The position numbers and the translations under genes were made by a program. Positions 1 through 44,127 of a DNA stretch of 44,127 nt are shown piece by piece. Source of the DNA: Aristaeella lactis (GTDB lineage: Bacteria > Bacillota > Clostridia > Christensenellales > Aristaeellaceae); contig NZ_CP069422.1 of the NCBI RefSeq assembly GCF_018118585.1, positions 1 through 44,127 on the forward strand, given 5' to 3'. Below the pieces are notes generated by a model. It worked only from the letters and a program-made list of their open reading frames with translations, was not told the origin of the DNA and made no database searches. Positions within the stretch are counted from its first letter, which is position 1. Every line of letters starts with the position of its first letter.

Positions 1-133
1 GGAACCACTGATTTTTCAATAGGTTCCGGGTTTTCATTTTGCCTCGTGACCAACTTTTGACCCACTTTTTCCGATTTCATTGATCATCTTCATTCAATGC
101 ATGTATCGTATTTTTTCATTGTACCTCACCTCA
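1..133. other. Left edge, no gene; boundary of the duplicated segment lies just inside the next gene
   Basis: I see no gene here. A short inverted repeat, GGAACC at 1-6 and GGTTCC at 22-27, could be part of a hairpin cut by the window edge. The sequence up to about base 202 has no match at the corresponding place left of the second copy (38719-38919). It is therefore either a flank (host DNA or a different copy of the element) or a chimeric contig end. Confidence 0.4.
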
Positions 134-736
134 TTACCTGATAGTCGGATAGTCTTCAATCTCTATATAATAACGGAATTTAGGAGTGTCTTCATTTGTC
201 TCAGTGCTTCTATAGTACTCAAGAGTATTTGTTTTTTTGTTTATAATTGCTACAACAAAAGCAAGATAGGGATGGTTGGCTTTCATCCACACAGTGCCCT
301 CGAAAAAGTCAAATGTGGAGTCACTCATTTTGATATTAGTGTTTGGTAGAAAAACGTCCTCAGTTGGGACATCTATGAATAAATTGTCTCCCAAACGAGA
401 TACTCTAAGTCCCTGTATTGTTTCAGGTATTTCCACTTGCTTGTGATACCAGCAGTAACGTTCTATCTGCACCGTACCATCAGGCAAAACCTTATAGGCA
501 AACAGCGTCTCAGGATCCAGCATCACACCAGAGAGCACCTCCTCATGCGTCAGAAGATCTATCTCATCATCCATGACAACAATGGGCCATGAAGTCTGAG
601 CCCCTTCCATATGTGCAGTTGTGCATGCCATAAGTATACTGGCTAATAATATAACAAATAAGAGTTTTTCATTTTTCTTCCTTCTCGCTTTTCCGAAAAA
701 GAATATCAATTTTTCTATCATACTAACCCGTTTCAT
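134..736 (-). CDS. Small lipoprotein with a BspA-like (LRR_5-type) segment
   Basis: Predicted exported lipoprotein of 200 aa, last gene of the minus-strand integrase operon. The ATG at 736 follows GAGGTG with a 6-base gap and is preferred to the GTG at 745. A basic N-terminus and hydrophobic stretch end in a lipobox (ILMAC, Cys 38 from this start), so signal peptidase II cleavage and membrane anchoring are expected. The stretch DGTVQIERYCWYHKQVEIPE followed by TIQGLRVSRLGDNLF resembles the first strand-turn unit of BspA-like leucine-rich repeat proteins, but there is only one unit. It follows clpX by about 10 bp. The last ~23 residues lie left of base 204, where the two copies of this locus diverge, so the other copy has a different C-terminus. 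Function unknown. Confidence 0.7.
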   Translation of the reverse strand: MKRVSMIEKLIFFFGKARRKKNEKLLFVILLASILMACTTAHMEGAQTSWPIVVMDDEIDLLTHEEVLSGVMLDPETLFAYKVLPDGTVQIERYCWYHKQVEIPETIQGLRVSRLGDNLFIDVPTEDVFLPNTNIKMSDSTFDFFEGTVWMKANHPYLAFVVAIINKKTNTLEYYRSTETNEDTPKFRYYIEIEDYPTIR

Positions 737-746
737 ATCAATCACC

Positions 747-2009
747 TCATTTTGAAATATCCATTTCCATACTCTTTTTTCTCTCGTTGTTGCTATACTT
801 TGCTTCTCCCGTCAAAATAGTCTGTCTATCTATAACACATTTATTTACACCACTCTTGTCAGGCAATTCATACATTATCTTCATCAGGAATTCTTCTATA
901 ATGGCTTTTAGCCCTCTGGCTCCGCACTTACGTTCTATAGCTCTGTGAGCAATCTCTTCCAACGAATCATGTGTAAAACTAAGATCGACCCCATCCTTGC
1001 GAAACAATTCCTGATACTGCCGGCATAAATTGTCTTTAGGTTCAGATAATACCCTGATTAGATCGGATTCTGATAATTCATTAAGCCCTACAATAACCGG
1101 CAACCTTCCAATAAATTCTGGAATAAAACCATATTTGATCAGATCTTCGGGAAGCACCTTGTTCCAGGAAAAAGCGTTATCCTTCTGATCTGCTTGAACA
1201 GCGCCAAAGCCCATGGATCGTTTTCCGTTCCGTTGTTGGACAATCTTTTCCACGCCTTCAAAGGCTCCTCCACAGATGAACAACACATTTGTTGTGTCAA
1301 AATCCAGCATATCCCCGTTCGGATGTTTCCGTCCTCCAGAAAGCGGTACACGTGCAATAGTGCCCTCCAGAATCTTAAGCAATGCCTGCTGAACCCCTTC
1401 ACCACTTACATCCCGGGTTATCGACATGTTTTCTCCCTTGCAAGCAATCTTGTCGATTTCGTCAATATAGATGATCCCTTTTTCAGCTTTTGCCAGATCC
1501 ATTCCAGAAGAATGGTATATATTCAGCAGGATGTTTTCCACATCCTCTCCCACATAACCCGCTTCTGTTAGGCTTGTAGCATCTGCAATAGCAAATGGAA
1601 CATCCATCATTCTTGCCAGCGTCTGGGCCAGGTAAGTTTTTCCGCTTCCGGTCGGCCCCAGCAGAAGGATATTGCTCTTCTGAACCCGGATCTTCGCCCG
1701 ACTGCAGTCAAGGCGCTTCATATGGTTGTAGATGGCGACGCTCAAAGCCATCTTGGCGTTTTCCTGGCCGATCACATAATCGTCCAGGAATTTTTTCATC
1801 TGCGAAGGTGTCCTTCGCGTTTTTCCCGTTTGCAAAGCTGCGGTTTGGGGACTGTTGTCAATCAACCGAAAGAATCTGTAAATGCACTCACGGCAAAGCG
1901 TCACTGTAAAATCAGCTTCGATCGTATACAGCGGATGCTTTTCACCCAGGGCGCCGCAGCAGTTGCAGACCTGCATTTCCTTTAACATTTCCTGAAAAAA
2001 CCTGCTCAT
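747..2009 (-). CDS. clpX: ClpX-type AAA+ unfoldase (element-borne paralogue)
   Basis: ATP-dependent unfoldase, normally the substrate-recognition partner of the ClpP protease. The start ATG at 2009 follows AGGAGGGG; an upstream start at 2069 would add 20 unlikely residues. The 420 aa are close to the usual ClpX length. From the N-terminus: a zinc-binding domain (CNCC at 15-18 and CREC at 39-42), Walker A GPTGSGKT at about 118-125, pore loop GYVGED, Walker B IIYIDEID, and the C-terminal AAA lid. The ClpP-docking loop reads MGFGA instead of the usual IGFGA or LGFGA, so ClpP contact is plausible but altered. A housekeeping clpX usually sits by clpP or tig. Here it lies downstream of an integrase and a DUF2130 gene, so it is probably accessory. 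A role in excision control or in degrading a regulator is only inference. Confidence 0.9.
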   Translation of the reverse strand: MSRFFQEMLKEMQVCNCCGALGEKHPLYTIEADFTVTLCRECIYRFFRLIDNSPQTAALQTGKTRRTPSQMKKFLDDYVIGQENAKMALSVAIYNHMKRLDCSRAKIRVQKSNILLLGPTGSGKTYLAQTLARMMDVPFAIADATSLTEAGYVGEDVENILLNIYHSSGMDLAKAEKGIIYIDEIDKIACKGENMSITRDVSGEGVQQALLKILEGTIARVPLSGGRKHPNGDMLDFDTTNVLFICGGAFEGVEKIVQQRNGKRSMGFGAVQADQKDNAFSWNKVLPEDLIKYGFIPEFIGRLPVIVGLNELSESDLIRVLSEPKDNLCRQYQELFRKDGVDLSFTHDSLEEIAHRAIERKCGARGLKAIIEEFLMKIMYELPDKSGVNKCVIDRQTILTGEAKYSNNERKKSMEMDISK

Positions 2010-2096
2010 TTTCACCCCTCCTTTGAATGAGGCAGAAAACGGGGCAGGCTCATGCAGAACCTGCCCCAACCTTTCCGGAAGTATATGCCGCAGCCG

Positions 2097-3614
2097 TCAT
2101 GCCGGGTTCTTTTCAGGTTTGGGTTCCGCAGCGCCCTTGATCGCTGTCAGTTTTGCCGCGACAGAAGGCGCGTTTTTCGTCAGTTTTTTGACGCTCAGGT
2201 TGTCCGCTTTATCATTGGCAAGGCGGAGCTGATTGTCCGAAGCAAGCAGATTCTCTTTCGTCTTCTGAAGGGCGGCAATGGTCTTGTCAATTCCTTCGAC
2301 CGCGGCATTCAGTTTGTCGCTGGCAAGGCGGTAGTTCCGGCCGAAAGAATCCTTGAAGTCCTGCATGTTCTTCTCAAAATTCGTCAGGTCAAGCTGCTGG
2401 CTTTTAATCAGCGCCAGTTCCTTCTGGTATTCAAGGGAGTTCAGCGCAGCGTTGCGAAGCAGGCTGATGATGGTAATAAACTGCTGCGGGCGGGCGACGT
2501 ACATTTTCGGGTACCGGAAAGAGACGTCCTGGATGCCGGCGTTATAGAAATCATTATCCGCTTCCAGCGTAGATACAAGCACCGCGTATTCGCATTTCTT
2601 CTCCTGCCGGTCCTTGTCCAGTTCCTTGAAGAAGTCCTCGTTCTTATGTTTGCTGGCCGTTTCGTCCGATTCGGTCTTCATCTCGAACATAATCGAAAGG
2701 GCTTCGTCACGGAAAATGAAATCTCCTTTGGAACCGCTCCTGGCGTCATTGTCCTTCTCAAAGTAGGCTCCGGGGAACGCGATCGTCCGAATCGCGTTAA
2801 ACTGGTTCTGGCAGTATACTTCTAGGCTTTCGCCGATGGCTTTCGTCGATTTTTTCGCATGGAAATCCTTGACCCGTTCCAGCTCGTCGTCCTTAAGCCT
2901 TAAAGCGGTTTCATACTGGTCTTTCAGCGAAGCTTCCTTCACCTTGGCCGCCTGCTCCTGTGTCTGGAGCTGCCCCTGGAGCCGGACAATTTCAGCGTCC
3001 TTCTGCTGTACTGTGGCAAGCGCCTCGTCTTTCGCCGCCCTGACCGCCAGCTCTTTTTCGGTATCCGCAGCCTTCGCCTTTTCCGTCATGGCGGCTATCT
3101 GCCGCTCCCACCTGGCGATCTCGGCATCGGCATCTGCCTTGATTCGGGTCGTATCCTGCAGATGCTTTGCTTCCAGTTCCCGGATTCTGGTTTCCGCCCG
3201 CGCATCCGCGGCCTTCTGATCCATTTCGGCTTCTTCCTTGGAATGTTTCAGTTCTTCGGAAAGGCGGACATTCTCAGCATCACGTTCGGCCACAGCTTGC
3301 TGCACGGCAAGGTTTTTGTCCTGTTCTGCTTTATCCAGCATATGCTTCAGTTCGGCCACAGACTTCTCATTGTCTGCTCTTTCCTGGATCACTTTTGCTT
3401 CAAGTGACCGGAAGCTGGTCCTTGCTTTTTCAAGTGCAATTGCCACAGCCGCCTGAATCTCTTCTTCCTTCTTAGCGTTGGCTTCTTGGCGGATATGATC
3501 CTCAACCTTAGCCCTGATCTGTTCAGCAACACTTTGATACTCCGAAGCGTTCACCCCAAAGTCCTCACCACAGTGTGGACATGTAATGTTAACCAAGCCA
3601 GTCATAGTAGTCAT
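2097..3614 (-). CDS. DUF2130 family protein: zinc-ribbon, coiled coil and PD-(D/E)XK-like nuclease fold
   Basis: Protein of 505 aa. The ATG at 3614 follows AAGGAGGG at ideal spacing. It has a CPHCG zinc-ribbon half-site near residue 12 and a long charged coiled coil from about 40 to 260, rich in Ala, Glu, Lys and Gln. A globular domain follows, with GDFIFRD near 295 and FEMKTE near 311. That is the D...ExK pattern of restriction-endonuclease-like folds, which DUF2130 is known for. A second coiled coil and a basic, Ala-rich tail end the protein. The gene is clearly more G+C-rich than its neighbours, suggesting a different ancestry. It sits between an unknown gene and clpX in the integrase operon. 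Nuclease activity has not been shown for the family as far as I know; a DNA-related role is inferred from the fold. Confidence 0.85.
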   Translation of the reverse strand: MTTMTGLVNITCPHCGEDFGVNASEYQSVAEQIRAKVEDHIRQEANAKKEEEIQAAVAIALEKARTSFRSLEAKVIQERADNEKSVAELKHMLDKAEQDKNLAVQQAVAERDAENVRLSEELKHSKEEAEMDQKAADARAETRIRELEAKHLQDTTRIKADADAEIARWERQIAAMTEKAKAADTEKELAVRAAKDEALATVQQKDAEIVRLQGQLQTQEQAAKVKEASLKDQYETALRLKDDELERVKDFHAKKSTKAIGESLEVYCQNQFNAIRTIAFPGAYFEKDNDARSGSKGDFIFRDEALSIMFEMKTESDETASKHKNEDFFKELDKDRQEKKCEYAVLVSTLEADNDFYNAGIQDVSFRYPKMYVARPQQFITIISLLRNAALNSLEYQKELALIKSQQLDLTNFEKNMQDFKDSFGRNYRLASDKLNAAVEGIDKTIAALQKTKENLLASDNQLRLANDKADNLSVKKLTKNAPSVAAKLTAIKGAAEPKPEKNPA

Positions 3615-3626
3615 AATAATCCCTCC

Positions 3627-4115
3627 TTAAGCTACATCGTCATAGTCGTTACAGTACATAGTTTTCAAGCTCTCTATCATACAGGTATCCAGCGATCCCT
3701 TCATGAGCGCTGCCGCCAGCCTAAGATGATACATATGATGCGTCCGCAAAATCTCTGAAACAAATGCCAGCAGATTCTCGCATTCGTTTCTTACCGCATT
3801 CTGATCTGATGTTTCTCCACGCATATTAAGCAGCTCTGCGATCATTGCCATTATGGATTCCGGTATCTGTACCGTCGGCATCTTGTAGGTGTCAGGATCC
3901 AGTGACGCAAAAATTGCCAGATTGGCAAGGATTGTAATTAACTTATCTTCATACTCATTCTTGCCGAAAGGAGTCTCGTTTACCAGACTTCCATCGTCGA
4001 GGTCCGCTCTTACAATGCTGCACGGGCTATACCAATCAGCTATCAGAATATAAGCGGCTATGCAGCAAGCCCACATCGTCCTGTCTTTCTTATTAGCAAC
4101 AAAGCGTTTCGTCAT
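3627..4115 (-). CDS. Unknown helical protein in the integrase operon
   Basis: Protein of 162 aa; I recognise no family. The ATG at 4115 follows GGAAGG. The N-terminus is basic (MTKRFVANKKDRTMWACC), followed by a mildly hydrophobic stretch (AAYILIADW) that is too short and mixed to call a membrane segment. The rest is predicted helical with several Cys and Met residues and an acidic end (NDYDDVA). It lies 12 bp upstream of the DUF2130 gene and 18 bp downstream of the MobC-like gene, so it belongs to the same transcript. Confidence 0.65.
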   Translation of the reverse strand: MTKRFVANKKDRTMWACCIAAYILIADWYSPCSIVRADLDDGSLVNETPFGKNEYEDKLITILANLAIFASLDPDTYKMPTVQIPESIMAMIAELLNMRGETSDQNAVRNECENLLAFVSEILRTHHMYHLRLAAALMKGSLDTCMIESLKTMYCNDYDDVA

Positions 4116-4133
4116 AGTAATCCTTCCTTTCTC

Positions 4134-4478
4134 TTACATATCGTTCATCTGTCCCATAGTCTTACTCAATCCAGCCAACGTGTTTGCAACTACCTGGATG
4201 CTTTCCCAGAATTCAGGTTCGATAGGCTTCCTGTCTTCAGGTAGATCCTTCAACCGCTGAAGAATCTCCGTCATTTTTTCCGAGAGCGCTTTATGTACTC
4301 TCGGATTTCCCATCACAACAATGTTCTTCTCGAGAACCCTTTTGATAATATAGTCTTGCTTGGTGAGTCCGGATAACCGAACTCTTTCATTTAGAGCCGC
4401 ATCTTCTTCCGGTGAAATCCTGAATGCAACCGTACGGCTCCTCCATCTCCCTTGACGATCCAGAACCCGATCAGACAT
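4134..4478 (-). CDS. MobC-like / plasmid mobilisation ribbon-helix-helix protein
   Basis: Small DNA-binding protein of 114 aa of the type often annotated as mobilisation protein MobC in clostridial integrative elements. The N-terminal part (RSRTVAFRISPEEDAALNER, then VRLSGLTKQDYIIKRVLE) fits a ribbon-helix-helix fold: a strand with RTVAFRIS followed by two helices. The C-terminal half is helical. The start codon overlaps the integrase end by 8 bp, implying translational coupling. MobC proteins normally assist a relaxase at oriT. No relaxase is visible in this window, so it may act in trans with another element, or be an integration accessory factor. Confidence 0.75.
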   Translation of the reverse strand: MSDRVLDRQGRWRSRTVAFRISPEEDAALNERVRLSGLTKQDYIIKRVLEKNIVVMGNPRVHKALSEKMTEILQRLKDLPEDRKPIEPEFWESIQVVANTLAGLSKTMGQMNDM

Positions 4479-5562
4479 CTTTCATCGCTCCCTTCATCTC
4501 ATCCAGACGATTCGCCATATCGGCTTGCGCACCGGGAAACAGGTGCGCATAGCGATACGTTATGTCAATTGAACTGTGACCGACACGGCGAGCAATTTGA
4601 ATCGCATTGAATCCTCCAACATTGATTAGGAGACTGACATGCGAATGACGCAAATCATGCACCCTTATCCTTTTCAATCCAGCTTTTTCTGCCCCAGCGT
4701 TCAATTGACGGCTCAAGACACATCCCTTAACAGGAAAAATGCGATCATCGTCATGCAAGTCGTAGTTCATGGAAAAGTATTCGGCCAATTCATCAGCTAG
4801 AAATTGCGGGATCGATATCGTTCGGTTACTTTCCGGAGTTTTGGGGCTGGTGACCATCTCCACTTTCCCTCTGCTGTATAGTGTCTTGTTGATTCTCATC
4901 TGCCGTTTCTCAAGGTCAACGTCTGCCTTGGTAAGAGCCAATAACTCGCCTTTCCTGATCCCCATCCAATACAACACTTCGTAAGCATAGTACAGGATCG
5001 GCTTGTCCATCATGACCGCAATGAATTTCTGGAACTCATACTGTGTCCAAATTTGCATCTCACTCTTGCTGCTTTTGCCCATGTTCCCTGCCACCATGGC
5101 TGGATTATCTTTGAGTTTGTAATATTTCACGCCATGATTAAGGATGCAGCTAAGCTGATTATGTACGGTCCTCAAATAGTCAGATGAATAAGGTTCTCCA
5201 GTGCCTGGAACTCTTGCCATCAAAAGATGATTCTGCCATGACATGATGTCAATCGTTGTGATTTCGCGAAGAAGTCTACTCCTGAAAAATGGCAGTATGT
5301 GCTGTTCCACGATACTCTCCTTTGTGTCCCATGTGGACTGCTTCACCCTCATCTTCCGATCTCTTTTGTAAATCTCCCAGAATTCACCAAAGGTAATATC
5401 TGGCGATTGCTTCAGTTCCCTGAGAAAAGATTCTTCCCATTCGTCTGCCTCATGCTTAGTCCGAAAACCTCTTTTGCAAACATACTTATCTTTCTGCTCC
5501 CAGTTCTTGTATTGCAGTTTGACTGTCCATGTTTTTCGTTGCTGATCCTTATAAGCCGGCAT
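4471..5562 (-). CDS. int: Tyrosine recombinase / integrase, Tn916 type
   Basis: Site-specific recombinase expected to integrate and excise the element. I prefer the ATG at 5562 (363 aa), which follows GGAAGGTGG and matches the usual MPAY... N-terminus. An ATG at 5607 overlapping xis (ATGA) is also possible. The N-terminal arm-binding domain (KTWTVKLQYKNW) covers about residues 1-55 and the core-binding SAM-like domain about 60-165. The catalytic domain carries R203 (GIRKGE), the beta-strand Lys (TSPKTPESNR), H302 and R305 (HDLRH), GH near 325 and the nucleophile Y338 (RYAHLF). All key residues are present, so it looks active. It is cotranscribed with the upstream xis-like gene. The att site normally expected close to int is not obvious. 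Confidence 0.92.
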   Translation of the reverse strand: MPAYKDQQRKTWTVKLQYKNWEQKDKYVCKRGFRTKHEADEWEESFLRELKQSPDITFGEFWEIYKRDRKMRVKQSTWDTKESIVEQHILPFFRSRLLREITTIDIMSWQNHLLMARVPGTGEPYSSDYLRTVHNQLSCILNHGVKYYKLKDNPAMVAGNMGKSSKSEMQIWTQYEFQKFIAVMMDKPILYYAYEVLYWMGIRKGELLALTKADVDLEKRQMRINKTLYSRGKVEMVTSPKTPESNRTISIPQFLADELAEYFSMNYDLHDDDRIFPVKGCVLSRQLNAGAEKAGLKRIRVHDLRHSHVSLLINVGGFNAIQIARRVGHSSIDITYRYAHLFPGAQADMANRLDEMKGAMKDV

Positions 5563-5603
5563 AGAAACCACCTTCCTTCCTAATGATAGTGACTCATTCT
5601 GTC

Positions 5604-5801
5604 TCATCCCACCATTGCATGATCTTGAGAGTAGACCTTTTCTTCGAAATACACCCTGCTGATTTTCCCAGCTATGGTAATAAAGCCTTTTGCTTTTAAT
5701 TCCTTATTGAGCTGCTGTATGATTTTATAAGCCATTGATGTGGATACTCCAAGATATTCCGCAACCTCTTGAGCATTCATAAATCGAGCTGCTGTTTTCA
5801 T
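5604..5801 (-). CDS. Small HTH protein, probable excisionase
   Basis: DNA-binding protein of about 65 aa. The ATG at 5801 sits 8 bases from AAGGGAGG and is preferred to the ATG at 5807, which leaves too short a gap. The sequence MNAQEVAEYLGVSTSMAYKI is a winged-helix/MerR-like helix-turn-helix, typical of the Xis or DNA-binding proteins encoded directly upstream of Tn916-type integrases. The tail (KISRVYFEEKVY) would form the wing. Its stop codon overlaps the alternative integrase start (ATGA). It is the first gene after the structured leader and the terminator-like hairpin, so its level, and that of int, may be set by attenuation. Confidence 0.8.
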   Translation of the reverse strand: MKTAARFMNAQEVAEYLGVSTSMAYKIIQQLNKELKAKGFITIAGKISRVYFEEKVYSQDHAMVG

Positions 5802-5807
5802 GATCAT

Positions 5808-6050
5808 TGCCTCCCTTCATTTTTGTTGGAAGCAAAAAGCACCGTGCAGGAGTTCCATCCTACACGGTGCCATATATTTTGGCTTTTTCGAACCAGCTCT
5901 GCCTATGTCAGTTTTATCCTTGACTTCCGGACGTCGCGAATACTATACTGATTATTGGCGGTGCGAACTGAGTTCGTGTGTAGGGTGCATCGACCACCCG
6001 CTCGGGTCCTGAGAGTTGCCGCTCTCAAGACCTGCCGCTCTTTCTGTTTC
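5808..6050 (-). ncRNA. Candidate structured 5' leader of the xis-int operon
   Basis: This gene-free stretch lies between the minus-strand promoter (start near 6050) and xis. Read on the minus strand, the first ~90 nt are G+C-rich and packed with short hairpins: TTGAGAG-CGGCAA-CTCTCAG, CCCG-AG-CGGG, GGTG...CACC and CGAAC-TCA-GTTCG. The octamer GAGCGGCA occurs twice. After ~75 nt of less structured sequence comes the terminator-like hairpin at 5839-5870, then the xis ribosome site. A folded leader followed by an intrinsic terminator is the layout of attenuators and riboswitches. I match it to no named class. Confidence 0.5.
5834..5870 (-). terminator. Intrinsic terminator/attenuator hairpin before xis
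   Basis: GCACCGTG (5839-5846) pairs with CACGGTGC (5863-5870). AGGA/TCCT continues the stem past one mismatch, with a 6-nt loop. On the minus strand the stem is followed at once by TTTTT (5834-5838). This is a standard rho-independent terminator, but it sits 30-40 nt upstream of the xis start inside the operon leader, so it most likely works as an attenuator. Confidence 0.7.
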
Positions 6051-6057
6051 CACTATC

Positions 6058-6086
6058 ATTATATCATGCACGTTTTATTTTTTCAA
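6058..6086 (-). promoter_or_regulatory. Sigma-A promoter of the xis-int-clpX operon
   Basis: On the minus strand, -35 TTGAAA (6081-6086), a 17-bp spacer and a perfect -10 TATAAT (6058-6063). Transcription would begin near 6050 and give a ~250-nt leader before xis. A 14-bp palindrome lies just upstream of the -35 box. Confidence 0.8.
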
Positions 6087-6094
6087 CAAATATT

Positions 6095-6108
6095 TCACGA
6101 TTTCGTGA
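6095..6108. promoter_or_regulatory. Palindromic operator candidate between divergent transcripts
   Basis: TCACGA-TT-TCGTGA is a perfect inverted repeat in an A+T-rich spacer, 9 bp upstream of the -35 box of the int operon promoter. It also lies ~110 bp upstream of the divergent XRE regulator gene at 6217. Position and symmetry suggest a binding site for that regulator. Confidence 0.45.
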
Positions 6109-6216
6109 TTTAATTTGTATTATTATGAATTATGTCCTTTTTTCATTGACTTTTCATATATATACATTACAATTATTATAGTTCTTTCTAGATACTTTTC
6201 AGAAAAGGTGGTTTTT

Positions 6217-6429
6217 ATGGCTTGGTCATATAAAAAACTTCATCATCTACTCATAGACAGAGGGATTAAAAGACCCGACTTTATCAAAGCAACTGGTATC
6301 AGCGCAAATATATACATTAAATTACTTAATAACGAACCTATCACGATGACTACCCTAGGCAAAATATGCCAAGCGCTTCACTGTAGAGTCCAAGATGTAG
6401 TTGAATGGATTCAGGATAAACCCGAATAA
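6217..6429 (+). CDS. Small XRE/Cro-type HTH regulator
   Basis: DNA-binding regulator of 70 aa. The ATG at 6217 follows AAAGGTGG; an upstream in-frame start at 6115 lacks a ribosome site. The protein is a single helix-turn-helix domain. It starts MAWSYKKLHHLLIDRGIKRP, with the recognition part in GISANIYIKLLNNEP and the closing helix TLGKICQALHCRVQDVVEWI. This is the common short Firmicutes HTH_26/Cro type seen on mobile elements. It is divergent from the xis-int operon, so it is the natural candidate to repress that promoter through the nearby palindrome. Confidence 0.85.
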   Translation: MAWSYKKLHHLLIDRGIKRPDFIKATGISANIYIKLLNNEPITMTTLGKICQALHCRVQDVVEWIQDKPE

Positions 6430-6483
6430 ATATAATGTCTCCTTACATAATATATAACCTTTTCAGCCACCTGCGCACATTCG

Positions 6484-6497
6484 TGTCAAGGTTGACA
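6484..6497. promoter_or_regulatory. Palindromic operator candidate upstream of the WYL gene
   Basis: TGTCAA-GG-TTGACA is a perfect 14-bp inverted repeat whose right half is a consensus -35 hexamer (TTGACA, 6492-6497). It lies 60 bp upstream of the WYL regulator start. No -10 box stands at ideal spacing (TACGAT is at 6521-6526), so the promoter itself is weakly supported. Autoregulation by the WYL protein is inference. Confidence 0.4.
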
Positions 6498-6556
6498 TGG
6501 ACGATGCTCCAAAAAAATGATACGATAAGGATCAGAGAAAACGCGAGGTGAATAAC

Positions 6557-7549
6557 GTGGCTGACAAGCGTGCTATTATGTTTTTGTATAAGTACCTTTA
6601 CGAGAACACAGACGAAGATCATCCGATTAGTTCGGTACAATTAAGAGCCATTCTTCGTGCAAATGGATATGTTTCAGATCCGCGTACCATCCGAAAGGAC
6701 ATAGAGCTTCTCCGAGAAGCCGGATATGACATTCTGATCAATGAGCAAAACGGAATTCCAACTATGTACTTTTATGGAGCACGAGATTGGGATAAGACAG
6801 AATTAATGATTCTTATTGACGCGATCTCCTCAGCCCAGTTCATAACAAAAGAAAAAAGTCGAGAAATCATCAATAAGCTCTCCTGCCTAGCCGGTTATCA
6901 GAACAAGACCATACTAACTCCAAGCATCTTTGTATCAGAGAACTTGAAAGCTCATAACAACCAGATTTTATATGTTTTAGAGAAGGTTACTGAAGCCATT
7001 CGCGAAAAGAAAAAGATTTCCTTCAAGTATTATAATTACAACACGTACAAGGAGCGAATCTTCCGGCATGACGGAGAGTTATATACTATCTCCCCATATT
7101 CTACTATCTGGAAAGAAGATCGCTATTATGTAGTAGGTTATTCCGATAAACATGAAAAGATCATACCCTTTCGACTAGATCGAATGCCTGTACCAAAAGT
7201 TATTGATGAGCCAGCTATTCCAAAGCCACGAACATTCAAGATCCAGGATTATGCCAACAAGGTCACCCGCATGTATACTGGAACAGAATATAATGTCACC
7301 CTACGCTGTCAAACCGAGTTAATTGACAATATTATTGATAAATTTGGCAAGGACGTTCAGATTTCGAACATTACAAAAGACACCTTTGATGCGACATCCA
7401 CCGTTGCGGTCAGTGTCACCTTCTTTGGATGGGTTTTCCAGTATTCCGGTAAGATGATCATCACTTCTCCGGAATGTGTCCGGAATCAGTATTATGAAAT
7501 GTTACAACAATCTTCCAATGATACAGCTACAAACAGATTGGAAACATAG
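6557..7549 (+). CDS. WYL-domain transcriptional regulator
   Basis: Regulator of 330 aa. A GTG start at 6557 is preferred because GAGGTG lies 6 bases upstream; a GTG at 6548 would overlap that site. The N-terminus is a winged helix (SSVQLRAILRANGYVSDPRT, then IRKDIELLREAGYDI). The middle is a WYL domain: ISFKYYNYN, the core TIWKEDRYYVVGYSD, and FRLDRM. The C-terminal ~90 residues match the WCX-type extension. WYL proteins bind ligands, often nucleotides or nucleic acid, and frequently control defence or mobile-element genes. It leads a set with two small downstream genes. Confidence 0.88.
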   Translation: MADKRAIMFLYKYLYENTDEDHPISSVQLRAILRANGYVSDPRTIRKDIELLREAGYDILINEQNGIPTMYFYGARDWDKTELMILIDAISSAQFITKEKSREIINKLSCLAGYQNKTILTPSIFVSENLKAHNNQILYVLEKVTEAIREKKKISFKYYNYNTYKERIFRHDGELYTISPYSTIWKEDRYYVVGYSDKHEKIIPFRLDRMPVPKVIDEPAIPKPRTFKIQDYANKVTRMYTGTEYNVTLRCQTELIDNIIDKFGKDVQISNITKDTFDATSTVAVSVTFFGWVFQYSGKMIITSPECVRNQYYEMLQQSSNDTATNRLET

Positions 7550-7559
7550 GAGAACACAC

Positions 7560-7859
7560 ATGAATCCTGTAAATCATCACAACGAATTAGTCGAACTGTC
7601 TCAGAGCATCTATAATCAAGCAGCAAACAAGATCACAAACTACTGTGCGAACAAATACTGCGGTGTTGGTAACGATACGACAGAGCAACAATTGCTTGAT
7701 TATCTATTTGTCGCCGAAGAGACCTCTGCCTATTTCCTCGGTAATGCTTTGGCGCTGCTGACCCCAACCTCACAAGAAAAAGAAATCATGAGATTTACCG
7801 ACAAACTTCGCGCCGTGATAGTACATGTCAGCACACAACTGAATCAGAAAACAAACTGA
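7560..7859 (+). CDS. Small unknown helical protein downstream of the WYL regulator
   Basis: Protein of 99 aa; family not recognised. The ATG at 7560 follows AGGAGA by 6 bases and lies 10 bp after the WYL stop, so the two are cotranscribed. The sequence is hydrophilic and predicted all-helical (NHHNELVELSQSIYNQAANK), with two Cys (YCANKYC) and no signal peptide. A partner or anti-regulator role for the WYL protein is possible but unsupported. Confidence 0.7.
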   Translation: MNPVNHHNELVELSQSIYNQAANKITNYCANKYCGVGNDTTEQQLLDYLFVAEETSAYFLGNALALLTPTSQEKEIMRFTDKLRAVIVHVSTQLNQKTN

Positions 7860-7873
7860 AAGGTGTGACGCCA

Positions 7874-8020
7874 ATGATTGCTTTCTTACTTTTTCTGATT
7901 CTCTGTATTCTTGTTGTAGGTGGCTTTCTTCATATTGTTACGGAGGCTATTGCCTTTATTGCAGCGTTAATCATTGTTTTCCTCATTTTGATTGTAAAAA
8001 AAGTTCTTCTAAGAAAGTAG
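7874..8020 (+). CDS. 48-aa two-segment membrane miniprotein
   Basis: Short gene starting at the ATG at 7874, which follows AGGTG by 8 bases, 14 bp after the previous stop. It encodes 48 residues: a hydrophobic helix (IAFLLFLILCILVVGGFL), a short polar link (HIVTEA), a second hydrophobic helix (IAFIAALIIVFLILIV) and a basic end (KKVLLRK). This is a typical bacterial membrane miniprotein, comparable in size to holin-like or toxin-like peptides. I cannot assign a function. Confidence 0.55.
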   Translation: MIAFLLFLILCILVVGGFLHIVTEAIAFIAALIIVFLILIVKKVLLRK

Positions 8021-8030
8021 GATATCAATT

Positions 8031-8858
8031 ATGAAACGTTTATTTATCATTATTCTCTTACTATCCGTTTCATGTAGTGTATGCGTTGCAGAAGGACCTA
8101 CGATCCCAATATCTGAATTGACCTTTACAGAAATACAAGACACTATAGATACATATAATTTAAAAATATGGGAAACTGGTAATTGGTCTTCAATTATCGT
8201 TCCAACAGGAATATACATCATTGGAAAAGATATACCTGCCGGAACATATGAAGTTCAGACGGCATACTCCTCACAAAAAAGCTGTGTCTATCTATGGCCT
8301 GAAGACGATGAAATATATAATTATTTCTCTGATAATCCACGATATCTTGAAACGGAAATTGGGAGCAAGCCTTATGAACTCATTTTAGTTGATGGAGATC
8401 AACTACAGCTGGATATGGTTGGCCTATCCTTCTCGATCAGCACTTATGTTCCGCGGTTTACAGTAGACCAGATGCAAGAAGAACAAGTCAAAAAGCTACG
8501 TGAAGAATATAAAGCACTTGAAAACGAACTCCATAGTCGACCGGAATGGAAAGAAGTAGTTGTTCCAACCGGAACATACGAGGTTGGGCCCAAAATCCCT
8601 GCTGACCGTTGGACAATATGGCCGCCAGACGAATACGACATAGTTGGAGTTTATTACGGACCTACTCTCTTTGGAGATAAAGATCTTGTAACCTATGAAA
8701 GGGCCGCTCTCAAAAATTCATCCTTGTCTTCATTTAAATATGGTTTTCAGAACGATCGCTTTTCTATCAATGCAAAAGAAGGCTGGTATATAAAAATAAA
8801 TGGGACAGCAACCTTCACACCATACGCAGGAAAAACACTTTTCAAGTTTATCGAATAA
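8031..8858 (+). CDS. Exported protein with two IPAGTY-type repeats
   Basis: Secreted or surface protein of 275 aa with a clear Sec signal peptide (MKRLFIIILLLSVSCSVCVA, cleavage before EG). The mature part holds two copies of a beta-rich module: VPTGIYIIGKDIPAGTYEV near residues 57-76, and VPTGTYEVGPKIPADRWTI near 180-198. A charged helix (QMQEEQVKKLREEYKALENE) lies between them. The G-x-DIPAGTY pattern is common in clostridial and actinobacterial exported proteins of unknown role. The gene starts 10 bp after the membrane miniprotein. Confidence 0.75.
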   Translation: MKRLFIIILLLSVSCSVCVAEGPTIPISELTFTEIQDTIDTYNLKIWETGNWSSIIVPTGIYIIGKDIPAGTYEVQTAYSSQKSCVYLWPEDDEIYNYFSDNPRYLETEIGSKPYELILVDGDQLQLDMVGLSFSISTYVPRFTVDQMQEEQVKKLREEYKALENELHSRPEWKEVVVPTGTYEVGPKIPADRWTIWPPDEYDIVGVYYGPTLFGDKDLVTYERAALKNSSLSSFKYGFQNDRFSINAKEGWYIKINGTATFTPYAGKTLFKFIE

Positions 8859-8922
8859 TTATAGGTTCCCTTGTTGTGAAAACTGCTGTATGCAAATTGG
8901 CCGAAGTAATAGGAGCTAACAT

Positions 8923-9636
8923 ATGAAAAAAATGTTTGTTATTACATTAGTTCTTTGTCTGTTGGTGTCTTTCGGTCATGCCGAGCAACCAGACGTGCAT
9001 ATTCACAATCTCTGGAATCTTGACATCAACTCAATGGATATCCAACAAATACATGACTATCTAGAAACAGAAAAAGGTATTTTGTCCAAAATTGTCTGGA
9101 ACTATGACAAAGCAGGTCATAATTCGCTGAATTCAATAGATAATCAAAATCTAACTCTGTTAGGTTATCCTTTCTCTCTTCATTTCACAGAATATAAGCG
9201 TGGGAAAACCTTGTCTTTAAACTTCCGAACAGTCGGAACACAAGATGATTCATACGTAATTACAAAATCATTGATAGAAAAATATGGTTCTCCTACTCTC
9301 TTATACTATGATCTTTATAGCCGTTCAGATTACGAGTGGGAACATAATATCGGTACTCCCATGTATCACAAAAGATGTATTCTCTCGTCAATTGATGATT
9401 TTGATATCCTTGATACACTACTTACCTGGGAGCATTATGAAGAAAATCAGTATGCCTGGGGCGAGATCCAGCTGAACGTTTATATAGACAACATCGAGAT
9501 CAGAATTGAAGGCCATGACTATGGAAAATGTTCTGTATATATAACCTTTGATAATTATGTCCCAAAGATAGAAGTTAAAGAGATTGATGAATCAAAAAAA
9601 CATTTTCTCCTATACAGATACGGGGTTTTAAAATGA
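8923..9636 (+). CDS. Exported protein of unknown function
   Basis: Protein of 237 aa with a signal peptide (MKKMFVITLVLCLLVSFGHA, cleavage before EQP). The ATG follows AGGAG. I recognise no domain; the mature part is mixed alpha/beta with many Tyr and Asp residues. Its stop codon overlaps the start of the metallo-beta-lactamase gene by 4 bp (ATGA), so translation is coupled and the products probably act in the same extracytoplasmic process. Confidence 0.75.
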   Translation: MKKMFVITLVLCLLVSFGHAEQPDVHIHNLWNLDINSMDIQQIHDYLETEKGILSKIVWNYDKAGHNSLNSIDNQNLTLLGYPFSLHFTEYKRGKTLSLNFRTVGTQDDSYVITKSLIEKYGSPTLLYYDLYSRSDYEWEHNIGTPMYHKRCILSSIDDFDILDTLLTWEHYEENQYAWGEIQLNVYIDNIEIRIEGHDYGKCSVYITFDNYVPKIEVKEIDESKKHFLLYRYGVLK

Positions 9637-10481
9637 AGCGACTACTATGTTTCCTTCTATGCATGCTTTTTCTCCCGGTAATAAGTTCCGGCGAGGAAAG
9701 CATACCTGCCGACACACTGGTCATTCATTTCCTTGATGTTGGTCAAGGTGATGCTGCCATTATTCAGTGTGGAGGACAGACACTCATGATTGATGGCGGA
9801 GATCGAGATAGTAACCAGTTTATATATGCTTACTTGAAAGATCTCGAAATAGAATATATAGACTATATAATTGCCACGCATCCACATGATGACCACGTGA
9901 AAGGCTTAGCCACAGCATTATCTCTCTGTAATGCCGGTACTGTATACTCACCAGTAACAGAATATGATGGGGACGGCTTCCGAGATTTCATCAAGAAACT
10001 CACCGAGAGAAATCTCCACATCACCACTCCTCATCGCGGTGATGTATTCAACGTAGGATCAGCTACTGTGATCTTTCTCACAGAACCGCAGGAATCATGG
10101 GATATGAATGATCAGTCTCTGATGGTAAAAATCACGTTCGGCAATACTTCTTTTATCTTTACAGGAGACGCAGCTTGGGAAGCAGAGCAGGATGCGCTAG
10201 GCAGCGGAATCGACCTGCATGCTGATGTCTTGAAGCTTGGTCATCACGGTTCCACAACCTCATCCTCTCAAGCGTTTCTAGATGCCGTCCACCCAAGATA
10301 TGCTATTATCAGTGTCGGTGTAAATAATAAGTATGGTCATCCAGCAGATGAAACCTTACTAAAACTGTCACATATGTATGTTTCAGTCTTTCGGACTGAC
10401 AAACATGGAACGATTGTCTGCACCAGTAGTGACGGTGTCAATCTCAGCTTTGTTATAACAAAAAAGAACGGAAAGTGGTAA
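9633..10481 (+). CDS. Exported ComEC/Rec2-like metallo-beta-lactamase-fold hydrolase
   Basis: Protein of 282 aa with a signal peptide (MKRLLCFLLCMLFLPVISSG) followed by one metallo-beta-lactamase domain. Visible motifs are FLDVGQGDA (33-41), the metal-binding HPHDDH (83-88), a further metal-ligand Asp in FTGDAAWE, and GHHGS (203-207). This is the ComEC C-terminal subtype, which in the competence channel is thought to act as a nuclease at the cell surface. Here it is free-standing, without the transmembrane ComEC pore. The residues suggest an active metal-dependent hydrolase; the substrate (DNA, nucleotide or phosphoester) is unknown. Confidence 0.88.
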   Translation: MKRLLCFLLCMLFLPVISSGEESIPADTLVIHFLDVGQGDAAIIQCGGQTLMIDGGDRDSNQFIYAYLKDLEIEYIDYIIATHPHDDHVKGLATALSLCNAGTVYSPVTEYDGDGFRDFIKKLTERNLHITTPHRGDVFNVGSATVIFLTEPQESWDMNDQSLMVKITFGNTSFIFTGDAAWEAEQDALGSGIDLHADVLKLGHHGSTTSSSQAFLDAVHPRYAIISVGVNNKYGHPADETLLKLSHMYVSVFRTDKHGTIVCTSSDGVNLSFVITKKNGKW

Positions 10482-10482
10482 T

Positions 10483-11058
10483 ATGAAAAAAATCGTTTGC
10501 ATTGTCTTAACTATATTTCTTTTTCTTTCTATCGCTTTGGCTGAACCCGTCACACAACAACCATACGAATTGGTCGTTGACGGAGAGTCCCGCATAGGAA
10601 AATACACCGGCAATATGGAAAACGGCATTCCAGATGGATATGGGCTTTTCGTCACCACAAACCCCAACGGATATAGTTGGCACTATATTGGCAATTGGAA
10701 AGCCGGTTTAATGCATGGTGAAGGTTCAACATACTGGGAAGATGGTTCCCTTGAGATTGGTGAATACGATGAGGGGCATTTTGTATTCGGCTATTGTTAC
10801 TATGATGGGGCTGATCTTGAACTATATAGTACGTTATCAACGGATCGCTCATTGACAGATTCTGAATCGGCACTAGTCGAACCAACAGAACCAACAGAAC
10901 CAACAGTTCAGTACATTGGTAATAAGAACTCTCATGTGTTCCATAAATTGGATTGTGGTTCAGTCAAAATTATGAAGGATAAAAACAAGGTGAACTTTTA
11001 TTCACGCGAGGAAGCCATCGATATGCACTATAAACCTTGTGGCGAATGCAATCCTTAA
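10483..11058 (+). CDS. Exported MORN-repeat protein with a C-terminal Cys module
   Basis: Protein of 191 aa, starting 1 bp after the metallo-beta-lactamase gene. A signal peptide (MKKIVCIVLTIFLFLSIALA) is followed by MORN-like repeats (GKYTGNMENGIPDGYG, then YIGNWKAGLMHGEG, then GEYDEG). Next comes a short EPTEPTEPT linker and a C-terminal module with VFHKLDCGS...YKPCGECNP (H-x3-C...C-x2-C). The same terminal module type ends the protein at 14222-14785, and it is common at the end of ComEC-associated clostridial proteins, where metal binding is expected. A shared role with the adjacent hydrolase at the envelope is inferred. Confidence 0.78.
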   Translation: MKKIVCIVLTIFLFLSIALAEPVTQQPYELVVDGESRIGKYTGNMENGIPDGYGLFVTTNPNGYSWHYIGNWKAGLMHGEGSTYWEDGSLEIGEYDEGHFVFGYCYYDGADLELYSTLSTDRSLTDSESALVEPTEPTEPTVQYIGNKNSHVFHKLDCGSVKIMKDKNKVNFYSREEAIDMHYKPCGECNP

Positions 11059-11140
11059 GCAACTCGGCTTTGATAAAACAGTTTTACAAAAAAGATATAT
11101 GTTATTTATCGCAAAGAATCCAAAGAAACAAACCAGGTAT

Positions 11141-11214
11141 CAAAGATGAAACAACAACATTCCTGATTATATTTCCAGATTTCAAACAAACTTTTATACA
11201 TTGTTTCATCTTTG
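11141..11214 (+). terminator. Long-loop inverted repeat between convergent genes
   Basis: CAAAGATGAAACAA (11141-11154) and TTGTTTCATCTTTG (11201-11214) are a perfect 14-bp inverted repeat with a 46-nt loop. A short T run follows on the plus strand. It lies after the MORN gene and overlaps the end of the oppositely oriented K+ channel gene. It could end plus-strand transcription, but the loop is long. Confidence 0.35.
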
Positions 11215-12102
11215 TTTTTGAAAATAGCCATCATCGCTTAGCTTCTTTATAATTCGTGCCTGCAAATTAAGAAGATCATCATGATCCATCTCTTCAATAG
11301 CATCCCTTCCTTGTGAGGTCTTATTCACTTCTTCCTCCTTATCTCTGGTAATCGCCTGATTAAACCCTGCCGCAATAATACCAGTGGGAATTGCAATAAT
11401 ACCAATACCAACTAAACTGATAAGAGAAGCAAACAATCGGCCAACATGTGTTATTGGGTATACATCACCATAACCTACTGTTGTTAATGTGCATATTGCC
11501 CACCATAGCGAAGAGATTACGTTCGGAAATTGCTCTGGCTGAACAGGGTTTTCAACTGTATACATAATAATCGCTGAAAACAGCATAACAAAGAAACAAA
11601 TAACAACAGACATTATCAGTTGTGGCCCTGATGTTTTTATGACCTTGACTATAATCTGCAGAGCCTCAAAGTATCTCCCAAGCTTGAACACTCGCAATAG
11701 ACGGAACAATCTGAAAAGACGCATCATACGCAGGAAACGAAGGTCTGCAGAAATAAAAGGCAAATAGAATGGTAGTATGGCTAAAAGATCAATAATTGCC
11801 ATGAAGGAGAAAACATATTTCAACCGGGGATGCTTTGATTCCGGAAATAACAAGTCTGCCGTCCATATTCTCAGAAGATATTCTATCGTAAAAACAACAA
11901 CTGTTATTACTTCAAAAATCTGAAAAACAGAATGGTATTTATCATATATGCTGACAAATGATTCCAAAATAATAGAAATAATGCTTAGCGCAATTAAAAT
12001 CATAATAGACCAATCAAAAATCTTACTGACTAGATCTCCTTCCTCTGCCTTGCTGATTATCTCATAGATACGTTTTTTGATTTTCTTCATATTGCAAGTC
12101 AC
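11206..12102 (-). CDS. Voltage-gated K+ channel family protein (6TM, Kv-like)
   Basis: Membrane channel of 298 aa. A GTG start at 12102 follows GGAGGGG; an ATG at 12090 is the alternative. Four voltage-sensor helices come first, with an Arg-rich S4 (RFLRMMRLFRLFRLLRVFK). The pore helix, the K+ selectivity filter TVGYGD and S6 (ASLISLVGIGIIAIPTGII) follow, then a ~60-residue cytoplasmic tail ending in a helix (LLNLQARIIKKL). All elements of a tetrameric Kv-type channel are present. It is last in a minus-strand run behind a helical protein and a DUF4236 protein, with gaps of 22 and 31 bp, so it is probably cotranscribed with them. Confidence 0.93.
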   Translation of the reverse strand: MTCNMKKIKKRIYEIISKAEEGDLVSKIFDWSIMILIALSIISIILESFVSIYDKYHSVFQIFEVITVVVFTIEYLLRIWTADLLFPESKHPRLKYVFSFMAIIDLLAILPFYLPFISADLRFLRMMRLFRLFRLLRVFKLGRYFEALQIIVKVIKTSGPQLIMSVVICFFVMLFSAIIMYTVENPVQPEQFPNVISSLWWAICTLTTVGYGDVYPITHVGRLFASLISLVGIGIIAIPTGIIAAGFNQAITRDKEEEVNKTSQGRDAIEEMDHDDLLNLQARIIKKLSDDGYFQKQR

Positions 12103-12124
12103 ATTATCCCCTCCGCTACAGTAA

Positions 12125-12769
12125 CTACTTTTCTTTCAAGAAACCTTCCAATTTCTTCTGGAGTTTTTCAAGCCGTCCAACATATCCTCTCTTCGTTGAA
12201 TCTGTCAGTCCATATTTCATTGCAAGTTTGCAGATGGCGATGGCCTCCTGATATCTTGCTGCTTTCTCATACATAATCACCAGTTGTTGGAAAGAAGGAA
12301 TCCTTGGCAGTATTCCTCCCATATCCTTAACCAACAGATTCTTATACTGTGGAAATAGCTTGACATCCATCATGTGATACTTTTCTGCCAGATTAAGTGC
12401 ATTATCGCGAAAAGTCCTTTGCTTGTAATAACAATCTGCCGCACCCATGAGATAAAAATGCTTATCCACGGGTGTTGCTTTCTCATAAATCTTATCACAA
12501 TGCTCAATGATTTTATCTGCCAAGTCATAATCGTGATCAGAAACTGCCCAGCCAATAAAACTCCCCAAATATGGCAATGGCCTAGCAGATGTATATGAAA
12601 TCTTCCCCTCAATCGGAGAGTCACAAGAATCACCACCAAGGCCCGATTTTGCATATCGTTTCATGGATTCACTTTGCTCAAAAGATAATGATATCCAAAA
12701 ATCCTCCAGGCCAAGATAACCAATCATACCTTCGATTCTTTTCTTGCGTATTCTGTCAAACACTCCCAT
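12125..12769 (-). CDS. Unknown TPR-like helical protein
   Basis: Soluble protein of 214 aa. The ATG at 12769 follows AAAGGTG and is preferred to an upstream GTG at 12796. It is predicted helical throughout, with helix-turn-helix pairs like YLMGAADCYYKQRTFRDNAL and VIMYEKAARYQEAIAICKLA that resemble tetratricopeptide repeats. The C-terminus is a charged coil (GRLEKLQKKLEGFLKEK). No enzyme motif is visible. It lies between the DUF4236 and K+ channel genes. Confidence 0.7.
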   Translation of the reverse strand: MGVFDRIRKKRIEGMIGYLGLEDFWISLSFEQSESMKRYAKSGLGGDSCDSPIEGKISYTSARPLPYLGSFIGWAVSDHDYDLADKIIEHCDKIYEKATPVDKHFYLMGAADCYYKQRTFRDNALNLAEKYHMMDVKLFPQYKNLLVKDMGGILPRIPSFQQLVIMYEKAARYQEAIAICKLAMKYGLTDSTKRGYVGRLEKLQKKLEGFLKEK

Positions 12770-12800
12770 AAAGCACACCTTTGCCTCACCGGTCACTTAA

Positions 12801-14147
12801 TTAGAAGTCATCAAAGGGCTTGATAGCCTTAAATGCCCAAGTCTGGGTTGCCTTATAACGATTTTCGAACCGACCAATAAATTCAATGGGGTTCTGCTGC
12901 CGTAAAGGGACATTTTCAAATCCGGTTCGTTCATACTTGATTGAATACAAGCACTCGTCAACCTCGTTGCCTTCTTTGTCTCGCCGAGTAGCAAATCCAG
13001 ACGTTAATATACGCTTTATTGCGGGAGAAATATCAAATACTCCTGAAGTGATACAGATACCCAAGCCAAAGACCATTTCCGCATATTCCGTCTGAATTGT
13101 TGTCCGACTTTTATCTTTTTCTTTCACACCACCATTAGCCAGCCGTGTAATTGCTTGCTTTGGTATTACACTCTCTGGAGGTAGCAGCAAATCTATATAC
13201 ATATTGCCGGTATCAGCCTCATATTCATAATCCACATTGACTTCTACCGGAAGCGTACTGCTTGACAGCCATGTCTCCAAGTGCTTTTTGACATATTCAT
13301 CCGAACCAGCCATTTTTTCCTTCATTGTGGCACAGGCTTTCTCATATTCTCTGATATAAATAGCATTCTGCGTTTCTGCCTCTTTATTTTGCTGCTGTTC
13401 AAATTCCTGTTTTTTCTTCTCCCATTCAGCATGCTGCTTCTGATATTGTAATTCCAAGTTTTCGGCGACGTATTCTGCTCTTAGCTTCTTAACACGCCAG
13501 AAGGCTTTTGATGTAACATGAAGACTGGCATAAGTCGTTAAGCTTGTTTCAATTTCATGCCTAGATGGTTCTTTCTGATCAAAGGCTTTTTTCTGATATT
13601 CTTTATGGGGAATAGCAGCTAGCTCATGCTCATAATCTTCCATAGTTTTCACGGTAAAAGAATAGTGGTGAATATTAACCAGTTCTGCCAATGCGTTCTC
13701 TGCTTCCCGATATTCCTGTTCACCTTTTTCTCGCCATTGGCTAATTAATTGCTCTTTTTGGGCCTTAAAATCTGAGGTTGCCTTCATTTTCTTCAAAAAG
13801 AACTCATCTGTAATTACATCGCCATTTTTATCTTCAATCGTTATTTTCCCGCTACCATTGATTTTTATGATCACTGGCTTGTATTGCTCATATCTTCTCA
13901 GAAACTCTGGATCATATCCTTTGCCGCGCCCAGAAGAAGATGCCTGTCGCGTTGTTGTTTTGCCCCCACCAATTTTCTCACGCATATAAAGGCCAGTGCC
14001 TGGAATACCAGTATTCAGATATGTGCCATTTTTCCCGATATTAATTGATGCGCCTTTAGGTCCAATCGTTGTGCTCATTCCTGATTTAGAGAAATTGATA
14101 CGAACACCTGGCAAAATCTTAACAGAACGTCTAAATCTCATTCCCAT
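12801..14147 (-). CDS. DUF4236 protein with a large coiled-coil/globular extension
   Basis: Protein of 448 aa. The ATG at 14147 sits 8 bases after AGGAG. The first ~55 residues are a DUF4236 domain: MGMRFRRSVKILPGVRINFS, then KSGMSTTIGPKGASINIGKN and GTYLNTGIPGTGLY, a Gly-rich beta unit of unknown function. A charged coiled coil from about 130 to 300 follows, then a C-terminal mixed domain (~150 aa) with VNVDYEYEADTGNMYIDLLL. DUF4236 usually occurs as an N-terminal tag on small bacterial proteins. The long extension is unassigned. It is the first gene of the operon that ends in the K+ channel. Confidence 0.8.
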   Translation of the reverse strand: MGMRFRRSVKILPGVRINFSKSGMSTTIGPKGASINIGKNGTYLNTGIPGTGLYMREKIGGGKTTTRQASSSGRGKGYDPEFLRRYEQYKPVIIKINGSGKITIEDKNGDVITDEFFLKKMKATSDFKAQKEQLISQWREKGEQEYREAENALAELVNIHHYSFTVKTMEDYEHELAAIPHKEYQKKAFDQKEPSRHEIETSLTTYASLHVTSKAFWRVKKLRAEYVAENLELQYQKQHAEWEKKKQEFEQQQNKEAETQNAIYIREYEKACATMKEKMAGSDEYVKKHLETWLSSSTLPVEVNVDYEYEADTGNMYIDLLLPPESVIPKQAITRLANGGVKEKDKSRTTIQTEYAEMVFGLGICITSGVFDISPAIKRILTSGFATRRDKEGNEVDECLYSIKYERTGFENVPLRQQNPIEFIGRFENRYKATQTWAFKAIKPFDDF

Positions 14148-14186
14148 AAACACAACTCCTTTTTAGCATTTTGTTCTTGCGTCTGA

Positions 14187-14215
14187 GAAAAACCGACACT
14201 TTCATCAGTGTCGGT
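14187..14215 (-). terminator. Rho-independent terminator after the peptidoglycan-binding gene
   Basis: ACCGACACT (14192-14200) and AGTGTCGGT (14207-14215) form a perfect 9-bp stem with a 6-nt loop. On the minus strand it is followed by TTTTT (14187-14191). It lies just after the stop at 14222, so it separates that gene from the DUF4236 operon. Confidence 0.85.
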
Positions 14216-14221
14216 ACAGTA

Positions 14222-14785
14222 TTAGTGACAATGCGAACAGGGTGTAAGTCCTTTTCTTAATGCATCAGAAAGCGTCATTGATGTGGCAGTCTTCATTCCA
14301 GAGCAATCAGATCTGCTGTGATAAACCTTCCCCTTTTTCGATTTGTATACAGTTTCTTGTTGCTTAGGCCAGTTGGTTATCTTCTCCCATACTTCCTCGG
14401 TACATTTTCCGGTTTCTTCTAGTCTATTGTTGATCTGGAAATCCTTTACAGCTTTGATAGTAGCATTATCATACTTTCCTGAAGCCTTTCCAGAAAGATA
14501 GCCGTACTGGACAAGAAGTTCCTGTAAAGCAGTAACTTCATCACCCTTACTTCCGCTCTTCAGTTCTGGCACCATTGTTGGTTCTGGAGTCGGACTTGGT
14601 GTCGCTGTTGGCTCCTCAGTTATCTTCGGAGTAGCCGTAAGTTCTGAATCTTTCCCCTTGATTCCTGTATCCACAGAAGACAAACTTTTTGTCGCTGTAG
14701 TAGCGTTTTTACCACCCTTTCCACCAAAGGCAGCAACAACAATCACGGCCAGAATTAGAATTATGAAGAGTTTCCCTTTCTTCAT
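14222..14785 (-). CDS. Membrane-anchored peptidoglycan-binding (PG_binding_1) protein with C-terminal Cys module
   Basis: Protein of 187 aa from the ATG at 14785, chosen because the promoter start point near 14822 excludes the longer form beginning at 14890. An N-terminal hydrophobic segment (LFIILILAVIVVAAFGG) anchors it or acts as a signal. A low-complexity linker rich in Thr and Pro (ATPKITEEPTATPSPTPEPT) follows. Next is a PG_binding_1 domain (SGSKGDEVTALQELLVQYGY...NATIKAVKDFQ) that should bind the cell wall. The end is a Cys module, VYHSRSDCSG...LTPCSHCH, like the end of the MORN protein at 10483. A cell-wall role is likely; the exact one is unknown. Confidence 0.83.
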   Translation of the reverse strand: MKKGKLFIILILAVIVVAAFGGKGGKNATTATKSLSSVDTGIKGKDSELTATPKITEEPTATPSPTPEPTMVPELKSGSKGDEVTALQELLVQYGYLSGKASGKYDNATIKAVKDFQINNRLEETGKCTEEVWEKITNWPKQQETVYKSKKGKVYHSRSDCSGMKTATSMTLSDALRKGLTPCSHCH

Positions 14786-14828
14786 TTTGTCTGCCCCCAA
14801 GCCTATTTTGTTTCTTACCATTATGTAT

Positions 14829-14857
14829 CTTATATCATATAAGAATTCCATTGTAAA
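14829..14857 (-). promoter_or_regulatory. Promoter of the peptidoglycan-binding gene
   Basis: On the minus strand, -35 TTTACA (14852-14857), a 17-bp spacer and -10 TATAAG (14829-14834). Transcription would start near 14822 and lead into the ATG at 14785. Confidence 0.65.
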
Positions 14858-14918
14858 CACACTAACAGCAACCCACGCATATTTATGCAAGGGTTAACCG
14901 GTATCATGGATAGAATTC

Positions 14919-14946
14919 TTGCAAAACCTTCTTTGTTTGATATAAT
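14919..14946 (+). promoter_or_regulatory. Promoter of the helicase-kinase cluster
   Basis: -35 TTGCAA (14919-14924), a 16-bp spacer and a perfect -10 TATAAT (14941-14946). The start would be near 14953, leaving a leader of about 110 nt before the helicase gene at 15062. It is the best promoter upstream of the gene cluster that runs to 32924. Confidence 0.7.
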
Positions 14947-15061
14947 GAAAAAGTCATACAGCAGTTGAATTTCATGTATTTGGGCGAAGTCATAGATTCC
15001 CAAAGATAACAAGAAGAAAAAGTATACATATCATGGATACTGAATCCACAGGAGTGTCAAT

Positions 15062-18000
15062 ATGAGTGAGGCGAAAACTGATAGGGTTATAGAACGTAAA
15101 CTCGATTCTATGAAAAAGCAACTCCTCGATACAGGTAAGCGTAACCGAATGATAAATTATAGAGAAACTAAACGGGCAACGCTTCGTATTGTTACTCCTA
15201 CCTATAAAGATCTTTTTGATCGCCTTGCCATAAAAGAGGAATCGCTCAGTTTTCAGCATCCGATTGATCAGGATTATGATTTACGTGCATATCATTTTCT
15301 TACACTCATGAAAACACTAGGGCATGAAATACCTGTACGCATTGGAGATATAGAAACAAACGTAAGCACGCCATCCGAACAAAAAACAACACTAAGAAAT
15401 CTCCGTTCAAAAGCACGTCTAGCTCAAGAGGAGCAGGGAACAAATATCCTATATCTTTCGTTTGGGTTCATCAAATGGCGGGAAAAAAACAGCACTACAT
15501 CCCCTGTTATGGTTTCACCACTTATTATGGTTCCAGCTTCTTTGACAATTAAGGAATTGAATGCTCCTTACATGTTAAACCGGTATGATGATGATATTGT
15601 TGTTAACCCAACACTATCATATAAGTTTGAACATGAATTCAATCTGACTCTGCCAGAGTTTGAAGCCTCAGATGAGAATTCTTTGGACAAATACTTTTCA
15701 AAAATTGAAAAGATTGTCGACCAAAGAGGATGGCAACTTATCAGAGAAGTCAGCTTGGGATTGGTTTCTTTTCTTAAAATTAGTATGTACTATGATTTGG
15801 AAAAAAAGCATGACTGGTTAATGAAGAATCCCAACATCAGGGCTTTATGTGGAGATCCGGATGCTATTCAGTTGCCCGAAGAAGCTGCAAAACTAAACAA
15901 TCCCGATATGATTAATCCTATAGATCAGTATCAGGTGATTGATGCAGACTCCAGCCAGCAAAAAGCCATTCAGCTATCCAAGATGGGTGTTAGCTTTGTG
16001 ATGCAGGGCCCACCCGGAACCGGGAAAAGCCAAACAATAACTAATATTATAGCTGAAGCTTTAGCAAGTGGGAAAAAGGTCCTATTTGTATCTGAAAAAG
16101 CCGCAGCGCTTGAAGTAGTACTCCGTCGACTGAAAGAAGCTCATATAAGTGATTTCTGCCTGTCCCTTCATGATTATAAAGCTAATAAAAGAGATGTTTT
16201 GAAACAAATCGGTGATAATCTGAGAATGAAGAAAATCGCCGTTAAAAACACTGCTACAAATAATCTGGTCCGCTTGGCCAAAAGACGCGATGAGCTTAAT
16301 ACATATGCAAAAGAACTCCATGAAACAATTCAACCATTGAATATTTCATTGTATGAAGCCTTTGGCGAATTGGCGCAATATATTGAGCCGGTTGATTTTG
16401 TGTGTGAAATCAAAAACGTGGAAAAAATCTCTGAAATTGATTTTCAGATGATGTCATATAATGTTGGAAGATACATCAGAGCTTTCGAAGAAATGAGCTG
16501 TGGCTTCGCAGACAATCCGTGGAGAGGAACATTAGTTAAAACAACCAGCACATTGTACCTTACAGAATTAAAAACAAGAACTAGCAATCTACCCCATAAC
16601 ATTGCCAAAACGGTTGCCATAATGGCTATTCCAATCGGGCCGGATTCATGTCCTGACGCAACATTGGGAGATGTAAAAGAGGAAATTGAAAAGCTATCTC
16701 TGACTTTACGTATCCCTATTCATTCATATCAACTTCACTCTATGTCTGTTCCAGCAAGAAAGAAGTTATTACTTGCAGCAAAAACAGCCAGGCTCACGCA
16801 AAGTGCTTATCAGGAGACACTTTATGAATGCAAAAAAGTATATGATAATAGCGTCTTCAAAGCACCGTTTGAAAACTGGTTAATGAAATTCAATCAATAT
16901 CTACAGATAATAAAATGCTATTCTGGCTGGTTCTATTCTTCAGATGAAATGATTCTCAATCAATTGGATGCGATTGTTGAGAAAGCAAAAAAAGTTGATA
17001 TTCGTATACAACCGATTTTAAGAGACATTAAAACATTTCGTAGCGTTGCTGCTCTTTCAACAGAAGATGATGATATTTCGTTGCATGAAGCAGCGTCTTT
17101 CCTGAATAGGTTAAACAAGATACTGGATATTTCTTCTCCGTTTATTCCTTGTTGGCTAAATGCCAAAGAAGTGGAGGAAGCAAAGACACTGTTGATGGGT
17201 GCAGCAGATGCTGTACAAAAGCAAAATGCAACAGGAAACGAAATAGAGAAGCATTGGCTCTCAGGCGTGTTGCAATATGAATCTAAAGCATTGCAAAACA
17301 AATGTCTGTCCGTCATTTCAACTATCAGAAATCGAAAAATGGGTATTTTGCTAAAAGGAAACGTAGCTGAGGAACTAGAAAAAACAGCAGATGAGGCCAG
17401 GCAGACCCAGAGAAAATTGGAACAGTATACTGAAGCAGCAAACCAGGTCATGAAATGTTTCAATTTTGATATGGTGGATACATGGAAACAAATGGAATTC
17501 GCAAAGGAACTAGCACAGCTAGTTTCTGAATCATCGAGTGTTTTACCGCTATGGTTTAATCAAACACGTAGAAACGATGCAACATCTTATTTGCAAGAAG
17601 CAGAAAAAAAGACAAAACTGTATAAAGACAAGATGGAGTTGCTTAGCAAAGAATGGGATATTGGTATAGTCAATATCGATGCCAAAGAATTGTTAAGCAG
17701 ATTCAAAAAGAAATATGGCGGACTTTTTGGTCATATAAAAGCACAATATAAAAAAGATCTGGCTTCTATTCAAATTCATTCCAAGAACAATAACACAAAG
17801 TATACAGATGAGCAATTGATCAAAATGCTTTATCAGGTTAGGGATGCACAGGATGTGCTTTCCTGGTTTACTGAGAATGAAGTCATTTTACGCGGCGCTT
17901 TTGGACGACATTATCACAATGTAGACTCAAACTGGAAAGAGATAGCTTCTGGTCTGAACCAAGCACAGCATATTGTCAATACTGTTGATCGTTATAAGGG

Positions 18001-21000
18001 ATTATCACTGCCATTGCTATCAAATGTCCTGGAAGATGAACAGAATTCTAAGGCAATTCAGGAAATCTCGCAATCTATATTGACTGGGTCAAATTTGACG
18101 AAACTGCAAAATGAACTCATTTCAATTCATGCATATAACACTAGCAGCAATATTAGCTTTGTAAATACAATCATTCCCATTCTAGAAGCATTAACAGCAG
18201 ACTGTTATTATGTTAGCCAGTATGTAAGAGAGATGGCGCAGGCAAACAAAGAAGGAGTAACTGATCTCACTCTTTCGCAAATCGAAAAGCTTGCACAATC
18301 TTTAGAGGCACAAGAAGCTTACAAACAATGGTTCATTGATAAGGCTGATCTGATTGAAAAATATACGATTGGAAATGATTACAACAATGAATCATTCTGG
18401 AATCAGCAATTGAAACATTTGAATGAAGCTATAGATGTACGTGATGTACTAACCGACAAACTACTAACCGAGGATTTGATTGGATTATTATGCGATCAAA
18501 CCAGTTTAGGTAAATTGCAAGAATCTGCGAGAGATATCATATCAAGACAGAACAAAGAAGATATATCAATAGTACTTCAGGAAGGTACAGACTTTATTAA
18601 TCAGAAAAGTAAAGTTAAATCTTTCAAGGAGTTACTATGTGGGGTCAGCGATGTCCTTCATGCCGCCAATGATCTTAAACATCTCGTTATGGAATGCAAT
18701 ATCTACGCGATTTTTGATATGGAACCTTCAGATGTATATAGTAGCATAAAAACACTTGTTACAGCCAAGGAACAAAAGGATAAATATAATCGAGTTATTG
18801 TGGAAAACAATGAACTGATTAGTCTTTTCGGGGAACAGGAAGACTGGTCATCAGTCATTGTTATTCTTGAATACGTTAACGCAATGGCTATAAACCAAGA
18901 TTATAAGTCAAAGTTTACTGATGATTATATTAAATATTTCTGTGACAGTCAGGTTGCAAGGGAACAGGTTGCTCAAAGGCTAGATAAATTACGTGATCTA
19001 TATCCCCATCTCGAAGAACAAATAAGTGAGTTTGTAAGTATTTTCCCAGATGAGGATAAGTTAATTGAGCGACCACTTTCATTAATTGCTGATCGCTATA
19101 ATAAATGCATGAACAACATCGAACAGCTTGATATGTGGTTGAATTATAATGATGCACGTAAAGAGTGTATTGCATGTGGCCTCGAGAATTATGTTTGTAT
19201 CATGGAAGAAAGAAATGGCAAAATCAAAGATGCAGAAGGCTGTTTCAGGTATTCATTCTTCCAGAGATGGTGTCAGGCTGTTATCGCCTCAAAACCTTCT
19301 ATAGCAAGGTTTAAGAAGTTTACACAAGATGAAGCAGTCAATGAGTTCTGCAAACTTGATGTCGAACAATTTGCAACAGCTCAACAACGAATTCGCGCTA
19401 AAATAATTGATACATATCCCGATCCGAACACATCAACTGCAGCTGGTGACGAAATGTCAATCTTGCAGAGGGAATTAAATAAAAAGGCAAAAATCATGCC
19501 ACTGAGAAAATTGTTCAGAACTATTCCAAATTTACTGTTACGCCTGAAGCCCTGTCTGATGATGTCACCGCTTTCTGTTTCGTATTTCCTCGAAGCAGAC
19601 TCCTACCATTTTGATATGGTTATCTTCGATGAAGCATCTCAGGTCTTTCCACAGGACGCTCTTGGATCAGTTATGAGGGCAAAGCAGGTTATCATTGCAG
19701 GGGATACCCGTCAGTTACCGCCAACAAACTTTTTCTCTTCCAACACAGCAAATAAAGATGCTGATTTTGATAGTGAGGATGACGAAGATGATTTCATTGA
19801 TGAAGAAATCAGCGATTCGATTCTCGAAGAAGCCGATAAGGTAATGAGAAGCAGTACATTGTTATGGCACTATCGAAGTCAAAATGAACAACTGATTGCA
19901 TTCTCGAATCAGGAAATCTATGACAATCGCCTTATAACATTCCCCGGATGTAAAGAACATATGAAAGATACCGGTGTAGAGTTCGTTTATGTCAAAGACG
20001 GATTATACGAAGGCAAGCCCAAAAATTGCAATGTGTTGGAAGCAAAGAAATGTGTTCAGTTGATTGAAGAACATATTAAATGCCATCCTTCTCGTTCATT
20101 GGGTATTATTGCATTCAGCGAAAAACAGCAGCAGGCAATTCTTGATGAAATACAGGATTTTCGCGAATTACATCCCGAATACGAGTTCTATTTTTCAGAA
20201 GACAAACCAGATCCATTCTTTGTGAAAAACCTTGAAAATGTACAAGGCGATGAAAGAGATACAATTTTCTTCAGCGTGGGCTATGGATATACAAAAGAGC
20301 AGAGAGAAAAAAATAAACCGATGGCATTACGCTTTGGCCCGTTAGGAAGAAGCGGTGGTGAACGTCGGTTGAATGTTGCAATAACAAGAGCAAAAGTGAA
20401 TATTAAGCTTATAGCTTCCATTCTTCCCAAGGATATTAATCTTGAGAAAACTGATTCGACCGGCATAAAGCTGCTACATGATTATTTAAATTTTGCTAGG
20501 CTTGGAACGGATGCTTTACATTCATCGAATGATGACACTGAACACGATATTATGTGCAGCGTTATTAAGGATTTTCTTGTTGAAAATGGCTATTCAGTCA
20601 CTGAAAAACTAGGTTGTTCCGGATACAAAATTGATCTGGCTGTGATTCACCCACAAAATCCAGAATGCTATCTTGCCAACGTTGAGTGTGATGGTGCTTC
20701 GTTCGCTGATGCACAAACAGCTAGAGAACGTGAGCGTCTTCGCAAAGATGTGCTTGAAAGAATGGGTTGGTATTATTATCGTGTATGGTCTTCCGAATGG
20801 GTGAAAAATCCTGATGTTGAAGGAAAAAAACTACTTGCTTTCCTAAAAGAAGCAGAACAACGACCGTTTGATTATAGTTCTCGGTCCAACGAGCAGATTT
20901 CGGATCAGTATTTTAATGATCTTGTTGAGGAAGTCGTTGACAAACAGGAAGCAGATGAAGTTAACAAATATGGATTTGACGAGTATGTAGAAGCCGATTT

Positions 21001-21517
21001 GTATCATACTCCGCCGACAAGAAAAGGCTATTCCGTGACATTGAATGATCATATTCTTTATGCCGTCTCAATCGAACAACCGATTAGCATGGATCTTCTT
21101 TGCCAAAGGCTGGCTCCGGTGCTTGGATTTAACAGAGTTACAACAAGAGTTACAACAGCTGTAGAATATGCAGTTTATTCACTAAAAGATAAACTTGATA
21201 AAAAAGATGGCTTTATAACAATGAAAGGATTCATTAATCCGATAGTAAGGATTCCAGCATATGGTGAGGAGCAGCGCTCAATTAACAATATTGCTCCATG
21301 CGAATTAATGGAAGCAATGAGGACTGTGGCTAAAAAAAGCTTTGGGCTAAATCGAGATGACTTAATCAATGAGACCAGCAAAGCTTTGGGTTATGCCAGA
21401 AAAGGGCCAAGAATTCAAACTGTACTAGAAAGCATACTCGGCGAACTGATCAAGAGGAATATTATTCATATGGTAGATGAAAAAGTTCATACTGTGGAGG
21501 CAACTATATATGGATAA
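15062..21517 (+). CDS. Giant DUF4011 / superfamily 1 helicase / Vsr-like (MTES_1575) nuclease with DUF3320 tail
   Basis: Protein of 2151 aa; the ATG follows AGGAG by 7 bases. The N-terminal DUF4011 region includes QLLDTGKRNRMINYRE. The helicase core is split by a ~1200-residue, mostly helical insertion. Walker A is QGPPGTGKS near 315-323, Walker B VIFDEAS near 1520, then AGDTRQLPP near 1547, NVQGDERDT near 1730 and RLNVAITRAK near 1770. A PD-(D/E)XK domain follows (GYKIDLAV near 1855, NVECDG near 1875, then a basic helix and GWYYYRVWSSEW). The last ~150 residues resemble DUF3320. DUF4011-helicase-Vsr proteins are found in antiphage defence clusters (I recall Hhe and ARMADA), so an ATP-driven nucleic-acid-cleaving effector is likely. 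It is the first gene of the cluster and overlaps the kinase gene by 8 bp. Confidence 0.92.
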   Translation: MSEAKTDRVIERKLDSMKKQLLDTGKRNRMINYRETKRATLRIVTPTYKDLFDRLAIKEESLSFQHPIDQDYDLRAYHFLTLMKTLGHEIPVRIGDIETNVSTPSEQKTTLRNLRSKARLAQEEQGTNILYLSFGFIKWREKNSTTSPVMVSPLIMVPASLTIKELNAPYMLNRYDDDIVVNPTLSYKFEHEFNLTLPEFEASDENSLDKYFSKIEKIVDQRGWQLIREVSLGLVSFLKISMYYDLEKKHDWLMKNPNIRALCGDPDAIQLPEEAAKLNNPDMINPIDQYQVIDADSSQQKAIQLSKMGVSFVMQGPPGTGKSQTITNIIAEALASGKKVLFVSEKAAALEVVLRRLKEAHISDFCLSLHDYKANKRDVLKQIGDNLRMKKIAVKNTATNNLVRLAKRRDELNTYAKELHETIQPLNISLYEAFGELAQYIEPVDFVCEIKNVEKISEIDFQMMSYNVGRYIRAFEEMSCGFADNPWRGTLVKTTSTLYLTELKTRTSNLPHNIAKTVAIMAIPIGPDSCPDATLGDVKEEIEKLSLTLRIPIHSYQLHSMSVPARKKLLLAAKTARLTQSAYQETLYECKKVYDNSVFKAPFENWLMKFNQYLQIIKCYSGWFYSSDEMILNQLDAIVEKAKKVDIRIQPILRDIKTFRSVAALSTEDDDISLHEAASFLNRLNKILDISSPFIPCWLNAKEVEEAKTLLMGAADAVQKQNATGNEIEKHWLSGVLQYESKALQNKCLSVISTIRNRKMGILLKGNVAEELEKTADEARQTQRKLEQYTEAANQVMKCFNFDMVDTWKQMEFAKELAQLVSESSSVLPLWFNQTRRNDATSYLQEAEKKTKLYKDKMELLSKEWDIGIVNIDAKELLSRFKKKYGGLFGHIKAQYKKDLASIQIHSKNNNTKYTDEQLIKMLYQVRDAQDVLSWFTENEVILRGAFGRHYHNVDSNWKEIASGLNQAQHIVNTVDRYKGLSLPLLSNVLEDEQNSKAIQEISQSILTGSNLTKLQNELISIHAYNTSSNISFVNTIIPILEALTADCYYVSQYVREMAQANKEGVTDLTLSQIEKLAQSLEAQEAYKQWFIDKADLIEKYTIGNDYNNESFWNQQLKHLNEAIDVRDVLTDKLLTEDLIGLLCDQTSLGKLQESARDIISRQNKEDISIVLQEGTDFINQKSKVKSFKELLCGVSDVLHAANDLKHLVMECNIYAIFDMEPSDVYSSIKTLVTAKEQKDKYNRVIVENNELISLFGEQEDWSSVIVILEYVNAMAINQDYKSKFTDDYIKYFCDSQVAREQVAQRLDKLRDLYPHLEEQISEFVSIFPDEDKLIERPLSLIADRYNKCMNNIEQLDMWLNYNDARKECIACGLENYVCIMEERNGKIKDAEGCFRYSFFQRWCQAVIASKPSIARFKKFTQDEAVNEFCKLDVEQFATAQQRIRAKIIDTYPDPNTSTAAGDEMSILQRELNKKAKIMPLRKLFRTIPNLLLRLKPCLMMSPLSVSYFLEADSYHFDMVIFDEASQVFPQDALGSVMRAKQVIIAGDTRQLPPTNFFSSNTANKDADFDSEDDEDDFIDEEISDSILEEADKVMRSSTLLWHYRSQNEQLIAFSNQEIYDNRLITFPGCKEHMKDTGVEFVYVKDGLYEGKPKNCNVLEAKKCVQLIEEHIKCHPSRSLGIIAFSEKQQQAILDEIQDFRELHPEYEFYFSEDKPDPFFVKNLENVQGDERDTIFFSVGYGYTKEQREKNKPMALRFGPLGRSGGERRLNVAITRAKVNIKLIASILPKDINLEKTDSTGIKLLHDYLNFARLGTDALHSSNDDTEHDIMCSVIKDFLVENGYSVTEKLGCSGYKIDLAVIHPQNPECYLANVECDGASFADAQTARERERLRKDVLERMGWYYYRVWSSEWVKNPDVEGKKLLAFLKEAEQRPFDYSSRSNEQISDQYFNDLVEEVVDKQEADEVNKYGFDEYVEADLYHTPPTRKGYSVTLNDHILYAVSIEQPISMDLLCQRLAPVLGFNRVTTRVTTAVEYAVYSLKDKLDKKDGFITMKGFINPIVRIPAYGEEQRSINNIAPCELMEAMRTVAKKSFGLNRDDLINETSKALGYARKGPRIQTVLESILGELIKRNIIHMVDEKVHTVEATIYG

Positions 21518-23243
21518 TCGAACTGTGATAAATCAGCAACTTGAAATGCCTATAGCAACAACGATTAATCCAGATGTTCAGCAGATGACAATGCCGATAG
21601 TTACAACTATTAATCCGGATACAGTTGAAGAAAGTAGAAATACTGAGTCGAATAAAGATAGCTGGTTGCAATCTGGAAGTAAACTCCAAGGTTCTGAAAC
21701 CTATACAGTTAGGCAAAAAATGAAAACAACCTCGGGAGAAGCAGATCTATATCTTTGCAAAACAGAATCTAACCGTATTGTTGTAGCAAAAGTTTATAAG
21801 CGTGAAAACCCACTGAAAACTGGCGTTGTTGAAGCGCTTAAAAGCATCAGATCTCCTTATGTAGCTCGAGTATATGATGTGTTTCTCTGGAATAATCACA
21901 CTGTTGTAATTCTTCAATTCTATAAGAATGGAAGTCTTAACGGTAAAACGTATTCATTGGAACAACTAAAGGCCATGATTATTCCAAATATTAATGAAGG
22001 TCTCAAGGCTATACACAGTGTTAATCTGCTTCACAAAGATCTAAAACCAGCCAATATAATGCTTTGTGACGATGGGCTATCTGTAGCGATTATTGACTTT
22101 GGTATTAGCTCACTACTTGAAGAAGGAGCAACTGTGTTACTGACCCAGACAGGTATGACACCTGTATACTCGGCACCCGAACTGTTTAAAGGCCTAGCAT
22201 TAGCAGAAGCGGACTATTATTCGTTTGGTATTACTTTGTATGAGCTTTTCTGTGGGAAAACGCCCTATTCAGATTTATCAGATGCTGAAATCGCAATGTT
22301 TTCCAGTATCCAAAGAATACCATTACCCAAGGAAATGCCGGGTGAATTGCAAAAGCTTATTGCTGCATTAACATATCCGGATATAACTAATAGACATGAT
22401 AAATCAAATCCTAACAGGAGATGGATGTATGATGAAGTAAGAAAATGGTTAACAGGAGAATCGATTATTTCTCCTGGCGGATTTGATACAACGGAGATAA
22501 ATCCTCTTGCTTTTGAGGGAAAGACATATCATACTGTTCGTGATCTTATTGAAGCAATGGGGCTAAACTGGAATGCCGGTAAAAGGCTTTTGTTTCACGG
22601 CTCCTTGGCAAATCATATTCGGGCAACCAACGCAGCAGCGTATGAGAGTTGTTGTGATGCAGTCAGAAAAGCTTCAGAAACCAATGCAAAGGACGATCTT
22701 GTCTTCTTTGAATTTTTGTATGATATGGTCCCCGAAATGGAAGCAATCTATTGGAAAGGAAGAAGATTTGCGTCTCCATCTGCCCTTGGAAGAGAGATGC
22801 TTGAAGCTCTCTGGAAAGAGAATGAATCACAGTATAAGCTATATGATACAATTCTTTCAGAACGAGTACTGTCAACATATGTCCTGTCAAAAGATTCCAA
22901 CAACAACGACTTGCTACAGGTGATAAAAAGGATAGAGAATCTTTGGAAGATTTCCAAGGATGAAAAACGTGATCTTAGATATGTATATTATCTATCTGCG
23001 TATCTCCTGTCGAATCAAAAAATCTTGAAGATTGATAATGAAGAAATAAGGACAGTCGATGAATTGTCAGATTATCTAAATCGAAAACTACAAGTTTCCA
23101 TAAAAACGTTTATTGAAGCCACTCATCAATTTGTCGATTATGACGGCAACCTGGATGTACAACTCGAAGCTTGGTTAACAGCTATCGGAAAAAAAGATGC
23201 TATTAACCAATGGAAAGAAGTACTTCGTAGTGGAGCCGAATGA
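21510..23243 (+). CDS. Hanks-type Ser/Thr protein kinase with N-terminal TxxN motifs (kinase 1)
   Basis: Soluble kinase of 577 aa; the ATG at 21510 follows GGAGG and overlaps the helicase stop by 8 bp. The first ~60 residues are unstructured and carry T-x-I-N three times (T5, T17, T32), twice within MPI[AV]TTINPD. The kinase domain runs from about 65 to 310: K94 (VAKVYK), the catalytic loop HKDLKPAN (H175, D177), DFG (D196) and SAPE. The Gly-rich loop is degenerate (GEADLY). A C-terminal ~260-residue helical region holds repeats of the type W-x-G-x-x-F-x-[ST]-x-x-x-L, also found in kinase 2. There is no membrane segment or PASTA domain, so it is not a PrkC-type surface sensor. It probably phosphorylates cluster partners read by the FHA protein. 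Confidence 0.92.
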   Translation: MDNRTVINQQLEMPIATTINPDVQQMTMPIVTTINPDTVEESRNTESNKDSWLQSGSKLQGSETYTVRQKMKTTSGEADLYLCKTESNRIVVAKVYKRENPLKTGVVEALKSIRSPYVARVYDVFLWNNHTVVILQFYKNGSLNGKTYSLEQLKAMIIPNINEGLKAIHSVNLLHKDLKPANIMLCDDGLSVAIIDFGISSLLEEGATVLLTQTGMTPVYSAPELFKGLALAEADYYSFGITLYELFCGKTPYSDLSDAEIAMFSSIQRIPLPKEMPGELQKLIAALTYPDITNRHDKSNPNRRWMYDEVRKWLTGESIISPGGFDTTEINPLAFEGKTYHTVRDLIEAMGLNWNAGKRLLFHGSLANHIRATNAAAYESCCDAVRKASETNAKDDLVFFEFLYDMVPEMEAIYWKGRRFASPSALGREMLEALWKENESQYKLYDTILSERVLSTYVLSKDSNNNDLLQVIKRIENLWKISKDEKRDLRYVYYLSAYLLSNQKILKIDNEEIRTVDELSDYLNRKLQVSIKTFIEATHQFVDYDGNLDVQLEAWLTAIGKKDAINQWKEVLRSGAE

Positions 23244-23284
23244 TAAAAAGAATGGGCATTCGTTAGTGGTATTCCGAATTGTGA

Positions 23285-23293
23285 TGCTATAAT
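23285..23293 (+). promoter_or_regulatory. Extended -10 promoter candidate before the coiled-coil gene
   Basis: TGCTATAAT is an extended -10 element in the 123-bp gap after kinase 1, the largest gap in the cluster. No good -35 hexamer is visible. It could give the downstream FHA, AAA+ and PP2C genes an internal promoter. Confidence 0.5.
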
Positions 23294-23366
23294 ACTTATT
23301 AACCGATAACGAGTTGTATATATCAGGAATCATTCATCTCATCGATAAAAAGGCGGGTGTGGGTTT

Positions 23367-24659
23367 ATGAGCGGACCTAAATCGTCAAGTTACACACTAA
23401 CTGCAGAACAAAGAAAAAAGATACTTGAGGAACAAAGGCGTCAAAGGGAACTCGAACAGGAACGTAAGCGTGTTGAAGCAGAAACGCAAAGAAAAGGTGG
23501 TTTACTGATTGAAATCAACAGTGAACTGGAAAAGCTTTCGCTTCAGATTGATAGATTGATCTTTTTGAAAAATGAATCGGAATATGATTTGCCGCTAATA
23601 GATGAGACAAAAAGCAAAATTGAAACCGTCAAAACCCAGATTGAAACTATTCGGAACAGGGAAACAACTACCTCATCAGAATTAAAGAGTCAAAATGAGC
23701 AATTATCTGGCTTACTGTACGAAATCTCTTCACATTATTCACTTTGCGCTGATCAGGTTTCAAAAGTCACAGACCGTTTTCATAAAGAACTTGATAGCAG
23801 AATTGCAGAAGGATTTCATCTGTCCTTTTCAAATCTTGGTGCTGATAAGCGGAAGAAAGACAGCACACAAATCATACGTATCAATGAAACAATGGCTCAG
23901 TTGTCAGGTATGACATTGTCTTCAAAATTGCAAAGTCATTTGAATGAAATCAAGAACAAAGCGGACACTATAACCGATCCGACTTTCTTAAGCAATTTCT
24001 ATTCGGTTGTGGTTGTTCCATTTGTTAAAGAATGTAGAGAATTCGAGGCTGTTCAGAAAGAGCATGACGAATTGATCATTCAATATGCAATACTAGCTGA
24101 AGAATGCAATGTAAGCACAAAACCAGTACCATACAGCAAGGAAGGTATTGAATTCGTAAAGAATGAAATAGCCAAACTCGAGCAACAATCCATGAAACAA
24201 AAAGAGAGCGAATATATTAAGAAAGCGCTTGATGAAGCAATGCGAGAAATGGGATATGATCTTATAGGAGATCGGGTTGTTGCGAAGAAGAGTGGAAAAC
24301 GAATTAGACATGAATTGTATTCTCTGTCAAATGGTACTGCTGTAGACGTCACATATTCAGAAAACGGTCAGATTACCATGGAGCTAGGAGGAATCGATCA
24401 GGTAGACAGACAACCGGATACAGACGAAAGTTTACAACTAGTCGAGGATATGCGAAGCTTCTGTACGGATTACGATGTCTTGGTAAAGCGACTAGCCGAA
24501 AAAGGTGTAAAAACTCAAAAGCTTTCCATTATGCCACCTTCTGTTGAATATGCTCAGATCATCAACTCTAATGACTATAGTATTAAAAAGCCGGTATCTC
24601 GTTATTCAGTTGTCAGTCATAGACAAACTGATACTTCAGTCATGCACAGGGAGAATTGA
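23367..24659 (+). CDS. Coiled-coil protein beginning MSGPKSSSYTLT
   Basis: Soluble protein of 430 aa; the ATG at 23367 follows AAGGCGGG. The opening MSGPKSSSYTLTAEQR leads into a highly charged helix (KKILEEQRRQRELEQERKRV) and a long coiled coil to about residue 300. A compact C-terminal domain follows (YDLIGDRVVAKKSGKRIRHE, then LYSLSNGTAVDVTYSENGQI). I recognise no catalytic motif. The Ser/Thr-rich start is a plausible phosphorylation or processing tag. Placed between a kinase and the FHA protein, it may be the scaffold or main phosphorylated substrate; that is inference from position. Confidence 0.72.
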   Translation: MSGPKSSSYTLTAEQRKKILEEQRRQRELEQERKRVEAETQRKGGLLIEINSELEKLSLQIDRLIFLKNESEYDLPLIDETKSKIETVKTQIETIRNRETTTSSELKSQNEQLSGLLYEISSHYSLCADQVSKVTDRFHKELDSRIAEGFHLSFSNLGADKRKKDSTQIIRINETMAQLSGMTLSSKLQSHLNEIKNKADTITDPTFLSNFYSVVVVPFVKECREFEAVQKEHDELIIQYAILAEECNVSTKPVPYSKEGIEFVKNEIAKLEQQSMKQKESEYIKKALDEAMREMGYDLIGDRVVAKKSGKRIRHELYSLSNGTAVDVTYSENGQITMELGGIDQVDRQPDTDESLQLVEDMRSFCTDYDVLVKRLAEKGVKTQKLSIMPPSVEYAQIINSNDYSIKKPVSRYSVVSHRQTDTSVMHREN

Positions 24660-24661
24660 GT

Positions 24662-25276
24662 ATGGAGAAGTTCAAAATATGCCCTTTATGTGGCAAACGT
24701 AATGCGCCGATTGCACTCGAATGTGAAGTATGCGAAACCGATATCTCCACAATCCGCCCCATGGATGAAGAGACAATAAAAACATCCATAGACGCTGCAG
24801 AGCAACCCAGTACAATCCCTTTGACAATGGCAAGAATTTGTGAAGAATGCGGATTCAGGAATCCACCCAACTCAAGGAAATGCCAACAATGTGGTGAAGA
24901 TATTTCGGATGTTATTCCAACGAAAGTGGAATCTGTTAAGCGTATCCACTTTATTCTGTCCAGCTTGGATGGAGAATTTGCCTTTCCGATACCAGAAGGA
25001 AAAACAATTATCGGCCGAGAAGCTGCCATGTCTGAATATCTGACAAATAAGTGCTTCGTTAGCCGAAACCATGCAAAAATTATTTTGGAAAACGGCAAGA
25101 TAACAGTTGAAAACATAAGTAAAACTAACTATACATATATAAACAACGAGAAAATCACCGGCGATACTGTTGAACTGCATGATGGTGATATTATGGGTTT
25201 GGGTGGGAATGAAAAAGACGGGAAACGCCAAGATCAGGCTGCCTATTTTATGGTGAGGATTGGTTCATGTATATAG
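24662..25276 (+). CDS. Double zinc-ribbon FHA-domain protein
   Basis: Protein of 204 aa. The ATG at 24662 follows AGGGAG; a TTG six bases earlier is unlikely. It has two zinc ribbons, C7-x2-C10 with C21-x2-C24 and C60-x2-C63 with C74-x2-C77. A C-terminal FHA domain (about 95-200) follows, with IIGRE, VSRNHAKI, ENISKTNYTYIN and LHDGDIMGLGG. FHA domains bind phospho-threonine. The Arg of GRE and the SRNH motif that contact the phosphate are present, so it should be a working reader of the kinases' products. The start is 2 bp after the previous stop, and the end overlaps the radical SAM gene by 10 bp. Confidence 0.92.
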   Translation: MEKFKICPLCGKRNAPIALECEVCETDISTIRPMDEETIKTSIDAAEQPSTIPLTMARICEECGFRNPPNSRKCQQCGEDISDVIPTKVESVKRIHFILSSLDGEFAFPIPEGKTIIGREAAMSEYLTNKCFVSRNHAKIILENGKITVENISKTNYTYINNEKITGDTVELHDGDIMGLGGNEKDGKRQDQAAYFMVRIGSCI

Positions 25277-25875
25277 CGCGTATTCTTTATCCGGTTAAGG
25301 TGCTCGGTCCAGGCGATCGAATCGTGATCTGGTTCGCAGGCTGTGAACATCAATGTCCCGGATGTAGTAATCCAGAATTATGGGATCAGAACGAACGCTA
25401 TCATACTGATCTAAACTCTGTGATGAATTTGATTAATCTGATTGTCGATCAGCATAAAGTCGATGGCTTTACCATCACTGGTGGAGATCCGTTTTATCAA
25501 CCGAATGCACTTAAGGAATTGTTATATGAACTAGCAAAGATTTCTTCGGACATTCTGGTCTACACTGGATATTCATATAACAAGATCAAAGATATATATT
25601 CCGATATCCTTGGTGATATTGCAGTATTGATTGACGGAAAGTACATTGAAGCAGAGAATCACGGCTCATTGCTAAGAGGATCCGATAATCAAGACATCCT
25701 GATTCTGAATGAGAATGTACGGCCTATTTATGAAAATTATCTATCAACACATACAAGTAGCATTCAGAATTTTTCAACAACTGATGGAATCATTTCAGTG
25801 GGCATTCATCATCCCAGGTATGAAGAACAATTACTAGAAATTAGCAAAAGAAAAGGATTGGAGGTTAAGTCATGA
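25267..25875 (+). CDS. NrdG-like radical SAM / 4Fe-4S single-cluster activase
   Basis: Iron-sulphur enzyme of 202 aa; the ATG at 25267 lies inside the end of the FHA gene. C26-x3-C30-x2-C33 (GCEHQCPGC) binds the radical SAM [4Fe-4S] cluster, and GGDP (72-75) is the SAM-binding motif. Overall it resembles the anaerobic ribonucleotide reductase activating protein. NrdG installs a glycyl radical on NrdD, but no nrdD or other glycyl-radical enzyme is in the window. Here it is locked between FHA and AAA+ genes by overlaps of 10 and 4 bp. A dedicated role in this cluster, such as modifying a partner protein or sensing oxygen or SAM, is inferred. Confidence 0.88.
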   Translation: MYIARILYPVKVLGPGDRIVIWFAGCEHQCPGCSNPELWDQNERYHTDLNSVMNLINLIVDQHKVDGFTITGGDPFYQPNALKELLYELAKISSDILVYTGYSYNKIKDIYSDILGDIAVLIDGKYIEAENHGSLLRGSDNQDILILNENVRPIYENYLSTHTSSIQNFSTTDGIISVGIHHPRYEEQLLEISKRKGLEVKS

Positions 25876-27746
25876 GCGAGGTTATTCTTTCCAAGTGGCA
25901 TCAGGAAATGGATATTTTCAGAAAAATCAAACCATGCTTGATTATGGAAGGGAACATACTGGATAGTTATATGTATCCGCTGGAAGGAAGTCTTCCTCAA
26001 GGCTCCATTGTCAGACTTACAGACTATTTACATTACTATTTCAAGGATATTGGTTATGAAAACATTGTAATGTATGATGGCATCCGGGGTTTTTATAACA
26101 AATGTGAAGACGGATATATCCAGAAATTTGCTGATCTCGTTAACGTTAGTATTGCAGGCAATCGTAGTATTATTGCTGAGTTTCGCGGCAAGGGAACAGG
26201 ATCTGCTGCATTGATGGTAGAAACAGCACTTATTCAGAATGAATCGCCTACAGTTGTGATTATGGACTTCGCTTCGCGGTATATTTGTGACCCTTCTCAT
26301 CTAACGCAACCCGAAATAGATGGTTTCACCATTTTAATGCAGGCTTCACTGGATGCACAAGAAGTCAAAACGGAAAATGGAATTCTGAAAAATCTAGTCA
26401 TTCTTTTAGTCAACAAGCTTAATGACGTTCCTGCTTGGTATTATCTGGATAATCCAAATGTTAAAGCGATTTTGCTTAAAACTCCTTCCAAGGAAGAACG
26501 GATTCAGATGGTAAAAGGAGTCAATTTCAAAGCATTCTTTACAAATAAAATATACCAGGAAGATTATCCATATTATGAGAATCACCCTGATGAATTGGAA
26601 AAAATCCAAGATCGTTTTATAGGCTTAACAGAGGGTTTTACCTTTACGGAATTAAACGGACTCAGAAGATTGTGCAAGAATCAAGGAATTAGAATTAATG
26701 ATTTGTGTTCCATTATTGACTTGTACAAATTTGGCATCAAAGAAAACCCATGGAACAAACTTAATCCGGATGATTTTAAGGATGCTTATGCAGACTTCGA
26801 GAAACGCGTTAAAGGACAGCCGAATGCTCTGACTCAGACGTTGGATGTGATTAAGCGAGCAATGACTGGAATGGCTGATATTTCCGCATCGACTCATGGA
26901 AAACCGAAAGGTGTCCTCTTCTTTGCTGGGCCTACCGGTACCGGCAAAACAGAAACAGCAAAGACAATTGCTGAAAAGCTTTTCGGTGATGAGAGTGCTT
27001 GCATTCGCTTTGACATGAGCGAATTCGGGCAGAGCCATAGCGATCAGCGCTTACTGGGTGCTCCTCCTGGATATGTCGGTTATGAAGCTGGTGGTCAACT
27101 GACTAATGCAGTAAAGAATAATCCGTTTAGTATTCTCTTATTTGATGAAATCGAAAAAGCACACCCCTCAATTTTAGATAAATTCCTGCAGATCCTTGAA
27201 GACGGAAGAATGACCGATGGCAAAGGCGAAACGGTTTACTTCTCTGAAACGGTTATTATCTTTACAAGCAACCTCGGCATCTATGAGCGTGGACAGAACG
27301 GAGAACGAATACAAATGGTATCTTCTGATATGTCCTATGACGAGGTTAAAAAAACTGTTCGTCAGGGAATTGACAATTACTTCAAGCTCCAACTTGGCAG
27401 ACCGGAAATTCTAAACCGTATCGGAGAAAACATCGTTGTCTTTGACTTTATTCGACCCGAGATAGCCGAAAAGATTTTAAAGGCACAACTAGATAAAATA
27501 GTGGTAAATCTGCACACGAACAAGAAAGTGGAACTAACTATTACCAATAGAGCATTTAATGTCCTCAAGAACAAAGCATTAAACAATCTTGAAAATGGTG
27601 GCCGTGGAATTGGCAATATTGTTGAAAGCTGCTTCGTTAATCCCCTATCAAGATATATGTTTGATAATAAACTGCTAAATAATTGCCAGATTACGATTGA
27701 AGATATACAAGCCGAATCAATGCCATATTCAATTATAGCAACATAA
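25872..27746 (+). CDS. ClpA/ClpB-like AAA+ ATPase with a degenerate N-terminal module
   Basis: Protein of 624 aa, coupled to the previous gene by a 4-bp ATGA overlap. The C-terminal half is a Clp/Hsp100 D2-type AAA+ domain. It has Walker A GPTGTGKT (353-360), the aromatic pore loop GYVGYE (near 400), Walker B LLFDEIEKAH (D425, E426), sensor IFTSN, arginine finger LNRIGENIV and the D2 lid (GGRGIGNIVE). The N-terminal ~300 residues look like an AAA+-related fold without a Walker A motif (IKPCLIMEGNILDSYMYP, VVIMDF, LVILLVNKLND), so probably an inactive first ring or adaptor. The usual Clp N-domain and M-domain are absent. It is likely an unfoldase or remodeller of cluster proteins; ClpP docking is not evident. 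Confidence 0.9.
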   Translation: MSEVILSKWHQEMDIFRKIKPCLIMEGNILDSYMYPLEGSLPQGSIVRLTDYLHYYFKDIGYENIVMYDGIRGFYNKCEDGYIQKFADLVNVSIAGNRSIIAEFRGKGTGSAALMVETALIQNESPTVVIMDFASRYICDPSHLTQPEIDGFTILMQASLDAQEVKTENGILKNLVILLVNKLNDVPAWYYLDNPNVKAILLKTPSKEERIQMVKGVNFKAFFTNKIYQEDYPYYENHPDELEKIQDRFIGLTEGFTFTELNGLRRLCKNQGIRINDLCSIIDLYKFGIKENPWNKLNPDDFKDAYADFEKRVKGQPNALTQTLDVIKRAMTGMADISASTHGKPKGVLFFAGPTGTGKTETAKTIAEKLFGDESACIRFDMSEFGQSHSDQRLLGAPPGYVGYEAGGQLTNAVKNNPFSILLFDEIEKAHPSILDKFLQILEDGRMTDGKGETVYFSETVIIFTSNLGIYERGQNGERIQMVSSDMSYDEVKKTVRQGIDNYFKLQLGRPEILNRIGENIVVFDFIRPEIAEKILKAQLDKIVVNLHTNKKVELTITNRAFNVLKNKALNNLENGGRGIGNIVESCFVNPLSRYMFDNKLLNNCQITIEDIQAESMPYSIIAT

Positions 27747-27782
27747 TTTTTTCTCCTGAAAAATAACAAGGAGGTTGCTTCG

Positions 27783-28538
27783 ATGACATTTCGAGTATCA
27801 TTTTGTATAGAGTCTGGGAAAAACAAGAAACTATGCGATGATTCAGCTTTGGTTGGCACCTCTATCATTAATGACGAAACTGGTGTTTTGGAAGTTAATG
27901 TTCCTACATGGATATGTTTATGTGATGGTGTTGGCGGAAATGCTGGAGGTCAAGAAGCATCATTGTTTGTTACACAAAAACTAAGTACTGCAGCAATTCC
28001 AACCAGCATAGAGGATGTAAAGAGAATTGCTGTAGATATTAACACTAATCTTCTGGAGCAAGCTGTTAATACTATTGACCATAAAACAATGGCTACAACA
28101 GCCACTGCAATTTGTTTTACATATGATTCTGTATTCATGTTTCACGTTGGAAACACTAGGCTATATTCCAAACGTGGGCCTTACATTCAGCAGATAACTG
28201 TCGATCAAACAACATATCAATGGTTACTTGATCGAGGCAACATTGAGGCGGCGGAAGCATGCAACAAAAGTGAAATCACGGGCGCCATGGGAGGCGGAAG
28301 AGCAGACTTATTAAACCCTATTGTTGTTGAACAAATATTCGAAAGAAAAATCCCTACCACCATCATACTAACAACAGATGGTGTTCATGAATTTCTATGC
28401 CAAGACGAAATTGAAGAAGTCCTGGCCAATGATAAAACCATGTTAGAGAAAGCACAAATGCTTTGTAAGCAAGCACTGGAGCAAGGTTCGGACGATGATA
28501 GATCTGTAATAATAATAGAATCCATTAACAGGAATTAA
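27783..28538 (+). CDS. PP2C-family Ser/Thr phosphatase
   Basis: Metal-dependent phosphatase of 251 aa with a very strong ribosome site (AAGGAGGTT). Metal-binding residues are in place: DDSA (19-22), CDGVGG (D48), GNTRLY, TTDGVHEF (D199) and SDDDRSV (D237-D239). It is the natural antagonist of the two cluster kinases. No regulatory domain is attached. Gaps of 36 bp upstream and 13 bp downstream keep it in the operon. Confidence 0.93.
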   Translation: MTFRVSFCIESGKNKKLCDDSALVGTSIINDETGVLEVNVPTWICLCDGVGGNAGGQEASLFVTQKLSTAAIPTSIEDVKRIAVDINTNLLEQAVNTIDHKTMATTATAICFTYDSVFMFHVGNTRLYSKRGPYIQQITVDQTTYQWLLDRGNIEAAEACNKSEITGAMGGGRADLLNPIVVEQIFERKIPTTIILTTDGVHEFLCQDEIEEVLANDKTMLEKAQMLCKQALEQGSDDDRSVIIIESINRN

Positions 28539-28551
28539 GGGGTATAAACCA

Positions 28552-30066
28552 ATGGATGAAAAGACTCTTGCCAAACTTGATGAACTTGGTGTAGATTTTT
28601 ATTCCTTACGTCATTATAAGTTGCTTAAGCTCTTTAATATTGCGGGCATTGAAGAAAGTGAAGACATTGTTGATGAAATGCTCTCCAATGATCAGTATTT
28701 AGAAGAGTACGGCTTAAGACAATCTATCAAACAAGGTTCTGTTATTTATTTCGGGAAATATAGTGAAGATTATGGCGAATTTGCTAATAAGCCCATAGCA
28801 TGGAAAGTAGTCGATATAAACAACGATGAAATGTTGCTTATATCTTGGTTTATACTTGATAATTTGACCATGTTTAACGACCAAGTTATATCAACATGGA
28901 AAAATTCATATTTACGAGCATGGCTAAACAATACTTTTTTGATTTCGTGTTTTACACCTTCTGAAAGAGAAAAAATCTTATATACACAATTAATAAATGA
29001 GGAAGAAGCCACATCTGACAAAGTTTTTCTGTTCAACGAGAAAATGGTAAATACTTATTCAAGCATATTAAAAGACTGCCAATCTTTACAATGCTCATAT
29101 CAATATAATACGTGGTGGCTTAGTTCTATCAAAGCACTAAAGCCAGATTGGAGTTATTCCTATAACTATTATATGACCTATGCAAGTATGACAACCGCAG
29201 AAGTAAGTAATACTTCAACAGATTCAGCACGAGGAGTTCGTCCTGCCCTGCGTTTATCTATCAAATCAAAGATATTTAAGCCAATTACAATTCCAAGAGA
29301 CAATATCATATCAATGCATATGGCGCCTATACTATTCGGATCTTATCCTCAGGGAGAAAGTGAAGATGTTATATCGCCTATTGAATGGATCATAATCTCC
29401 GCTACTAGCAGCTACGTGAAATTGATGAGCAAATATGTTCTAGACTGGAAGCCATTCAATACTAAAATGAAGTCCAAAGATAAACAAGTATGGATTGGAA
29501 GTCTCCTGGAGAAATGGCTAAACGAAGAATTTCTTTATAAGGCATTTTCAGAGCATGAACGTTCGCTTATTTTGAAAAATGATAGTGGTCTCACAGATGA
29601 CACATATGATGAATTTTGTCCAGATTATGCTGTCCCAGACGCAGTTCCAAGACATACGCATGTTGAAGATTTAGTTCATGTTATGTGTCCAAGCTACGAT
29701 GAATGCCCTGGAATTGGAACATACAAGAATCGAAAGCATGGAGAAAACCATGGGTATTTTAGTCGTTGGGAACCTAAAAATGATATAAAAGGAACAGGAG
29801 ATTCTATCGCATTTCCAACACAATTAGCCATCTCACATGGAGCTCCTTCTGAAGGAAGCTGTAAATATTGGTTGCGTTCACTTGGAAGCTTTGGAGGCAA
29901 TGAAGCTATTGCGGATGAAGAAGGTTGGTTGAATGCCTTGGAATTCGATTCTTATGCTGGTGTAAGGCCAGTCATCACACTTGATCTTACTACAGATGTT
30001 TTGAAATACATCCGCAACAATAGCATATTGACTAGTCATTCCATATACAAGAGGTGGCCGATTTAA
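28552..30066 (+). CDS. Tandem DUF6273 protein
   Basis: Protein of 504 aa with two copies of a domain I match to DUF6273. Copy 1 runs from IYFGKYSEDYGEFANKPIAW through SWFILDN and YLRAWLNNTFL to WWLSSI and ARGVRPALRLS. Copy 2 runs from ILFGSYPQGE through IEWIIIS and LEKWLNEEFL to YWLRSLGSFG and YAGVRPVITLD. The first ~65 residues are a separate helical segment. DUF6273 is frequent in clostridia, often at the C-terminus of exported or kinase-associated proteins, but this one has no signal peptide. Its role is unknown; target recognition or binding is a guess. The stop codon overlaps the kinase 2 start by 1 bp (TAATG). Confidence 0.83.
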   Translation: MDEKTLAKLDELGVDFYSLRHYKLLKLFNIAGIEESEDIVDEMLSNDQYLEEYGLRQSIKQGSVIYFGKYSEDYGEFANKPIAWKVVDINNDEMLLISWFILDNLTMFNDQVISTWKNSYLRAWLNNTFLISCFTPSEREKILYTQLINEEEATSDKVFLFNEKMVNTYSSILKDCQSLQCSYQYNTWWLSSIKALKPDWSYSYNYYMTYASMTTAEVSNTSTDSARGVRPALRLSIKSKIFKPITIPRDNIISMHMAPILFGSYPQGESEDVISPIEWIIISATSSYVKLMSKYVLDWKPFNTKMKSKDKQVWIGSLLEKWLNEEFLYKAFSEHERSLILKNDSGLTDDTYDEFCPDYAVPDAVPRHTHVEDLVHVMCPSYDECPGIGTYKNRKHGENHGYFSRWEPKNDIKGTGDSIAFPTQLAISHGAPSEGSCKYWLRSLGSFGGNEAIADEEGWLNALEFDSYAGVRPVITLDLTTDVLKYIRNNSILTSHSIYKRWPI

Positions 30067-32924
30067 TGGATAATCATCAATCAGAAAATAAAACTATATT
30101 TAATCAAAATATAGATAGTAGTGAAACAGTATTGAATTCTGCCATAAACGCTCAAGAAACTATTATTAACACAGAATTAAGCACGGGAAATTCTATTCCT
30201 CTCGGAACCATCTTATGCGAAGTTTATGAAGTGATTGAAAAGCTGGATGTCATAGCAGGAGAAGCTGATTTATATATATGTTCTTTTGCAGCAAGAAAAT
30301 ATATAGCGAAAGTTTATCGTCGAAAAATAGCAATTAAACCTGAAGTCGCAAAAAGGTTGGCAGAAATTCGTTCACCTTTTGTTGCACGCATCTTTGCAAT
30401 GGGTGAATACAATGGATATCCTGTTGAAATATTACCTCTGTATATAAACGGAAGTCTTGCCGGAAAAACCTTCTCCTTCGAACAATTAAAATATGAGATT
30501 ATTCCTTCGGTTAATGAAGGCCTGCATATACTTCATACAAATAATATTATACATAAGGATGTAAAGCCCTCGAACCTTATGCTAAACAACGATGGGAGAA
30601 CAGTTGCAATAATCGACTTCGGAATCAGTTCTATAAGGGACAGTGGAAGCACAGTAATTGTTACTAGAACAGGATTGACACCTGAGTATTCCGCACCTGA
30701 AACGTTTAGAAACCTCTTCTTAAGCGAATCAGATTATTATTCATTTGGAATAACCATCTATGAATTATATTGTGGACATTCTCCAAGTCAGGGCCTTACG
30801 CAGGAACAGATTGAGCAATTCACCTTGATCCAACAACCTCCAATTCCTGATGATATGGAAGAAGAGCTGAAGGATTTAATTAATGCATTGACATATACTG
30901 ATATCAGAAACCGAAAAGATAAATCAAATCCCAATCGACGTTGGGGCTATGAAGAAGTTATTAATTGGTGCAATGATGTTCCACAACCTTTACCCGGCAT
31001 CTCTGGAACATCCTCAAATACATTAGCTTATAAAGCACAAAAAACGATATATCAAAACGTATCTTCAGATGAAGATATGCTTCCCTATAGATTCGCTGGA
31101 CAAAGCATAACCAGTACGAAAGTGTTAGCAAAACTGCTTAATGAAAGATGGGATGAAGGGAAAAAGCATCTCTTTAGGGGGCTTCTGCTAGAACATTTCA
31201 AGAAAGACTCAAATGCAGAAATAATTAGCTACTTAATGGATTTCCAAGAAGAAGCAGAAACTGCAAATCCTGATGTCTTAATGTTTCGATGCATATATGC
31301 AATAGACTCGTCGCAAAAAAAGCTTTTATGGAAAGGAGAAATCTTCGATAATCTATCAGAACTGGGATATCAATATCTCAAGGCAATTCGTTCAGAAAAT
31401 ACCACATTCATTGATATGATGAATGAAATGCAATTCATGGGAATCCTTTCACTGTATGTTCAAATCATAGATCCTACTGCAAAAAAACAAATCAACACAC
31501 TAAGAGCAATTGAATCAGAGTACAGATCATTTAGTGGAAGTAAAGAAGAGTCTCTATCCAAGCAGTATCGTTTGGCATATATGCTTTCAGATAAGAAAGA
31601 TTATGAGATAGATTCTAATCTGTTTAGCGATATACCAAGTTATGTTAAACACATCAATGAAAAAGCAACTAAAAATGGCAATACTTTTGAATACGAATTG
31701 CGTTCCGACATTTATCCGAATGGGAACTTCAATGCACAGTTTATAAACTGGATCCAAGCGATAGATCGTTCTGATATTCTTGGACAAAGCATTGACAAAA
31801 AAGACGAGGCTTTTTTCGATCTTATTTATAGAATCAACCCTGATTACAAATCTCTATCTTGGAATAATAATCAGTATGCTAACATATATGACCTTGGTGT
31901 TAAATACCTCTCTGCTCTTCGTTTGGAAAAGGTTGCAATAATTTCAACCATAGATGAATTATTTGAAAATAAATGTGTCTCCCGATTCTTAAGATATACC
32001 TCACCATCAGAAAAAAACAATATTGATCGGATAGAATTATTCGAGCAACAATTTAAAAATGTTGTTTCTAAACATGATAGAGAAAGTATGGTATTCCGTT
32101 TCAAGTTAGCCTATGAACTATCGGGAGATAAAACTCTATATATCGGCAAGAAACACTTCAGTTCTCTTGAGGACCTTGTATCTTTCCTTCATAGTCAATT
32201 CAGCAATTCACTCAAGTTATTTGACGAGTACTGTAACGAATTGATGATTGACGATTATACTTTATGCCCTCAATTTGAAGTTTGGTTAGCAGTCTTAGGA
32301 AAGAGCAAAGCAATAGATTCATGGGCATCTGGGGCTCCATTTATGACCAAAAAAGAAAAAGCGCTAAAATTCAGAGAATACATACTAAAAATCGAACAAG
32401 GGCAAAATATATCTCTCCATAATAGATATAAATGGTATTCAGAACTAGCAAGTATATTTGACGAGTTTACTCCTTTTGAAGCCTCTGCCTCATATGCAAA
32501 AAAATGCAGATACTATGCTGAAGAGGCAATTAAACTAGTCACAAAGCAAAAAAGAATTGCTGAGTATAAAAAGATACTTGCAAAACTTGATGATAAAAAC
32601 ACTATACCACAAGACCAACGTGAAGAATGGTATCTTTCCCTTGCTGAAGAATTATCTGAATATGCTGATATTGAAGAGGTTCAAGAAAAAATCAATCAGT
32701 GCAAAAAAGAAGCCAGGACATATCATATCATTTGCTTATATAATGATGCTATACGCTTAAAAGCTAAAGCGCAACGAGCAAATAATGAAGAGCGGCGCGA
32801 ACTCTATGCTAAAGCTGCTGCATTATTTGCATCTCTGGGAACTGCTTACGAAGCCGATAAAATGGCAAAAGAGTGCGAAAATCTAGCTAGGATTGAAAGT
32901 GCAAATGATGTAAATGGCATATAG
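30066..32924 (+). CDS. Large Ser/Thr protein kinase with TxxN array and C-terminal repeats (kinase 2)
   Basis: Soluble kinase of 952 aa and paralogue of kinase 1. The ATG at 30066 follows AGAGGTGG; an earlier GTG at 30054 is less likely. T-x-[FLI]-N occurs at T10, T21 and T32, exactly 11 residues apart. The kinase domain covers about 50-300: K82 (IAKVYR), HKDVKPSN (H163, D165), DFG (D184) and SAPE. The rest is a long array of ~130-residue helical repeats marked by LLWKGEIFDNLSELG, LSWNNNQYANIYDLG and LYIGKKHFSSLEDL, then a charged TPR-like helical tail (840-940). The repeats suggest a binding platform. It is the last gene of the cluster; a good terminator follows at 33014. Confidence 0.92.
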   Translation: MDNHQSENKTIFNQNIDSSETVLNSAINAQETIINTELSTGNSIPLGTILCEVYEVIEKLDVIAGEADLYICSFAARKYIAKVYRRKIAIKPEVAKRLAEIRSPFVARIFAMGEYNGYPVEILPLYINGSLAGKTFSFEQLKYEIIPSVNEGLHILHTNNIIHKDVKPSNLMLNNDGRTVAIIDFGISSIRDSGSTVIVTRTGLTPEYSAPETFRNLFLSESDYYSFGITIYELYCGHSPSQGLTQEQIEQFTLIQQPPIPDDMEEELKDLINALTYTDIRNRKDKSNPNRRWGYEEVINWCNDVPQPLPGISGTSSNTLAYKAQKTIYQNVSSDEDMLPYRFAGQSITSTKVLAKLLNERWDEGKKHLFRGLLLEHFKKDSNAEIISYLMDFQEEAETANPDVLMFRCIYAIDSSQKKLLWKGEIFDNLSELGYQYLKAIRSENTTFIDMMNEMQFMGILSLYVQIIDPTAKKQINTLRAIESEYRSFSGSKEESLSKQYRLAYMLSDKKDYEIDSNLFSDIPSYVKHINEKATKNGNTFEYELRSDIYPNGNFNAQFINWIQAIDRSDILGQSIDKKDEAFFDLIYRINPDYKSLSWNNNQYANIYDLGVKYLSALRLEKVAIISTIDELFENKCVSRFLRYTSPSEKNNIDRIELFEQQFKNVVSKHDRESMVFRFKLAYELSGDKTLYIGKKHFSSLEDLVSFLHSQFSNSLKLFDEYCNELMIDDYTLCPQFEVWLAVLGKSKAIDSWASGAPFMTKKEKALKFREYILKIEQGQNISLHNRYKWYSELASIFDEFTPFEASASYAKKCRYYAEEAIKLVTKQKRIAEYKKILAKLDDKNTIPQDQREEWYLSLAEELSEYADIEEVQEKINQCKKEARTYHIICLYNDAIRLKAKAQRANNEERRELYAKAAALFASLGTAYEADKMAKECENLARIESANDVNGI

Positions 32925-33012
32925 TACCGATTGTCAAATAAACAAAAATCTCAATACCGCAGAATGATACTTAATTATCATTAGGACAATCTTATTTCCT
33001 TATATATCAACA

Positions 33013-33048
33013 ATCTCTATGCTTAATAAGCATAGAGATAATTTTTTT
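33013..33048 (+). terminator. Rho-independent terminator ending the kinase cluster
   Basis: TCTCTATGCTT (33014-33024) pairs with AAGCATAGAGA (33028-33038), followed by a T run (33042-33048). It lies 90 bp after the kinase 2 stop and separates the cluster from the recombinase-like genes. A weaker inverted repeat (AATGATA...TATCATT, 32963-32982) precedes it. I see nothing else in the 32925-33205 gap. Confidence 0.85.
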
Positions 33049-33205
33049 CAAAATCTCTCAAGAAATGACCAAAAAATAGAATAATAGTATATGGATTTTA
33101 CTCTTTGATTATCACCGTGGCTTACGGGATATCAAGAGCAGAATTCTTATATCGTTTTTCAACAAGGAGCAATGAAGATTTTCAGAAGGTCAAAGGAGCA
33201 TTCAT

Positions 33206-36200
33206 ATGAGAAAAAAGATTTTATCTCTTCTTACTCGGCTCGGTGCAAATGTGTGGGATGAAAGCGCAGTAATCCTTTCGCTACTGTTTTCTGTTGTGTT
33301 TTTTCGATCCTGCTCATCTGCTACCGATGAAGACACAGCTTTTCCATCTGCTCTGCAGAAGACAAAAGAATACTTTCATACTATTGGATATAGTCTTCCC
33401 TTTACTCCCGATACAGATAGCCTTCCTCTTTTCAAAGAAATAGGCAACTATATCTGTAATCATGGGTTTTCATCCATTTATTCTTCTATAGTCAACCCAT
33501 TCGCTATTTATCCATCAACAGATCAATCTATTCCTTTAGATATCCAGTTTTCTCTGTCTTATGATGTAATTCGTCATGTGCAAAAGATTCATAATTCACC
33601 TACTCTTTCTTTCCCCAAACATTTTCAGGCTATTAAAAGCGAACTGTTTCCCGGATTAACCCAGCACGATATTTTAGCCTTCGCACATTCCATCGAAATC
33701 ATTTGCATGGATTCAAATGTTCCTGTTCTGGAAACCGGATACATTCAGGATCTTTTGACATTTCGAAAACAAAACATAGGTGTATCCAACGACATGATCT
33801 TTTACATGTATATGTTGATTTATGCTCACGGAGTAAATAGTTGGAACAAAGCAAGTGAAGATAAAACTATAAAAACATATGACCCGTTAGTCGCTAAGCC
33901 ATTATTTGAAATAGTGCTCCGTGTTTGTCACAATACCGATCCTATCACTGTAATTAAAGCAATTCTTTATCCCCCCTCACGCAATCTCTCTGGTCTTGAA
34001 ACATCATATTTGTACCAACTAATAAAGAAGCAATCCGTATCCGGATCATGTCTTGTTATTGATCCCTCACCGGACCTTATCCATAAAATAGTTTCATATC
34101 AATTTGATTGCTCGTTTATGTTTTCTAATACCAGTCTTATGGAAATATACAAAAAAGCATTCCCATATTACGAAAAACGCATATATAAACTCATGGTCGC
34201 TTGGGCATATATGCCTAGATATGATTTGGTTGTTTGGTGTTCTACAGGTAAAGAGTGGGAATATGCTAAAAAAGCCAAAAGAGCACAGAATCATATTTCA
34301 ACCTCAATAATCAATACCGATTCCCCAATGAAAACCAAAGCAGAAATAACAAAAACAATTGATAAAAAGCTTGAAGAAAATGAATCCTATTCAAAGAGCA
34401 AACTGCAGCCTATCTTTTATTGCAGAAAATCCTCATTTTTAATGGTTATGACTGACATGCAGTTTAACTTGAACAAAAATATACTGGCTGAAGAATTCAA
34501 GAAGGATGGAATATCGCTTAACAGTATTCTTTTGATGCCTACAAGACGACTGTCTTCTGTTCCTAACAATTATCTCATTCTTCAGTTAACACCCGGCAGT
34601 GAACCTGAAACAGTAGAAATACTCACCATGTTACCTACAGAGTATAAGGATATTTCACCCACAATGACTAAAGCTCGGATCCTTCATAAACATCTTTTTA
34701 TTAATTACCACACTTTGATTTCAAGTAAAGAAAATATCCGTTCTCTTTTTACTCAATTTCTTCGTTCCAACACTCGTACTCGTTCTTTTGTTAATCATCA
34801 TTCCGCTCAGCAATATAAGTATTCAGATGAAATCACCGTATGTTATCGTCTATATAAAAACCGTAAAAACCGTCCATATACGGCCATCTGTTACTATAAA
34901 TCAGTCAATGGAAATCGTAGCGAAGAATTAGAAAGAAGTTCCAATACCATCGAAGGCATATATGATACCATCGAAGATCTTGTAAACCATGAACTCAGGA
35001 AACAAATCAAAAGTGATATTAAATACAGACTTCAAGAAGGCGATCTAAAGGGTATCATACCCTGTATAAAAACACTTAACTTTTATTGTTATGAAAGCCT
35101 AAAAACCAACGGAGATAGTTACTCCAGCAAACTATGTTCGGAAATCTTTTCCAATAAGCATCCTTATATCTCGTCAATACATCCTGACTCTCATACAGAA
35201 CAAGATGAATATGAAAGGATAATAAACTTGGAATATCCAAAATGTAGCAACGAAGAGCAGAATAACATTTTATTACAAATCAAAATAATCCTAGAAGCAT
35301 CCAAAAGCATGGGTATTGCAGTATATATTTCGCCTATCCAAGAGCTGCTTAACATATTAGAACTCGGGAAATACGAACGAGCAGAAATGCGTGAAATGTT
35401 GAAACGTAACCACTATTCTGATGACGAAGAATTGAAAATAGCAGAATATATCTTTGCAAAGCCCATCTCTGATTATCAAAAAATCAATATTATGACCGAA
35501 ACCGTGTTTGATATACTTATTCACTATACGCCCGCAAGTTACTTTGAATTATGTGCATTAACGTGGGGCGATGTTCCCTATATTGATATTGCACATATCT
35601 ATGAGTTGAACATTTCAAAAAAGATCGATACGAATAATAAAGCCATATATTATTCAGATATTTCAAAGCCTTTGAAAAGCCGTCCTGTTCCTTTGGCACC
35701 TATTCTTATACCTGTGATTGAAAAATATAAAGAACTGCTTATTGCAATTAACCCTTCTGCATGTGAATCAGAGCAACCATTTCTTCAGATAACATCAGAT
35801 GATCATCCACGAACATTAATGGGCGTGTCTAAAGCTCAAGCTAAAGAATTTTACAAAACACTTGATAATTACAGTGGGCGTCAAGATATTCATAACTATT
35901 TTGACCTCCCAGGAACAGATATACAAGATGATCTGGATCAACGCAAGGGACCTCCTATGGTTCCCTCTTGGTTTCATCATTGTACTATGTTAGGTATGCA
36001 AGACGGACAATCATCATTCACAATAGGTATCTATCCAGACTCAACTGATGACAGGCATTATTCCGGATATATGTCCCCATTTCTTCAGGAAAAAATCGCA
36101 TTGATTGTAAATCGCTGGATTAACAGTATGCTTATATCCTTACAAACGCCTACTTTGATTCAAGGAAGCTATAGACGTAAAGCAATTTTGGGACCGTTGA

Positions 36201-36301
36201 AAATTTCACCCCATACTCTTCTCGAAGTTTCCGGAGGAAAGTACGGGCTGAAACTCAGCGTTTCCGCTATGCAAAAGTCAAACAAAAAGGAGTGGTATTA
36301 A
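33206..36301 (+). CDS. Large protein with a degenerate tyrosine-recombinase-like C-terminal domain
   Basis: Protein of 1031 aa; the ATG follows AAAGGAG. The N-terminal ~750 residues match no family I know. They contain a region with an alpha/beta look (CLVIDPSPDLIHKIVSYQF, then YDLVVWCST) and a basic stretch (RKNRPYTAICYYK). The C-terminal ~300 residues resemble a phage-integrase catalytic domain: YFELCALTWGDV corresponds to box I but without the catalytic Arg, PLKSRPVPLAPILIPVI to the beta-strand region, and HYSGYM may be a remnant of the His/Tyr end. The key residues are not conserved, so it is probably non-catalytic. It is followed after 1 bp by a better-preserved recombinase-like gene, so the two probably form one complex. 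Confidence 0.6.
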   Translation: MRKKILSLLTRLGANVWDESAVILSLLFSVVFFRSCSSATDEDTAFPSALQKTKEYFHTIGYSLPFTPDTDSLPLFKEIGNYICNHGFSSIYSSIVNPFAIYPSTDQSIPLDIQFSLSYDVIRHVQKIHNSPTLSFPKHFQAIKSELFPGLTQHDILAFAHSIEIICMDSNVPVLETGYIQDLLTFRKQNIGVSNDMIFYMYMLIYAHGVNSWNKASEDKTIKTYDPLVAKPLFEIVLRVCHNTDPITVIKAILYPPSRNLSGLETSYLYQLIKKQSVSGSCLVIDPSPDLIHKIVSYQFDCSFMFSNTSLMEIYKKAFPYYEKRIYKLMVAWAYMPRYDLVVWCSTGKEWEYAKKAKRAQNHISTSIINTDSPMKTKAEITKTIDKKLEENESYSKSKLQPIFYCRKSSFLMVMTDMQFNLNKNILAEEFKKDGISLNSILLMPTRRLSSVPNNYLILQLTPGSEPETVEILTMLPTEYKDISPTMTKARILHKHLFINYHTLISSKENIRSLFTQFLRSNTRTRSFVNHHSAQQYKYSDEITVCYRLYKNRKNRPYTAICYYKSVNGNRSEELERSSNTIEGIYDTIEDLVNHELRKQIKSDIKYRLQEGDLKGIIPCIKTLNFYCYESLKTNGDSYSSKLCSEIFSNKHPYISSIHPDSHTEQDEYERIINLEYPKCSNEEQNNILLQIKIILEASKSMGIAVYISPIQELLNILELGKYERAEMREMLKRNHYSDDEELKIAEYIFAKPISDYQKINIMTETVFDILIHYTPASYFELCALTWGDVPYIDIAHIYELNISKKIDTNNKAIYYSDISKPLKSRPVPLAPILIPVIEKYKELLIAINPSACESEQPFLQITSDDHPRTLMGVSKAQAKEFYKTLDNYSGRQDIHNYFDLPGTDIQDDLDQRKGPPMVPSWFHHCTMLGMQDGQSSFTIGIYPDSTDDRHYSGYMSPFLQEKIALIVNRWINSMLISLQTPTLIQGSYRRKAILGPLKISPHTLLEVSGGKYGLKLSVSAMQKSNKKEWY

Positions 36302-36302
36302 A

Positions 36303-37934
36303 ATGAAAGCAAAAAAAAGATCAAGTAAACAGTCCAAAGCATTACTGGAAACATTTAAAAGTAAAAGTAATCAACGGAAAAGGAGTCTTGCCGAAAAACT
36401 GTTCCTTTTCAGCCTTCCGCAAAATACAATCACAACAATTGATGGAGAAAAAACTTTAGATGGTATCATGCATGCTTATTTTGATGAAATATCTTCTGAT
36501 TGGAATGCTACTGAAACTCTTCAACAGTATGGCAAGCACTATAAAGAGACGCTACTTCCTGCTTTACTAAGTGTAACTGGTAATAAACCCATCAAGGATC
36601 TTACCAAAGAAGATATCGATAATGCCATGGATATTATCGAAGAAAAAATATTGAAAGAAGATTACAATGATCCTGCTCCGCATATACGGCATTATCGGGT
36701 GCTTTTTCAGAAGATTATAAAAGCTGCAATTAATCATACAGAATGTGAAGATATATCTCTGTGGGGATCCCCTTACACAGTATCTGAAAATGAAACCGAA
36801 AAACCACATAGGCTTCCCAAGTGTCTAACTCCTGAGCAAAACGCAACCGTGTTCTTTCTACTAACGCATTCACCCACAATGATGACAGGTGAATGGTTCG
36901 GGTTATTGCTTATGTATGCCTTTGGTTTAAGAAACAATGAGGCTTGCGGTGTAACGTTTGATGATATTCGTAAAATCGGAGAAGACTACTTCCTGTTTCT
37001 ACATGTAAGCACCAAAATTGGCAAATCACAGATCAAACAAGGTCTAAAGACGAAGAATGGTTATAGAATACTGCTTGCCCTGAAAAAGATAATGGCAGTA
37101 ATAAACAAACGGAGAGAGCATGTCAAAGCTTGGATAGCTGAAAATCAAGACAAACTGCCTGAAAAAGAACAACAGCGTCTCAAAACAAAGTCCCTTGATG
37201 AATATGTCGGCAAATTACGAATAGCCTGCCGAAAACACGATTACATATCAGGCATCTCTTCAGCACAACTATCCGATGCTGGGCGGAAATTTTTTCAAAA
37301 GCTGAAATATGACGAAGAAGAATTCCGGCAGGCCGATATTGAAACCAACAACAAAGCTAAAATGGCAATTGAAGGCTATGATTACCGCGATCCGTCTGCT
37401 TATCTGCTTCGCAGAGAGAATTCAACCGTTTTCAATATCCTAAATCTGACAGAGTCAGAACGTTCAGCATATATGGGTCATGCTGATAAGAATGAAATTC
37501 CAAAGTCCGAATACCGTACAGATGCTCGCCGTTCAGCAATTGTAGAAAAACTAGAACAGCGTCCTCTCCAGAATGATCTTTCATCCAGGATTATACCTAT
37601 TGATATGCAACATCTTCCTGATCAGAAAAACATTATGCCGAATTATATATTTGATTTCTGCTTTTCGGAAGATACAACCATATATATTGAGATCACCTCT
37701 GATGAGCCTGGTGATGATTTCGATATAATCCTGACAGATTCTATTACTGGAGAGCAAATAAAAGCGCATTCGGATTATGCAATACAGCAAGAGTTTGTTG
37801 GACAGCCTTCTGTATTAAATGACTATCAGACAGCTTTAGTCAGTGCATATAATGATCTGATTTCTGATGCTCGAAGGAAAAATGCCCTCATACGCATCAT
37901 ACACAAATCTGCCAACCATAGAAATGAGGAATAA
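36303..37934 (+). CDS. Tyrosine-recombinase-like protein with C-terminal extension
   Basis: Protein of 543 aa. A SAM-like N-terminal domain covers about 50-150. The catalytic-type domain follows: box I Arg in YAFGLRNNEACGV, Lys in LKTKNGYRILLA, box II region YLLRRENSTVFN, MGHA, and a Tyr in KSEYRTDARR. The first box II His is replaced (YLLRR in place of HxLRH) while Arg, Lys, GH and Tyr remain, so activity is possible but atypical. A ~110-residue C-terminal beta-rich domain (FDFCFSEDTTIYIEI...FDIILTDS) is unusual for integrases. It is the middle gene of a co-oriented trio, an arrangement that recalls the multi-recombinase sets of Tn554-like or RIT elements. Confidence 0.75.
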   Translation: MKAKKRSSKQSKALLETFKSKSNQRKRSLAEKLFLFSLPQNTITTIDGEKTLDGIMHAYFDEISSDWNATETLQQYGKHYKETLLPALLSVTGNKPIKDLTKEDIDNAMDIIEEKILKEDYNDPAPHIRHYRVLFQKIIKAAINHTECEDISLWGSPYTVSENETEKPHRLPKCLTPEQNATVFFLLTHSPTMMTGEWFGLLLMYAFGLRNNEACGVTFDDIRKIGEDYFLFLHVSTKIGKSQIKQGLKTKNGYRILLALKKIMAVINKRREHVKAWIAENQDKLPEKEQQRLKTKSLDEYVGKLRIACRKHDYISGISSAQLSDAGRKFFQKLKYDEEEFRQADIETNNKAKMAIEGYDYRDPSAYLLRRENSTVFNILNLTESERSAYMGHADKNEIPKSEYRTDARRSAIVEKLEQRPLQNDLSSRIIPIDMQHLPDQKNIMPNYIFDFCFSEDTTIYIEITSDEPGDDFDIILTDSITGEQIKAHSDYAIQQEFVGQPSVLNDYQTALVSAYNDLISDARRKNALIRIIHKSANHRNEE

Positions 37935-37938
37935 ATAT

Positions 37939-38460
37939 ATGAATTCAGATTCTGTGCGTGAAGCACTCAAGAAAGCAGGGAAACGTCCAGCAGATCTTGC
38001 TCGACATATGTCTATTTCTCGTCAGCAACTCTCAAACAAACTTCACGATGATACTTGGAATATAAATGATATTGCTCGTGTCGCCATTTTAACAGGAGGT
38101 GAACTTGGAATTGTCTATCCAGACGGAAATACAATCAGGTTTACCGATGATAGTATTATCGTAGAACAGATACGTACATTAAAAAAGGAACACCAAAAAC
38201 AAAAATCTATTCAAGCGTATCTCCCCAAACAAAAACCTGATCCCATAGAAAACGAAAAAGCCATTACCATCTCAATCGAAACGGTCGCAAATGAAATAGA
38301 TAACACTGTTGTTGAAAAATCAATAGACAGTTCTGTAAAAAGACAGCACTGTAAGAAAACGTCCAATCAAAAACAACACAACACCCAGAAACCATCCATG
38401 AAGTCTGAGCAACTATCATTTTTCCAAGACGGCGAATCTCTTTTCAACAATTATAAATAA
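37939..38460 (+). CDS. HTH protein with C-terminal clamp-binding-like motif
   Basis: Protein of 173 aa. The ATG at 37939 follows GAGGA and lies 4 bp after the recombinase-like gene; a longer reading from 37867 would overlap that gene without a ribosome site. The N-terminal ~65 residues are an XRE-type helix-turn-helix (VREALKKAGKRPADLARHMS, then ISRQQLSNKLHDD). A basic, probably disordered linker of ~90 residues follows, and near the end is QLSFF (158-162), which matches the beta sliding-clamp binding pentapeptide (QL[SD]LF type). This suggests a DNA-targeting third subunit of the recombinase trio that contacts the replication clamp. Confidence 0.75.
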   Translation: MNSDSVREALKKAGKRPADLARHMSISRQQLSNKLHDDTWNINDIARVAILTGGELGIVYPDGNTIRFTDDSIIVEQIRTLKKEHQKQKSIQAYLPKQKPDPIENEKAITISIETVANEIDNTVVEKSIDSSVKRQHCKKTSNQKQHNTQKPSMKSEQLSFFQDGESLFNNYK

Positions 38461-38920
38461 CCATATTAAATAAGAGCAGCTCCTATTACCCAACAAATTG
38501 TTAATGATATAATGAACTCATATAAAACGTCTATATTGCTAAATAGGCAGGATTCTCAACCGTTCATTATCTTGTGTACATTATTGATTAAACAATACAT
38601 GAAAAAATGAACTGAAAGCATATAATTCTTTTACTGTAAAGATGATAATATAGCAATCTCTCCATATAGCAACCATAATCCCCCGTAAAAAAGAATCAAT
38701 CAACATGGATAGACTTAACACTTTTTCTGGTGTTTTTTTTTAATATGAGAGGTGGATTTTCCATATAGCAGTTAAAAATCTCCGAGAAAAATAAGCAGAA
38801 TTCATGGACAGATGTGACCCGGCGATGACCAATTTTATTCATTATTTCATTTACAATATGAAGAATATATACAATATACTGTACCCGCCGGAATAGATGT
38901 ATACCATATTATGATAAATA
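38461..38920. other. Gene-poor right edge before the duplicated segment
   Basis: No convincing gene. The stretch is A+T-rich. TCCATATAGCA occurs twice (38661-38671 and 38760-38770), with a shorter ATATAGCA at 38648-38655; these could be protein-binding repeats. A weak hairpin with a T run (AACAC...GTGTT, then T9) at 38717-38741 may end the recombinase trio transcript. The stretch 38847-38920 continues the reading frame of the copied lipoprotein gene across the junction and gives it a different C-terminus (IYHNMVYTSIPAG...SSYCK). Confidence 0.4.
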
Positions 38921-39448
38921 GTGCTTCTATAGTACTCAAGAGTATTTGTTTTTGTTTATAATTGCTACAACAAAAGCAAGATAGGGATGGTTGGCTTTCA
39001 TCCACAGTGCCTCGAAAAGTCAAATGTGGAGTCACTCATTTTGATATTAGTGTTTGGTAGAAAAACGTCCTCAGTTGGGACATCTATGAATAAATTGTCT
39101 CCCAAACGAGATACTCTAAGTCCCTGTATTGTTTCAGGTATTTCCACTTGCTTGTGATACCAGCAGTAACGTTCTATCTGCACCGTACCATCAGGCAAAA
39201 AACCTTATAGCAAACAGCGTCTCAGGATCAGCATCCACACCCAGAGAGCACCTCCTCATGCGTCAGAAGATCTATCTCATCATCCCATGACAACAATGGG
39301 CCATGAAGTCTGAGCCCCTTCCATATGTGCAGTTGTGCATGCCATAAGTATACTGGCTAATAATATAACAAATAAGAGTTTTCATTTTCTTCCTTCTCCT
39401 TTTCCGAAAAAGAATATCAATTTTCTATCATACTAACTTTAGTTTCAT
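38847..39448 (-). pseudogene. Lipoprotein gene, copy 2, frameshifted and with altered 3' end
   Basis: Copy of the gene at 134-736. Several indels break the frame (for example near 39002-39018 and 39200-39240). At 38920 the sequence leaves the copy-1 path, so the last residues differ. It is probably intact in reality if the indels are sequencing errors. Confidence 0.6.
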
Positions 39449-39458
39449 ATCAATCACC

Positions 39459-40727
39459 TCATTTTGAAATATCCATTTCCATACTCTTTTTCTCTCGTTG
39501 TTGCTATACTTTGCTTCTCCCAAAATCAAAATAGTCTGTCTATCATAACACATTTTATTTACACCACTCTTGTCAGGCAATTCATACATTATTATCTTCA
39601 TCAGAATTCTTCTATAATGGCTTTTAGCCCTCTGGCTCCACACTTACGTTCTATAGCTCTGTGACAATCTCTTCCAACTTGAATCATGTGTAAAACTAGA
39701 TCGACCCCATCCTTGCAGAAACAATTCCTGATACTGCCGGCATAAATTGTCTTTAGGTTCAGATAATACCCTGATTAGTCAGTTCTGATATAATTCATTA
39801 AGCCCCTACAATAAGCAACCTTCCAATAAATTCTGGAATAAACCATATTTGATCAGATCTTCGGGGGCTTACCTTGTTCAGGAAAAAGCGTTATCCTTCT
39901 GATCTCTGCTTGAACAGCGCCAAAGCCCATGGATCGTTTTCCGTTCCGTTGTTGGACAATCTTTTCCACGCCTTCAAAGGCTCCTCCACAGATGAACAAC
40001 ACATTTGTTGTGTCAAAATCCAACATATCCCCGTTCGGATGTTTTACCACAAATCCTCCAGAAAGCGGTACGTGCAATAGTGCCCTCAGAATCTTAAGCA
40101 ATGCCTGCTGAACCCCTTCACCACCATCCCGGGTTATCGACATGTTTTCTCCTTGCAAAGCAATCTTGTCGATTTCGTCAATATAGATGATCCCTTTTTC
40201 AGCTTTTTGCCAGATCCATTCCAGAAGAATGGTATATATTCAGCAGGATGTTTTCCACATCCTCTCCCACATAACCCACTTCTGTTGGGCTTGTAGCATC
40301 TGCAATAGCAAATGGAACATCCATCATTCTTGCCAGCGTCTGGGCCAGGTAAGTTTTTCCGCTTCGGTCGGCCCCAGCAGAAGGATATTGCTCTTCTGAA
40401 CCCGGATCTTCGCCCGACTGCAGTCAAGGCGCTTCATATGGTTGTAGATGGCGACGCTCAAAAGCCATCTTGGCGTTTTTCAGCCCGATCACATAATCGT
40501 CCAGGAATTTTCATCTGCGAAGGTGTCCTTCGCGTTTTCGTTACCAAAGCTGCGGTTTGGGGACTGTTGTCAATCAGCCGAAAGATCTGTAAATGCACTC
40601 ACGGCAAAGCGTCACTGTAAAATCAGCTTCGATCGTATTATACAGCGGATGCTTTTTTCACCCAGGAGCGCCGCAGCAGTTGCAGAACCTGCATTTTCCT
40701 TTAACATTTCTGAAAAAACCTGCTCAT
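39459..40727 (-). pseudogene. clpX: clpX, copy 2, multiply frameshifted
   Basis: Copy of 747-2009. Recognisable pieces include the zinc-ribbon start, the Walker A region near 40350 and the [20 protein letters not shown] segment near 39900-40000, but they lie in different frames. The breaks are single-base gains and losses, so this is likely a sequencing artefact. Confidence 0.65.
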
Positions 40728-40810
40728 TTTCACCCCTCCTTTGAATGAGGCGAAAAGCGGGGCAGGCTCGCAGAACCTGCCAACCTTTCCGGAAGTATAT
40801 GCCGCAGCCG

Positions 40811-42293
40811 TCATGCCGGAGTTCTTTTCAGGTTTGGGTTCCGCAGCGCCCTTGATCGCTGTCAGTTTTGCCGCGACAGAAGGCGCGTTTTGCGTCAGTT
40901 TTTGACGCTCAGGTTGTCCGCTTTATCATTGGCAAGGCGGGCTGATTGTCGAAACAAGCAGATTCTCTTTCGTCTTCTGAAGGGCGGCAATGGTCGTAAT
41001 TCCTTCGACCGCGGCATTCAGTTTGTCGCTGGCAAGGCGGTAGTTCCGGCCGAAGAATCGCGAAGTCCTGCATGTTCTTCTCAAAATTCGTCAGAGTCAA
41101 GCTGCTGGCTTTTAATCAGCGCCAGTTCCTTCACAATTATTCAAGGGAGTTCAGCGCAGCGTTGGCAGGCTGATGGTAATAAACTGCTGCGGGCGGGCGA
41201 CGTACATTTTCGGGTACCGGAAAGAGACGTCCTGGATGCCGGCGTTATGAAATCATTATCCGCTTCCAGCGTAGATACAAGCACCGCGTATTCGCATTTC
41301 TTCTCCTGCCGGTCCTTGTCAGTTCCTTGAAGAAGTCCTCGTTCTTATGTTTGCTGGCCGTTTTCGTCCGATTCGGTCTTCATCTCGAACATAATCGAAA
41401 GGCTTCGTCAAAATAAAATCTCCTTTGGAACCGCTCCTGGCGTCATTGTCCTTCTCAAAGTAGGCTCCGGGGAACGCGATCGTCCGAATCGCGTTAAACT
41501 GGTTCTGGCAGTATACTTCTAGAGGCTTTCGCCGATGGCTTTCGCGTCGAGTTTTTCATGGAAATCCTTGACGTTCAGCTCGTCGTCCCAAGCCTTAAAA
41601 GCGGTTTCATACTACGGTCTTTGGCTGAAACTCCTTCACCTTGGCCGCCTGCTCCTGTGTCTGGAGCTGCCCCTGGAGCCGGACAATTTCAGCGTCCTTC
41701 TGCTGTGGCAAGCGCCTCGTCTTTCGCCGCCCTGACCGCCAGCTCTTTTTCGGTATCCCCAGCCTTCGCCTTTTCCGTCATGGCGGCTATCTGCCGCTCC
41801 CACCTGGCGATCTCGGCATCGGCATCTGCCTTGATTCGGGTCGTATCCTGCAGATGCTTTGCTTCCAATTCCCGGATTCTGGTTCCGCGCGCATCCGCGG
41901 CCTTCTGATCCATTTCGGCTTCTTCCTTGGAATGTTCCAGTTCTTCGGAAGGCGGACATTCTCAGCATCACGTTCGGCCACAGCTTGCTGCACGGCAAGT
42001 TTTTGTCCTGTTCTGCTTTATCAGCATATGCTTCCAGTTCGGCCACAGACTTCTCATTGTCTGCTCTTTCCTGGATCACTTTGCTTCAAGTGACCGGAAG
42101 CTGGTCTGCTTTCAAGTGCAATTGCCCAGCGCCTGAATCTCTTCTTCCTTCTTAGCGTTGGCTTCTTGGCGGATATGATCCTCAACCTTAGCCCTGATCT
42201 GTTCAGCAACACTTTGATACTCCAAGCGTTCACCCCAAAGTCCCTCACCACAGTGTGGACATGTAATATTAACAAGCCAGTCATAGTAGTCAT
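40811..42293 (-). pseudogene. DUF2130 gene, copy 2, multiply frameshifted
   Basis: Copy of 2097-3614 with many short indels throughout; coiled-coil and nuclease-domain segments appear in several frames. Likely sequencing error, not decay. Confidence 0.65.
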
Positions 42294-42305
42294 AATAATC
42301 CCTCC

Positions 42306-42784
42306 TTAAGCTACATCGTCATAGTCGTTACAGTACATAGTTTTCAAGCTCTCTATCATACAGGTATCAGCGATCCCTTCTGAGCGCTGCCGCCAGCCCT
42401 AAGATGATACATATGATGCGTCCGCAAAATCTGGAAACAAATGCCAGCAGATTCTCGCATTCGTTTCTTACCGCATTCTGATCTGATGTTTCTCCACGCA
42501 TATTAAGCAGCTCTGCGATCATTGCCATTATGGATTCGGTAGTCTGTGCCGTCGGCATCTTGTAGGTGTCAGGATCAGTGACGCAAAAATTGCCAGATTG
42601 GCAGGTTGTAATTATCTTCATACTCATTCTTGCCGAAAGAGTCTCGTTTACCAGACTTCCATCGTCGAGTCCGCTCTTACAATGCTGCCACGAGGCTATG
42701 CCAATCAGCTATCAGAATATAAGCGGCTGTGCAGCAAGCCCACATCGTCCTGTCTTTCTTATTAGCAACAAAGCGTTTCGTCAT
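42306..42784 (-). pseudogene. Unknown operon gene, copy 2, frameshifted
   Basis: Copy of 3627-4115. The central part (CVTDPDTYKMPT onward) is readable, but deletions near 42600-42700 and 42380-42420 break both ends. Confidence 0.6.
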
Positions 42785-42802
42785 AGTAATCCTTCCTTTC
42801 TC

Positions 42803-43138
42803 TTACATATCGTTCATCTGTCCCATAGTCTTACTCAATCCAGCCAACGTGTTTGCAACTACCTGGATGCTTTCTCCCCAAAATTCAGGTTCGATAAACC
42901 ACTGTCTTCAGGTAGATCCTTCAACCGCTGAAGAATCTCCGTCATTTTTCCGAGGCGCTTTATATACTCTCGGATTTCCCATCTAACAATGTTCTTCTCG
43001 AGAACCCTTTTGATAATATAGTCTTGGTGAGTCCGGATAACCGAACTCTTTCATTTGAGCCGCATCTTCTTCGGTGAAATCTGAATGCAACCGTACGGCT
43101 CCTCCATCTCCCTTGACGATCAGAACCCGATCAGACAT
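42803..43138 (-). pseudogene. MobC-like gene, copy 2, frameshifted
   Basis: Copy of 4134-4478 with scattered indels, for example near 42874-42900 and 42940-43080. The start and stop regions are recognisable. Confidence 0.6.
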
Positions 43139-44127
43139 CTTTCATCGCTCCTTCATCTCATCCAGACGATTCGCCATATCGGCTTGCACCGAAACAGGTG
43201 CGCATAGCGTACAGATATGTCAATTGAACTGTGACCGACACGGCGAGCAATTTGAATCGCATTGAATCCTCAACATTGATTGGGAGGCTGACATGCCCGA
43301 TGACATAAATCATGCACCCTTATCCTTTTCAATCCCAGCTTTTTTTCTGCCCCAGCGTTCAATTGACGGCTCAAGACACATCCCTTAACAGGAAAAAATG
43401 CGATCATCGTCATGCAAGAGTCGTAGTTCATGGAAAAGTATTCGGCCAATTCATCAGCTAGAAATTGCAGGATCGATATCGTTCAGTTACTTTCCAGTTT
43501 TTGGGGCTGGTGACCATCTCCACTTTCCCTCTGCTGTATAGTGTCTTGTTGATTCTCATCTGCCGTTTCTCAAAGGTCAACGTCTGCCTTTGGTAGAGCC
43601 AATAACTCGCCTTCCTGATCCCCATCAATACAACACTTCGTAAGCATAGTACAGGATCGACGTCCATCATAATACAATGAATTTCTGGAACTCTGCCCTG
43701 TGTCCAAATTTGCATCTCCTCTTGCTGCTTTTGCCCATGTTCCTACATGGCTGGATTATCTTTGAGTTTGTAATATTTCACGCCATGATTAAGGATGCAG
43801 CTAAGCTGATTATGTACGGTCCTCAAATAGTCAGATGAATAAGGTTCTCCAGTGCCTGGAACTCTTGCCATCAAAAGATGATTCTGCCATGACATGATGT
43901 CAATCGTTGTGATTTCGCGAAGAAGTCTACTCCTGAAAAATGGCAGTATGTGCTGTTCCACGATACTCTCCTTTGTGTCCCATGTGGACTGCTTCACCCT
44001 CATCTTCCGATCTCTTTTGTAAATCTCCCAGAATTCACCAAAGGTAATATCTGGCGATTGCTTCAGTTCCCTGAGAAAAGATTCTTCCCATTCGTCTGCC
44101 TCATGCTTAGTCCGAAAACCTCTTTTG
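43131..44127 (-). pseudogene. Integrase gene, copy 2, frameshifted and cut by the window end
   Basis: Copy of 4471-5476. The part from about 43745 to 44127 is clean and encodes the core-binding domain. The catalytic half (43131-43740) is broken by indels. The N-terminus lies beyond the window. Confidence 0.65.

What the first reader, a model, noticed from the sequence alone, without database searches (positions are those of the whole stretch)
15062..32924. Nine-gene phospho-signalling cluster with a helicase-nuclease: candidate undescribed defence or stress system
Seen: nine co-oriented genes with overlaps or very small gaps, except 123 bp before 23367. They encode a DUF4011-helicase-Vsr-like giant, a kinase, an MSGPKSS coiled-coil protein, a zinc-ribbon FHA protein, an NrdG-like radical SAM protein, a ClpA-like AAA+ ATPase, a PP2C phosphatase, a tandem DUF6273 protein and a second kinase. 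Established: kinase/PP2C/FHA sets regulate contractile secretion and Ter-type stress systems, and DUF4011-helicase-Vsr proteins occur in antiphage islands. Inferred: a phosphorylation relay senses infection or stress and controls the helicase-nuclease, with the AAA+ protein remodelling complexes. I know no named system with this full set, and the location on an integrase-bearing element fits a defence island.
Basis: partly seen in the sequence, partly recalled or inferred. Interest (0 to 1): 0.92.

Follow-up and report, generated by a model that had tools for sequence, protein, structure and literature searches.

The report
Mobile kinase-phosphatase-unfoldase gene system
A set of genes on a mobile element combines protein kinases, a phosphatase, a protein-unfolding machine and a radical enzyme with a nucleic-acid-cutting helicase; the same core occurs in distantly related bacteria and is most likely an undescribed defence system against phages or other invaders.

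Summary
In detail: nine co-oriented, mostly overlapping ORFs with the named domains. The nine as a set recur nowhere I looked; what recurs is a six-gene core: kinase, MSGPK coiled-coil protein, zinc-ribbon/FHA protein, NrdG-like radical SAM protein, ClpB/ClpC-like two-ring ATPase without Walker A in its first ring, PP2C phosphatase. Around the ATPase in 17 other genomes the radical SAM gene is present in 17 of 17 and all six in 7 of 17. In 71 control ClpB loci the coil, FHA and PP2C profiles hit none. In Proteobacteria a kinase is fused to the DUF4011-helicase-nuclease beside the same ATPase, radical SAM and coil genes; a third form carries a Mokosh-like helicase and a PIN protein. The two DUF4011 relatives closest by identity (48-49%) also have the kinase next door. 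Low GC, plasmids, an integrase, a probably circular contig and, in one genus, type III CRISPR neighbours point to a mobile conflict system. Antiphage function is inferred, not shown. Pfam, NCBIfam, PADLOC and ten open-access paper searches name no such set. New variant of a known kind (phospho-regulated defence), with an undescribed core.

The parts
15062..21517 (+). g1: DUF4011 - SF1 helicase - MTES_1575 (Vsr-like) nuclease, 2151 aa; predicted effector
   Evidence: Pfam; PADLOC PDC-S37 1308 bits; NCBIfam ProA 1187 bits (cut-off 1500), Hhe 806 bits (cut-off 2000); motifs
21477..23243 (+). g2: Ser/Thr kinase with a C-terminal region of its own, 588 aa
   Evidence: Pfam; C-terminal region found by phmmer in kinases of L257, L137, L119, L122, L120; HxD, DFG, APE present
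23367..24659 (+). g3: MSGPK coiled-coil protein with a small C-terminal alpha/beta part, 430 aa; core gene
   Evidence: no Pfam family above cut-off; recurs in the core; low-confidence model, mean pLDDT 55.7
24656..25276 (+). g4: double zinc ribbon + FHA (phosphothreonine reader), 206 aa; core gene
   Evidence: Pfam
25267..25875 (+). g5: NrdG-like radical SAM protein, 202 aa; core gene, CX3CX2C present
   Evidence: Fer4_12 104 bits; TIGR02491 110 bits, under cut-off 126
25872..27746 (+). g6: ClpB/ClpC-like two-ring ATPase; first ring without Walker A, second with Walker A and GYVG pore loop, 624 aa; core gene
27783..28538 (+). g7: PP2C-type phosphatase, 251 aa; core gene
28552..30066 (+). g8: tandem DUF6273 protein, 504 aa; accessory (a protein similar to it, 34 bits, lies beside kinase and coil in L088)
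   Evidence: Pfam
30054..32924 (+). g9: second Ser/Thr kinase with a longer C-terminal region, 956 aa
   Evidence: Pfam
33013..33039 (+). terminator-like hairpin after g9
4471..5607 (-). tyrosine integrase of the element
   Evidence: PF00589 53 bits, PF14659 65 bits
38920..44127 (.). 94.8% direct copy of 203-5476: probable unpolished overlap of a circular contig, circle about 38.7 kb

Best explanation
The cluster is one effector-bearing form of a widespread mobile system built on a core of a ClpB/ClpC-like unfoldase with an inactive first ring, an NrdG-like radical SAM protein and an MSGPK coiled-coil protein, controlled by kinases, a PP2C phosphatase and a zinc-ribbon/FHA reader. Most likely it is an antiphage (anti-invader) system. 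Proposed working: the kinases, perhaps through their C-terminal regions, sense an infection cue and phosphorylate core proteins; the FHA protein reads the phosphothreonine and brings coil, unfoldase and helicase together; the active second ring threads or remodels a partner; the radical SAM protein activates or marks a partner that the unfoldase presents; the DUF4011 helicase-nuclease then attacks invading nucleic acid; PP2C resets the switch. Shown here: the gene set, the recurrence of its core, the fusion of a kinase with the helicase-nuclease in Proteobacteria, active-site motifs, a predicted two-ring build without Walker A in the first ring, signs of mobility. Inferred: trigger, order of events, substrate of the radical SAM protein, and the defence phenotype.
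For: Core recurrence: of 17 other genomes with a strong N-domain hit in two overlapping scans (391 and 398 genomes), radical SAM gene in the fetched stretch in 17, coil in 13 (two of them the type C coil), FHA in 12, kinase in 11, PP2C in 9, all six in 7. For the 12 genomes of the second scan the profiles had not seen them: radical SAM 12, coil 9, FHA 8, kinase 8, PP2C 7 of 12. Control: 71 ClpB-type loci, coil/FHA/PP2C profiles 0, radical SAM 1, kinase 1, each helicase profile 1 (these loci are on average shorter, 13.9 kb). Five of the six in an Actinomycetota MAG (L013). Kinase and DUF4011-helicase-nuclease in one ORF beside ATPase, radical SAM and coil in Bradyrhizobium (Pfam) and, by profile, Burkholderia, Sphingomonas, one Rhizobium and Caballeronia (two more Rhizobium copies are split over two ORFs; the Sphingomonas radical SAM gene is). 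Helicase then kinase in L256 and L257, then coil in L257. MkoA-like helicase + PIN protein + coil + ATPase + radical SAM on plasmids of five proteobacterial genera and in G164 and G838. Type III-A CRISPR genes within 10 kb in 3 of 4 loci of one genus. ATPase and radical SAM distances correlate, r = 0.91, 0 of 5000 permutations as high (32 loci; shared host ancestry not removed). Cluster GC 0.34-0.40 against 0.54-0.56 in three chromosome samples. In the genus (45 genomes) only G000 has two full-length ATPase matches (G027 has two fragments) and only G000 has the 33206-36301 protein.
Against: No phenotype is known. The core lies beside His-Xaa-Ser peptide genes in two loci and beside conjugation-like and ClpP-like genes, both under cut-off, in one, so its output may not always be defence. 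None of the 17 scan loci has a DUF4011 helicase next to the core; G164 has one on another contig. 12 of 14 DUF4011 loci fetched show no kinase or coil (one, L259, is a 3.6-kb contig). Relatives of the ATPase are in 39 of 45 genomes of the host genus, and four clostridial loci (L007-L009, L087) have the ATPase without the other core genes. In the Geminocystis plasmid (L092) radical SAM gene and ATPase are 9 kb apart and the coil hit is weak (18 bits). phmmer did not find the C-terminal region of g2 or g9 in the fusion proteins. One of 14 core kinases lacks the HxD pattern and another the DFG pattern. No match of the ATPase N-domain in 50,697 phage records says little either way.
Confidence: 0.6

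Rival explanations
1. The six-gene core is a general phospho-controlled protein-remodelling or stress machine (like the kinase-PP2C-FHA-ClpV wiring of type VI secretion, recalled), and the helicase-nuclease beside it in the window is an independent defence gene that happens to share the island.
For: No DUF4011 helicase beside the core in 17 of 17 scan loci; ATPase relatives in 39 of 45 genomes of the genus; core beside His-Xaa-Ser genes in L119 and L137; 12 of 14 DUF4011 loci fetched without kinase or coil.
Against: Kinase and the same kind of helicase-nuclease in one ORF inside the same core in five proteobacterial genera; helicase-kinase neighbourhood in L256 and L257; type C cores carry another helicase similar to an antiphage one. 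No secretion cluster was noticed by eye in the ORF lists, but they were not scanned for it.
Confidence: 0.2
2. The set is a toxin-like abortive system of the KKP kind: the kinases are the toxic effectors, held down by PP2C, and helicase-nuclease, ATPase and radical SAM protein serve regulation or sensing.
For: Two kinases with active-site motifs plus PP2C plus FHA domain, close to the parts list of KKP (PMC11341870, passages seen).
Against: KKP kinases carry FHA and cold-shock domains themselves; here FHA is on a separate protein, and no scan locus showed a second kinase.
Confidence: 0.1
3. The radical SAM protein simply serves as a stand-in NrdG for the host's class III ribonucleotide reductase, and the cluster is a loose collection.
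For: g5 is the best NrdG-model hit of its genome (110 bits; next 37) and the chromosome has an NrdD (537 bits); among the ORFs listed in the 12 kb around it none has a CX3CX2C motif.
Against: The gene is in 17 of 17 scan neighbourhoods and its distances track those of the ATPase; g5 is under the NrdG cut-off; the NrdD is not in the window.
Confidence: 0.06

Closest known systems
Hhe / ProA / PDC-S37 (DUF4011-helicase antiphage or candidate proteins)
   Same: g1 is of this kind; PDC-S37 1308 bits, ProA 1187, Hhe 806
   Different: g1 is under the NCBIfam cut-offs for ProA and Hhe; those models each describe one protein; here kinases, coil, FHA, radical SAM, ATPase and PP2C go with it
Mokosh (MkoA/MkoB/MkoC)
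   Same: kinase plus helicase plus nuclease logic (kinase part recalled); the type C protein tested (L094) hits MkoA at 320 bits and its PIN protein hits MkoB weakly at 23 bits
   Different: type C adds coil, two-ring ATPase and radical SAM; PIN_4 instead of the PLD-like domain listed for Mokosh in PMC10952713 (table passage); no PLD family in the Pfam scans
KKP kinase-kinase-phosphatase (PMC11341870, passages)
   Same: two kinases, PP2C, FHA domain
   Different: no cold-shock domain, FHA on its own protein, plus unfoldase, radical SAM, coil and helicase-nuclease
TerY-P triad / CoCoNuT (PMC11090510, passages)
   Same: PP2C, kinase and zinc ribbon tied to a helicase and nuclease
   Different: no vWA domain in the nine proteins; 'radical SAM' does not occur in that paper's main text
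ClpB/ClpC/ClpA Hsp100 unfoldases
   Same: full-length Foldseek alignment of the model, E 3e-30, 667 columns
   Different: TM-score only 0.44-0.46 and rmsd 11.5, so domain arrangement may differ; no Walker A in the first 300 residues of 36 of 37 relatives (the exception, L102, appears to start late)
P. aeruginosa core defence hotspot cDHS1 flank (PMC10250203, section 17 read)
   Same: [quoted passage not shown] the DUF4011 flank is in every isolate
   Different: whether ATPase and coil lie there was not testable here; 'probable chaperone' PA2725 and 'probable radical activating enzyme' PA2726 are recalled, from no call

Membership tests
Hhe (NF042953) | score over 2000 bits | tested here: not met
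   805.5 bits
ProA (NF058533) | score over 1500 bits | tested here: not met
   1187 bits
PDC-S37 (PADLOC candidate) | strong match over much of the model (no cut-off given by the tool) | tested here: met
   1308 bits, 3 stretches, best 642-1544 of 1550; the model covers g1 alone
Mokosh | helicase with kinase (MkoA) plus MkoB, or MkoC; PLD-like nuclease (kinase part recalled, PLD from PMC10952713 passage) | tested here: not met
   g1 hits MkoA at 79 bits in part; no PLD family in the Pfam scan
KKP | PP2C plus two kinases, one with FHA and one with cold-shock domain | tested here: not met
   no FHA or cold-shock domain on either kinase at E 0.1
TerY-P | vWA (TerY-like) protein in the triad | tested here: not met
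   no vWA domain in the nine proteins
MADS | MAD6 kinase over cut-off 460 | tested here: not met
   84 and 81 bits
Type VI secretion phospho-regulation | ClpV over cut-off and Tss genes nearby | tested here: not met
   ClpV model 221 bits, cut-off 885; no Tss family among the 19 window proteins scanned with Pfam
NrdG | over cut-off 126.1 and beside NrdD | tested here: not met
   110 bits; NrdD is on the chromosome
Hsp100 two-ring ATPase | two AAA+ rings, active second ring with pore loop | tested here: met
   by model and patterns only; first ring lacks Walker A
Antiphage system (any) | protects against phage | not testable with these tools
   needs a plaquing assay

The most novel reading that the evidence does not exclude
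An undescribed class of prokaryotic immune machine in which a Hsp100 unfoldase with one dead ring and a dedicated NrdG-like radical SAM protein form a phospho-switched core that can be plugged into different nucleic-acid effectors (DUF4011-helicase-nuclease, Mokosh-like helicase + PIN, possibly type III CRISPR or His-Xaa-Ser peptides): radical chemistry on an unfoldase-presented protein would be the licensing step for the nuclease.
Probability: 0.25. Interest if true: 0.95.

Novelty: new variant of a known kind. Interest (0 to 1): 0.8.

Why it matters
If right, it adds a widespread defence architecture, seen here in the window's own phylum (nearest named relatives are Clostridia), in Actinomycetota and in Pseudomonadota, of which the PADLOC and NCBIfam profiles scanned here recognise only single proteins (the DUF4011 giant, and kinases and ATPase in part). 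It would tie radical SAM chemistry and Hsp100 unfolding to immunity and give a direct test of what kinase/PP2C/FHA switches do in defence. It may also explain the DUF4011 and radical SAM genes that flank the main defence hotspot of P. aeruginosa.

Tried and rejected
Nine-gene set as the unit: rejected, 0 of 17. E. coli genomes: no megablast match to the Moellerella type C cluster. MSGPKSS protein in plasmids by tblastn: no match; in 150 relatives only one match besides the own genome. ATPase N-domain in phage records: none. g1 peptide patterns in viral contigs: none. ATPase in viral contigs: 80 of 600 listed, matches begin at residue 188 or later, i.e. lack the N-domain, not used further. Shared N-domain with the Ycf46-like ATPases (name recalled) that pair with DUF1257/DUF2997 and an NrdG-like gene: not significant (hhalign probability 1.5%, E 0.035). 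Glycyl-radical motif in the window proteins: none by one simple pattern. Zinc ribbon in the proteobacterial fusion: Cys pairs by eye, but no Pfam zinc-ribbon family at E 0.01. PIN domain: Pfam match in L094; the counterpart in L121 has no Pfam family. Coil structure: confidence too low to search. Promoter-like sites: as many as in shuffles. Link between the DUF4236 protein of the window and the small partner of the stand-alone ATPase: inconclusive. Literature: the ten searches found no paper naming the set; DUF4011 occurs in 3 papers of the library; the library lacks most subscription journals, and the original papers on Hhe, Mokosh and TerY-P were not seen. Papers seen only as passages: PMC7159879, PMC11341870, PMC10853773, PMC9062424, PMC11090510, PMC10952713, PMC4918941, PMC3697988, PMC5870498; PMC10250203 passages and section 17 (114, 116, 117). 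Rows dropped: L141 (ATPase cut by the contig end) is not in the tree or distance test; L089 (broken radical SAM gene) not in the distance test; the four stand-alone ATPases have no radical SAM row. Of 18 plasmid records with the ATPase over at least 80% nine were fetched, plus L097 at 54%.
Full report
1. Observation. The nine ORFs are real, on one strand, with overlaps or small gaps as described. Domains are as named, with three refinements. The 'ClpA-like' protein matches AAA_2 only in its second half; an AlphaFold2 model (mean pLDDT 84, pTM 0.63) aligns over its whole length (667 columns, E 3e-30) with ClpC, and lower in the list ClpB and ClpA, two-ring chains, though with TM-scores of only 0.44-0.46 and rmsd 11.5 (Foldseek). 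A Walker A pattern is missing from the first 300 residues in 36 of 37 relatives; 36 of 37 have one in the rest and 34 of 37 the G-Y/F-V-G pore loop. The NrdG-like protein is under the NrdG cut-off (110 against 126 bits). The PP2C is under the Pfam and NCBIfam cut-offs but has the DGxGG, TDG and DD motifs.

2. Where it sits. The window is the whole second contig (44,127 bases) of a two-contig, 3.45-Mb genome. Its right end (38920-44127) repeats its left end (203-5476) at 94.8% identity, with 59 mismatches but 153 gap openings, mostly of 1-2 bases; this looks like the unpolished overlap of a circular contig, a circle of about 38.7 kb. There is no exact terminal overlap. The element carries a tyrosine integrase. 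GC of the cluster region is 0.34-0.40, of three chromosome samples 0.54-0.56. In the host genus the 33206-36301 protein is in 1 of 45 genomes, the own one.

3. The conserved core. A profile of the N-terminal domain of the ATPase found strong hits in 5 genomes besides the own one out of 391 of the class (7 further weak hits of 20-26 bits) and in 12 besides the own one out of 398 of the phylum (2 further weak hits near 43 bits). The samples overlap in part. All 17 neighbourhoods were fetched and annotated with profiles built here (recount): radical SAM 17 of 17, coil 13 (11 MSGPK type, 2 type C), ZnR-FHA 12, kinase 11, PP2C 9, all six 7 of 17 (G302, G290, G699 and four species of one genus), the Mokosh-like five-gene form 2 of 17 (G164, G838), DUF4011 helicase 0 of 17. 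Contigs end inside or beside the cluster in L118, L138, L140 and L141, so these are lower bounds. Many of these loci were added to the profiles; the independent detections are those (single-sequence phmmer, L118-L122, L013, L014) and for L137-L148, where the profiles had not seen these loci: radical SAM 12, coil 9, FHA 8, kinase 8, PP2C 7 of 12. In 71 ClpB-type control loci (987 kb) the coil, FHA and PP2C profiles hit none at 20 bits or more, and radical SAM, kinase and the two helicase profiles one each at 30 or more; control stretches average 13.9 kb against up to 20 kb.

4. Three forms. Type A: phospho-core as above; five of the six also in an Actinomycetota MAG (L013: coil, ATPase, radical SAM, FHA, PP2C), and kinase, radical SAM (5.5 kb off) and ATPase in a Streptomyces (L014). 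Type B: ATPase, radical SAM, one protein of about 2100 aa with kinase, DUF4011, helicase and MTES_1575 nuclease (Pfam on L010), and a coil that begins MSGPK or VSGPK where the start is clear (L010, L015), in Bradyrhizobium, Burkholderia, Sphingomonas, Rhizobium and Caballeronia. Its N-terminus has Cys pairs like a zinc ribbon by eye, without a Pfam match. Type C: MkoA-like helicase, PIN protein, coil, ATPase, radical SAM on plasmids of Moellerella, Acinetobacter, Photobacterium, Polaromonas and Leisingera and in G164 and G838. A Gallionella locus (L011) has ATPase, radical SAM and a weak coil hit (34 bits); a Geminocystis plasmid (L092) has ATPase and radical SAM 9 kb apart. In the ATPase tree of 37 rows B and C are each one side of a branch (support 100/100 and 100/99), type A is not. 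The window combines type A with an unfused gene of the type B effector kind, which is why it matters.

5. Helicase and kinase belong together. The DUF4011 giant has relatives at E 1e-30 in 24 of 245 genomes of the class, the own one included. Of 14 such loci fetched, the two closest by identity (48-49%, L256, L257) are followed directly by the kinase (L256 ends there) and in L257, 0.9 kb further, by the coil; the other 12 have neither, among them L255, which has the highest single bit score (36% identity over nearly the full length), and L259, too short to judge. In 19 genomes that carry the core or part of it, g1 matched strongly only in G000 and, on a contig other than that of its type C core, in G164.

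6. Neighbours. Three of the four loci of one genus lie within 10 kb of type III-A CRISPR genes: Csm3, Csm4 and Cas10/Csm1 over cut-off in L142, Cas10/Csm1 and Csx1 in L146, and in L145 neighbours that match those of L142 by eye. The core ATPase is in 4 of 12 genomes of that genus, so it is accessory there; the four loci are closely related and count as one case. L119 and L137 lie beside His-Xaa-Ser genes (HxsA3, HxsB, HxsC over cut-off in L119, HxsB in L137). L122 has a VirD4-like and a ClpP-like gene, both under cut-off.

7. A reduced relative. The host chromosome has a second copy of the ATPase (57% identity) with one small neighbour gene on the same strand and none of the other core genes. 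An N-domain match is present in 39 of 45 genomes of the genus and in 13 of 13 good ones; only in the own genome was its neighbourhood looked at. The stand-alone copies (L087, L007-L009) form one branch within a seven-row group with the window, L118 and L137 (100/100), and their partner is related to the gene next to PP2C in L137 (84 bits, hhalign 99.3%). One reading is that a type A system was reduced to a two-gene pair; the tree is unrooted, so direction is inferred.

8. Function. Active-site patterns are present in the window proteins, in PP2C of 11 of 11 loci, HxD and DFG each in 13 of 14 core kinases, and CX3CX2C in 32 of 34 radical SAM proteins. Effectors of the window and of types B and C resemble families with antiphage models. 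The radical SAM protein is short, like NrdG and pyruvate formate-lyase activase (best PDB match, E 1e-4), which act on a protein partner (established knowledge); no glycyl-radical motif was seen in the window proteins by one pattern, so its substrate is open. The distances of ATPase and radical SAM proteins correlate (r 0.91, 0 of 5000, 32 loci), compatible with a physical pair but also with plain co-inheritance.

9. Known or not. PADLOC and NCBIfam place g1 (PDC-S37; ProA and Hhe under cut-off) and give partial hits for kinases and ATPase; KKP, TerY-P, Mokosh, MADS and type VI regulation each fail a feature tested. [quoted passage not shown] aeruginosa defence hotspot cDHS1; that this is a type B core is my inference, helped by recall of old PAO1 names, and was not tested. 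That PA2727 is this gene is also recalled; it is called 'Similar DNA helicase' in PMC3697988 and 'histidine kinase' in PMC4918941 (passages).

Noticed in passing
38920-44127 and 203-5476: Near-identical ends (94.8%, indel-rich): probable circular contig with unpolished overlap; the many small ORFs at 39-44 kb are probably artefacts of this.
   Followed up: yes
12801-14153 (-): DUF4236 protein beside the cluster; hits of a profile of its first 90 residues also in L119, L137 (52 bits) and L091 (58 bits).
   Followed up: partly
L087 8887-11446 (own chromosome): Stand-alone ATPase plus small partner; an N-domain match is in 39 of 45 genomes of the genus; the partner is related to a gene of the type A locus L137.
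   Followed up: partly
L098-L101, L103: A different AAA ATPase pairs with an NrdG-like radical SAM gene on plasmids, with DUF2997 genes in three of four annotated records of Rhodococcus, Arthrobacter, Paenarthrobacter and Paenibacillus, and inside a contractile-injection-like cluster in Treponema: AAA plus NrdG-like pairing recurs.
   Followed up: partly
L119 2917-6815, L137 17321-20000: His-Xaa-Ser peptide system genes beside the core.
   Followed up: partly
11206-12102 (-): Ion channel (PF00520, 143 bits) on the same element.
   Followed up: no
G000 C1:2930848-2932536: Class III NrdD with no CX3CX2C ORF among those listed in the 12 kb around it; g5 is the best NrdG-model hit of the genome.
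   Followed up: partly
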